Positions 1-64,000 of a stretch of DNA of 64,000 nt are shown piece after piece. Below the pieces are notes generated by a model. That model did no database searches and was not told the origin of the DNA. It saw nothing but the letters and a program-made list of their open reading frames with translations. The stretch spans positions 2,169,001 to 2,233,000 of the forward strand of contig CALZFC010000058.1 in NCBI GenBank assembly GCA_945643635.1, given 5' to 3'. How positions within the stretch are numbered: position 1 is the first letter of the stretch; the number at the start of each line of letters is the position of its first letter. This DNA comes from Allodiplogaster sudhausi (Eukaryota; Nematoda; Chromadorea; Rhabditida; Diplogasteridae). The translations under genes and the position numbers were made by a program.

Positions 1-3000
1 TTTTCTTCTCCGCATCGGCGGCAGCTTTCTTTGCCTCCTCGGCCTTCTTCTTCTCTGCCTCAGCGGCGGACTTGGCCTCCTCGGTCTTTTTCTTCTCCGC
101 ATCGGCGGCAGCTTTCTTTGCCTCCTCTACCTTCTTCTTCTCTCCCTCAGCGGCGGACTTGGCCTCCTCGGTCTTTTTCTTCTCTCCCTCAGCGGCGGAC
201 TTGGCCTCCTCGGTCTTTTTCTTCTCCGCATCGGCGGCAGCTTTCTTTGCCTCCTCGGCCTTCTTCTTCTCTCCCTCAGCGGCGGACTTGGCCTCCTCGG
301 TCTTTTTCTTCTCCGCATCGGCGGCAGCTTTCTTTGCCTCCTCGGCCTTCTTCTTCTCTGCCTCAGCGGCGGACTTGGCCTCCTCGGTCTTTTTCTTCTC
401 CGCATCGGCGGCAGCTTTCTTTGCCTCCTCGGCCTTCTTCTTCTCTGCCTCAGCGGAAGACTTGGCCTCCTCCGCCTTCTTCTTCTCTGCCTCAGCGGCG
501 GACTTGGCCTCCTCGGTCTTTTTCTTCTCCGCATCGGCGGCAGCTTTCTTTGCCTCCTCGGCCTTCTTCTTCTCTGCCTCAGCGGCGGACTTGGCCTCCT
601 CGGTCTTTTTCTTCTCCGCATCGGCGGCAGCTTTCTTTGCCTCCTCGGCCTTCTTCTTCTCTGCCTCAGCGGCGGACTTGGCCTCCTCGGTCTTTTTCTT
701 CTCCGCATCGGCGGCAGCTTTCTTTGCCTCCTCTACCTTCTTCTTCTCTCCCTCAGCGGCGGACTTGGCCTCCTCGGTCTTTTTCTTCTCTCCCTCAGCG
801 GCGGACTTGGCCTCCTCGGTCTTTTTCTTCTCCGCATCGGCGGCAGCTTTCTTTGCCTCCTCGGCCTTCTTCTTCTCTGCCTCAGCGGCGGACTTGGCCT
901 CCTCGGTTTTTTTCTTCTCCGCATCGGCGGCAGCTTTCTTTGCCTCCTCGGCCTTCTTCTTCTCTGCCTCAGCGACGGACTTGGCCTCCTCGGTCTTTTT
1001 CTTCTCCGCATCGGCGGCAGCTTTCTTTGCCTCCTCGGCCTTCTTCTTCTCTGCCTCAGCGGCGGACTTGTCCTCCACGGCCTTTTTCTTCTCCGCATCG
1101 GCGACAGCTTTCTTTGCCTCCTCGGCCTTCTTCTTCTCTGCCTCAGCGGCGGACTTGGCCTCCTCGGCCTTCTTCTTCTCTGCCTCAGCGGAAGACTTGG
1201 CCTCCTCCGCCTTCTTCTTCTCTGCCTCAGCGGCGGACTTGGCCTCCTCGGTCTTTTCTTCTCCGCATCGGCGGCAGTTTTCTTTGCCTCCTCGGCCTTC
1301 TTCTTCTCTGCCTCAGCGGCGGACTTGGCCTCCTCGGTCTTTTTCTTCTCCGCATCGGCGGCAGCTTTCTTTGCCTCCTCGCCTTCTTCTTCTCTGCCTC
1401 AGCGGCGGACTTGGCCTCCTCGGTCTTTTTCTTCTCCGCATCGGCGGCAGCTTTCTTGGCCTCCTCGGCCTTCTTCTTCTCTGCCTCAGCGGAAGACTTG
1501 GCCTCCTCCGCCTTCTTCTTCTCTGCCTCTGCGGTGGACTTGGCCTCCTCGGTCTTTTTCTTCTCCGCATCTGCGGCAGCTTTCTTTGCCTCCTCGGCCT
1601 TCTTCTTCTCTGCCTCAGCGGAAGACTTGGCCTCCTCCGCCTTCTTCTTCTCTGCCTCTGCGGCGGACTTGGCCTCCTCGGTCTTTTTCTTCTCCACATC
1701 GACGGCAGCTTTCTTTGCCTCCTCGGCCTTCTTCTTCTCTACCTCAGCGGCGGACTTGGCCTCCTCGGTCTTTTTCTTCTCCGCATCGGCGGCAGCTTTC
1801 TTTGCCTCCTCGGCCTTCTTCTTTCTGCCTCAGCGGCGGACTTGGCCTCCTCGGTCTTTTTCTTCTCCGCATCGGCGGCAGCTTTCTTTGCCTCCTCGGC
1901 CTTCTTCTTCTCTGCCTCAGCGGCGGACTTGGCCTCCTCGGTCTTTTTCTTCTCCGCATCGGCGGCAGCTTTCTTTGCCTCCTCGGCCTTCTTCTTCTCT
2001 GCCTCAGCGGCGGACTTGGCCTCCTCGGTCTTTTTCTTCTCCGCATCGGCGGCAGCTTTCTTTGCCTCCTCGGCCTTCTTCTTCTCTGCCTCAGCGGCGG
2101 ACTTGGCCTCCTCGGTCTTTTTCTTCTCCGCATCGGCGGCAGCTTTCTTTGCCTCCTCGGCCTTCTTCTTCTCTGCCTCAGCGGCGGACTTGGCCTCCTC
2201 GGTCTTTTTCTTCTCCGCATCGGCGGCAGCTTTCTTTGCCTCCTCGGCCTTCTTCTTCTCTGCCTCAGCGGAAGACTTGGCCTTCTCCGCCTTCTTCTTC
2301 TCTGCCTCAGCGGCGGACTTGGCCTCCTCGGTCTTTTTCTTCTCCGCATCGGCGGCAGCTTTCTTTGCCTCCTCGGCCTTCTTCTTCTCTGCCTCAGCGG
2401 CGGACTTGGCCTCCTCGGTCTTTTTCTTCTCCGCATCGGCGGCAGCTTTCTTTGCCTCCTCGGCCTTCTTCTTCTCTGCCTCAGCGGCGGACTTGGCCTC
2501 CTCGGTTTTTTTCTTCTCCTCATCGGCGGCAGCTTTCTTTGCCTCCTCGGCCTTCTTCTTCTCTGCCTCAGCGACGGACTTGGCCTCCTCGGTCTTTTTC
2601 TTCTCCGCATCGGCAGCAGCTTTCTTTGCCTCCTCGGCCTTCTTCTTCTCTGCCTCAGCGGCGGACTTGTCCTCCACGGCCTTTTTCTTCTCCGCATCGG
2701 CGACAGCTTTCTTTGCCTCCTCGGCCTTCTTCTTCTCTGCCTCAGCGGCGGACTTGGCCTCCTCGGCCTTCTTCTTCTCTGCCTCAGCGGAAGACTTGGC
2801 CTCCTCCGCCTTCTTCTTCTCTGCCTCTGCGGCGGACTTGGCCTCCTCGGTCTTTTTCTTCTCCACATCGGCGGCAGTTTTCTTTGCCTCCTCGGCCTTC
2901 TTCTTCTCTGCCTCAGCGGCGGACTTGGCCTCCTCGGTCTTTTTCTTCTCCGCATCGGCGGCAGCTTTCTTTGCCTCCTCCGCCTTCTTCTTCTCTGCCT

Positions 3001-6000
3001 CAGCGGCGGACTTGGCCTCCTCGGTCTTTTTCTTCTCCGCATCGGCGGCAGCTTTCTTGGCCTCCTCGGCCTTCTTCTTCTCTGCCTCAGCGGAAGACTT
3101 GGCCTCCTCCGCCTTCTTCTTCTCTGCCTCTGCGGTGGACTTGGCCTCCTCGGTCTTTTTCTTCTCCGCATCTGCGGCAGCTTTCTTTGCCTCCTCGGCC
3201 TTCTTCTTCTCTGCCTCAGCGGAAGACTTGGCCTCCTCCGCCTTCTTCTTCTCTGCCTCTGCGGCGGACTTGGCCTCCTCGGTCTTTTTCTTCTCCACAT
3301 CGACGGCAGCTTTCTTTGCCTCCTCGGCCTTCTTCTTCTCTACCTCAGCGGCGGACTTGTCCTCCTCGGTCTTTTTCTTCTCCGCATCGGCGGCAGCTTT
3401 CTTTGCCTCCTCGGCATTCTTCTTCTCTGCCTCAGCTGCGGACTTGGCCTCCTCGGTCTTTTTCTTCTCCGCATCGGCGGCAGCTTTCTTTGCCTCTTCG
3501 GCCTTCTTCTTCTCTGCCTCAGCGGCGGACTTGGCCTCTTCGGTCTTTTTCTTCTCCGCATCGGCGGCAGCTTTCTTTGCCTCCTCGGCCTTCTTCTTCT
3601 CTGCCTCAGCGGCGGACTTGGCCTCCTCGGTCTTTTTCTTCTCCGCATCGGCGGCAGCTTTCTTTGCCTCCTCGGCCTTCTTCTTCTCTGCCTCAGCGAC
3701 GGACTTGGCCTCCTCGGTCTTTTTCTTCTCCGCATCGGCGGCAGCTTTCTTTGCCTCCTCGGCCTTCTTCTTCTCTGCCTCAGCGGCGGACTTGGCCTCC
3801 TCGGTCTTTTTCTTCTTCGCATCGGCGGCAGCTTTCTTTGCCTCCTCGGCCTTCTTCTTCTCTGCCTCAGCGGAAGACTTGGCCTCCTCCGCCTTCTTCT
3901 TCTCTGCCTCAGCGGCGGACTTGGCCTCCTCGGTCTTTTTCTTCTCCGCATCGGCGGCAGCTTTCTTTGCCTCCTCGGCCTTCTTCTTCTCTGCCTCAGC
4001 GGCGGACTTGGCCTCCTCGGTCTTTTTCTTCTCCGCATCGGCGGCAGCTTTCTTTGCCTCCTCGGCCTTCTTCTTCTCTGCCTCAGCGGCGGACTTGGCC
4101 TCCTCGGTCTTTTTCTTCTCCGCATCGGCGGCAGCTTTCTTTGCCTCCTCGGCCTTCTTCTTCTCTCCCTCAGCGGCGGACTTGGCCTCCTCGGTCTTTT
4201 TCTTCTCCGCATCGGCGGCAGCTTTCTTTGCCTCCTCGGCCTTCTTCTTCTCTGCCTCAGCGGCGGACTTGGCCTCCTCGGTCTTTTTCTTCTCCGCATC
4301 GGCGGCAGCTTTCTTTGCCTCCTCGGCCTTCTTCTTCTCTCCCTCAGCGGCGGACTTGGCCTCCTCGGTCTTTTTCTTCTCCGCATCGGCGGCAGCTTTC
4401 TTTGCCTCCTCGGCCTTCTTCTTCTCTGCCTCAGCGGCGGACTTGGCCTCCTCGGTCTTTTTCTTCTCCGCATCGGCGGCAGCTTTCTTTGCCTCCTCGG
4501 CCTTCTTCTTCTCTGCCTCAGCGGCGGACTTGGCCTCCTCGGTCTTTTTCTTCTCCGCATCGGCGGCAGCTTTCTTTGCCTCCTCGGCCTTCTTCTTCTC
4601 TGCCTCAGCGGAAGACTTGGCCTCCTCCGCCTTCTTCTTCTCTGCCTCAGCGGCGGACTTGGCCTCCTCGGTCTTTTTCTTCTCCGCATCGGCGGCAGCT
4701 TTCTTTGCCTCCTCGGCCTTCTTCTTCTCTGCCTCAGCGGCGGACTTGGCCTCCTCGGTCTTTTTCTTCTCCGCATCGGCGGCAGCTTTCTTTGCCTCCT
4801 CGGCCTTCTTCTTCTCTGCCTCAGCGGCGGACTTGGCCTCCTCGGTCTTTTTCTTCTCCGCATCGGCGGCAGCTTTCTTTGCCTCCTCTACCTTCTTCTT
4901 CTCTCCCTCAGCGGCGGACTTGGCCTCCTCGGTCTTTTTCTTCTCTCCCTCAGCGGCGGACTTGGCCTCCTCGGTCTTTTTCTTCTCCGCATCGGCGGCA
5001 GCTTTCTTTGCCTCCTCGGCCTTCTTCTTCTCTCCCTCAGCGGCGGACTTGGCCTCCTCGGTCTTTTTCTTCTCCGCATCGGCGGCAGCTTTCTTTGCCT
5101 CCTCGGCCTTCTTCTTCTCTGCCTCAGCGGCGGACTTGGCCTCCTCGGTCTTTTTCTTCTCCGCATCGGCGGCAGCTTTCTTTGCCTCCTCGGCCTTCTT
5201 CTTCTCTGCCTCAGCGGAAGACTTGGCCTCCTCCGCCTTCTTCTTCTCTGCCTCAGCGGCGGACTTGGCCTCCTCGGTCTTTTTCTTCTCCGCATCGGCG
5301 GCAGCTTTCTTTGCCTCCTCGGCCTTCTTCTTCTCTGCCTCAGCGGCGGACTTGGCCTCCTCGGTCTTTTTCTTCTCCGCTTCGGCGGCAGCTTTCTTTG
5401 CCTCCTCGGCCTTCTTCTTCTCTCCCTCAGCGGCGGACTTGGCCTCCTCGGTCTTTTTCTTCTCCGCATCGGCGGCAGCTTGCTTTGCCTCCTCGGCCTT
5501 CTTCTTCTCTCCCTCAGCGGCGGACTTGGCCTCCTCGGTCTTTTTCTTCTCCGCATCGGCGGCAGCTTTCTTTGCCTCCTCGGCCTTCTTCTTCTCTCCC
5601 TCAGCGGCGGACTTGGCCTCCTCGGTCTTTTTCTTCTCCGCATCGGCGGCAGCTTTCTTTGCCTCCTCGGCCTTCTTCTTCTCTGCCTCAGCGGCGGACT
5701 TGGCCTCCTCGGTCTTTTTCTTCTCCGCATCGGCGGCAGCTTTCTTTGCCTCCTCGGCCTTCTTCTTCTCTGCCTCAGCGGCGGACTTGGCCTCCTCGGT
5801 CTTTTTCTTCTCCGCATCGGCGGCAGCTTTCTTTGCCTCCTCTACCTTCTTCTTCTCTCCCTCAGCGGCGGACTTGGCCTCCTCGGTCTTTTTCTTCTCT
5901 GCCTCAGCGGCGGACTTGGCCTCCTCGGTCTTTTTCTTCTCCGCATCGGCGGCAGCTTTCTTTGCCTCCTCGGCCTTCTTCTTCTCTGCCTCAGCGGCGG

Positions 6001-9000
6001 ACTTGGCCTCCTCGGTCTTTTTCTTCTCCGCATCGGCGGCAGCTTTCTTTGCCTCCTCGGCCTTCTTCTTCTCTGCCTCAGCGGCGGACTTGGCCTCCTC
6101 GGTCTTTTTCTTCTCCGCATCGGCGGCAGCTTTCTTTGCCTCCTCGGCCTTCTTCTTCTCTCCCTCAGCGGCGGACTTGGCCTCCTCGGTCTTTTTCTTC
6201 TCCGCATCGGCGGCAGCTTTCTTTGCCTCCTCGGCCTTCTTCTTCTCTGCCTCAGCGGCGGACTTGGCCTCCTCGGTCTTTTTCTTCTCCGCATCGGCGG
6301 CAGCTTTCTTTGCCTCCTCGGCCTTCTTCTTCTCTGCCTCAGCGGAAGACTTGGCCTCCTCCGCCTTCTTCTTCTCTGCCTCAGCGGCGGACTTGGCCTC
6401 CTCGGTCTTTTTCTTCTCCGCATCGGCGGCAGCTTTCTTTGCCTCCTCGGCCTTCTTCTTCTCTGCCTCAGCGGCGGACTTGGCCTCCTCGGTCTTTTTC
6501 TTCTCCGCATCGGCGGCAGCTTTCTTTGCCTCCTCGGCCTTCTTCTTCTCTGCCTCAGCGGCGGACTTGGCCTCCTCGGTCTTTTTCTTCTCCGCATCGG
6601 CGGCAGCTTTCTTTGCCTCCTCTACCTTCTTCTTCTCTCCCTCAGCGGCGGACTTGGCCTCCTCGGTCTTTTTCTTCTCTCCCTCAGCGGCGGACTTGGC
6701 CTCCTCGGTCTTTTTCTTCTCCGCATCGGCGGCAGCTTTCTTTGCCTCCTCGGCCTTCTTCTTCTCTCCCTCAGCGGCGGACTTGGCCTCCTCGGTCTTT
6801 TTCTTCTCCGCATCGGCGGCAGCTTTCTTTGCCTCCTCGGCCTTCTTCTTCTCTGCCTCAGCGGCGGACTTGGCCTCCTCGGTCTTTTTCTTCTCCGCAT
6901 CGGCGGCAGCTTTCTTTGCCTCCTCGGCCTTCTTCTTCTCTGCCTCAGCGGAAGACTTGGCCTCCTCCGCCTTCTTCTTCTCTGCCTCAGCGGCGGACTT
7001 GGCCTCCTCGGTCTTTTTCTTCTCCGCATCGGCGGCAGCTTTCTTTGCCTCCTCGGCCTTCTTCTTCTCTGCCTCAGCGGCGGACTTGGCCTCCTCGGTC
7101 TTTTTCTTCTCCGCTTCGGCGGCAGCTTTCTTTGCCTCCTCGGCCTTCTTCTTCTCTCCCTCAGCGGCGGACTTGGCCTCCTCGGTCTTTTTCTTCTCCG
7201 CATCGGCGGCAGCTTGCTTTGCCTCCTCGGCCTTCTTCTTCTCTCCCTCAGCGGCGGACTTGGCCTCCTCGGTCTTTTTCTTCTCCGCATCGGCGGCAGC
7301 TTTCTTTGCCTCCTCGGCCTTCTTCTTCTCTCCCTCAGCGGCGGACTTGGCCTCCTCGGTCTTTTTCTTCTCCGCATCGGCGGCAGCTTTCTTTGCCTCC
7401 TCGGCCTTCTTCTTCTCTGCCTCAGCGGCGGACTTGGCCTCCTCGGTCTTTTTCTTCTCCGCATCGGCGGCCTCGGTCTTTTCTTCTCCGCATCGGCGGC
7501 AGCTTTCTTTGCCTCCTCGGCCTTCTTCTTCTCTGCCTCAGCGGCGGACTTGGCCTCCTCGGTCTTTTTCTTCTCCGCATCGGCGGCAGCTTTCTTTGCC
7601 TCCTCTACCTTCTTCTTCTCTCCCTCAGCGGCGGACTTGGCCTCCTCGGTCTTTTTCTTCTCTCCCTCAGCGGCGGACTTGGCCTCCTCGGTCTTTTTCT
7701 TCTCCGCTTCGGCGGCAGCTTTCTTTGCCTCCTCGGCCTTCTTCTTCTCTCCCTCAGCGGCGGACTTGGCCTCCTCGGTCTTTTTCTTCTCCGCATCGGC
7801 GGCAGCTTGCTTTGCCTCCTCGGCCTTCTTCTTCTCTCCCTCAGCGGCGGACTTGGCCTCCTCGGTCTTTTTCTTCTCCGCATCGGCGGCAGCTTTCTTT
7901 GCCTCCTCGGCCTTCTTCTTCTCTCCCTCAGCGGCGGACTTGGCCTCCTCGGTCTTTTTCTTCTCCGCATCGGCGGCAGCTTTCTTTGCCTCCTCGGCCT
8001 TCTTCTTCTCTGCCTCAGCGGCGGACTTGGCCTCCTCGGTCTTTTTCTTCTCCGCATCGGCGGCCTCGGTCTTTTTCTTCTCCGCATCGGCGGCAGCTTT
8101 CTTTGCCTCCTCGGCCTTCTTCTTCTCTGCCTCAGCGGCGGACTTGGCCTCCTCGGTCTTTTTCTTCTCCGCATCGGCGGCAGCTTTCTTTGCCTCCTCT
8201 ACCTTCTTCTTCTCTCCCTCAGCGGCGGACTTGGCCTCCTCGGTCTTTTTCTTCTCTCCCTCAGCGGCGGACTTGGCCTCCTCGGTCTTTTTCTTCTCCG
8301 CATCGGCGGCAGCTTTCTTTGCCTCCTCGGCCTTCTTCTTCTCTCCCTCAGCGGCGGACTTGGCCTCCTCGGTCTTTTTCTTCTCCGCATCGGCGGCAGC
8401 TTTCTTTGCCTCCTCGGCCTTCTTCTTCTCTGCCTCAGCGGCGGACTTGGCCTCCTCGGTCTTTTTCTTCTCCGCATCGGCGGCAGCTTTCTTTGCCTCC
8501 TCGGCCTTCTTCTTCTCTCCCTCAGCGGCGGACTTGGCCTCCTCGGTCTTTTTCTTCTCCGCATCGGCGGCAGCTTTCTTTGCCTCCTCGGCCTTCTTCT
8601 TCTCTGCCTCAGCGGCGGACTTGGCCTCCTCGGTCTTTTTCTTCTCCGCATCGGCGGCAGCTTTCTTTGCCTCCTCGGCCTTCTTCTTCTCTGCCTCAGC
8701 GGAAGACTTGGCCTCCTCCGCCTTCTTCTTCTCTCCCTCAGGGGCGGACTTGGCCTCCTCGGTCTTTTTCTTCTCCGCATCGGCGGCAGCTTTCTTTGCC
8801 TCCTCGGCCTTCTTCTTCTCTCCCTCAGCGGCGGACTTGGCCTCCTCGGTCTTTTTCTTCTCCGCATCGGCGGCAGCTTTCTTTGCCTCCTCGGCCTTCT
8901 TCTTCTCTGCCTCAGCGGCGGACTTGGCCTCCTCGGTCTTTTTCTTCTCCGCATCGGCGGCCTCGGTCTTTTTCTTCTCCGCATCGGCGGCAGCTTTCTT

Positions 9001-12000
9001 TGCCTCCTCGGCCTTCTTCTTCTCTGCCTCAGCGGCGGACTTGGCCTCCTCGGTCTTTTTCTTCTCCGCATCGGCGGCAGCTTTCTTTGCCTCCTCTACC
9101 TTCTTCTTCTCTCCCTCAGCGGCGGACTTGGCCTCCTCGGTCTTTTTCTTCTCTCCCTCAGCGGCGGACTTGGCCTCCTCGGTCTTTTTCTTCTCCGCTT
9201 CGGCGGCAGCTTTCTTTGCCTCCTCGGCCTTCTTCTTCTCTCCCTCAGCGGCGGACTTGGCCTCCTCGGTCTTTTTCTTCTCCGCATCGGCGGCAGCTTG
9301 CTTTGCCTCCTCGGCCTTCTTCTTCTCTCCCTCAGCGGCGGACTTGGCCTCCTCGGTCTTTTTCTTCTCCGCATCGGCGGCAGCTTTCTTTGCCTCCTCG
9401 GCCTTCTTCTTCTCTCCCTCAGCGGCGGACTTGGCCTCCTCGGTCTTTTTCTTCTCCGCATCGGCGGCAGCTTTCTTTGCCTCCTCGGCCTTCTTCTTCT
9501 CTGCCTCAGCGGCGGACTTGGCCTCCTCGGTCTTTTTCTTCTCCGCATCGGCGGCCTCGGTCTTTTTCTTCTCCGCATCGGCGGCAGCTTTCTTTGCCTC
9601 CTCGGCCTTCTTCTTCTCTGCCTCAGCGGCGGACTTGGCCTCCTCGGTCTTTTTCTTCTCCGCATCGGCGGCCTCGGTCTTTTTCTTCTCCGCATCGGCG
9701 GCAGCTTTCTTTGCCTCCTCGGCCTTCTTCTTCTCTGCCTCAGCGGCGGACTTGGCCTCCTCGGTCTTTTTCTTCTCCGCATCGGCGGCAGCTTTCTTTG
9801 CCTCCTCTACCTTCTTCTTCTCTCCCTCAGCGGCGGACTTGGCCTCCTCGGTCTTTTTCTTCTCTCCCTCAGCGGCGGACTTGGCCTCCTCGGTCTTTTT
9901 CTTCTCCGCATCGGCGGCAGCTTTCTTTGCCTCCTCGGCCTTCTTCTTCTCTCCCTCAGCGGCGGACTTGGCCTCCTCGGTCTTTTTCTTCTCCGCATCG
10001 GCGGCAGCTTTCTTTGCCTCCTCGGCCTTCTTCTTCTCTGCCTCAGCGGCGGACTTGGCCTCCTCGGTCTTTTTCTTCTCTCCCTCAGCGGCGGACTTGG
10101 CCTCCTCGGTCTTTTTCTTCTCCGCATCGGCGGCAGCTTTCTTTGCCTCCTCGGCCTTCTTCTTCTCTGCCTCAGCGGCGGACTTGGCCTCCTCGGTCTT
10201 TTTCTTCTCCGCATCGGCGGCAGCTTTCTTTGCCTCCTCTACCTTCTTCTTCTCTCCCTCAGCGGCGGACTTGGCCTCCTCGGTCTTTTTCTTCTCTCCC
10301 TCAGCGGCGGACTTGGCCTCCTCGGTCTTTTTCTTCTCCGCTTCGGCGGCAGCTTTCTTTGCCTCCTCGGCCTTCTTCTTCTCTCCCTCAGCGGCGGACT
10401 TGGCCTCCTCGGTCTTTTTCTTCTCCGCATCGGCGGCAGCTTGCTTTGCCTCCTCGGCCTTCTTCTTCTCTCCCTCAGCGGCGGACTTGGCCTCCTCGGT
10501 CTTTTTCTTCTCCGCATCGGCGGCAGCTTTCTTTGCCTCCTCGGCCTTCTTCTTCTCTCCCTCAGCGGCGGACTTGGCCTCCTCGGTCTTTTTCTTCTCC
10601 GCATCGGCGGCAGCTTTCTTTGCCTCCTCGGCCTTCTTCTTCTCTGCCTCAGCGGCGGACTTGGCCTCCTCGGTCTTTTTCTTCTCCGCATCGGCGGCCT
10701 CGGTCTTTTTCTTCTCCGCATCGGCGGCAGCTTTCTTTGCCTCCTCGGCCTTCTTCTTCTCTGCCTCAGCGGCGGACTTGGCCTCCTCGGTCTTTTTCTT
10801 CTCCGCATCGGCGGCCTCGGTCTTTTTCTTCTCCGCATCGGCGGCAGCTTTCTTTGCCTCCTCGGCCTTCTTCTTCTCTGCCTCAGCGGCGGACTTGGCC
10901 TCCTCGGTCTTTTTCTTCTCCGCATCGGCGGCAGCTTTCTTTGCCTCCTCTACCTTCTTCTTCTCTCCCTCAGCGGCGGACTTGGCCTCCTCGGTCTTTT
11001 TCTTCTCTCCCTCAGCGGCGGACTTGGCCTCCTCGGTCTTTTTCTTCTCCGCATCGGCGGCAGCTTTCTTTGCCTCCTCGGCCTTCTTCTTCTCTCCCTC
11101 AGCGGCGGACTTGGCCTCCTCGGTCTTTTTCTTCTCCGCATCGGCGGCAGCTTTCTTTGCCTCCTCGGCCTTCTTCTTCTCTGCCTCAGCGGCGGACTTG
11201 GCCTCCTCGGTCTTTTTCTTCTCTCCCTCAGCGGCGGACTTGGCCTCCTCGGTCTTTTTCTTCTCCGCATCGGCGGCAGCTTTCTTTGCCTCCTCGGCCT
11301 TCTTCTTCTCTCCCTCAGCGGCGGACTTGGCCTCCTCGGTCTTTTTCTTCTCCGCATCGGCGGCAGCTTTCTTTGCCTCCTCGGCCTTCTTCTTCTCTGC
11401 CTCAGCGGCGGACTTGGCCTCCTCGGTCTTTTTCTTCTCCGCATCGGCGGCAGCTTTCTTTGCCTCCTCGGCCTTCTTCTTCTCTCCCTCAGCGGCGGAC
11501 TTGGCCTCCTCGGTCTTTTTCTTCTCCGCATCGGCGGCAGCTTTCTTTGCCTCCTCGGCCTTCTTCTTCTCTGCCTCAGCGGCGGACTTGGCCTCCTCGG
11601 TCTTTTTCTTCTCCGCATCGGCGGCAGCTTTCTTTGCCTCCTCGGCCTTCTTCTTCTCTGCCTCAGCGGAAGACTTGGCCTCCTCCGCCTTCTTCTTCTC
11701 TCCCTCAGGGGCGGACTTGGCCTCCTCGGTCTTTTTCTTCTCCGCATCGGCGGCAGCTTTCTTTGCCTCCTCGGCCTTCTTCTTCTCTGCCTCAGCAGCG
11801 GACTTGGCCTCCTCGGTCTTTTTCTTCTCCGCATCGGCGGCAGCTTTCTTTGCCTCCTCGGCCTTCTTCTTCTCTGCCTCAGCGGAAGACTTGGCCTCCT
11901 CCGCCTTCTTCTTCTCTCCCTCAGGGGCGGACTTGGCCTCCTCGGTCTTTTTCTTCTCCGCATCGGCGGCAGCTTTCTTTGCCTCCTCGGCCTTCTTCTT

Positions 12001-14773
12001 CTCTCCCTCAGCGGCGGACTTGGCCTCCTCGGTCTTTTTCTTCTCCGCATCGGCGGCAGCTTTCTTTGCCTCCTCGGCCTTCTTCTTCTCTGCCTCAGCG
12101 GCGGACTTGGCCTCCTCGGTCTTTTTCTTCTCCGCATCGGCGGCCTCGGTCTTTTTCTTCTCCGCATCGGCGGCAGCTTTCTTTGCCTCCTCGGCCTTCT
12201 TCTTCTCTGCCTCAGCGGCGGACTTGGCCTCCTCGGTCTTTTTCTTCTCCGCATCGGCGGCAGCTTTCTTTGCCTCCTCTACCTTCTTCTTCTCTCCCTC
12301 AGCGGCGGACTTGGCCTCCTCGGTCTTTTTCTTCTCTCCCTCAGCGGCGGACTTGGCCTCCTCGGTCTTTTTCTTCTCCGCTTCGGCGGCAGCTTTCTTT
12401 GCCTCCTCGGCCTTCTTCTTCTCTCCCTCAGCGGCGGACTTGGCCTCCTCGGTCTTTTTCTTCTCCGCATCGGCGGCAGCTTGCTTTGCCTCCTCGGCCT
12501 TCTTCTTCTCTCCCTCAGCGGCGGACTTGGCCTCCTCGGTCTTTTTCTTCTCCGCATCGGCGGCAGCTTTCTTTGCCTCCTCGGCCTTCTTCTTCTCTCC
12601 CTCAGCGGCGGACTTGGCCTCCTCGGTCTTTTTCTTCTCCGCATCGGCGGCAGCTTTCTTTGCCTCCTCGGCCTTCTTCTTCTCTGCCTCAGCGGCGGAC
12701 TTGGCCTCCTCGGTCTTTTTCTTCTCCGCATCGGCGGCCTCGGTCTTTTTCTTCTCCGCATCGGCGGCAGCTTTCTTTGCCTCCTCGGCCTTCTTCTTCT
12801 CTGCCTCAGCGGCGGACTTGGCCTCCTCGGTCTTTTTCTTCTCCGCATCGGCGGCAGCTTTCTTTGCCTCCTCTACCTTCTTCTTCTCTCCCTCAGCGGC
12901 GGACTTGGCCTCCTCGGTCTTTTTCTTCTCTCCCTCAGCGGCGGACTTGGCCTCCTCGGTCTTTTTCTTCTCCGCATCGGCGGCAGCTTTCTTTGCCTCC
13001 TCGGCCTTCTTCTTCTCTCCCTCAGCGGCGGACTTGGCCTCCTCGGTCTTTTTCTTCTCCGCATCGGCGGCAGCTTTCTTTGCCTCCTCGGCCTTCTTCT
13101 TCTCTGCCTCAGCGGCGGACTTGGCCTCCTCGGTCTTTTTCTTCTCCGCATCGGCGGCAGCTTTCTTTGCCTCCTCGGCCTTCTTCTTCTCTGCCTCAGC
13201 GGAAGACTTGGCCTCCTCCGCCTTCTTCTTCTCTGCCTCAGCGGCGGACTTGGCCTCCTCGGTCTTTTTCTTCTCCGCATCGGCGGCAGCTTTCTTTGCC
13301 TCCTCGGCCTTCTTCTTCTCTGCCTCAGCGGCGGACTTGGCCTCCTCGGTCTTTTTCTTCTCCGCTTCGGCGGCAGCTTTCTTTGCCTCCTCGGCCTTCT
13401 TCTTCTCTCCCTCAGCGGCGGACTTGGCCTCCTCGGTCTTTTTCTTCTCCGCATCGGCGGCAGCTTGCTTTGCCTCCTCGGCCTTCTTCTTCTCTCCCTC
13501 AGCGGCGGACTTGGCCTCCTCGGTCTTTTTCTTCTCCGCATCGGCGGCAGCTTTCTTTGCCTCCTCGGCCTTCTTCTTCTCTCCCTCAGCGGCGGACTTG
13601 GCCTCCTCGGTCTTTTTCTTCTCCGCATCGGCGGCAGCTTTCTTTGCCTCCTCGGCCTTCTTCTTCTCTGCCTCAGCGGCGGACTTGGCCTCCTCGGTCT
13701 TTTTCTTCTCCGCATCGGCGGCAGCTTTCTTTGCCTCCTCGGCCTTCTTCTTCTCTGCCTCAGCGGAAGACTTGGCCTCCTCCGCCTTCTTCTTCTCTGC
13801 CTCAGCGGCGGACTTGGCCTCCTCGGTCTTTTTCTTCTCCGCATCGGCGGCAGCTTTCTTTGCCTCCTCTACCTTCTTCTTCTCTCCCTCAGCGGCGGAC
13901 TTGGCCTCCTCGGTCTTTTTCTTCTCTCCCTCAGCGGCGGACTTGGCCTCCTCGGTCTTTTTCTTCTCCGCATCGGCGGCAGCTTTCTTTGCCTCCTCGG
14001 CCTTCTTCTTCTCTCCCTCAGCGGCGGACTTGGCCTCCTCTGTCTTTTTCTTCTCCGCATCGGCGGCAGCTTTCTTTGCCTCCTCGGCCTTCTTCTTCTC
14101 TCCCTCAGCGGCGGACTTTGCCTCCTCGGCCTTCTTCTTCTCTCCCTCAGCGGTAGACTTGGCCTCCTCCGCCTTCTTTTTCTCCGCATCGGCGGCAGCT
14201 TTCTTACCCTCCTCGGTCTTTTTCTTCTCTCCCTCAGCGGCGGACTTGGCCTCCTCGGTCTTTTTCTTCTCCGCATCGGCGGCAGCTTTCTTTGCCTCCT
14301 CGGCCTTCTTCTTCTCTCCCTCAGCGGCGGACTTGGCCTCCTCTGTCTTTTTCTTCTCCGCATCGGCGGCAGCTTTCTTTGCCTCCTCGGCCTTCTTCTT
14401 CTCTCCCTCAGCGGCGGACTTTGCCTCCTCGGCCTTCTTCTTCTCTCCCTCAGCGGTAGACTTGGCCTCCTCCGCCTTCTTTTTCTCCGCATCGGCGGCA
14501 GCTTTCTTACCCTCCTCGGCCTTCTTCTTCTCTCCCTCAGCGGCGGACTTGGCCTCCTCGGCCTTCTTCTTCTCTGCCTCAGCGGCGGACTTGGCCTCCT
14601 CGGTCTTTTTCTTCTCCGCATCGGCGGCAGCTTTCTTACCCTCCTCGGCCTTCTTCTTCTCTGCCTCAGCGGCGGACTTGGCCTCCTCGGCCTTCTTCTT
14701 CTCGGCATCGGCGGCAGCTTTCTTTGCCTCCTCGGCATTCTTCTTCTCTGCCTCAGCTGTAGACTTGGCCTCT
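1..14773 (-). CDS. K/E/A-rich helical repeat region (second part of the giant exon), runs off the left edge
   Basis: Continues the same exon after GEESVEEAKSTAEAEKK at about 14773. The unit is 29 residues (87 bp), made of a 15-mer AEEAKKAAADAEKKK and a 14-mer of the TEEAKSAAEAEKKK type, with occasional extra 14-mers (AEEAKSSAEAEKKK) and short TEAADAEKKK truncations. There is no Pro or Gly over long runs, and Glu and Lys are spaced i to i+4, so a long single alpha helix or coiled coil is expected. It resembles TolA-like low-complexity helices by composition only. Four single-base losses break the frame: T run 7479-7482, about 1822, 1380/1381, and T run 1254-1257. The last three sum to three bases and restore the frame. 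Confidence 0.78.
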
Positions 14774-17700
14774 TCGACGCTCTCTTCACCCAACTCGGGT
14801 TTCTTCTCCTGTTCAACCTGCTTGAGCTCGACAGGCTTGTCATCGACTTGTTTTGCCTCCTCGACTGGTGCTTCTGGCTTCTTTTCGATGGTCTCTTTCT
14901 TCTCCTGTTCAACCTGCTTGAGCTCGACAGGATTGTCGTCGACCTGCTTTGCCTCCTCGACTGGTGCTTCTGGCTTCTTTTCTACGGTCTCTGCAGCCAG
15001 CTCGGGTTTCTTCTCCAGTTCAACCTGCTTGAGCTCGACCGGCTTGTCATCGATCTGCTTTACCTCCTCGACTGGTGCTTCTGGTTTCTTTTCGACATTC
15101 TCTTCAGCCAAGTCGGTTTTCTTCTCTTGTTCAACTTGCTTGAGCTCGACAGGCTGGTCATCGACCTGTTTTGCATCCTCGTCTGGTGCTTCTGGCTTCT
15201 TTTCTACGGTTTCTTCAGCCAGCTCGGTATTCTTCTCTTGTTCAACCTGCTTGAGCTCGACAGGCTTGTCATCGACCTGCTTTGCCTCCTCGACTGGTGC
15301 TTCTGGCTTCTTTTCAACGGTCTCTTCAGCCAGCCCAGTTTTCTTCTCCTGTTCAACCTGCTTGAGCTCGACAGGCTTGACATCGAACTGCTTTGCCTCC
15401 TCGACTGGTGCTTCTGGCTTCCTTTCGACGGTGTCTTCAGCCAGCTCGGTTTTCTTCTCCTGTTCAACCTGCTTGAGCTCGACAGGCTTGACATCGACCT
15501 GCTTTGCCTCCTCGACTGGTGCTTCTGGCTTCCTTTCGACGGTGTCTACAGCCAGCTCGGTTTTCATCTCCTGTTCAACCAACTTGATCTCGACAGGCTT
15601 GTCATCGACCTGCTTTGCCTCCTCGACTGGTGCTTCTGGCTTCATTTCGACGGTCACTTCAGCCAGCTCGGTTTTCTTCTCCTGTTCAACATGCTTGAGC
15701 TCGACAGCCTTGTCATCGACCTGCTTTGCCTCCTCGACTGGTGCTTCTGGCTTCCTTTCGACGGTCTCTTCAGCCAGCTCGGTTTTCTTCTCTTGTTCAA
15801 CTTGCTTGAGCTCGACAGGCTGGTCATCGACCTGTTTTGCATCCTCGTCTGGTGCTTCTGGCTTCTTTTCGACGGTCTCTTCAGCCAACTCGGGTTTCTT
15901 CTCCTGTTCAAAGTGCTTGAGCTCGACAGGCTTGTCATCGACCTGCTTTGCCTCCTCGACTGGTGCTTCTGGCTTCTTTTCGACGGTCTCTTCAGCCAGC
16001 TCGGTTTTCTTCTCTTGTTCAACCTGCTTGAGCTCGACAGGCTTGTCATCGACCTGCTTTGCCTCCTCGACTGGTGCTTCTGGCTTCTTTTCGACGGTCT
16101 CTTCAGCCAACTCGGGTTTCTTCTCCTGCTCAACCTGCTTGAGCTCGACAGGCTTGTCATCGACCTGCTTTGCCACCTCGACTGGTGCTTCTGGCTTCTT
16201 TTCGACGGTCTCTTCAGCCAACTCGTTTTTCTTCTCCTGTTCAACCTGCATTAGCTCGACAGGGTTGTCATCGACCTGTTTTGCCTCCTCGACTGGTGCT
16301 TCTGTCTTCTTTTCGACTGTCTCTTCAGCCAACTCGGGTTTCTTCTCCTGTTCAACCTGCTTGAGCTCGACAGGCTTGTCATCGACCTGTTTTGCCTCCT
16401 CGACTGGTGCTTCTGTCTTCTTTTCGACTGTCTCTTCAGCCAACTCGGGTTTCTTCTCCTGTTCAACCTGCTTGAGCTCGACAGGCTTGTCATCGACCTG
16501 CTTTGCCTCCTCGACTATTGCTTCTGGCTTCTTTTCGACGGTCTCTTCAGCCAACTCGGGTTTGTTCTCCTGTTCAACCTGCTTGAGCTCGACAGGCTTG
16601 TCATCGACCTGCTTTCCCACATCCACTGGTGATTCCTGTTTCTCTTCTTCATTTCTTGCTGGTGCCGATTCCTCAGGTTTCCCTGGCGCCTGTCGAATCT
16701 TCTTCAAGTCGAATCCAGTAAATTCATAACTGTCAACAAGTACTTCGACTTCAATTGATGAGAACAGATGGGGTTTGCTGAAAAGAAGATCTACTTCATC
16801 CTCAGTCTTTCCAATTTTCTCTGCGACCGAAACTTCTTCTTTTTGCATCAACTTCTCATCAGTCGCTATCTCGGGGTTTCTTGAACCTGCTCAGGTTTTA
16901 TTGCCTGTTCTGTCGGCAGACTCTCGACAGGCTTGTCATCGACCTGCTTTGCCTCCTCGACTGGTGCTTCTGGCTTCTTTTCGACGGTCTCTTCAGCCAA
17001 CTCGGGTTTCTTCTCCTGTTCAACCTGCTTGAGCTCGACAGGCTTGTCATCGACCTGGTTTGCTCCCTCGACTGGTGCTTCTGGCTTCTTTTCGACGGTC
17101 TCTTCAGCCAACTCGGGTTTCTTCTCCTGTTCAAAGTGCTTGAGCTCGACAGGCTTGTCATCGACCTGCTTTGCCACATCCACTGGTGATTCCTGTTTCT
17201 CTTCTTCATTTCTTGCTGGTGCCGATTCCTCAGGTTTCCCTGGCGCCTGTCGAATCTTCTTCAAGTCGAATCCAGTAAATTCGTAACTGTCAACAAGTAC
17301 TTCGACTTCAATTGATGAGAACAGATGGGGTTTGCTGAAAAGAAGATCTACTTCAGCCTCAGTCTTTCCAATTTTCTCTGCGACCGAAACTTCTTCTTTT
17401 TGCATCAACTTCTCATCAGTCGCTATCTCGGGGGTTTCTTGAACCTGCTCAGGTTTTATTGCCTGTTCTGTCGGCAGACTCTCGACAGGCTTGTCATCGA
17501 CCTGCTTTGCCTCCTCGACTGGTGCTTCTGGCTTCTTTTCGACGGTCTCTTCAGCCAACTCGGGTTTCTTCTCCTGTTCAACCTGCTTGAGCTCGACAGG
17601 CTTGTCATCGACCTGCTTTGCCTCCTCGACTGGTGCTTCTGGCTTCTTTTCGACGGTCTCTTCAGCCAACTCGGGTTTCTTCTCCTGTTCAACCTGCTTG

Positions 17701-20700
17701 AGCTCGACAGGCTTGTCATCGACCTGGTTTGCCCCCTCGACTGGTGCTTCTGGCTTCTTTTCGACGGTCTCTTCAGCCAACTCGGGTTTCTTCTCCTGTT
17801 CAAAGTGCTTGAGCTCGACAGGCTTGTCATCGACCTGTTTTGCCTCCTCCACTGGTGATTCCTGTTTCTCTTCTTCATTTCTTGCTGGTGCCTTTTCCTC
17901 AGGTTTCCCTGGCGCCTGTCGAATCTTCTTCAAGTCGAATCCAGTAAATTCGTAACTGTCAACAAGTACTTCGACTTCAATTGATGAGAACAGATGGGGT
18001 TTGCTGAAAAGAAGATCTACTTCAGCCTCAGTCTTTCCAATTTTCTCTGCGACCGAAACTTCTTCTTTTTGCATCAACTTCTCGTCAGTCGCTATCTCGG
18101 GGGTTTCTTGAACCTGCTCAGGTTTTATTGCCTGTTCTGTCGGCAGACTCTCTACAGGCTTCTCATCGACCTGCTTTGCCTCCTCGACTGGTGCTTCTGG
18201 CTTCTTTTCGACGGTCTCTTCAGCCAACTCGGGTTTCTTCTCCTGTTCAACCTTCTTGAGCTCGTCAGGCTTGTCATCGACCTGCTTTGCCTCCTCGACT
18301 GGTGCCTTTGGCTTCTTTTCGACGGTCTCTTCTGCCAACTCGGGTTTCTTCTCCTGTTCAACCTGCTTGAGCTCGACAGGCTTGTCACCGACTTGTTCTA
18401 CCTCCTCGACTGGTGCTTCTGGCTTCTTCTCGACGGTCTCTTCAGCCAGCTCGGTTTTCTTCTCTTGTTCAACCTGCTTGAGCTCGACAGGCTTGTCATC
18501 GACCTGCTTTGCCTCCTCGACTGGTGCTTCTGGCTTCATTTCGACGGTCTCTTCAGCCAACTCGGGTTTCTTCTCCTGTTCAACCTTCTTGAGCTCGTCA
18601 GGCTTGTCATCGACCTGCTTTGCCTCCTCGACTGGTGCTTCTGGCTTCTTTTCGACGGTCTCTTCAGCCAACTCGGGTTTCTTCTCCTGTTCAAAGTGCT
18701 TGAGCTCGACAGGCTTGTCAGCGACCTGTTTTGCCTCCTCCACTGGTGATTCCTGTTTCTCTTCTTCATTTCTTGCTGGTGCCTTTTCCTCAGGTTTCCC
18801 TGGCGCCTGTCGAATCTTCTTCAAGTCGAATCCAGTAAATTCGTAACTGTCAACAAGTACTTCGACTTCAATTGATGAGAACAGATGGGGTTTGCTGAAA
18901 AGAAGATCTACTTCAGCCTCAGTCTTTCCAATTTTCTCTGCGACCGAAACTTCTTCTTTTTGCATCAACTTCTCATCAGTCGCTATCTCGGGGGTTTCTT
19001 GAACCTGCTCAGGTTTTATTGCCTGTTCTGTCGGCAGACTCTCTACAGGCTTGTCTTCGACCTGCTTTGCCTCCTCGACTGGTGCTTCTGGCTTCTTTTC
19101 GACGGTCTCTTCAGCCAACTCGGGTTTCTTCTCCTGTTCAACCTTCTTGAGCTCGTCAGGCTTGTCATCGACCTGCTTTGCCTCCTCGACTGGTGCCTTT
19201 GGCTTCTTTTCGACGGTCTCTTCTGCCAACTCGGGTTTCTTCTCCTGTTCAACCTGCTTGAGCTCGACAGGCTTGTCATCGACCTGCTTTGCCTCCTCGA
19301 CTATTGTTTCTGGCGTCTTTTCGACGGTCTCTTCAGCCAACTCGGGTTTCTTCTCCTGCTCAACCTGCTTGAGCTCGACAGGCTTGTCACCGACTTGTTC
19401 TACCTCCTCGACTGGTGCTTCTGGCTTCTTCTCGACGGTCTCTTCAGCCAGCTCGGTTTTCTTCTCTTGTTCAACCTGCTTGAGCTCGACAGGCTTGTCA
19501 TCGACCTGCTTTGCCTCCTCGACTGGTGCTTCTGGCTTCATTTCGACGGTCTCTTCAGCCAACTCGGGTTTCTTCTCCTGTTCAACCTTCTTGAGCTCGT
19601 CAGGCTTGTCATCGACCTGCTTTGCCTCCTCGACTGGTGCCTTTGGCTTCTTTTCGACGGTCTCTTCTGCCAACTCGGGTTTCTTCTCCTGTTCAACCTG
19701 CTTGAGCTCGTCAGGCTTGTCATCGACTTGCTTTGTCTCCTCGACTGGTGCTTCTGGCTTCTTTTCGACGGTCTCTTCAGCCAACTCGGGTTTCTTCTCC
19801 TGTTCAACCTGCTTGAGCTCGTCAGGCTTGTCATCGACTTGCTTTGTCTCCTCGACTGGTGCTTCTGGCTTCTTTTCGACGGTCTCTTCAGCCAACTCGG
19901 GTTTCTTCTCCTGTTCAACCTGCTTGAGCTCGACAGGCTTGTCATCGACCTGCTTTGCCTCCTCGACTGGTGCTTCTGGCTTCTTTTCGACGGTCTCTTC
20001 TGCCAACTCGGGTTTCTTCTCCTGTTCAACCTGCTTGAGCTCGACAGGCTTGTCATCGACCTGCTTTGCCCCCTCGACTGGTGCTTCTGGCTTCTTTTCG
20101 ACGGTCTCTTCAGCCAACTCATGTTTCTTCTCCTGTTCAACCTGCTTGAGCTCGACAGGCTTGTCATCGACCTGCTTTGTCACATCCACTGGTGATTCCT
20201 GTTTCTCTTCTTCATTTCTTGCTGGTGCCGATTCCTCAGGTTTCCCTGGCGCCTGTCGAATCTTCTTCAAGTCGAATCCAGTAAATTCATAACTGTCAAC
20301 AAGTACTTCGACTTCAATTGATGAGAACAGATGGGGTTTGCTGAAAAGAAGATCTACTTCAGCCTCAGTCTTTCCAATTTTCTCTGCGACCGAAACTTCT
20401 TCTTTTTGCATCAACTTCTCATCAGTCGCTATCTCGGGGGTTTCTTGAACCTGCTCAGGTTTTATTGCCTGTTCTGTCGGCAGACTCTCGACAGGCTTGT
20501 CATCGACCTGCTTTGCCTCCTCGACTGGTGCTTCTGGCTTCTTTTCGACGGTCTCTTCAGCCAACTCGGGTTTCTTCTCCCGTTCAACCTGCTTGAGCTC
20601 GACAGGCTTGTCATCGACCTGCTTTGCCTCCTCGACTGGTGCTTCTGGCTTCTTTTCGACGGTCTCTTCAGCCAACTCGGGTTTCTTCTCCTGTTCAACC

Positions 20701-23700
20701 TGCTTGAGCTCGACAGGCTTGTCATCGACCTGCTTTGCCTCCTCGACTGGTGCTTCTGGATTCATTTCGACGGTCTCTTCAGCCAACTCGGGTTTCTTCT
20801 CCTGTTCAACCTTCTTGAGCTCGTCAGGCTTGTCATCGACCTGCTTTGCCTCCTCGACTGGTGCTTCTGGCTTCTTCTCGACGGTCTCTTCAGCCAGCTC
20901 GGTTTTCTTCTCTTGTTCAACCTGTTTGAGCTCGACAGGCTTGTCATCGACCTGCTTTGCCTCCTCGACTGGTGCTTCTGGCTTCATTTCGACGGTCTCT
21001 TCAGCCAACTCGGGTTTCTTCTCCTGTTCAACCTTCTTGAGCTCGTCAGGCTTGTCATCGACCTGCTTTGCCTCCTCGACTGGTGCTTCTGGCTTCTTTT
21101 CGACGGTCTCTTCAGCCAACTCGGGTTTCTTCTCCTGTTCAACCTGCTTGAGCTCGTCAGGCTTGTCATCGACCTGCTTTGCCTCCTCGACTGGTGCCTT
21201 TGGCTTCTTTTCGACGGTCTCTTCTGCCAACTCGGGTTTCTTCTCCTGTTCAACCTGCTTGAGCTCGACAGGCTTGTCATCGACCTGCTTTGCCTCCTCG
21301 ACTATTGCTTCTGGCGTCTTTTCGACGGTCTCTTCAGCCAACTCGGGTTTCTTCTCCTGCTCAACCTGCTTGAGCTCGACAGGCTTGTCACCGACTTGTT
21401 CTACCTCCTCGACTGGTGCTTCTGGCTTCTTCTCGACGGTCTCTTCAGCCAGCTCGGTTTTCTTCTCTTGTTCAACTTGCTTGAGCTCGACAGGCTTGTC
21501 ATCGACCTGCTTTGCCTCCTCGACTGGTGCTTCTGGCTTCATTTCGACGGTCTCTTCAGCCAACTCGGGTTTCTTCTCCTGTTCAACCTTCTTGAGCTCG
21601 TCAGGCTTGTCATCGACCTGCTTTGCCTCCTCGACTGGTGCTTCTGGCTTCTTTTCGACGGTCTCTTCAGCCAACTCGGGTTTCTTCTCCTGTTCAACCT
21701 GCTTGAGCTCGACAGGCTTGTCATCGACCTGCTTTGCCTCCTCGACTGGTGCTTCTGGCTTCTTTTCGACGGTCTCTTCTGCCAACTCGGGTTTCTTCTC
21801 CTGTTCAACCTGCTTGAGCTCGACAGGCTTGTCATCGACCTGCTTTGCCCCCTCGACTGGTGCTTCTGGCTTCTTTTCGACGGTCTCTTCAGCCAACTCA
21901 TGTTTCTTCTCCTGTTCAACCTGCTTGAGCTCGACAGGCTTGTCATCGACCTGCTTTGTCACATCCACTGGTGATTCCTGTTTCTCTTCTTCATTTCTTG
22001 CTGGTGCCGATTCCTCAGGTTTCCCTGGCGCCTGTCGAATCTTCTTCAAGTCGAATCCAGTAAATTCATAACTGTCAACAAGTACTTCGACTTCAATTGA
22101 TGAGAACAGATGGGGTTTGCTGAAAAGAAGATCTACTTCAGCCTCAGTCTTTCCAATTTTCTCTGCGACCGAAACTTCTTCTTTTTGCATCAACTTCTCA
22201 TCAGTCGCTATCTCGGGGGTATCTTGAACCTGCTCAGGTTTTATTGCCTGTTCTGTCGGCAGACTCTCGACAGGCTTGTCATCGACCTGCTTTGCCTCCT
22301 CGACTGGTGCTTCTGGCTTCTTTTCGACGGTCTCTTCAGCCAACTCGGGTTTCTTCTCCTGTTCAACCTGCTTGAGCTCGACAGGCTTGTCATCGACCTG
22401 CTTTGCCTCCTCGACTGGTGCTTCTGGCTTCATTTCGACGGTCTCTTCAGCCAACTCGGGTTTCTTCTCCTGTTCAACCTTCTTGAGCTCGTCAGGCTTG
22501 TCATCGACCTGCTTTGCCTCCTCGACTGGTGCTTCTGGCTTCTTTTCGACGGTCTCTTCAGCCAACTCGGGTTTCTTCTCCTGTTCAACCTTCTTGAGCT
22601 CGTCAGGCTTGTCATCGACCTGCTTTGCCTCCTCGACTGGTGCTTCTGGCTTCTTCTCGACGGTCTCTTCAGCCAGCTCGGTTTTCTTCTCTTGTTCAAC
22701 CTGCTTGAGCTCGACAGGCTTGTCATCGACCTGCTTTGCCTCCTCGACTGGTGCTTCTGGCTTCATTTCGACGGTCTCTTCAGCCAACTCGGGTTTCTTC
22801 TCCTGTTCAACCTTCTTGAGCTCGTCAGGCTTGTCATCGACCTGCTTTGCCTCCTCGACTGGTGCTTCTGGCTTCTTTTCGACGGTCTCTTCAGCCAACT
22901 CGGGTTTCTTCTCCTGTTCAACCTGCTTGAGCTCGTCAGGCTTGTCATCGACCTGCTTTGCCTCCTCGACTGGTGCCTTTGGCTTCTTTTCGACGGTCTC
23001 TTCTGCCAACTCGGGTTTCTTCTCCTGTTCAACCTGCTTGAGCTCGACAGGCTTGTCATCGACCTGCTTTGCCTCCTCGACTATTGCTTCTGGCGTCTTT
23101 TCGACGGTCTCTTCAGCCAACTCGGGTTTCTTCTCCTGCTCAACCTGCTTGAGCTCGACAGGCTTGTCACCGACTTGTTCTACCTCCTCGACTGGTGCTT
23201 CTGGCTTCTTCTCGACGGTCTCTTCAGCCAGCTCGGTTTTCTTCTCTTGTTCAACTTGCTTGAGCTCGACAGGCTTGTCATCGACCTGCTTTGCCTCCTC
23301 GACTGGTGCTTCTGGCTTCATTTCGACGGTCTCTTCAGCCAACTCGGGTTTCTTCTCCTGTTCAACCTTCTTGAGCTCGTCAGGCTTGTCATCGACCTGC
23401 TTTGCCTCCTCGACTGGTGCTTCTGGCTTCTTTTCGACGGTCTCTTCAGCCAACTCGGGTTTCTTCTCCTGTTCAACCTGCTTGAGCTCGACAGGCTTGT
23501 CATCGACCTGCTTTGCCTCCTCGACTGGTGCTTCTGGCTTCTTTTCGACGGTCTCTTCTGCCAACTCGGGTTTCTTCTCCTGTTCAACCTGCTTGAGCTC
23601 GACAGGCTTGTCATCGACCTGCTTTGCCCCCTCGACTGGTGCTTCTGGCTTCTTTTCGACGGTCTCTTCAGCCAACTCATGTTTCTTCTCCTGTTCAACC

Positions 23701-26700
23701 TGTTTGAGCTCGACAGGCTTGTCATCGACCTGCTTTGTCACATCCACTGGTGATTCCTGTTTCTCTTCTTCATTTCTTGCTGGTGCCGATTCCTCAGGTT
23801 TCCCTGGCGCCTGTCGAATCTTCCTCAAGTCGAATCCAGTAAATTCATAACTGTCAACAAGTACTTCGACTTCAATTGATGAGAACAGATGGGGTTTGCT
23901 GAAAAGAAGATCTACTTCAGCCTCAGTCTTTCCAATTTTCTCTGCGACCGAAACTTCTTCTTTTTGCATCAACTTCTCATCAGTCGCTATCTCGGGGGTA
24001 TCTTGAACCTGCTCAGGTTTTATTGCCTGTTCTGTCGGCAGACTCTCGACAGGCTTGTCATCGACCTGCTTTGCCTCCTCGACTGGTGCTTCTGGCTTCT
24101 TTTCGACGGTCTCTTCAGCCAACTCGGGTTTCTTCTCCTGTTCAACCTGCTTGAGCTCGACAGGCTTGTCATCGACCTGCTTTGCCTCCTCGACTGGTGC
24201 TTCTGGCTTCATTTCGACGGTCTCTTCAGCCAACTCGGGTTTCTTCTCCTGTTCAACCTTCTTGAGCTCGTCAGGCTTGTCATCGACCTGCTTTGCCTCC
24301 TCGACTGGTGCTTCTGGCTTCTTTTCGACGGTCTCTTCAGCCAACTCGGGTTTCTTCTCCTGTTCAACCTGCTTGAGCTCGTCAGGCTTGTCATCGACCT
24401 GCTTTGCCTCCTCGACTGGTGCTTCTGGCTTCTTTTCGACGGTCTCTTCAGCCAACTCGGGTTTCTTCTCCTGTTCAACCTGCTTGAGCTCGACAGGCTT
24501 GTCATCGACCTGCTTTGCCTCCTCGACTGGTGCTTCTGGCTTCTTTTCGACGGTCTCTTCTGCCAACTCGGGTTTCTTCTCCTGTTCAACCTGCTTGAGC
24601 TCGACAGGTTTGTCATCGACCTGCTTTGCCCCCTCGACTGGTGCTTCTGGCTTCTTTTCGACGGTCTCTTCAGCCAACTCATGTTTCTTCTCCTGTTCAA
24701 CCTGCTTGAGCTCGACAGGCTTGTCATCGACCTGCTTTGTCACATCCACTGGTGATTCCTGTTTCTCTTCTTCATTTCTTGCTGGTGCCGATTCCTCAGG
24801 TTTCCCTGGCGCCTGTCGAATCTTCTTCAAGTCGAATCCAGTAAATTCATAACTGTCAACAAGTACTTCGACTTCAATTGATGAGAACAGATGGGGTTTG
24901 CTGAAAAGAAGATCTACTTCAGCCTCAGTCTTTCCAATTTTCTCTGCGACCGAAACTTCTTCTTTTTGCATCAACTTCTCATCAGTCGCTATCTCGGGGG
25001 TTTCTTGAACCTGCTCAGGTTTTATTGCCTGTTCTGTCGGCAGACTCTCGACAGGCTTGTCATCGACCTGCTTTGCCTCCTCGACTGGTGCTTCTGGCTT
25101 CTTTTCGACGGTCTCTTCAGCCAACTCGGGTTTCTTCTCCTGTTCAACCTGTTTGAGCTCGACAGGCTTGTCATCGACCTGCTTTGCCTCCTCGACTGGT
25201 GCTTCTGGCTTCATTTCGACGGTCTCTTCAGCCAACTCGGGTTTCTTCTCCTGTTCAACCTTCTTGAGCTCGTCAGGCTTGTCATCGACCTGCTTTGCCT
25301 CCTCGACTGGTGCTTCTGGCTTCTTTTCGACGGTCTCTTCAGCCAACTCGGGTTTCTTCTCCTGTTCAACCTGCTTGAGCTCGACAGGCTTGTCATCGAC
25401 CTGCTTTGCCTCCTCGACTGGTGCTTCTGGCTTCTTTTCGACGGTCTCTTCTGCCAACTCGGGTTTCTTCTCCTCTTCAACCTGCTTGAGCTCGACAGGC
25501 TTGTCATCGACCTGCTTTGCCCCCTCGACTGGTGCTTCTGGCTTCTTTTCGACGGTCTCTTCAGCCAACTCATGTTTCTTCTCCTGTTCAACCTGCTTGA
25601 GCTCGACAGGCTTGTCATCGACCCGCTTTGTCACATCCACTGGTGATTCCTGTTTCTCTTCTTCATTTCTTGCTGGTGCCGATTCCTCAGGTTTCCCTGG
25701 CGCCTGTCGAATCTTCTTCAAGTCGAATCCAGTAAATTCATAACTGTCAACAAGTACTTCGACTTCAATTGATGAGAACAGATGGGGTTTGCTGAAAAGA
25801 AGATCTACTTCAGCCTCAGTCTTTCCAATTTTCTCTGCGACCGAAACTTCTTCTTTTTGCATCAACTTCTCATCAGTCGCTATCTCGGGGGTATCTTGAA
25901 CCTGCTCAGGTTTTATTGCCTGTTCTGTCGGCAGACTCTCGACAGGCTTGTCATCGACCTGCTTTGCCTCCTCGACTGGTGCTTCTGGCTTCATTTCGAC
26001 GGTCTCTTCAGCCAACTCGGGTTTCTTCTCCTGTTCAACCTTCTTGAGCTCGTCAGGCTTGTCATCGACCTGCTTTGCCTCCTCGACTGGTGCTTCTGGC
26101 TTCTTTTCGACGGTCTCTTCAGCCAACTCGGGTTTCTTCTCCTGTTCAACCTGCTTGAGCTCGTCAGGCTTGTCATCGACCTGCTTTGCCTCCTCGACTG
26201 GTGCTTCTGGCTTCTTTTCGACGGTCTCTTCAGCCAACTCGGGTTTCTTCTCCTGTTCAACCTGCTTGAGCTCGACAGGCTTGTCATCGACCTGCTTTGT
26301 CACATCCACTGGTGATTCCTGTTTCTCTTCTTCATTTCTTGCTGGTGCCGATTCCTCAGGTTTCCCTGGCGCCTGTCGAATCTTCTTCAAGTCGAATCCA
26401 GTAAATTCATAACTGTCAACAAGTACTTCGACTTCAATTGATGAGAACAGATGGGGTTTGCTGAAAAGAAGATCTACTTCAGCCTCAGTCTTTCCAATTT
26501 TCTCTGCGACCGAAACTTCTTCTTTTTGCATCAACTTCTCATCAGTCGCTATCTCGGGGGTTTCTTGAACCTGCTCAGGTTTTATTGCCTGTTCTGTCGG
26601 CAGACTCTCGACAGGCTTGTCATCGACCTGCTTTGCCTCCTCGACTGGTGCTTCTGGCTTCTTTTCGACGGTCTCTTCAGCCAACTCGGGTTTCTTCTCC

Positions 26701-29700
26701 TGTTCAACCTGCTTGAGCTCGACAGGCTTGTCATCGACCTGCTTTGCCTCCTCGACTGGTGCTTCTGGCTTCTTTTCGACGGTCTCTTCTGCCAACTCGG
26801 GTTTCTTCTCCTGTTCAACCTGCTTGAGCTCGACAGGCTTGTCATCGACCTGCTTTGCCCCCTCGACTGGTGCTTCTGGCTTCTTTTCGACGGTCTCTTC
26901 AGTAAACTCGGGTTTCTTCTCCTGTTCAACCTGCTTGAGCTCGACAGGCTTGTCATCGACCTGCTTTGTCACATCCACTGGTGATTCCTGTTTCTCTTCT
27001 TCATTTCTTGCTGGTGCCGATTCCTCAGGTTTCCCTGGCGCCTGTCGAATCTTCTTCAAGTCGAATCCAGTAAATTCATAACTGTCAACAAGTACTTCGA
27101 CTTCAATTGATGAGAACAGATGGGGTTTGCTGAAAAGAAGATCTACTTCAGCCTCAGTCTTTCCAATTTTCTCTGCGACCGAAACTTCTTCTTTTTGCAT
27201 CAACTTCTCATCAGTCGCTATCTCGGGGGTTTCTTGAACCTGCTCAGGTTTTATTGCCTGTTCTGTCGGCAGACTCTCGACAGGCTTGTCATCGACCTGC
27301 TTTGCCTCCTCGACTGGTGCTTCTGGCTTCTTTTCGACGGTCTCTTCAGCCAACTCGGGTTTCTTCTCCTGTTCAACCTGCTTGAGCTCGACAGGCTTGT
27401 CATCGACCTGCTTTGCCTCCTCGACTGGTGCTTCTGGCTTCTTTTCGACGGTCTCTTCAGCCAACTCGGGTTTCTTCTCCTGTTCAACCTGCTTGAGCTC
27501 GACAGGCTTGTCATCGACCTGCTTTGCCTCCTCGACTGGTGCTTCTGGCTTCTTTTCGACGGTCTCTTCAGCCAACTCGGGTTTCTTCTCCTGTTCAAAG
27601 TGCTTGAGCTCGACAGGCTTGTCATCGACCTGTTTTGCCTCCTCCACTGGTGATTCCTGTTTCTCTTCTTCATTTCTTGCTGGTGCCTTTTCCTCAGGTT
27701 TCCCTGGCGCCTGTCGAATCTTCTTCAAGTCGAATCCAGTAAATTCGTAACTGTCAACAAGTACTTCGACTTCAATTGATGAGAACAGATGGGGTTTGCT
27801 GAAAAGAAGATCTACTTCAGCCTCAGTCTTTCCAATTTTCTCTGCGACCGAAACTTCTTCTTTTTGCATCAACTTCTCATCAGTCGCTATCTCGGGGGTT
27901 TCTTGAACCTGCTCAGGTTTTATTGCCTGTTCTGTCGGCAGACTCTCGACAGGCTTGTCACCGACTTGTTCTACCTCCTCGACTGGTGCTTCTGGCTTCT
28001 TCTCGAAGGTCTCTTCAGACAGCACGGTTTTCTTTTCTTGTTCAACCTGCTTGAGCTCGACAGGCTTGTCATCGACCTGCTTTGCCCCCTCGACTGGTGC
28101 TTCTGGCTTCTTTTCGACGGTCTCTTCAGCCAACTCGGGTTTCTTCTCCTGCTCAACCTGCTTGAGCTCGACAGGCTTGTCATCGACCTGCTTTGCCTCC
28201 TCGACTGGTGCTTCTGGCTTCTTTTCGACGGTCTCTTCAGCCAACTCGGGTTTCTTCTCCTGTTCAACCTGCTTGAGCTCGACAGGCTTGTCATCGACCT
28301 GCTTTGCCTCCTCGACTGGTGCTTCTATCTTCTTTTTAACGGTCTCTTCAGCCAGCTCGGGTTTCTTCTCCTGTTCAACCAACTTAATCTCGACAGGCTT
28401 GTCATCGACCTGCTTTGCCTCCTCGACTGGTGCTTCTGGCTTCTTTTCGACGGTTTCATCAGCCAGCTCGGTTTTCTTCTCCTGTTCAGCCTTCTTGAGC
28501 TCGTCAGGCTTGTCATCGACCTGCTTTGCCTCCTCGACTGGTGCTGCTGGCTTCTTTTCGAAGGTCTCTTCAGCCAACTCGGGTTTCTTCTCCTGCTCAA
28601 CCTGCTTGAGCTCGACAGGCTTGTCATCGACCTGCTTTGCCTCCTCGACTGGTGCTTCTGGCTTCTTTTCGACGGTCTCTTCAGCCAACTCGTGTTTCTT
28701 CTCCTGCTCAACCTGCTTGAGCTCCACAGGCTTGTCATCGACCTGCTTTGCCTCCTCGACTGGTGCTTCTGGCTTCTTTTCGACGGTCTCTTCAGCCAAC
28801 TCGGGTTTCTTCTCCTGCTCAACCTGCTTGAGCTCGACAGGCTTGTCATCGACCTGCTTTGCCCCCTCCACTGGTGATTCCTGTTTCTCTTCTTCATTTC
28901 TTGCTGGTGCCGATTCCTCAGGTTTCCCTGGCGCCTGTCGAATCTTCTTCAAGTCGAATCCAGTAAATTCGTAACTGTCAACAAGTACTTCGACTTCAAT
29001 TGATGAGAACAGATGGGGTTTGCTGAAAAGAAGATCTACTTCAGCGTCAGTCTTTCCAATTTTCTCCGCGACCGACACTTCTTCTTCTTGCATCAACTTC
29101 TCATCTGTCACAATCTCGGGGGTTTCTTGAACCTGCTCAGGTTTTATTGCCTGTTCTATCGGCAGACTCTCGTCAGGACCGACTTGTTCTACCTCCTCGA
29201 CTGGTGCTGCTGGCTTCTTTTCGACGGTTTCTTCAGCCAGCTCGTTTTTCTTCTCCTGTTCAACCTGCTTGAGCTCGGCAGGCTTGTCATCGACCTGCTT
29301 TGCCCCCTCGACTGGTGCTTCTGGCTTCTTTTCGACGGTTTCATCAGCCAGCTCGGTTTTCTCCTCCTGTTCAACCTGCTTGAGCTCGACAGGCTTGTCA
29401 TCGACCTGCTTTGCCTCCTCGACTGGTGCTGCTGGCTTCTTTTCGACGGTTTCTTCAGCCAGCTCGTTTTTCTTCTCCTGTTCAACCTGCTTGAGCTCGA
29501 CAGGCTTGTCATCGACCTGCTTTGCCTCCTCGACTGGTGCTTCTGGCTTCTTTTCGACGGTCTCTTCAGCCAACTCGGGTTTCTTCTCCTGTTCAACCTG
29601 CTTGAGCTCGACAGGCTTGTCATCGACCTGCTTTGCCTCCTCGACTGGTGCTTCTATCTTCTTTTTAACGGTCTCTTCAGCCAGCTCGGGTTTCTTCTCC

Positions 29701-32700
29701 TGTTCAACCAACTTAATCTCGACAGGCTTGTCATCGACCTGCTTTGCCTCCTCGACTGGTGCTTCTGGCTTCTTTTCGACGGTTTCATCAGCCAGCTCGG
29801 TTTTCTTCTCCTGTTCAGCCTTCTTGAGCTCGTCAGGCTTGTCATCGACCTGCTTTGCCTCCTCGACTGGTGCTGCTGGCTTCTTTTCGAAGGTCTCTTC
29901 AGCCAACTCGGGTTTCTTCTCCTGCTCAACCTGCTTGAGCTCGACAGGCTTGTCATCGACCTGCTTTGCCTCCTCGACTGGTGCTTCTGGCTTCTTTTCG
30001 ACGGTCTCTTCAGCCAACTCGTGTTTCTTCTCCTGCTCAACCTGCTTGAGCTCCACAGGCTTGTCATCGACCTGCTTTGCCTCCTCGACTGGTGCTTCTG
30101 GCTTCTTTTCGACGGTCTCTTCAGCCAACTCGGGTTTCTTCTCCTGCTCAACCTGCTTGAGCTCGACAGGCTTGTCATCGACCTGCTTTGCCCCCTCCAC
30201 TGGTGATTCCTGTTTCTCTTCTTCATTTCTTGCTGGTGCCGATTCCTCAGGTTTCCCTGGCGCCTGTCGAATCTTCTTCAAGTCGAATCCAGTAAATTCG
30301 TAACTGTCAACAAGTACTTCGACTTCAATTGATGAGAACAGATGGGGTTTGCTGAAAAGAAGATCTACTTCAGCGTCAGTCTTTCCAATTTTCTCCGCGA
30401 CCGACACTTCTTCTTCTTGCATCAACTTCTCATCTGTCACAATCTCGGGGGTTTCTTGAACCTGCTCAGGTTTTATTGCCTGTTCTATCGGCAGACTCTC
30501 GTCAGGACCGACTTGTTCTACCTCCTCGACTGGTGCTGCTGGCTTCTTTTCGACGGTTTCTTCAGCCAGCTCGTTTTTCTTCTCCTGTTCAACCTGCTTG
30601 AGCTCGGCAGGCTTGTCATCGACCTGCTTTGCCCCCTCGACTGGTGCTTCTGGCTTCTTTTCGACGGTTTCATCAGCCAGCTCGGTTTTCTCCTCCTGTT
30701 CAACCTGCTTGAGCTCGACAGGCTTGTCATCGACCTGCTTTGCCTCCTCGACTGGTGCTTCTATCTTCTTTTTAACGGTCTCTTCAGCCAGCTCGGGTTT
30801 CTTCTCCTGTTCAACCAACTTAATCTCGACAGGCTTGTCATCGACCTGCTTTGCCTCCTCGACTGGTGCTTCTGGCTTCTTTTCGACGGTCTCTTCAGCC
30901 AACTCGGGTTTCTTCTCCTGCTCAACCTGCTTGAGCTCGACAGGCTTGTCATCGACCTGCTTTGCCCCCTCCACTGGTGATTCCTGTTTCTCTTCTTCAT
31001 TTCTTGCTGGTGCCGATTCCTCAGGTTTCCCTGGCGCCTGTCGAATCTTCTTCAAGTCGAATCCAGTAAATTCGTAACTGTCAACAAGTACTTCGACTTC
31101 AATTGATGAGAACAGATGGGGTTTGCTGAAAAGAAGATCTACTTCAGCGTCAGTCTTTCCAATTTTCTCCGCGACCGACACTTCTTCTTCTTGCATCAAC
31201 TTCTCATCTGTCACAATCTCGGGGGTTTCTTGAACCTGCTCAGGTTTTATTGCCTGTTCTATCGGCAGACTCTCGTCAGGACCGACTTGTTCTACCTCCT
31301 CGACTGGTGCTGCTGGCTTCTTTTCGACGGTTTCTTCAGCCAGCTCGTTTTTCTTCTCCTGTTCAACCTGCTTGAGCTCGGCAGGCTTGTCATCGACCTG
31401 CTTTGCCCCCTCGACTGGTGCTTCTGGCTTCTTTTCGACGGTTTCATCAGCCAGCTCGGTTTTCTCCTCCTGTTCAACCTGCTTGAGCTCGACAGGCTTG
31501 TCATCGACCTGCTTTGCCTCCTCGACTGGTGCTTCTATCTTCTTTTTAACGGTCTCTTCAGCCAGCTCGGGTTTCTTCTCCTGTTCAACCAACTTAATCT
31601 CGACAGGCTTGTCATCGACCTGCTTTGCCTCCTCGACTGGTGCTTCTGGCTTCTTTTCGACGGTTTCATCAGCCAGCTCGGTTTTCTTCTCCTGTTCAGC
31701 CTTCTTGAGCTCGTCAGGCTTGTCATCGACCTGCTTTGCCTCCTCGACTGGTGCTGCTGGCTTCTTTTCGAAGGTCTCTTCAGCCAACTCGGGTTTCTTC
31801 TCCTGCTCAACCTGCTTGAGCTCGACAGGCTTGTCATCGACCTGCTTTGCCTCCTCGACTGGTGCTTCTGGCTTCTTTTCGACGGTTTCTTCAGCCAGCT
31901 CGGTTTTCTTCTCCTGTTCAGCCTTCTTGAGCTCGTCAGGCTTGTCATCGACCTGCTTTGCCTCCTCGACTGGTGCTGCTGGCTTCTTTTCGAAGGTCTC
32001 TTCAGCCAACTCGGGTTTCTTCTCCTGCTCAACCTGCTTGAGCTCGACAGGCTTGTCATCGACCTGCTTTGCCTCCTCGACTGGTGCTTCTGGCTTCTTT
32101 TCGACGGTCTCTTCAGCCAACTCGTGTTTCTTCTCCTGCTCAACCTGCTTGAGCTCCACAGGCTTGTCATCGACCTGCTTTGCCTCCTCGACTGGTGCTT
32201 CTGGCTTCTTTTCGACGGTCTCTTCAGCCAACTCGGGTTTCTTCTCCTGCTCAACCTGCTTGAGCTCGACAGGCTTGTCATCGACCTGCTTTGCCCCCTC
32301 CACTGGTGATTCCTGTTTCTCTTCTTCATTTCTTGCTGGTGCCGATTCCTCAGGTTTCCCTGGCGCCTGTCGAATCTTCTTCAAGTCGAATCCAGTAAAT
32401 TCGTAACTGTCAACAAGTACTTCGACTTCAATTGATGAGAACAGATGGGGTTTGCTGAAAAGAAGATCTACTTCAGCGTCAGTCTTTCCAATTTTCTCCG
32501 CGACCGACACTTCTTCTTCTTGCATCAACTTCTCATCTGTCACAATCTCGGGGGTTTCTTGAACCTGCTCAGGTTTTATTGCCTGTTCTATCGGCAGACT
32601 CTCGTCAGGACCGACTTGTTCTACCTCCTCGACTGGTGCTGCTGGCTTCTTTTCGACGGTTTCTTCAGCCAGCTCGTTTTTCTTCTCCTGTTCAACCTGC

Positions 32701-35700
32701 TTGAGCTCGGCAGGCTTGTCATCGACCTGCTTTGCCCCCTCGACTGGTGCTTCTGGCTTCTTTTCGACGGTTTCATCAGCCAGCTCGGTTTTCTTCTCCT
32801 GTTCAACCTGCTTGAGCTCGGCAGGCTTGTCATCGACCTGCTTTGCCTCCTCGACTGGAGCTTCTATCTTCTTTTCAACGGTCTCTTCAGCCAGCTCAGT
32901 TTTCTTCTCCTGTTCAACCAACTTAATCTCGACAGGCTTGTCATCGACCTGCTTTGCCTCCTCGACTGGTGCTTCTGGCTTCTTTTCGACGGTTTCATCA
33001 GCCAGCTCGGTTTTCTTCTCCTGTTCAACCTGCTTGAGCTCGGCAGGCTTGTCATCGACCTGCTTTGCCTCCTCGACTGGTGCTTCTATCTTCTTTTCGA
33101 CGGTCTCTTCAGCCAGCTCGGTTTTCTTCTCCTGTTCAACCTTCTTGAGCTCGTCAGGCTTGTCATCGACCTGCTTTGCCTCCTCGACTGGTGCTTCTGG
33201 CTTCTTTTCGACGGTCTCTTCAGCCAACTCGGGTTTCTTCTCCTGTTCAACCTGCTTGAGCTCGACAGGCTTGTCATCGACCTGCTTTGCCTCCTCGACT
33301 GGTGCTTCTGGCTTCTTTTCGACGGTCTCTTCAGCCAAGTCGGGTTTCTTCTCCTGTTCAACCTGCTTGAGCTCGACAGGCTTGTCATCGACTTGTTTTG
33401 CCTCCTCCACTGGTGATTCCTGTTTCTCTTCTTCATTTCTTGCTGGTGCCGATTCCTCAGGTTTCCCTGGCGCCTGTCGTATCTTCTTCAAGTCGAATCC
33501 AGTAAATTCGTAACTGTCAACAAGTACTTCGACTTCAATTGATGAGAACAGATGGGGTTTGCTGAAAAGAAGATCTACTTCAGCGTCAGTCTTTCCAATT
33601 TTCTCCGCGACCGACACTTCTTCTTCTTGCATCAACTTCTCATCTGTCACAATCTCGGTAGTTTCTTGAACCTGCTCAGGTTTTATTGCCTGTTCTATCG
33701 GCAGACGCTCGTCAGGACCGACTTGTTCTACCTCCTCGACTGGTGCTTCTGGCTTCTTTTCGACGGTTTCATCTGCCAGCTCGGTTTTCTTCTCCTGTTC
33801 AACCTGCTTGAGCTCGACAGGCTTGTCATCGACCTGCTTTGCCTCCTCGACTGGTGCTTCTATCTTCTTTTCGACGGTCTCTTCAGCCAGCTCGGTTTTC
33901 TTCTCCTGTTCAACCTGCTTGAGCTCGGCAGGCTTGTCATCGACCTGCTTTGCCTCCTCGACTGGTGCTTCTATCTTCTTTTCAACGGTCTCTTCAGCCA
34001 GCTCAGTTTTCTTCTCCTGTTCAACCAACTTAATCTCGACAGGCTTGTCATCGACCTGCTTTGCCTCCTCGACTGGTGCTTCTGGCTTCTTTTCGACGGT
34101 CTCTTCAGCCAACTCGGGTTTCTTCTCCTGCTCAACCTGTTTGAGCTCGACAGGCTTGTCATCGAATTGCTTTGCCTCCTCGACTGGTGCTTCTGGCTTC
34201 TTTTCGACGGTCTCTTCAGCCAACTCGGGTTTCTTCTCCTGCTCAACCTGCTTGAGCTCGACAGGCTTGTCATCGACCTGCTTTGCCCCCTCCACTGGTG
34301 ATTCCTGTTTCTCTTCTTCATTTCTTGCTGGTGCCGATTCCTCAGGTTTCCCTGGCGCCTGTCGAATCTTCTTCAAGTCGAATCCAGTAAATTCGTAACT
34401 GTCAACAAGTACTTCGACTTCAATTGATGAGAACAGATGGGGTTTGCTGAAAAGAAGATCTACTTCAGCGTCAGTCTTTCCAATTTTCTCCGCGACCGAC
34501 ACTTCTTCTTCTTGCATCAACTTCTCATCTGTCACAATCTCGGTAGTTTCTTGAACCTGCTCAGGTTTTATTGCCTGTTCTATCGGCAGACGCTCGTCAG
34601 GACCGACTTGTTCTACCTCCTCGACTGGTGCTTCTGGCTTCTTTTTGACGGTCTCTTCAGCCAGCTCGGTTTTCTTCTCTTCTTCAACCTGCTTGAGCTC
34701 GACAGGCTTGTCATCGACCTGCTTTGCCTCCTCGACTGGTGCTTCTGGCTTCTTTTCGACGGTCTCTTCAGCCAACTCGGGTTTCTTCTCCTGTTCAACC
34801 TGCTTGAGCTCGACAGGCTTGTCATCGAATTGCTTTGCCTCCTCGACTGGTGCTTCTGGCTTCTTTTCGACGGTCTCTTCAGCCAACTCGGGTTTCTTCT
34901 CCTGTTCAACCTGCTTGAGCTCGACAGGCTTGTCATCGACCTGCTTTGCCTCCTCGACTGGTGCTTCTGGCTTCTTTTCGACGATCTCTTCAGCCAACTC
35001 GGGTTTCTTCTCCTGTTCAACCTGCTTGAGCTCGACAGGCTTGTCATCGACCTGCTTTGCCTCCTCGACTGGTGCTTCTGGCTTCTTTTCGACGGTCTCT
35101 TCAGCCAACTCGGGTTTCTTCTCCTGTTCAACCTGCTTGAGCTCGACAGGCTTGTCATCGACCTGTTTTGCCTCCTCCACTGGTGATTCCTGTTTCTCTT
35201 CTTCATTTCTTGCTGGAGCCGATTCCTCAGGTTTCCCTGGCGCCTGTCGAATCTTCTTCAAGTCGAATCCAGTAAATTCGTAACTGTCAACAAGTACTTC
35301 GACTTCAATTGATGAGAACAGATGGGGTTTGCTGAAAAGAAGATCTACTTCAGCGTCAGTCTTTCCAATTTTCTCCGCGACCGACACTTCTTCTTCTTGC
35401 ATCAACTTCTCATCTGTCACAATCTCGGGGGTTTCTTGAACCTGCTCAGGTTTTATTGCCTGTTCTATCGGCAGACTCTCGTCAGGACCGAGTTGTTCTA
35501 CCTCCTCGACTGGTGCTTCTGGCTTCTTTTCGACGGTTTCATCTGCCAGCTCGGTTTTCTTCTCCTGTTCAACCTGCTTGAGCTCGACAGGCTTGTCATC
35601 GACCTGCTTTGCCTCCTCGACTGGTGCTTCTATCTTCTTTTCGACGGTCTCTTCAGCCAGCTCGGTTTTCTTCTCCTGTTCAACCAACTTGATCTCGACA

Positions 35701-38700
35701 GGCTTGTCATCAACCTGCTTTGCCTCCTCGACTGGTGCTTCTGGCTTCTTTTCGACGGTCTCTTCAGCCAACTCGGGTTTCTTCTCCTGTTCAACCTGCT
35801 TGAGCTCGACAGGCTTGTCATCGAATTGCTTTGCCTCCTCGACTGGTGCTTCTGGCTTCTTTTCGACGGTCTCTTCAGCCAACTCGGGTTTCTTCTCCTG
35901 TTCAACCTGCTTGAGCTCGACAGGCTTGTCATCGACCTGCTTTGCCTCCTCGACTGGTGCTTCTGGCTTCTTTTCGACGATCTCTTCAGCCAACTCGGGT
36001 TTCTTCTCCTGTTCAACCTGCTTGAGCTCGACAGGCTTGTCATCGACCTGCTTTGCCTCCTCGACTGGTGCTTCTGGCTTCTTTTCGACGGTCTCTTCAG
36101 CCAACTCGGGTTTCTTCTCCTGTTCAACCTGCTTGAGCTCGACAGGCTTGTCATCGACCTGTTTTGCCTCCTCCACTGGTGATTCCTGTTTCTCTTCTTC
36201 ATTTCTTGCTGGAGCCGATTCCTCAGGTTTCCCTGGCGCCTGTCGAATCTTCTTCAAGTCGAATCCAGTAAATTCGTAACTGTCAACAAGTACTTCGACT
36301 TCAATTGATGAGAACAGATGGGGTTTGCTGAAAAGAAGATCTACTTCAGCGTCAGTCTTTCCAATTTTCTCCGCGACCGACACTTCTTCTTCTTGCATCA
36401 ACTTCTCATCTGTCACAATCTCGGGGGTTTCTTGAACCTGCTCAGGTTTTATTGCCTGTTCTATCGGCAGACTCTCGTCAGGACCGAGTTGTTCTACCTC
36501 CTCGACTGGTGCTTCTGGCTTCTTTTCGACGGTTTCATCTGCCAGCTCGGTTTTCTTCTCCTGTTCAACCTGCTTGAGCTCGACAGGCTTGTCATCGACC
36601 TGCTTTGCCTCCTCGACTGGTGCTTCTATCTTCTTTTCGACGGTCTCTTCAGCCAGCTCGGTTTTCTTCTCCTGTTCAACCAACTTGATCTCGACAGGCT
36701 TGTCATCAACCTGCTTTGCCTCCTCGACTGGTGCTTCTGGCTTCTTTTCGTCGGTTTCATCAGCCAGCTCGGTTTTCTTCTCCTCTTCAACCTGCTTGAG
36801 CTCGACAGGCTTGTCATCGACCTGCTTTGCCTCCTCGACTGGTGCTTCTGGCTTCTTTTTGACGGTCTCTTCAGCCAGCTCGGTTTTCTTCTCTTGTTCA
36901 ACCTGCTTGAGCTCGACAGGCTTGTCATCGACCTGCTTTGCCTCCTCGACTGGTGCTTCTGGCTTCTTTTCGACGGTCTCTTCAGCCAACTCGGGTTTCT
37001 TCTCCTGTTCAACCTGCTTGAGCTCGACAGGCTTGTCATCGACCTGCTTTGCCTCCTCGACTGGTGCTTCTGGCTTCTTTTCGACGGTCTCTTCAGCCAA
37101 CTCGGGTTTCTTCTCCTGTTCAACCTGCTTGAGCTCGACAGGCTTGTCATCGACCTGCTTTGCCTCCTCGACTGGTGCTTCTGGCTTCTTTTCGACGATC
37201 TCTTCAGCCAACTCGGGTTTCTTCTCCTGTTCAACCTGCTTGAGCTCGACAGGCTTGTCATCGACCTGCTTTGCCTCCTCGACTGGTGCTTCTGGCTTCT
37301 TTTCGACGGTCTCTTCAGCCAACTCGGGTTTCTTCTCCTGTTCAACCTGCTTGAGCTCGACAGGCTTGTCATCGACCTGTTTTGCCTCCTCCACTGGTGA
37401 TTCCTGTTTCTCTTCTTCATTTCTTGCTGGAGCCGATTCCTCAGGTTTCCCTGGCGCCTGTCGAATCTTCTTCAAGTCGAATCCAGTAAATTCGTAACTG
37501 TCAACAAGTACTTCGACTTCAATTGATGAGAACAGATGGGGTTTGCTGAAAAGAAGATCTACTTCAGCCTCAGTCTTTCCAATTTTCTCCGCTACCGACA
37601 CTTCTTCTTCTTGCATCAACTTCTCATCAGTCGCTATCTCGGGGGTTTCTTGAACCTGCTCAGGTTTTATTGCCTGTTCTGTCGGCAGACTCTCGACAGG
37701 CTTGTCACCCACTTGTTCTACCTCCTCGACTGGTGCTTCTGTCTTCTTCTCGAAGGTCTCTTCAGACAGCACGGTTTTCTTCTCTTGTTCAACCTGCTTG
37801 AGCTCGACAGGCTTGTCGTCGACCTGCTTTGCCTCCTCGACTGGTGCTTCTGGCTTCTTTTCGACGGTCTCTTCTGCCAACTCGGGTTTCTTCTCCTGTT
37901 CAACCTGCTTGAGCTCGACAGGCTTGTCATCGACCTGCTTTGCCTCCGCGACTGGTGCTTCTGGCTTCTTTTCGACGGTCTCTTCAGCCAACTCGGGTTT
38001 CTTCTCCTGTTCAACCTGCTTGAGCTCGACAGGCTTGTCATCGACCTGTTTTGCCTCCTCCACTGGTGATTCCTGTTTCTCTTCTTCATTTCTTGCTGGT
38101 GCCGATTCCTCAGGTTTCCCTGGCGCCTGTCGAATCTTCTTCAAGTCGAATCCAGTAAATTCGTAACTGTCAACAAGTACTTCGACTTCAATTGATGAGA
38201 ACAGATGGGGTTTGCTGAAAAGAAGATCTACTTCAGCCTCAGTCTTTCCAATTTTATCCGCGACCGACACTTCTTCTTCTTGCATCAACTTCTCATCTGT
38301 CACAATCTCGGGGGTTTCTTGAACCTGCTCAGGTTTTATTGCCTGTTCTATCGGCAGACTCTCGACAGGCTTGTCATCGACCTGCTTTGCCTCCTCGACT
38401 ATTGCTTCTGGCGTCTTTTCGACGGTCTCTTCAGCCAACTCGGGTTTCTTCTCCTGCTCAACCTGCTTGAGCTCGACAGGCTTGTCACCGACTTGTTCTA
38501 CCTCCTCGACTGGTGCTTCTGGCTTCTTCTCGACGGTCTCTTCAGCCAACTCGGGTTTCTTCTCCTGTTCAACCTGCTTGAGCTCGTCAGGCTTGTCATC
38601 GACCTGCTTTGCCTCCTCGACTGGTGCTTCTGTCTTCTTCTCGAAGGTCTCTTCAAACAGCACGGTTTTCTTCTCTTGTTCAACCTGCTTGAGCTCGACA

Positions 38701-41700
38701 GGCTTGTCGTCGACCTGCTTTGCCTCCTCGACTGGTGCTTCTGGCTTCTTTTCGACGGTCTCTTCAGCCAACTCGGGTTTCTTCTCCTGTTCAACCTGCT
38801 TGAGCTCGACAGGCTTGTCATCGACCTGCTTTGCCTCCTCGACTGGTGCTTCTAGCTTATTTTCGACGGTCTCTTCAGCCAGCTCGGTTTCCTTCTCCTG
38901 TTCAACCAACTTGATCTCGACAGGCTTGTCATCAACCTGCTTTGCCTCCTCGACTGGTGCTTCTGGCTTCTTTTCGACGGTTTCATCAGCCAGCTCGGTT
39001 TTCTTCTCCTGTTCAACCTGCTTGAGCTCGACAGGCTTGTCATCGACCTGCTTTGCCTCCTCGACTGGTGCTTCTGGCTTCTTTTCGACGGTCTCTTCAG
39101 CCAGCTCGGTTTTCTTCTTCTGTTCAACAAACTTGATCTCGACAGGCTTGTCATCAACCTGCTTTGCCTCCTCGACTGGTGCTTCTGGCTTCTTTTCGAC
39201 GGTTTCATCAGCCAGCTCGGTTTTCTTCTCCTGTTCAACCTGCTTGAGCTCGACAGGCTTGTCATCGACCTGCTTTGCCTCCTCGACTGGTGCTTCTGGC
39301 TTCTTTTCGACGGTCTCTTCAGCCAACTCGGTTTTCTTCTCCTGTTCAACCTGCATGAGCTCGACTGCCTTGTCATCGACCTGCTTTGCCTCCTCGACTG
39401 GTGATTCCTGTTTCTCTTCTTCATTTCTTGCTGGTGCCGATTCCTCAGGTTTCCCTGGCGCCTGTCGAATCTTCTTCAAGTCGAATCCAGTAAATTCGTA
39501 ACTGTCAACAAGTACTTCGACTTCAATTGATGAGAACAGATGGGGTTTGCTGAAAAGAAGATCTACTTCAGCCTCAGTCCTTCCAATTTTCTCGGCGACC
39601 GAAACTTCTTCTTCTTGCATCAACTTCTCATCAGTCGCTATCTCGGGTGTTTCTTGAACCTGCTCAGGTTTTATTGCCTGTTCTGTCTTCAGACTCTCGA
39701 CAGGCCTGTCATCGACTTGTTCTACCTCCTCGACTGGTGCTTCCGGCTTCTTTTTGACGGTCTCTTCAGCCAGCTCGTTTTTCTTCTCCTGTTCAACCTG
39801 CATGAGCTCGACAGGCTTGTCACCGACTTGTTCTACCTCCTCGACTGATGCTTCTGGCTTTTCATCCGCCAGCTGTAGTGCATCGAGTGTTCGTTCAGTT
39901 TTCCATTCGGAGGTATCCTAAAAATGGCAGGGTGTCAAATACATCATTTTGGCAAACTTCGCATATTTCGTACATGAGCGCATTGTTATCAAGAGTCCAT
40001 ACCGTTGGCAGAAACAGGGATGTTGCATCTTGTCCTCTGCAGTCAACATCAATCTCTAGTTCTGCGTTAACGAGTTCCTTCTCACAAAGTACATGCATGT
40101 CGATTTGAACGTATGCTAGGTCGTCATCTGCAACGATAATAGCTCTGCTTGCAATCGCAGAATGATTGTTTTTTGTTTCATAAGAATTCAAATTTCGTGT
40201 CGTTGACTTTTGACGGACCTTCCACAATCAGTCGGCAGGCTGTTGAAGCAGATCCAAAAGCGTTGGCTGCTGTGCACTGAAAGACTGCATTGTCGTGCTG
40301 CGCCGACACACAATCAATCTTTAGCCATGATATTCCATCCTCTGAGACAACCGAGAACCGCCTGAATAACGAGAAATTCAAAACTGTTCAGTATATCAAT
40401 TCTTTAGGCTGCATTCTACGAATCATTTCGATATTGTGCTCTAAAAAAGTCGCTATGCATGAATTTTGAGAAATGTTAAATATATTTGCCAAAAAGTTTA
40501 ATTTATATGTAGTATATCCATACATTTGGCTAAGCTGTTGAAATATGCCTGAAAGAAAACTGCATTACACAATCTTCAATTTTCTTCATTGTCACCATAG
40601 AGAACAGTAAGACACACCATCGGGGGAAGTTTTTAAATGCAGTAAATAACAAAAATATACGTACTCATGAAGTGGAACGAGATGGTCGTCCCTCTCCCAA
40701 GTGACAACGGGAAGAGGCTGTCCAACAAACTTACATTTCAGAACAACACTGTCAGCGACCTGAAGAATGTTAAGAATAAGTTAATATTCTGTGTTGTTCC
40801 TCCAAAATGGCCGAAATGTTTCAATTAGAGTTCTCGAATTAGTTAGAAGCTATTCACTTTGTAAAGCAGAAGAAATTCCACATACTGGACAACTATAATA
40901 CATACATATGTACATATAGCATTCCAAGTCGGAAATTTTGGCGGAAGTTGATTGTAAGCCTCTGCATCAATAGTTCACTACGAATCATATTGCGGTGTTC
41001 GTTTGATGTAAAGGTAACCTTGACAAAGAGTTGCGGAGGGAGTTGTGTTATGAAGTGCGGCCGCTGTCCTGCTGCAGAAGACAAGCTCGAATCGGAGCAG
41101 ATGCTCACATCCACCTGAATATAGATAGCATTACGTACATAGGAGTCTCGTTTTCAATGATATCAAGTTCCTAATTGTAAGCCATGGATTGCGTTCATAA
41201 GTCGGCTTTGCTCTTCATTTAAATATACCCATTCGAGATCCATATTTATGCCGTTCGAACGAAACACTCACTCTCTATCCAGCTTCTTACTTTTTTAAAT
41301 ATAGACTTCTGTAGGTGAATTAAACAATAATATTCCTCTTTCAATTAATGGTGTTAAAGAAAAATGACCGAATCAACTGAAGAGCGACGTGAGTGGCGAG
41401 CGTAATGAGAAAGAAGAGAGGAACACGCGTAGTCATAATCGCCCCTTCTAGACATTACGGAGCCCTCTCCATCTGCCTGTGCCTGCACCGCTTCCAATTC
41501 CAGCTCAAGACCGCACTCGGCAACTCAAATACTCCGCCATAAACTCTGAGGTGCCTATTCAGGACAATTAAATTTTAAAAAAGATACTGACTTTGCTTTC
41601 ATTCCGTTTGTGCAGCTATTCAGCATACCACATATCTTTTAGGTATGTACATATATCGTTAACGTATTTCTTCTATGTAACAAAGCAAAGTGAACGAAAA

Positions 41701-44700
41701 TATCCATGTTATCAGTTCGCTTCCCTTTGAGGCTCTTATGTTTATAATTGCACGCTACACTGCTTGATGTCTAATGTCCCTTTACAAACCCGGTGCAGTG
41801 ATCCGAACGAGCGACTGGAGGCGAGTGCTGCCGGACGAGTTGCTTGCCGCGCACTCCAAGATTCCATTCCACTGGCGAGTCAGTGACTGCACCACCAGAA
41901 TACTCACACCGTCCTCACATAGAATGCTAATATTCCTAAACATCACCTGTTCTGTAACTGTTGCAGCGTTACGGGTATTCATGAAGGTAGATATTAATAC
42001 AGATATGCATATGTATGTACATACGTAAGTTCGCAATCCGACTACTAATCGAGATTCGCAATCGAATTTTTACAAAAAAATTTCTGCTCAAATTTACGAA
42101 AGGCTTCTTTAAAAAATATGCTTACTTTTCGGTGTCGTTCTTGATAATGTTGCTATTGAGGTACCAGACGACTTTTGGTAGAGGCACGCCCTTGAAAACA
42201 ACTTTGAAGACGGCCTTTGCGCCTTCTTCCAGAACATAGCTAGGCAGAAGACTGTGAAGAAACTCTGGAGCGGAATAGAGCAGACTGCTGTTAGAAATAG
42301 AAGTCAGCGTATCCAGCGTCGACGCCTCTGAAAAGAAGATTTTACGAAAATGTGCAGACGGACGGCGAATTGAAATGTTACCATCGTCTTCACACAGCGC
42401 CTCGCTCACAAAGACATGCGCCGTCTCCGACTGCTGACGACATCTCAAGTCAACCACCACACGAACTTCTTCCACTGTCTCATGAAGATGTGACGGATCG
42501 AATGAGAAGAATGTCGTCAGGCGAATGCGACGCGCAAGGCGGCAGATCTACGATTGTCGAATGTATCTTTCTCTAGACTCTCTCGATCTCTCTTTCTCTC
42601 ATCTCTCTCGATCTCTCTTTCTCTTCTCTCTCGATCTCTCTTTCTCTTCTCTCTCGATCTCTCTTTCTCTTCTCTCTCGATCTCTCTTTCTCTCATCTCT
42701 CTCGATCTCTCTTTCTCTTCTCTCTCGATCTCTCTTTCTCTTCTCTCTCGATCTCTCTTTCTGTCGTCTCTCTCGATCTCTCTTTCTCTCATCTCTCTCG
42801 ATCTCTCTTTCTCTTCTCTCTCGATCTCTCTTTCTCTTCTCTCTCGATCTCTCTTTCTGTCGTCTCTCTCGATCTCTCTTTCTCTCATCTCTCTCGATCT
42901 CTCTTTCTCTTCTCTCTCGATCTCTCTTTCTCTTCTCTCTCGATCTCTCTTTCTGTTGTCTCTCTCGATCTCTCTTTCTCTCATCTCTCTCGATCTCTCT
43001 TTCTCTCATCTCTCTCGATCTCTCTTTCTCTTCTCTCTCGATCTCTCTTTCTCTTCTCTCTCGATCTCTCTTTCTGTCGTCTCTCTCGATCTCTCTTTCT
43101 CTCATCTCTCTCGATCTCTCTTTCTCTTCTCTCTCGATCTCTCTTTCTCTTCTCTCTCGATCTCTCTTTCTGTCGTCTCTCTCGATCTCTCTTTCTCTCA
43201 TCTCTCTCGATCTCTCTTTCTCTTCTCTCTCGATCTCTCTTTCTCTTCTCTCTCGATCTCTCTTTCTCTCGACTCTCTCCATCTCTTTTTCTCTCGTCTC
43301 TATCTCTCTTTCTCTCGTCTCTCTCTATCTCTCTTTCTCTCGTCTCTCTCCATCTCTCTATCTCTCGCCTCTGTCCATCTCTCTATTGCCCTTGATACAT
43401 TCTTTCTTACTTCATTAAATGATAATTCCACTGACATGAAACGTCTCTGAACGCTGACCGCGTGTTGAAAACTCGAGATTGATTGTCTCGGATCTTTTCT
43501 TCGCCTAAAATATTGTCGGAGGATATCCTAACTTTAGGAAATTTGTATGGGCAAATTTCCCAGATATTTGAGGTTACGCCTCGAATGCAAAGAGACACTT
43601 CTATCGAGTACATGGAATGATGTGAGAGCAAACCTTTCCAATTTGTAGCACAGCCGTAGCTTCTGCCAGTTGGAGAGATTCCTCAGGTAGAGCATCAAGT
43701 GGCGATGAATCCACGACAGCAACCTTTTGCTCCACAACTTGTTCAATATACGGCTCCTCTTGGCCACTCTCAAAGTAAAGTCGTGGAAGAATACTTATCC
43801 ATTCTTGCACTGCTTAAGCATATACTACACACCTTCATAGTATTGTATGTACATACATGTGTATATGTTAAAATTTTCATTAAAATAATTTAAAAAGAGT
43901 TATGTCCAAAACATGAATTCCCTATTTTTATGAGCGCGACTGTACATACATACAGTACCGTCCAACATTGTTGGGTCCGCGATTAATAGAATTAATCCGA
44001 TTAATAGGATTAATTAAATTAATTTAAATAATTCAAACCCAAATTGTGGAGAGGGGAAGCATTCTCATGTGGTTTTCTTTGCAGGGAAGGTGATTTTGCA
44101 ATACGGAATAAGAATTCATCAAGTTAAATTGCGAAAATGTCATAACGTGGCATAAATCTGGAAGGGTGGCTTTTTCCCGGTCTTTAGCACAATGCGCTGC
44201 CGGGCCTTGCCAGCCGCCTGCTCGAAAAACTAGAATATTGTTATTTATGATTATTCCGCTATAATTTTGCTTTTATTGTGCTTGTGGGACGATTTCATAA
44301 TTAATAATAGCTTCCAATTCACTTTTACACGACTTTTAAGGCTTAAATCTTGAAAAATCATATTTTCATGCAAAACTGCTGCTAAACAGCTGGAAAAAGC
44401 AACCCTTCCAGATTTATGTCACGTTATGACATTTTCGCAATTTAACTTGATGAATACTTATTCCGTATCGCAAAATCACATTCCCTGCAAAGAAAACCAC
44501 AATGAGAATGCGTCCCCGCTCCACAATTTGAGTTTGAATTATTTAAATTAATTTAATTAATCCTATTAATCGGATTAATCCTATTAATCGCGGACCCAAC
44601 AATGTTGGACGGTACTGTATGTATGTATGTAGTATGTAAGTACAAACATACTTGTAGACTGAAAATCATTTCACATATGAGCTCACAGGTTAATATATAA

Positions 44701-45313
44701 ACTTTAGACTTAATTTAAGAACATTCAGCTCTAACCGTCTGTTCGGATTGAAGCACAACTACGAAATCGGCGTCGACCTCTTGGGTAGGTGTAGGGGGCT
44801 CTTCTGGTCCGTCAATGCGTATCTCGGGAAGATTGAGCAGCGAGCTGGAGCGGCCTCTCTCAGCCCTGTCGGGCTCACCAGCCAGGCTCACGTCTCCGCT
44901 CTCTGGCAGGGAGATTGTAACCTCCGTCTCGCCGTCACTGTCTTGCATCCTGGGAGACTCCCTTCCGACGTCTGCTTAGAGGACATCTTTTTTTTTTGCT
45001 TTTTTTTAACAACAGCTGTTCATGTAATTTATCGATGCTGTTTGCCTAATGACTGAAAATGGGTAAATAATTAATGTTATTTGACACGCACCAATGACAG
45101 ATATACGAGTGACGGGTATTGTGATGCCGTCCACAAGGACGGAGTACTCGCCAGAGTCTGCCAGCTCCACATTCGTGATTGTTAGACTGTGCTGCAGACC
45201 ATCATCCGAATCCGCCACTTGGAATCGATTTGATTCCTAATATGTTTTGTGTCTCGTCATGTATACATGGGTATGTTCATATATGTACATATGTATGCAC
45301 CTACATACATACA

Positions 45314-45344
<31 letters not shown>

Positions 45345-48300
45345 GTATGTATGTACAGTCCCGCCCAACATTTCAGGTACATAAATTAATTAGATTAATT
45401 AGATTAATTTAAATAATTTCAATTGGAATTTGAGCGATATTAGGCACTTTTACGCAGTTTCTTGTGTTTTTTTAGGGTGGTTTTTGACATGCTGAACAAG
45501 TACATACAGCCAGATTTTAAAAAGAATCCGAAATGACCGTTTAAAAACGAATTCGGCCGTTTTTAGAAGAGCTCATGGCCGTATTTTAGGTGCCTTCGAT
45601 AACACAAGACGACAGAGCTCTTCTAAAAACGGCCGAATTCGTTTTTAAACGGTCATTTCGGATTCTTTTTAAAATCTGGCTGTATGTACTTGTTCAGCAT
45701 GTCAAAAACCACCCTAAAAAAACACAAGAAACTGCGTAAAAGTGCCTAATATCGCACAAATTCCAATTGAAATTATTTAAATTAATCTAATTAATCTAAT
45801 TAATTTATGTACCTGAAATGTTGGGCGGGACTGTATGTATACTTACTCTGCAGCCTCCAAAAGTAAATATGGAACGAAATTTAAAAAAAAAGCGAAGATA
45901 TATACATACATACATATATGTATATCTAAACATGTCTTATTGCTACTACTTCCCGATTCTCATGCATAACTTTATCTTAAACCAACATTTTGCGCTTCCT
46001 GAGTAGATGTGTGCTCCGGTGCGAGTGGAACGACAGGAACTCCATCCTGAGAAAGATTTCATCCTTAACTCTCTACAGTGATGTTCCTCCAAAATGGCCG
46101 ATATTTTCCAATCTGCGCGCATTAAATATCTCATTGCAGACACCTTGGACCATATTAAGTATATTTTTCTTGAAAAGTAAACGAAATTCCATATACATCA
46201 CAACTATTGCTTTATTCCAAATATGAATTTGAAAGAAGTAACATGATTGTGAAGTTTCTGTTTGGCGCCGATTTCTAATCTTTGAGCCTCATTTTAGCTA
46301 TCAAAACATTCAATTATTGTGTACTGGATGTGGAAAAACAAGGGGATTCTAAAAAAAATATAAGGATTTTTTTTATATCGTTTCCTTGCTAACGAGCTAC
46401 GACTCGCATGCTGATTGGAACATTGCGCGCGCTCCGTTCCAAATCGGCCATTTTGGCGGTACATCGCTTTATCTCTCTCACACTCTTTTTTCCACTCTTT
46501 CTTTACTGAATCGCTCTCTTTCTCATTGGCAGTTCCGACCTTCTCCCAGATCGCCTTCTTCAGTTCAACGTCCGTCTCGCACGAAATCGTCGTAGATGCT
46601 CCAAGCGGAACGACAGTTTCCTCATCGGCCGGCAAGACAAGGTCGCCACCTTCAATTCGTTTTTTCGTGCGTTCAACAGTAGAAAAATATTCGCGTCGAT
46701 CGATAGATACTGTGGTCAGTCAACAGCTGTCGTGACTCACCAAAACGTAATCTTTTCAGACTACGGCTTATAGCTAAAATTTTTATCTATTAATTATCTA
46801 AACATGCTCCAAATTTTCCAGAGAATATAATCAAGTGTATTTTCTCCATTTCAAACCAACCAAAAGAAAAATCATCTAATTAAATTTTTTCGGGCGTATT
46901 TATTCATAGATCTGAAATTTTTGGCCGTTTGTAATGCCGAACAGAGTATGCTGAACGAAATTTATGCGAACGAAAGATACGAATGCCGAAAATGTGCCTT
47001 CAAAATTCAACAATAACATTACTAAAAACAACGTTAATTATGTGTTTAGGCATGCACGGACTCACACACTGAGCATATCCTGTCTATGAAGTGCTTTAAC
47101 TCAATGGCTCGATATGCAAGTTTCAGTTCAGTGATTTTCAGGTAAAACTTTTACTCGAGATGCTTTTTTAATATTTTATTATTTTCCACTTGAACAAAAT
47201 GACCATCTTTTTTTTGTTTGCAGTCTTTCAAAGACTTTCGAAAGAAACAATGGTTGCAGATAAATATAAAAATTTCAAATTTAATCATCTGGTTCCACAA
47301 GAACTCGAGCCACGTGTTTGTTAGTGGAGGGAATTGTTAGAAATGCGCTTGCGCGCCATGCCACGAATGGATGTTGTGAGATCGGAGACTGCCAGATGAG
47401 CCACGCGGAACTGGACGCCTCCGATGCAGACCGAATAGACGGCCGAGTCTTCTGGCTGAGTGTCATGGATCACGAGATAGTGCTTGAGGCCATTAGTAAC
47501 ATGCTCAATCTTTGCCATGTCAAAGAAGTGAATTGGCTGGTCGTCGCGGAGCCATCGAAGCTCACGCTGCTCTTCACTGGCTTCCAGCTCGCATGCAATA
47601 GTGGCAGTGCAGCCCGGAGGGACGAGGTACTCTTGCAGCTCGGCCGCGCCTTCTTCCTCCGACTCCTCTGTCCCGGAGGCCACGACTTGCACTTCCCGCT
47701 CCTCGATTCGCTCTAAAGAGTACAAGGCATTCTCTGGACCACAACCTAGGATGCAACTGACCTTCGACAACCAGTGTAATGGACGTCATCTGATCGTCGA
47801 GATAAGCGTAGAATGTGCCTTGATCAGAGAGATGGCACTCCTCGATCATCACTTTCTGTGTGCCATCGTCGTAGTTCTGAATGTGAATGCGTTGGTCAGC
47901 AACGAGTGGCCGACGCTCCTTGAACCAGACGACGAGGCGGCGGCCGTCGCTGATCCGCGCCGTCAACTCAGCCGGTTGTCCGTCCATCACAAAGAGAGTC
48001 TGCGGGGGACTCAGGAAACGAGCTCTTGCTGGATTGTTCATGCTCGATTCGTCATCATCGCCTTCTTCGATCACCAGGTATGTTACGGGAAACATTTCGT
48101 CGTTCACTTTCAAGCTGTACAGTTCGCCATCGTCCATCTCGACATTGGAAATGACCAGGACCTCAAGAAGGTCATGGCTTATTCTGTCCACTCGTCCTGG
48201 CTGCTTATGCACGAGTTTTTTTCCGCGATACCATTCGATAAGAGAATCCTTCGGTAGATAACTGTTCAGCTCGCAAGTAATGGTAGCTGTGTAGCCCAAT

Positions 48301-51300
48301 TTGATGGCATAGCTGGGAATGTTCAGAGACTGGCCGCTGTCGGTTCCCTGATGATCAGAGAGTGAAGAGTGCATGGAGCGACGTTCTTCAGCATGCGATC
48401 GTTCTTCAGCATGCGACTCGCTGACCGTGACGTTGAAATGGATCGAGGAGCTATCCCCAGAACGAATCATCGCGTCTGGAGAGGCAGCCGTAGCTGAGAC
48501 GTTCATCTCCACTTCCCCCCACGGAATCTCCTCGAGGGACGCGTCGATCATGTTGTGCATGCTGCGGGCAACAATTGAGATGTTGATCCCCGTTCTCCGT
48601 CTCGTCTGGTCCCCTCCTTCGTCAATCGAGCTCTCGTCGTCAAGATCGTGCGTTGAGCCCACTCCAGCCAAAGGGTTGCTGCTCGTGATGCTCAGCTGAG
48701 AAAGGCGATGATTGTGGTAGGGTGTGATTGGTGTAGGTGAGGGGGATGGTGGGCAAAGGCTCTGGAGTCCTTCAACGACTGCCAAGTATGCACTGGGCTC
48801 CTCCACTGGAACGCTCAGCGACGTCGAGTCGGCGACTTCATCATAAACGCTAATTATAAATCCAAGTGACTGAGGTTCTTGCACGATCACGACATCGAAG
48901 GTGTCTGTCTCCAACTCCACTCTTGCGCTCAAACACTGCTTTGTTTCAGTGCCTATTACCGCGACTACTTTTCTCCTCGATGTTGGACGAGACAGAAATG
49001 CACTTACGGATATGCTAGCCTGAGGATGCTGAAGAGACAGCGGAATGTCTGTTGCAACGCTCTCGTCGCTCAGAATGTCAGTCTCTCGAATGCTGGGTGA
49101 GAGAAGATCAAAGAAGTAGTCACTCTGCGAGTCGTCAGTGGCGTCCATCTGCGACAGAACGTGCTCGTCGACAACGACGTTCAGCGTTTCTTGCTCATCC
49201 TTAGACAGAACCGTCGCTTCGCTGTCATCCATTGTTCCAGATGTTGGCTGATCGCTTCTCTCAGTGATTGTAGGCAAGCGCAGAATAGGGAGTGGAACTC
49301 CTTCATCTTCGCCTGCGCTTTCTTCGAATGGAAAGTTCCTGATTGATTCAATGTCTTGCATTGAAGTGTTATCGGGCAAAATCGCAGGTACCTTGAGCAG
49401 AGCGCCGTTATCGTCGGCAGCAGAAGCCGACTGTTGATGGACGTGAATATCGAGAATCACATTGGCTGCCACGGATGTCTCAATACTTTCCTCGCGGATG
49501 CTGCTGCAGTCCGAAATTGCCTTCGCGTGCTTTGGAGTAGGAACGAGTAGTGACGAATTTGAGGCTGACGGGCGGGAGAACACAGAGACTCCACCACGTA
49601 GCATGGCTGAGGTGTCAGTGTCCGTACCGTAATCGGATTCTTCGCAGATAAGCTGCACAGACTGTGCGTCTTCTAGAAGCACTATCCGCGTGCGAAGAGT
49701 CTCGCACAAAGGCACCTCCACAGCAAGTGCTTCTTGCTCTCCATTCATTACAAATCCAATGGAAGTGCGTGTTGCTTCAATTGGCAGAATGGTCTTCTCC
49801 TCGTCGCCCACAGTGCCAGTTCGTAGGAAATCTTCAACGATGTTTGCAGCTGATCCCCTGATATCCTTCTGATGAATGCTGCATTCGACGTTAATCGACT
49901 CAGAAGTCTGAGTAAGTACATCGTCGATCTCTTGAGTGGGCTTCTGTTCATCCTGGTGCAGTTCAAAAGCAGAATCAGCTGTTTCGATGGAAGAGTAGAT
50001 ATTCTCTTCAGCTAACTCACGCATAATCGCAGCAATCGCTTCTTTTTCTTCTCTTTCGGCCTCGTCAACCGAAGTCTCCATCTCGCGTTCCTTCTCTTTG
50101 TTCTTGACGTGTACAAAGCAGATGTCAGCAAGTTCTGCGAAACGAGAGTCGAGTTGTGTATGTTGGGATTCGCAACCTTTGTCTTCAGTTCGATCATCTG
50201 GTTCCAGTGTTTGCATGCCGAGAGTAAGACGGCGCTGATCACTTCGTTTTGTACGTGGAGGCGCAACTGGAGGGTCGGCACTAGCAGTCCGCCTTTTCCG
50301 TGGAGGAGCAACTGGCGGTGTCACCTCACCAGCTAATTCGGCGCTTTCCGCTACGCTTCCCGATCTCTCAGTGGTAAATATAGCACTCGATATGAGTTGA
50401 GAAGACGTAGAATAAAGCGACACTTGAGCATCAGCCAGCTGGGGAGAGCGACAGAAATGGTATCGCACTCCTGTCAGCTTTTCATCGGGTGCAGCAGGTG
50501 AAAATCGAGTCTTGGACGACGATCGGCTGGAATTCTTCTTCTTCTTTTTCGCAATGCTGATTATGTTGACGATGCTAGTGACGTGGGACTTGACCTTGTG
50601 CAGCACAGTCAGAACAGCCTCGGCGCCGTGCTTCGGCAGCGCCTTGGAGCAGAATCGTTTTATTGTGTTGATCTCATGATTGATTTGAACGAAGAGGTCG
50701 TGGAGTTCACGTCTTCTGGCAGGAGTGACGCCGTGTGAGGAAGACAGGAGAGGTTTCTTATCCATGAGATCCGTACTCTCCGCCATTTCACTAGCCTCGT
50801 CAATCATACACTCCAAGGTGGTTAACTGCTCCTTGATGTTGGTGGTTAGCGGCGTAACTCGTAGGTATTCTTGACTGAGAGGGCGACTTCGCAAGAGTTT
50901 AATGTTCCCTGAGGCCATCCGTTCTACTTCGTCATCGACCATATCTGCCTCACCCTCGGTGTTCTCATTTAATTGGTGCAAATCAATCTCTTCCAAGAAT
51001 GAGTTCTCAATATCCGACAGTTTTCTACGAAGCATCACTATTGGCTTCTTCAGCTGTTCAGCATCCTCCTCAGCGCTGATTCCAGGATTCAGAATCATTT
51101 CAGCCAGAGCAGTTCGCAGCAGTTCCTCGCTCGCTTCAGCCTGGGCATCCGTAAGAGGGTGTGACTGTGCGATCCGATCCGATATTTCAATAATGGCTTC
51201 CTCAATCAGTCTCGCTTCTTCGTCAATATCGATAGGCTGAACATGGGCAAAGTCGCTGCTCAGTAAACTTAGTTCGGCTTCGACTTGGTGCGCAATCCGT

Positions 51301-54300
51301 TCCACTTCCCTCATTCTGCCGGCGTGATGGAAATCATATTCCGCCTCTAGAAAAGGGAAGAACGAAAGGTTTGTCTCGTGCGGATCCGCTGATGTCGTTC
51401 CATCTTCATAATTGACCTTACGAGGAAGTCCAAGAGTGATTGACTCTTTGGGGATCTTGAGTGAGCCAGAGGTGGGCAGGGCAGAACCTGGCACTCCATC
51501 TTCATGAGCGAGGAGCTCCACAAAGACACTGGAATCTTGTGCGGTCTGGATCAAGTGGACGTCGAGCTTTGTGCTGTTAGAATCAGCTGTTTGTGATGGG
51601 GCATCCTGCTTTGCAATCCGCGATTCCGAAAGACCTTTCGTGGATCTTTCGTTGCACTCCGTCTGCTGCACGAAGTCGGCCTTCTCATATTCCGTCTGCG
51701 AGAGAACATCGCGGCGATCTGCATGATCCTGAGCGTCCGGCCCTTCAAATGTTTCAGGTTCACGAGAAACGACTGCTGGCATTTCACTTGGAATAATCTT
51801 TTCGGCAGATTTGTTTTGAGTTACTTCTCGTATTTCCAAGGGAGCGTCAAAGTCGAGCGTCGCTTCAACAACTTTGCGAACAACATTCTCCTTTTTCGGA
51901 CATTCAGGACTCGGTGATGAGCTCCTTCGCATCTCGCTTACAGATATTCCGATTTCTTGACCTCTAAATAAGAGCTTTTGAGGTAGCTCAACGGATCTGG
52001 GCTGTGGATATGGGTTTCCTTCAGCCCTCTTTGCCTTATCCGACAAGCCAATGTAGACAGCTCGAGATTGCTTACCATAGCAGACACCGAATACCGGGAA
52101 AACAGCTTCACAGAAAGCAGACGATTCGTTTCCACGTAATTGCGATGTTATACTGCACATGGTTGAACTTGCTTCAACTTTTGCTGACTGGCTGATGTGC
52201 AGATCAGATGATAATGTCTCAGAAATCGCTTCAATTCTACCGATATTCTGTGCCACCTCTGCTTGTGATATCGACTCTCTCCTCTTTTCAACTTCCTCGA
52301 TTGTTTTCCTTGTTTTTGGTAACACTGGTGGAGCGGCCTTTCTACTTGTTGGACGTGACTCATAGCTTGGACTATTTGCGGTGATAGATGCGTTGACCGA
52401 AGCTTTTTGTTTCGTGACTCGAAGAGTGATCTTCGCTTGGCCGGTATCGAAGTAGCGGTGAACGGTGTGCGTCTCTTTCAACGTTGCATTATAAATTTCC
52501 ATCTTTGAGAGATCGAACTCGGAGGTTGATGTAATCATTCGCCCCCGAGTTGAATCAACCGATGCCCGGTCGGGCGAAGAAGTTTTGTTCGGTGCTTGAA
52601 TTGCACAGTTATCGTCGTAGTCAGTCTCAGCGCCTCCCTCGAGTTCCTCGTCATAGACGGAGGTCTTGCTCGGGGTATGATTGACAAAGCGACGAGCACC
52701 GTCCTCATCGACAGCATTCATGCATGGCCGACTTGGTCCTAGAGTCGCGTACGGGTCTGCCACGTCCAGCAAGTGGGCATCTTCTTCTTCGACTGCTAAA
52801 ATAGTGATAGATGAAGAAGAGATACAGAGAAGCAGCCGCGAAGTTCCGACCCGATTCTTAGATTCATTCCGTCTTTCATTCGATGCCACCTTCGATCACT
52901 ACACAACTAGCACAGCATGCACAGACTCGAGCGGTTTAACACAAAACGCAAAGATAACAAAAGCAATGTCACTTCACGCAGCCTTTCGAAGGAGAGAGAG
53001 AGAGAGGGGAAGGATGGTACATAAAAGCAAGAGTAAACAACTTTTACTTTACTGCCCAGGAGGTTAGTGAAGAAGGAATGAAATGGAAAGCGAATGAACG
53101 GCACATTTTCGGCAATGCTTTATCCTTTTTAGATACCTCTTTTGTAAGATAAATTATTCTTAAGCAACATTGCATGATATTTGCATATTGCGCCTTTGGC
53201 ATCTGGGATACAATGATCATCCCATAAAAAATTAAGGAGAATTCTTAAAGCACTCGATCTGTGATGCTGTTTCTAGAGGCGAAGTGTCGAAAGCAACAAC
53301 TAATGAATGATCACATTCAACATTTCAAAAAAGAAGAATCGTTCGGTAAAGTGAGAGAAATAAAAAGAGAAATGAACTGACGATGGACGGCAAAGAAGCA
53401 TTGAGTGCGTGCTCTGCCGGCGTCGTTCGCTGCCTCGCAAGCGTACTCTCCTTCGTCCTCTTGCAGAACTTCATGGATGCGCAGCAGGCACACGCCGTCC
53501 TCGTACACAACTGTGTAGTCGCTGAAAGTTATTCTCATCTCTTCGTTTAGTAGTTGTTATTCATAGGACCCGAATAATAGATTAAAATATCCTTGTCCTT
53601 GTCTTAGGCAGCACTTTCCTCCTGGAATTGAATATAATTACCCAGAAAAGAATGGTGTCCCGACATTTAGTCAAAACACCTTTCGTGAAATAAATATAAT
53701 TTTGCTAGAGGAACATCCCGCAAAATGTAATTTGACGAAGTGTCGTTTGACGAAAAAAATTAACAAAAAAAGGAATTTACCGATCGCTCTCGACGGGGTC
53801 TCCATCGACTGTCCATTGGACTTCAGGCATCGGCACTCCCTTTACTGTGCATTTGAAGACTGCTGGCTCCCCCACGCGACCACTCATATTCGCCAAGGCT
53901 TTCATGAATTTCGGCATTTCAAAGCCAGTGCCAGAGGACGACTCCGACACCGAACACATGGCAGACTACAAGAAAAGATGAGAAGTTATCACATTTTGTC
54001 GAGCAAAGAAACTGCAGACTTCATCATTTCCAGAAGAGAATGAAGAAGTTCGCTCCACTGCTGCATTCACCGCCCCGCTGTCCACTGCTTGTCCTTCCTG
54101 GAGGGGCGTGCTCAATGCAACCACAATTTCGACACTCTGCAACATTAAGAAGATCATACCACAACTACAATCTTTTCTGCTTGTGCAAGTACATGATACA
54201 CGCTTTACTTCTTCAAACTTTGAATGGACTTGCGCATTCTCAACCTGATCAGGACAGCTTGCTTCAACTTCCACGAATACAGCGACAACATTCTGCTCGC

Positions 54301-54571
54301 GATCCTCGGTGCTTGCCTCTGACAACTGCCGACGGTGCTTAAATGAGGGCTAACTCTTATTTAAAGAAGGGCATTTTAGGACGGCTATATACTACCTTTA
54401 TCCAACGAGTTTCATTCTTGGAATGAAGACTTGGAAAGATGAGTTGTTTCACGGCTAAATCAGCGTCTTCCTGGACAGTGCTGTCGTATTCAATCACTAA
54501 TTCTTGATGAGCTACGTCGCCGGTCCGAACCAATGAGACGGTCACATTAGACATCTTAAAGTGCATAGATA

Positions 54572-54635
<64 letters not shown>

Positions 54636-57600
54636 TGTATATATGAATATATAAGACAGAGTTGAATGGAACCTTGAGTTTATTGGCAGCGGATGCGAGT
54701 TGAATGAGTTGCGGAATATGTCTGCGTGCCTCGTCGACCATGGCGATCTGCTCACCCTGGTCGGCCGGCCGCAGAATCTCTACGACGGTGTTCGTAGTCT
54801 CCGGCGCAGCGACTTCTTCCTCTTCCAGGCCGGCCGCACGGCGTACCTTCATAGTTCAAGTTCACTCTCTCATTCCGAGTAAAATATTCAACTTTTTATA
54901 TTCAGTAACTGCAAAAATGGAACAAAAAATAATTTAGGTGCCTTTTTCAAATATAAATATATACAAATAACAAATAATCTTGAGAATAATCAAATTTGCA
55001 TTTCCTCGTGGTCTTTTGAGTTTTGCCAACCTTCTTCAGACTCCACGTCATTGCATGAGAGAAGGTCTGAGACAGTCCTTCGAGAATAACGATGCGATGT
55101 TCCGCATTGGCATGCTTCGTGGAGGGAGAAGAGAGGAGTGTTCCAGCGCCCTCGTCGGCAGAAGTGGAAGGCTTCTGCAGAATGATCTCAAGGTCGATGT
55201 ACTGGGTGGATGGCCCGGCCGGGTCGTTGGTATGGAGAAGAAGCTCGACTTGTTCTGCTTCCATCACAGTCACCACCTTCTCGAAATCACTGTTTCCTCT
55301 GCGAATCTAAAATCCAGGAGAGTGAAGAATAGAGAATAATAGGGAACAGAAAAGGGAAGAAGAGAATGAAGGACCTCGACTGTCGCTTCTTCCTCCGACT
55401 TCAGCCCCTCCTTCATTCCGAGCACAGTGCTCATGAGAGAGTTAACATTTTCCAGTGGAGACGATTCTGGGGTGGGCGACATGAGGCGCTGCTCCAGCAT
55501 TTTCACCTAAGAGAACTTAAGAGTTCGTTGCTGACAAATCAGTTAGAAATAAACCTTCTCATCATACGATGTTGTTAGAGAAATAGATTGTTCTTGAGAT
55601 GACGAAAGCGGAGATTTTGTTGTTGCAACCACATCTTCCGAAATAAAAGCTTGTGAGTTGGCGCCAGTCGAGAAAGCCTTCAAAATGAATTTTGAGAAGT
55701 GTTGTATTTTGACATCTCACCATCATGTAGGTTGTGTGCATTTCCCATCTCAAAACAATGTATTACAATTGGTTAACTAGTGAACCTGCGTGTCCTTTGT
55801 GGGAGGCTGCGCGGCATCCGAAGGAACTTTCTTGGAAGTTGCGTCTGTGAGGGCCACTACATCCCTTTCCATGTCCGCTACTTCTACAGCTACCTCTGAT
55901 TCCTGATATTATGTCTTTATTAAAGTTGCCTAAAATTTCTCCCAAGTTATTCTATGCCACTTGCTTTGCTCTGATCTTCAGTCGTTTCCCCAGTCTTAGC
56001 TTGCTCAGGAAGAGTCTGGGAGATGGAGAGAGTCTTCTGAACCATGACATCAGCTTCTTGCTCCCTTGGTTGTCGGGGAAGCTGGAAAGTGCCAGTGACC
56101 GCATTCTCTTCGTCGACTGCTGCATCGACGCTCTGGACAGGCTGAGTTGTTGAGGGCAGGATAATGGTCGTCTGGGCAGTGGGCGTGGCCGGCTGAGAGA
56201 GACGGCCGATGGGGCCGTCCTCGGTTACCGTAACTTTGCATGAGTGGACCGAAGTGCCGTGGCAGTTGGATGCGTGGCAGTAGAATGTGCCCGCATGCTG
56301 CCAGTCAACACTGGTCAGAGTTAGCGACGTCACGTTCTTCTTGTATGACATGCTCGTGTCCCTCAAGACAAAGACAATAATTCAGTTGGCAATTAACTTT
56401 TTAACAGGTGTATGTATGAACTCCTTCTGTGGCTCGATATGGTTGCATGTTCTTTTAACAGAAAGGCATGAGATAAGATGACCGTATAAGACAGAAAAAC
56501 TGACGTGGATACGTTGATCTTCTCTTCCCCAAAATACCACTCGATGAATGGAATAGGATTCCCGCGAACGCGCGTTTCCATCCGCAGCGGTTCGCCCTTT
56601 CGTGCAGAGTACTCTTCATACTTCGAGTCGAATCTGAACCATTATCTCCTAGGCTACTCTTCTTATTTTACGCTCGACCGATTTATAAAGTCGTTGTAAA
56701 AGTTAGGATACTGTCAAAGGAATCGAGAAACGCACTTTGGTGCTCCAGCCTCTCGCAGACTTTCGCAGGCAGTCATGAAGCTTTCGTCGTCCTCTTCAGT
56801 CTCCTCTTCTTCTTCCTCCTGCTCAAGAATAGTTCTGACTGCGTCTGCGACGGCATCCACGACGACGATGGCAACCATCTCGGTCGCCATGGACTCGGCC
56901 ACCTTCACGAGCAGCTTGTACTCCTCTTAAATTATTCAGCATAAACGAGAAAGTGACAAGAAATTACGACCTTCTTTCTTGCGAATTTCGGTAGTTTCCT
57001 GCAGGCTCTCGGCAAGTGAATCAGGTTTCTTCTCGAAGACTTCCGAAGCGGGCGTTTCGGGCTTTAACGATGGAGATGCCGGCTTCTCAACCAGCTTCTC
57101 GACCTTTTCCTTGACGACAGTCGTCTGTGATTCATCTTCTGGCGGAGTCTCGGTCACTTTCACGATGACGACATCTTCCATGTCGGGGGGTGTGTCCTCT
57201 GGCTGCTTCTTCATCGCTGCCAACTTGCACGTGCTCTCGGTCATGCCAAACTCGCTCTCGGCGCGGCAGGCGAATTCTCCTGGAAATAACTCATTGTCTT
57301 ATTGCACATGTTGAAATGACAGTGAATATGACCATAATCTTCGTCGGAAGGCGAGTGAATGGTCAGGGAGAGCGTGCCATCGGATAAGGAATGCATTTCG
57401 AAGTTCGGAGATGCCTCCACTTTCACAGAGTCTTTCCACCAGCTCACCGTTGTCGGAGACGATGTTTCCAGCTAAACTTCTTTTACTAAAATCTGTCAAG
57501 ATTTTCGCTGACTTCATAACCGATGTGTGGTTTGCACGTCAAGAAAGAAAGTGAAAGCAAGCAAATGACCTTGCAGACGAGATGGACGCAGTTCTGGTCG

Positions 57601-58368
57601 AGTTCTGGTTCGACGACAAGAGTCTCGATGAACTTGGGCGAGAGCATCACGACTTCGACGTCGTCGTCGTTCAGCTCGCGTGCCATGGCCGAATCGGCTG
57701 CTGCCGCCTTCTCGGCCGGGTCCTCTTTTGCTTCAAGTCTCATTACTTTATATTTTTGGTCTTATTCTCAATTTGAAATTTCGCCCCTCTTTCATCCTGC
57801 ATGAATCTTCTGTTATCACACCTTGGATGGCAATATACGCTGCTGTTTCTGCGCTTCCGTGAGGATTACTAGCACTGCATTTGTAGATTCCCGCGTGTTC
57901 TGTGTAGACTTCAGGCTGGACGAGCTCGCAGACTCCGTCCGAAAGAATCTAAATGTCGCTCATTCCAAACAAATATTTGTTGACTCGAGAAAAAAGGCAA
58001 ACAGGCAATTACCGCAATAGCGAGGTCTTTCTTATTGGGAAGGTCATCCACAACGACGTCATCCTTCGACCACTTCACCACCGCCGATGGCTCTGCGTCA
58101 ATCTTGCAGCGCAATTCCAAGCGAGAGCCTGCACTCACGATCAGACATAGCGAATAATATGCTTTAAGTTCTTAATCGAGAATTTCTGCCTCCTACCCGC
58201 TTAAAAATTGCATAACTTCATAATTGATTTGCTGCCCTGTGATACAGTTTCCGTCTCACAACACTTCCGACTGACCTTCCTGAAGGGTTTGCGAATGGAG
58301 AGGTGTCATGATCTTTGGCGCTCGTTCATTTGGCAGGGATGGCGACACGAGTTCATACGAATCTGATT
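1..58368 (-). CDS. Titin/TTN-1-like giant sarcomeric protein, partial at both ends
   Basis: A giant muscle spring protein is inferred from ten I-set-like Ig domains, followed by PEVK-like repeats and a charged helical repeat array. About 30 exons can be defined on the minus strand from 58368 leftwards. Donor and acceptor phases match at every junction except one exon near 55.6 kb. Introns are mostly 50 to 700 bp, and several acceptors are the TTTTCAG/TTTTAG type common in nematodes. The N-terminus lies beyond the first visible exon, and the remaining C-terminal part (in titins more Ig/Fn3 domains and a kinase) would lie left of base 1. C. elegans TTN-1 is known to combine Ig domains, short-repeat elastic regions and coiled coils, so it is the best candidate ortholog. 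UNC-89 and Drosophila Sallimus are the main alternatives. No kinase or Fn3 domain is visible here. Orthology is inferred; the exon structure is read directly. Confidence 0.75.
1254..1824. other. Cluster of three 1-base deletions that together restore frame
   Basis: At 1254-1257 TTTT stands for TTTTT, at 1380/1381 one G of GG is missing, and at about 1820-1824 one base of the CTTCTTCTTCTC run is missing, each judged against dozens of sister units. The net change is minus three, so the coding frame right of 1824 continues left of 1254. Confidence 0.7.
7479..7482. other. Frame-breaking 1-base deletion in a T run
   Basis: GTCTTTTCTTC where all sister units have GTCTTTTTCTTC. It lies inside a TEAADAEKKK-type truncated unit and shifts the minus-strand frame by one. 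Confidence 0.75.
14774..39917 (-). CDS. PEVK-like elastic repeat region (first part of the giant exon)
   Basis: The exon opens at 39917 after CCATTTTTAG and enters DTSEWKTERTLDALQLADEK, then repeats. The basic unit is 37 residues (111 bp) with the core EEAKQVDDKPVELKQVEQ followed by a Lys/Pro/Glu-rich half containing ELAEETVEKKPEAPV. It is dominated by P, E, V and K, with A, D, Q and T, and lacks Gly, Cys and most aromatics. I estimate about 157 units. Runs of 2 to 13 units are separated by a distinct spacer of about 112 residues (23 copies). Such composition is known in titin PEVK segments, which act as entropic springs, so elasticity is the inferred role. The frame is open for 7,645 codons down to 16877; there a G run is one base short (GGGG versus GGGGG in sister copies) and the frame shifts once. 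Confidence 0.82.
16615..39700 (-). repeat. 23 copies of a roughly 112-residue spacer within the PEVK-like array
   Basis: The spacer has a KPEQVQETPEI entry, an LMQ(K/E)EEVSVAEKIGKT segment, the aromatic-containing VDLLFSKPHLFSSIEVEVLV, then SYEFTGFDLKKIRQAPGKPE and an acidic NEEEKQESPV exit. Copies are marked by a common motif at 16768, 17325, 17994, 18885, 20331, 22110, 23889, 24891, 25782, 26451, 27120, 27789, 29013, 30342, 31116, 32445, 33552, 34437, 35322, 36318, 37536, 38205 and 39540. It is the only part of the array with Phe, Tyr, Ile and Gly. I recognise no known domain. Confidence 0.85.
16873..16876. other. Frame-breaking 1-base deletion in a G run
   Basis: Sister spacer copies read CGGGGG; this one reads CGGGG. 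The loss ends the 7,645-codon frame (stop at 16866-16868) and the next 3,409-codon frame resumes at once. It is either an assembly error in a near-identical repeat or a real mutation. Confidence 0.8.
40003..40127 (-). CDS. Short exon between Ig10 and the repeat exon
   Basis: 125 bp, 41 codons plus a split codon, from TCGTTGCAG|AT to ACG|GTATGG. It encodes a mixed hydrophobic and acidic segment (DLAYVQIDMHVLCEKELVNA and onwards) with no recognised domain. It joins Ig10 in phase 1 and the giant exon in phase 0. Confidence 0.65.
40219..41071 (-). CDS. Ig domain 10, three exons
   Basis: Exons 41019..41071 (53 bp), 40665..40759 and 40219..40361. Together they give GQRPHFITQLPPQLFVK, then SVVLKCKFVGQPLPVVTWE (Cys and Trp), then VFQCTAANAFGSASTACRL (second Cys, N-x-F-G turn): a fully canonical I-set domain. 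It is the last Ig domain before the repeat arrays. Phases 2, 0, 2 and 1 match. Confidence 0.85.
40797..40946. mobile_element. MITE-like element, second family, copy A
   Basis: The left end TTCCTCCAAAATGGCCGA is complemented imperfectly at the right (TTTTGGCGGAA, 40936-40946). A related copy lies at 46082-46461, sharing a 20-bp left end and a later GAAATTCCA...ACAACTAT order. About 150 bp, intronic and without coding capacity. Confidence 0.35.
41072..41789 (-). other. 718-bp intron
   Basis: AT-rich intron between Ig9 and Ig10. A frame opposite the Ig10 entry stays open to 41114, but the phase requires the TTCTGCAG acceptor at 41072-41073 instead. Nothing else recognisable. Confidence 0.6.
41790..42478 (-). 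CDS. Linker exon and Ig domain 9
   Basis: Exons 42382..42478 (linker, TVEEVRVVVDLRCRQQ), 42126..42327 and 41790..41935. The second exon starts after a perfect TTTTCAG and encodes APEFLHSLLPSYVLEEGAK followed by FKGVPLPKVVWYLNSN. The third completes the Ig fold with GILECAASNSSGSTRLQ. The first Cys position is Phe (VFKVVF), while the Trp and second Cys are present. Phases 1, 2 and 1 all match. Confidence 0.8.
42568..43386. repeat. CT-rich minisatellite in intron
   Basis: About 38 tandem units of 21-22 bp built on CTCTCTCGATCTCTCTTT, with variants that alternate in a roughly 86-bp higher-order pattern. The array decays at the right into CTCTCGTCTC variants. It fills the intron 42479-43633. It lacks stops in several frames on both strands; on the minus strand it would read as an Arg/Glu/Asp repeat. 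No splice sites clearly bound it, so I treat it as non-coding. Confidence 0.85.
43634..44971 (-). CDS. Two linker exons between Ig8 and Ig9
   Basis: Exons 44778..44971 (64 codons) and 43634..43768 (45 codons) encode acidic, Ser/Glu/Val-rich sequence without a known domain, for example SGQEEPYIEQVVEQKVAVVD. The first ends at ACCCAAGAG|GTCGAC. If that donor is not used, translation reaches a stop at 44715-44717 after 20 more residues. Phase 0 joins both exons and the following one. Confidence 0.65.
43953..44617. mobile_element. 665-bp TA-flanked inverted-repeat element (mariner-like MITE)
   Basis: It begins CAGTACCGTCCAACA and ends with the complement, with TA on each side (43951-43952, 44618-44619). 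Inverted arms of about 228 bp (to about 44180 and from about 44390) differ by roughly a dozen changes, so it is older than the 45356 copy. Both elements share the terminal 15-mer pattern, a run of GATTAAT-type units and an ATTAATTTAAATAATT block just inside. No open transposase frame. It sits in an intron of the titin-like gene. Confidence 0.85.
45092..46709 (-). CDS. Ig domain 8, three exons
   Basis: Exons 46540..46709, 45987..46046 (60 bp, 20 codons) and 45092..45236. The Ig sequence runs PADEETVVPLGASTTISCE, then KKAIWEK, then LTITNVELADSGEYSVLVDG. It has the first Cys and the Trp but a Val replaces the usual second Cys. Phases are 1, 0, 0 and 1 and all match. Both internal introns host repetitive DNA: a MITE-like element in the first and a 478-bp palindromic element in the second. 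Confidence 0.75.
45303..45350. repeat. (CATA)n microsatellite
   Basis: About ten tandem CATA units followed by TATG units lie directly beside the palindromic element. Similar TACATA/TATG runs flank most elements in these introns. Confidence 0.9.
45356..45833. mobile_element. 478-bp palindromic TA-flanked inverted-repeat element (mariner-like MITE)
   Basis: The element starts CAGTCCCGCCCAACA and ends in its exact complement, flanked on both sides by TA, the Tc1/mariner target. Two arms of about 219 bp (45356-45574 and 45615-45833) are nearly perfect inverted copies around a 40-base loop; I count about one mismatch. No transposase frame is present, so it must be non-autonomous. It lies in an intron of the Ig8 region. 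The near-identity of the arms implies recent insertion or repair. Confidence 0.88.
46082..46461. mobile_element. MITE-like element, second family, copy B
   Basis: The block 46082-46101 (starting TGTTCCTCCAAAATGG) is matched in inverted orientation at 46444-46456 and just beyond, with weaker pairing inwards including GCGCGC tracts. The same 20-bp left end occurs at 40795-40814, and other short matches follow in the same order. This suggests a dispersed inverted-repeat element with no coding capacity. No target-site duplication was identified. Confidence 0.4.
46710..47364 (-). other. 655-bp intron
   Basis: AT-rich intron between Ig7 and Ig8. No exon, RNA gene or element is apparent. A short open stretch ending in ARVLVEPDD near 47285-47310 resembles an Ig G strand but lacks splice sites. 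Confidence 0.5.
47365..47712 (-). CDS. Ig domain 7 exon
   Basis: The exon starts after a CTCTTTAG acceptor and joins the 5-kb exon as GAA G|AG. After a Glu-rich lead it encodes an Ig fold: VPPGCTATIACELEASEEQR, then LRWLRDDQPIHF (Trp), then YLVIHDTQPEDSAVYSVCIG. The left boundary (C|GTGGCATGG) is chosen because it gives the right phase to the next exon; reading through would reach a stop near 47321. Confidence 0.72.
47762..52795 (-). CDS. 5-kb unique exon: disordered region, helical segment, SH3-ligand motifs, Ig5 and Ig6
   Basis: One exon of 5,034 bp, 1,677 codons plus split codons at both ends; the acceptor is CTATTTTAG. Most of it is disordered, rich in Ser, Glu, Thr and Ala, with no domain I recognise. 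A central part (about 51.3-50.5 kb) looks helical, with Leu/Glu/Arg-rich segments such as RRRELHDLFVQINHEINTIK, and ends in a lysine run. Two near-identical proline motifs, PPVAPPRKR and PPVAPPRTKR (about 50.32-50.25 kb), match SH3-ligand patterns. The C-terminal end carries Ig5 (about 48322-48075, TITCEL and IEWYRGK) and Ig6 (about 48036-47763, VVWFKERRPL), both cysteine-poor. The codons stay open in one frame for the full length, which supports constraint. A role in binding signalling or Z-disc/I-band partners is speculative. Confidence 0.8.
52796..53381 (-). other. 586-bp intron
   Basis: Intron between Ig4 and the large unique exon. It is AT-rich and contains a short GA tract near 53000. 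I see no convincing exon, RNA gene or element in it. Confidence 0.6.
53382..53965 (-). CDS. Ig domain 4, two exons
   Basis: Exons 53781..53965 and 53382..53521 encode a canonical I-set Ig domain. It begins FEMPKFMKALANMSGRVGEP, has AVFKCTVKGVPMPEVQW (Cys and Trp) and ends with GEYACEAANDAGRARTQC (second Cys and the N-x-x-G turn). The donor is CG|GTAAAT and the next acceptor TTTCAG, close to the nematode consensus. The domain exits in phase 1 into the 5-kb exon. Confidence 0.85.
54020..55902 (-). CDS. Inter-Ig linker, eight exons
   Basis: Exons 55786..55902, about 55555..55650 (5' boundary uncertain), 55375..55506, 55031..55306, 54673..54846, 54396..54554, 54245..54325 and 54020..54136. All other boundaries are phase 0, so single exons could be skipped without a frame change, which suits alternative splicing. 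The product has no recognisable domain: it is acidic, Ser/Thr/Glu-rich and low in aromatic residues, with short conserved-looking segments such as NKLK and VEIVVALSTPLQEGQ. In the exon at 55555..55678 two good coding halves lie in different frames, split near 55620. Either a shorter exon starting at 55650 or 55635 is used, or one base is extra. Function unknown; probably a flexible spacer. Confidence 0.65.
54576..54630. repeat. (AT)n microsatellite in intron
   Basis: An uninterrupted run of AT dinucleotides, about 55 bp, flanked by ATGTATAT variants, lies in the intron between exons 54673..54846 and 54396..54554. No coding signal. Confidence 0.9.
55963..55964 (-). other. GC-AG intron donor
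   Basis: The exon 55965..56361 must end in phase 0 to join exon 55786..55902. The only site that gives this is AAA|GCAAGT, a textbook GC-type donor. The nearby GT (one base off in phase) would put the next exon into a non-coding-like frame. The acceptor is ATATCAG at 55903-55904. Confidence 0.55.
55965..56925 (-). CDS. Glu-rich linker exon and Ig domain 3
   Basis: Exons 56736..56925, 56505..56633 and 55965..56361. The first encodes a linker with a run of acidic residues and ends at GAPK, the usual Ig strand A entry. The Ig fold then shows RMETRVRGNPIPFIEWYFGE with the Trp, and GTFYCHASNCHGTS with the C-terminal Cys. The position normally held by the first Cys is occupied by Met/Glu-type residues, so the disulphide is probably absent. 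A Thr/Pro/Gln-rich linker of roughly 90 residues follows. The third exon ends at a GC donor (see the separate entry). Confidence 0.78.
56971..57730 (-). CDS. Ig domain 2 plus acidic Pro/Glu/Val linker, three exons
   Basis: Exons 57570..57730, 57333..57471 and 56971..57279. After an Ala/Asp-rich lead-in the Ig fold runs from SPKFIETLVVEPEL through LVCK and SWWKDSVKV to GEFACRAESEFGMTE, with canonical Cys, Trp and Cys all present. The intron between the last two exons is only about 53 bp. The domain continues without a break into a linker of about 85 residues rich in Pro, Glu, Val and Lys (for example EDTPPDMEDVVIVKVTETPP), a small PEVK-like stretch. Confidence 0.8.
57822..58368 (-). CDS. Ig domain 1, three exons
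   Basis: Exons 58276..58368, 58013..58128 and 57822..57948 encode one complete I-set Ig domain. It starts at the APKIMTPLHSQTLQEG strand. The first Cys is in LELRCKI, the Trp in VVKWSKDD, and the second Cys in the typical GIYKCSASNPHGSA turn. Phases join cleanly: GAA G|GC, then phase 0, then a phase-1 exit. The first exon begins after an ATTCAG acceptor with two bases of a split codon, so coding sequence exists upstream. In titin-family proteins such domains serve as folded linkers or binding sites. Confidence 0.8.
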
Positions 58369-58656
58369 CTGAATGTTAAACTAATTTCAATACAAATTTA
58401 CATAGACATGTATGTATGTATGTACAAACGAATTAATGAATAATTTAATGTTACTTTCAAAATACAGTACCGCTCAACAACCAGGGGTGCAGGAACTTTC
58501 GGAACTTTCGGAAAGTTCCAAAATGTCCGATCAAATTTGTGCGTTTCTCGATAACCGCACCTCGATTTGGTTTGCATATTTGGATTCAGGCACTCGGGTT
58601 ACACCATAATTGAGCATTAAAATGTCAAGATAATGCATTTTCGACAAAATGGAAAA
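58369..58656. other. Intronic or flanking AT-rich DNA with a solitary mariner-like terminus
   Basis: Upstream of the first visible exon of the minus-strand gene. At 58463-58479 TA is followed by CAGTACCGCTCAACAA, which closely matches the ends of the two TA-flanked elements. No matching inverted end is seen in the window. Three 9-bp GGAACTTTC-type units follow. No coding signal. Confidence 0.45.
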
Positions 58657-59007
58657 TGTCGGCATGTGCCGAGTCTAGGAAGTTCTTTTCTCCCATCCTA
58701 CTAATGAATCATTCCTCCGCTTCATCTATTTTTGGTAAAGGAAAAGAATTCTAGATGAGTTGTTTTTCACCCTTCTCTTCTGCCAGACATATGAAAAGGT
58801 CTATATGAATCACCATCTCCTCCTCTTTCCTTGATATTGTGATAGAAGACAGAATGTCTGGAATGCTTTCTATCATGCTTTAAAAGGAGAAGTCAAGCAC
58901 TTATTATTCATTTTTCTCTCTTCATTTTGATTTTATGTTTGAGATGAACGGTTTAATTACCCAAGTTTGAGGGACAATAAAGGATACCTGTCTTCTTGCT
59001 CGCAACA
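58657..59007 (+). repeat. Probable 5' LTR of a BEL/Pao retroelement
   Basis: The segment starts TGTCGGCATGTGCCGA and ends CGCAACA, the usual TGT...ACA form. It contains a TTTAAAAG box at 58879-58886 and an AATAAA polyadenylation signal at 58976-58981, close to its end. It is followed two bases later by a TGG-starting primer site. The 3' LTR lies outside the window, so the boundaries cannot be confirmed by comparison. Confidence 0.5.
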
Positions 59008-59009
59008 AC

Positions 59010-59027
59010 TGGTGCGTCGGCACGCGT
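59010..59027 (+). other. Putative primer-binding site
   Basis: TGGTGCGTCGGC follows the LTR end by two bases. It is nearly complementary to the 3' end of a tRNA-Gly (ending in CCGATGCACCA), with one mismatch in 12 from memory of that tRNA. Confidence 0.4.
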
Positions 59028-59068
59028 GAATCCTGGAGCGCCAAGTCAGAGACACAGCTGTTCCAGCA

Positions 59069-60802
59069 ATGTCAAAAACAATCTTGTCCAACGTGGACTC
59101 GCTGCTGCAAAAACTCAAAAAGAAACTCAACGATGCAGAAGCAATCGACTTCGACAACGATTCAATCAGTCAGTCAGAGATCGACTCTCTCGCAAAGGTA
59201 ACAACTTCTTCACTCGCTTCGATACAAGTTCTACGTGAACAGCTCTTGTCAGCAATGACATCTTGGGATGAATTTATTGACCGTCTCTCAAAAGATCAAC
59301 AAGTCATTCAAAACGATGCAAAAGCCAACAAAGAAGCAGGTGATGACGGCGTCACAGCAATTCTAGACAGGGCACTAGAGACGATGCAGCTCTCAAAACC
59401 AACGAGCGTACTCTACTCTCATCCGCCAAACAAATCCAAAGCCAGCTTAAGTGACAATGCTTCCGGCGAACAAGCAACACAAGGCAATCAAGCAACTGCT
59501 CCTCCCCGGTCAGTCTTTGCAAGGTATTATCACACGGACCATAATCAAGACTCGCGCATCCCCCGTCTCCCACTATTGCAAATCCCCCAATTCGATGGAA
59601 ACATGAATGACTGGAGGAGCTTCATACAGCTTTTCCGTTCAACCATCGACTCGCAACCGATACCCGAGATTGAAAAGCTGAGATATCTCATGTCAGCGAT
59701 TACGGGTCCAGCGAAAGACGTCATTGCGGGATATTCTGTCGTGAACGGTGCATACTCTGATGTGTTAGCAACACTTGAAGAGGAATTCGGCGACATGACA
59801 GTCAACCGGACACGATTACACGCATTGATCCGCAGAGTCAAGAAACCGGACGAATCAATTTCGCGAGCAAGAGTCGTCATTCGCGAGCTTACGAAGCTAT
59901 GCCGTCAACTCACGGAGACAGGAGCGGACATCGAACATGAGCAGATGGTCTTAACAATTCAAGAACGCCTCCCTTCCTGGCTGCTGACTGCGTGCATCAG
60001 AGAGAAAAGGAGAGCAGCTGTGAGGAATGAAGAATTCACAGTGATGGGAATGCTCAGCTTTTGCCTCGAAGAAGTTCGGGATAGACGAGCTGTCACAGAG
60101 ATAGAGGATCAGTTGAGAGTGAAAGTGTCCGTTGCTGCTATCCCTCATACGAAGGAATGGAAACCAGGATCGTACTCGAAAGCCAAACAGACTGCATGGA
60201 AAAGAATATGCCGGCTGTGCGAATCCGAAGATCATCATGCAGCTTCTTGCAACAAATTCCGAACGATGAGAGAACGGAAGGAGCAAGCCAAAGCCAAGAA
60301 GCTATGTCTACGCTGCTTAAGCAACAGACATTCGTCGGACAAATGCACGAGCAGATTCCGATGCCTCAACTGTGGAGATCAACTCCACCACACCAGCCTC
60401 TGCATCTCAAGCAAGGCACAGCAACCAAGAAGTCCCGCGTGGCAGGCCCCCTCACGAACAACGACAGCATGCGCCGCTGAAACGGAGAAGGATGTGGTCC
60501 TTCTGACAACACCAGTCACTCTGATCAACCTCGAAACTGGAGAGGAACATGAAGCAACTGCATTCCTTGACTCTGGCAGCCAAGGAAGCTTCATCTCAGA
60601 TGACTTGGCAGGAACTCTTCAACTGCAGCCGAAATGGACAACCATCCTGAAGATGACTACCTTCGCAGCAGATGAAGAGAGGATAATCGAGAGCAAGGTC
60701 TTCTCGATTGGCCTTCGGCAAGAAGACGGCTCTATTCTTGAGACGACCGTCAAGAGCACTCCGACAATCGTTGGAGCAGTGCGCGCAATCACGGAGCAAT
60801 AG
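59069..60802 (+). pseudogene. BEL/Pao gag and protease, ending at an in-frame stop
   Basis: This 577-codon frame begins with an ATG about 60 bases after the LTR. Residues 1-160 are coiled-coil-like. From about 165 comes the DUF1759-type gag core (LLQIPQFDGNMNDWRSF). From about 380 to 450 are three CCHC zinc knuckles (C-x2-C-x3/4-H-x4/5-C type). At about 497 is the DUF1758 aspartic protease motif AFLDSGSQGSF. The TAG at 60800-60802 falls inside the protease domain; the downstream frame is the same and still matches the family, so this is a nonsense change rather than a domain boundary. Endogenous element, reported as found. Confidence 0.85.
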
Positions 60803-63085
60803 TTCCAACAGCAGCAACCTAAAGGAGTGTACACGAAGCCAACTCTCCTAATCGGATCAGATTACTTCTGGTCGATCATTCGTCACAAAGACAAAACCCT
60901 CCCTTCCTTCTTGTCTTTGATCGACACAACTCTTGGACAGATCGCAACTGGATCCGCAGTAGTTGCAGCAGCGTTCCAAGATGATGCAATCACCATTGCC
61001 ATCGCGAAAGAAGACAAGGTGAAAGAAGAAATTCTCAAGGCCACGCATTCTCTAGATTGTCTGGGCATCACAGACAGCCCTTTCGAAAAGGACGACGAAA
61101 CCGCTGTGACGCTGTTCGAAGACAGCGTGACAATCTCGACTGAGCCCTTAGAAGAAGGCCGTATCTATGTTGGATGGCCGTGGAAGGAGAAGCACCCGAA
61201 TCTCCCAACAAATCGAGGAATATGCTTCGGAAGGCTCAAATCTACCGTGAAGAACCTCCCTGAGCAAGCACGCCTCGAGATGTACGACGAAGTCATCAAA
61301 GAACAACTCCGCTCCAACGTCATTGAAGAGGTGCCCAAGGAACCTCCTTCTGACGGACGACCCATTCACTACTTGCCACACCACGGAGTGTACAATCCAG
61401 ATAAGAAGACAACCAAGCTTCGGATTGTCTATGATGCTTCATGTGGACCAAAGGGAAGATCACTGAACGACATGATCTATTCCGGCCCCAAGATGATTTC
61501 CAATCTCGTTGGAATGCTCCTAAGAATGCGCTGCCACCAGTTCATCATCACAGCAGACATCAAGAAGGCCTTCCTGCAGCTCGGTCTGATCGAAAGGGAT
61601 CGAGATGCCACTCGCTTTCTCTGGCTCCGTAACCCACTCGAGTGCGTCACTGAAGAAAACATAGTCGAGTACCGCTTCAAGCGGGTCCTCTTTGGCGTCA
61701 TCGCCTCGCCCTTTTTGTTAGCAGCGTCCGTCGATCATCACCTGAGCAAACAGAACTGCCAACTCGCAGAAGAACTCAAGAACAGCGTTTATGCTGACAA
61801 CTTCATGATGTGTGCAGACAGTGAGGAGGAAGCAAGACGGAAATGCATCGAGGCGAAGGAACTGCTAGCTTCAGCACAAATGACATTGCGCGAATTCACA
61901 AGCAATAATGCTGCAATCCACGAAGAATTCGCAGACGAGCCGGCAGAAAAAATAACGAAGTTCTTAGGTCTCATATGGAACACTGAAAAGGATGTTCTCT
62001 CGATCAAGACCGGCCAAAAGAGAGGTGAAGTACAGACGAAAACGACAGTGAGCGCTGAACTTGCTGCCGGTTTCGACCCGCTAGGCCTCATCAGTCCTGC
62101 AGTCCTTCCTGCTCGACTATTCTTACAGAAGATCAGCAAAAAATACGACTGGAAAACAGCACTGGACGGCGAAGACCAACTTGAATGGCAACAGATCTCA
62201 GGAGAACTCCTGGAACGCCAGATGTCCATCAAAAGGCAAATAATCGTCAACAGCTCCACAGAACTTCACTCCTTCTGCGATGCCAGGGGTAATGGCCTCG
62301 GAGTAGTAGTTTATCTCCGAACTACGACAGAAGGTGGAATTCACGTGGTGCCTGTGCTTGCAAAATCCAGAGTTGTCCCATCCTCAGAAAAGGACAAGGA
62401 AGAGAAGGTCACGATTCCCCGTTTGGAACTAACGGCAGCACAGATTGGAGCCAAACTTCTATCCTTCACAAAAAAGGAGCTCAGAATCCAGCCGAAGCGA
62501 ACGATCCTTTGGACAGACAGCCGATGTGTGCTCGCGTGGCTGAAGAACGAAAAGCTGGAAAAGCTGCCTCGTTACGTCGGAAACCGAGTGAACTCAATTC
62601 TAGAAGAGAAAATCGAGCAAATGAGATTCGTGCCGACCAAAGAAAATCCCGCAGACATCGCATCTCGAGGAGTCCCTTTCGACGAGCTCCAGACATCTCA
62701 ACTCTGGTGGAATGGACCAAGATGGCTCACAAAGGAGGAATCCGAATGGCCAGAAGCACCTCCTGTCAATGGATCCGAAGAAGACAACCAGAATGATGAA
62801 GAGATCCATCTCCAGACAGCTGCCGTCACATCGAGCACCTCCAAACTGAAGCTGTCGCCTATCTCAATCAACACGGAAAGGTTCAGCAACCTCAGCAGGC
62901 TCCTCAATGCCACTTCTCAAGTCATCCGCTTCGCAGCTCTCATGATGAAGACTATTAACAAGTCTCCCCAGACAAGATGGCTTCAAGTCGCGACAACCTC
63001 AGCAACTCTGCTGATGAGCGAAACAACGCTCTTCGCCTCCTTCTCATGCAATGCGCTTACGAGCATCCTCCAGACAAAGATTTGA
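60803..63085 (+). pseudogene. BEL/Pao protease end, reverse transcriptase and RNase H
   Basis: In the same frame as gag-protease (first Met at 60827). It shows the Pao RT landmarks: KLRIVYDASCGPKGRSLND near 61420, TADIKKAFLQLGL near 61554, FGVIASPFLLAA near 61690, and a YADN active-site box at 61790-61801 where many families have Y-x-D-D. RNase H follows, with SFCDARGNGLGV near 62270, TIPRLELTAAQIGAKL near 62420 and LWTDSRCVLAWLK near 62510. The frame is lost near 62980: the last 35 or so codons are out of frame and integrase homology continues one base over. Confidence 0.88.
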
Positions 63086-63432
63086 AAGCGAATCTAGACC
63101 TTCAAGAGAAAGATGGAATCTGGACGTGCCAAGGTCGCCTCGGCAATTGCGAACTGCCAGCGAGAACACGCCACCCGTGGTTTGTTAACGCGAAGTCACC
63201 CTTGGCGCGAGTCCTCATTCTCGACGCACACGTGCGCAGTGCACACAGCAACTCCGCAAATACGGTCGCAACTCTCCGACAGAACTTCTGGATCAACCGA
63301 GCAAAGCAGTTGACGGCGAGCGTGATCCACACACAACTCATCCAGCAAGAACGAGAAAACCAAAGCAATCCTCGCAGATATGAAGCCAATCTACTGCTCT
63401 TGGTACCCGAATCCAAATTGCAGCAAGGATGA
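62977..63432 (+). pseudogene. Integrase zinc-binding remnant, core missing
   Basis: A frame shifted by one relative to RT. It encodes the conserved ALRLLLMQCAYEHPP entry, then IWTCQGRLGNCELP and the HVRSAHSNSANTVATL region of the integrase H2C2 zinc-binding domain, ending at LRQNFWI. The DDE catalytic core and the downstream DUF5641-type region expected in BEL/Pao elements are absent; within about 30 codons the sequence becomes env-like. An internal deletion of roughly a kilobase or more is inferred. Confidence 0.75.
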
Positions 63433-64000
63433 ACTCCAAATTGACGTCTCTCAAGTTATGTTATTCGATAACTCATATCACCCTCTGAAGGAGATGAACA
63501 TCAAGTTTACCGAGATCGATCGAGCACACTGCAAGGGACAAGGAGCCAAGACTGGAACATCCGAATACTGCACTCGCTTTAATTGCACAGAGAACGGAAC
63601 TGCTTTCTGTTTCCTCCCGAAACAGCCGATAGCTCTTCTCGTCACCAAACAAGGAAATATCGCAATAAAGCAGTGGGGCTCAGTGTCAAGAACAGTCTAC
63701 GGCTTCAAGAAGGAGAAAGAAGAGTGTACCACATGCTCAATCTCCTGCTCAAACGAAGGAATTTCTGCAACCAGTGATGATGTTCGACTGATAGCCGTAC
63801 AAATGGAGAAGTACTCGACAATGGTCGAGCATCCCACGCAGCAGCAAGAAGTGCGCTTCCCGCATTCAGCGATTGCTATTCCGTACAACGTGAACGTGAA
63901 GATGCACAAAGGCAGCACTGTTGTCTTTGACAAGGACATTCACTGTGAAGCCAGAAACGTCTGCGAAAGCATTACATGCACACTCTGCTGGGAAGCCATC
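63326..64000 (+). CDS. Env-like glycoprotein, partial at the right edge
   Basis: An open frame with no stop from 63326 to the window end; the first Met is at 63380 and overlaps the integrase remnant in another frame. It is cysteine-rich, with paired cysteines such as CTTCSISC and a CESITCTLCW motif near the edge, and has a potential N-glycosylation site (NCTENGT). This pattern resembles the phlebovirus Gc-type envelope proteins captured by nematode BEL/Pao elements (Tas, Cer7 and Cer13 types). No transmembrane segment falls within the window. The start is uncertain and the 5' part may be lost with the integrase core. The domain assignment is by pattern, not by alignment. Confidence 0.55.

What the first reader, a model, noticed from the sequence alone, without database searches (positions are those of the whole stretch)
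1..39917. One apparently uninterrupted exon of at least 39.9 kb
From the acceptor at 39917 to the left edge I see no plausible intron. The minus frame is continuous apart from five single-base losses. That would be more than 13,000 codons in one exon, far beyond the roughly 17-kb exon known in human titin. If real, it is among the longest exons anywhere and poses questions for transcription and splicing.
Basis: partly seen in the sequence, partly recalled or inferred. Interest (0 to 1): 0.75.

Follow-up and report, generated by a model that had tools for sequence, protein, structure and literature searches.

The report
Giant repeat exon of nematode titin
The sequence holds the elastic, repeat-filled part of a roundworm titin gene, which reads as one coding stretch of at least 39.9 kb; it is very long, but of the same kind as the large repeat arrays already described in the titin gene of C. 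elegans.

Summary
On the minus strand one frame runs from a splice acceptor at 39917 to the window's left edge with no stop and exactly five single-base losses: 13,302 codons. It encodes a PEVK-like array (8,380 aa: 37-aa units around 23 copies of a 110/112-aa module) and an Ala/Glu/Lys array (at least 4,922 aa). The gene is most likely a nematode titin (TTN-1 type): upstream exons match Ig-rich proteins of Pristionchus, Cooperia and Angiostrongylus. An open frame proves little in a tandem array (three plus-strand frames are open there too), but the module varies mainly at silent positions on both sides of its internal TTTTCAG, and no stop arose where about 49 and 10 were expected. No strong donor precedes a strong acceptor inside the array; a 4.9-kb exon of the same gene has 90 such pairs. 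Caveats: 23 strong acceptors, weak frame-keeping donors, four strong donors at the array junction, no RNA, no reads. C. elegans ttn-1 has repeat arrays of 14.9 and 19.2 kb with similar single-base indels (PMC6210790). Verdict: a real, very large exon, a new member of a known kind.

The parts
1..39917 (-). Giant coding exon, 5' end at 39917, open at the window's left edge; 13,302 codons with five single-base losses
14770..39917 (-). PEVK-like part, 8,380 aa: 155 units of 37 aa, 8 of 110 aa, 14 of 112 aa and 1 of 32 aa were cut out by pattern; the rest lies at ends and at the first loss
   Evidence: P+E+V+K make up 0.607 of residues; junction read
1..14780 (-). Ala/Glu/Lys array, at least 4,922 aa, alternating 14- and 15-aa units (29 aa, 87 bp), helix-like periodicity of 3.61 residues
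16777..39549 (-). 23 copies of TTCTTTTCAG|C, one in each module, phase 2; first exon base would be 39549, 38214 ... 17334, 16777
   Evidence: 22 in-frame copies listed with spacings of 669-1,779 bases, all multiples of 3
14207..15063 (-). The four donors scoring 6 or more in the array (15063, 14639, 14510, 14207), around the junction of the two arrays, 3' of all 23 strong acceptors
39918..40002 (-). Inferred 85-base intron before the giant exon, ACG|GTATGG ... CATTTTTAG|GAT, phase 0 on both sides
   Evidence: no homologue covers it
40003..42349 (-). Inferred exons with half Ig domains (about 42.35-42.13, 40.36-40.22 kb scanned) and a short exon at 40127-40003
47324..58369 (-). Upstream exons of the same strand matching nematode Ig-rich proteins; ends in a conserved ...SLH stop

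Best explanation
This is the elastic region of a nematode titin gene (TTN-1 type). Shown by sequence: one reading frame of at least 39.9 kb, built of tandem copies of a 111-bp PEVK-like unit, a 330/336-bp module and an 87-bp Ala/Glu/Lys unit, with change among copies biased to silent sites. Inferred: it is kept in mRNA as one exon, joined by the 85-base intron at 40002-39918 to Ig exons; the PEVK-like part is a disordered spring (about 2.9 um contour at 0.35 nm per residue) and the Ala/Glu/Lys part a long charged helical rod (at least 0.7 um). Such an exon can grow by slippage and unequal exchange because the units hardly make splice sites: hardly any good donor, and no good acceptor but the one in the module. 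The five losses are most likely consensus errors in a repeat that short reads cannot correct.
For: Frame. Silent bias and no nonsense changes: (module 52 silent against 31 replacement, pN/pS 0.20, 22 of 23 copies; 37-aa units 212 against 316, 0.49, n = 155). Both sides of the module's TTTTCAG are constrained (0.24 and 0.03). Module spacings all multiples of 3 (21 of 21). No ordered strong splice pair in 39.9 kb, against 90 within 2 kb in a 4.9-kb exon of the same gene. Gene identity. Precedent with the same design and the same kind of indel: C. elegans ttn-1 (PMC6210790).
Against: No RNA and no reads. 37-aa units look almost neutral when each variant is counted once (0.89), and the 14-aa units are at 0.87 when all changes are counted. 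Donors of 5 or more make 23 pairs with the strong acceptors within 2 kb, 21 of them keeping frame. Three relatives end at a stop at 47324, so the join between the Ig part and the array is not shown by homology. No homologue of the array was found. If the loss at 16874 were real, the frame would end at 16868.
Confidence: 0.77

Rival explanations
1. The array is coding but spliced in some or all mRNAs: the module's TTCTTTTCAG is used with weak in-repeat donors (AA|GTTGGTTGA, also phase 2), or the strong donors at 15063-14207 skip the helical array to an acceptor outside the window.
For: 23 acceptors scoring 7.2, above the 19 sites picked (2.1-6.8); ten AAGTTGGTT donors; 21 of 23 close pairs keep frame; C. 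elegans ttn-1 makes at least six isoforms (PMC2851571, passage).
Against: No strong donor lies 5' of a strong acceptor. The sequence on both sides of the TTTTCAG is constrained as protein. The donor at 40002 is phase 0, the acceptors phase 2. A coding origin of TTTTCAG from Leu-Phe-Ser has a chance of about 0.035 for one ancestral module, and the copies are not independent.
Confidence: 0.13
2. The frame losses are real: translation ends at 16868 and the rest is a decaying array; the coding exon is then about 23 kb.
For: The losses stand in the assembly; the first is followed by a stop within a few codons.
Against: After each loss the frame stays open to the next one, no stop arises in the 14- and 15-aa units (8.7 expected), two of the five losses shorten a run of A, and C. 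[quoted passage not shown]
Confidence: 0.05
3. Length artefact: the assembly has expanded or collapsed the arrays, so that the true exon is much shorter or longer.
For: Exact internal repeats of up to 1,309 bp. Satellites over 20 kb disagreed between long-read assemblies of C. elegans.
Against: 36,997 of 38,917 positions carry a 1,001-mer seen once, so reads of several kb can order the copies; in C. elegans both long-read assemblies agreed on the ttn-1 arrays.
Confidence: 0.15
4. Non-coding satellite with an accidental open frame.
For: Plus-strand frames are open as well.
Against: Silent-biased change and missing nonsense changes in one frame; five frame breaks in 404 units cut out by pattern; design shared with C. 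elegans ttn-1.
Confidence: 0.02

Closest known systems
C. elegans ttn-1 (W06H8.8), satellite region
   Same: Titin gene of a nematode; large coding tandem arrays side by side (117-bp and 24-bp units, 14,926 and 19,240 bp), single-base indels between assemblies (PMC6210790, Results section read); circles of DNA map to a coding exon for an elastic domain (PMC5633380, passages).
   Different: Other unit lengths (111, 330/336 and 87 bp here). Whether the worm arrays lie in one exon is not stated in what I read.
Ig-rich proteins of Pristionchus mayeri and P. entomophagus, Cooperia, Angiostrongylus
   Same: 36-45% identity to the upstream exons, same order, the three longest matches sharing the ...SLH end.
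   Different: These records hold no part of the array.
Drosophila sls PEVK exons
   Same: Spring of an invertebrate titin coded in large exons (PMC12063666, passages).
   Different: sls exon 32 codes for about 1,700 aa, against at least 13,302 here, and is spliced out in flight muscle.
Human TTN 17-kb exon and MUC16 exon (recalled)
   Same: Very long internal coding exons.
   Different: TTN's codes for A-band Ig/Fn3 domains, MUC16's for mucin repeats; both shorter than this one.

Membership tests
Nematode TTN-1 (titin) | Several Ig (I-set) domains in the N-terminal part | tested here: met
   I-set in 6 of 7 pieces scanned, 3 of them above Pfam's cut-off (the seventh was the array module), and in P0004. 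Four PDB chains named titin match the 42.3-kb piece with whole-chain E from 8.4e-14 to 2.4e-05, none by a single stretch on its own.
Nematode TTN-1 (titin) | Homology to other nematode members along the N-terminal part | tested here: met
   the records bear names such as hypothetical protein or Ig I-set protein, none is named titin.
Nematode TTN-1 (titin) | PEVK-type spring followed by a charged helical array, as in C. elegans | tested here: met
   Composition and units; design as in PMC6210790, where the repeat units are given by length only, so sequence likeness was not tested.
Nematode TTN-1 (titin) | Fn3 domains and protein kinase at the C-terminal end | not testable with these tools
   Lies left of the window; the own-genome search did not complete.
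Single exon | No ordered strong splice pair inside | tested here: met
   0 pairs with donor 6 or more and acceptor 5 or more; 1 pair, not frame-keeping, at acceptor 4 or more; 23 pairs within 2 kb at donor 5 or more.
Single exon | Contiguity in mRNA | not testable with these tools
   No RNA data.

The most novel reading that the evidence does not exclude
The exon is the longest uninterrupted coding exon known in an animal, and it is a length-selectable spring: every module carries the same strong phase-2 acceptor, and strong donors sit only at the junction of the two arrays, so splicing could trim the spring by whole modules, or drop the helical rod, while keeping frame.
Probability: 0.08. Interest if true: 0.7.

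Novelty: new member of a known kind. Interest (0 to 1): 0.42.

Why it matters
Long-read assemblies reveal coding exons of tens of kilobases that older assemblies cut short. An exon of about 40 kb or more tests how exon recognition, transcription and translation cope with a purine-rich repeat, and shows how a spring protein can change length by whole in-frame units. It also warns that gene predictors will break such genes at single-base consensus errors.

Tried and rejected
Array homologues: two searches found none (P0001 residues 70-330, 1,425 candidates; the module, 24 candidates, E up to 1). The search's length limits and low complexity may hide them. Module structure: mean pLDDT 56, pTM 0.22 (11 of the 22 in-frame copies given), too poor for a fold search, so none was run. 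PDB hits of the module to antibody heavy chains (best E 0.00066) rest on a short likeness and were taken as chance. Rfam: 0 matches in the window at gathering scores. Pfam: none for the module nor for P0002; P0001 was not scanned (too long). Record exons: the searches (443 papers, 40 listed; 57 papers, 15 listed) gave no catalogue of longest exons among the listings seen; 'longest known' is therefore not established. PKZILLA genes of Prymnesium (recalled as very long with few introns) may hold longer exons outside animals; one search found no paper with 'PKZILLA' and 'exon', two with 'PKZILLA', which were not read. Passages of PMC9825244, PMC2612030, PMC9886281 and PMC11378355 gave no exon length to compare.

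Limits of my own tests: the splice scores use a home-made weight table on a recalled nematode consensus; the 13 introns fitted to homologues include weak placements (donors 3.0-8.8, acceptors 1.5-6.7), so the cut-offs 6 and 5 are judgements. In one search, 62 codons of the 37-aa units with several changes were left out of the silent/replacement counts, the module at the first loss fell out (22 of 23 kept), and one 32-aa PEVK unit and 11 Ala/Glu/Lys units of 10, 28 or 29 aa were not analysed. Copies are related, so counts are not independent events.
Full report
What was claimed and what is there. A stop-to-stop listing gives minus frames 39917..16866 (7,683 aa), 16890..6622 (3,422 aa) and 7537..1739 (1,932 aa). 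A path-finding script over 39917..1 that may shift frame at a cost needs exactly five shifts, all losses of one base (near 16874, 7482, 1825, 1382, 1257), and meets no stop. The translation has 13,302 codons: 8,380 of PEVK-like repeat and 4,922 of Ala/Glu/Lys repeat. Tandem Repeats Finder sees the array from base 1, so the exon's end lies outside the window. The acceptor reads CATTTTTAG|GAT, and its own TAG is the in-frame stop that opens the frame. A donor ACG|GTATGG at 40002 is in phase 0, as is the start of the giant exon, with 85 bases between.

Why an open frame is not enough. In a tandem array a unit without stops makes any length open: from the left edge all three plus-strand frames are open too, for 14.2, 16.3 and 16.7 kb. 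I therefore tested constraint among copies. For the 80-aa common part of the module (22 of 23 copies) single changes against the consensus were 52 silent and 31 replacement, pN/pS 0.20; stops expected at the silent rate 10.4, observed 0. For 155 37-aa units: 212 silent, 316 replacement, 0.49; stops expected 48.9, observed 0. Counting each variant once, the ratios are 0.20 for the module but 0.89 for the 37-aa unit (stops expected 2.0 and 5.5). Helical units: 15-aa units 0.38 (0.28 once each, n = 94), 14-aa units 0.87 (0.33 once each, n = 121); stops expected 2.3 and 6.4, observed 0. The module is clearly constrained as protein; the spring and helix units are weakly so. The 22 in-frame modules follow each other at 669-1,779 bases, all 21 distances multiples of 3.

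Is there an intron inside? With a simple score from the nematode splice consensus (recalled), the array holds 4 donors of 6 or more among 1,445 GT and 23 acceptors of 5 or more among 6,568 AG; the 18 kb from 58000 to 40000 hold 71 of 887 and 86 of 1,449. The 23 acceptors are one site, TTCTTTTCAG|C, inside each module, in phase 2; the four strong donors lie at 15063, 14639, 14510 and 14207, after all 23 acceptors. So no strong donor precedes a strong acceptor in the array at any distance, whereas one 4.9-kb coding exon of the same gene (52694-47764) has 90 such pairs within 2 kb and 159 at any distance. Results against this reading: donors of 5 or more make 23 pairs with the acceptors within 2 kb, and 21 of these keep frame, because ten AAGTTGGTT sites are in phase 2 too. 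Against constitutive use, both sides of the TTTTCAG are constrained as protein (0.24 and 0.03). Facultative use stays open, and the junction donors could skip the helical array to an acceptor outside the window.

What gene it is. The 1,773-aa frame at 52895-47574 finds five nematode records: Pristionchus mayeri (two; 45% and 40% identity), Cooperia oncophora (37%), Angiostrongylus costaricensis (36%) and P. entomophagus (38%). Mapped back, they cover 58.4-47.3 kb on the minus strand in order, with a few extra cross-matches between Ig domains, among them one at 42.3-42.1 kb. Ig half-domains go on to 40.2 kb: I-set is found in 6 of 7 pieces scanned, 3 above Pfam's cut-off, and the 42.3-kb piece matches four PDB chains, all named titin. 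The species is probably a rhabditid nematode, by identity nearer to Pristionchus (Neodiplogasteridae) than to Cooperia or Angiostrongylus; it was not identified further. The three longest matches end at one conserved ...SLH stop at 47324, so a short isoform or a separate transcript probably exists, and the join of Ig part and array is inferred from position, strand and phase.

Precedent. In C. elegans ttn-1 the region holds three satellites; the 24-bp one measures 19,240 bp and the 117-bp one 14,926 bp in the nanopore assembly, against 4,465 and 6,979 in the reference; [quoted passage not shown] the predicted protein rises to 26,136 aa if all exons are expressed (PMC6210790, Results section read). 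A circular-DNA study maps abundant circles to a coding exon of ttn-1 for an elastic domain (PMC5633380, passages). A small-RNA study finds sense and antisense siRNAs from a core of the W06H8.8 transcript and suggests converging transcripts (PMC2851571, passages). The present locus repeats that design with other units at similar or greater length.

Assembly. The longest exact internal repeat is 1,309 bp; 36,997 of 38,917 positions carry a 1,001-mer seen once, but only 1,879 of 39,897 a 21-mer seen once. Long reads can order the copies; short reads can hardly correct them. That fits five uncorrected losses, two of which shorten a run of A. Taking them as errors is inference.

How it most likely works (inferred). 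A disordered spring of 8,380 aa has a contour of about 2.9 um at 0.35 nm per residue (that figure from PMC12063666, passage). The helical part shows a periodicity of 3.61 residues in the 1,885-aa piece tested and would be a rod of at least 0.7 um at 0.15 nm per residue (recalled). The module is predicted without a stable fold, with short helices at best (mean pLDDT 56); it may be a binding segment.

Verdict. It is not a new kind of thing: the worm orthologue has arrays of the same design and order of size. 'Among the longest exons anywhere' is plausible for animals but not established.

Noticed in passing
59030-63085 +: BEL/Pao-type retroelement: DUF1759 (gag-like) frame, then a frame with reverse transcriptase and Pao peptidase A17, parted by one in-frame stop.
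   Followed up: partly
47324-47713 -: Alternative end of the Ig part: a ...SLH stop shared with P. mayeri, Cooperia and Angiostrongylus records, upstream of further Ig exons.
   Followed up: partly
42566-43384: Minisatellite of 23-25 bp (96-bp higher period) that reads on the minus strand as Arg/Glu-rich repeat in overlapping open frames; probably intronic, coding status not tested.
   Followed up: no
1-16729 +: All three plus-strand frames are open for 14.2-16.7 kb, a by-product of unit composition; in C. elegans the orthologous transcript yields antisense siRNAs.
   Followed up: no
16777-39549 -: 23 identical strong 3' splice sites within coding sequence, scoring above the 19 sites picked; why splicing should ignore them is not explained.
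   Followed up: partly
17133-39677 -: The module resembles antibody heavy chains over a short YEFTGF...RQAPGK stretch (best E 0.00066); taken as chance.
   Followed up: no
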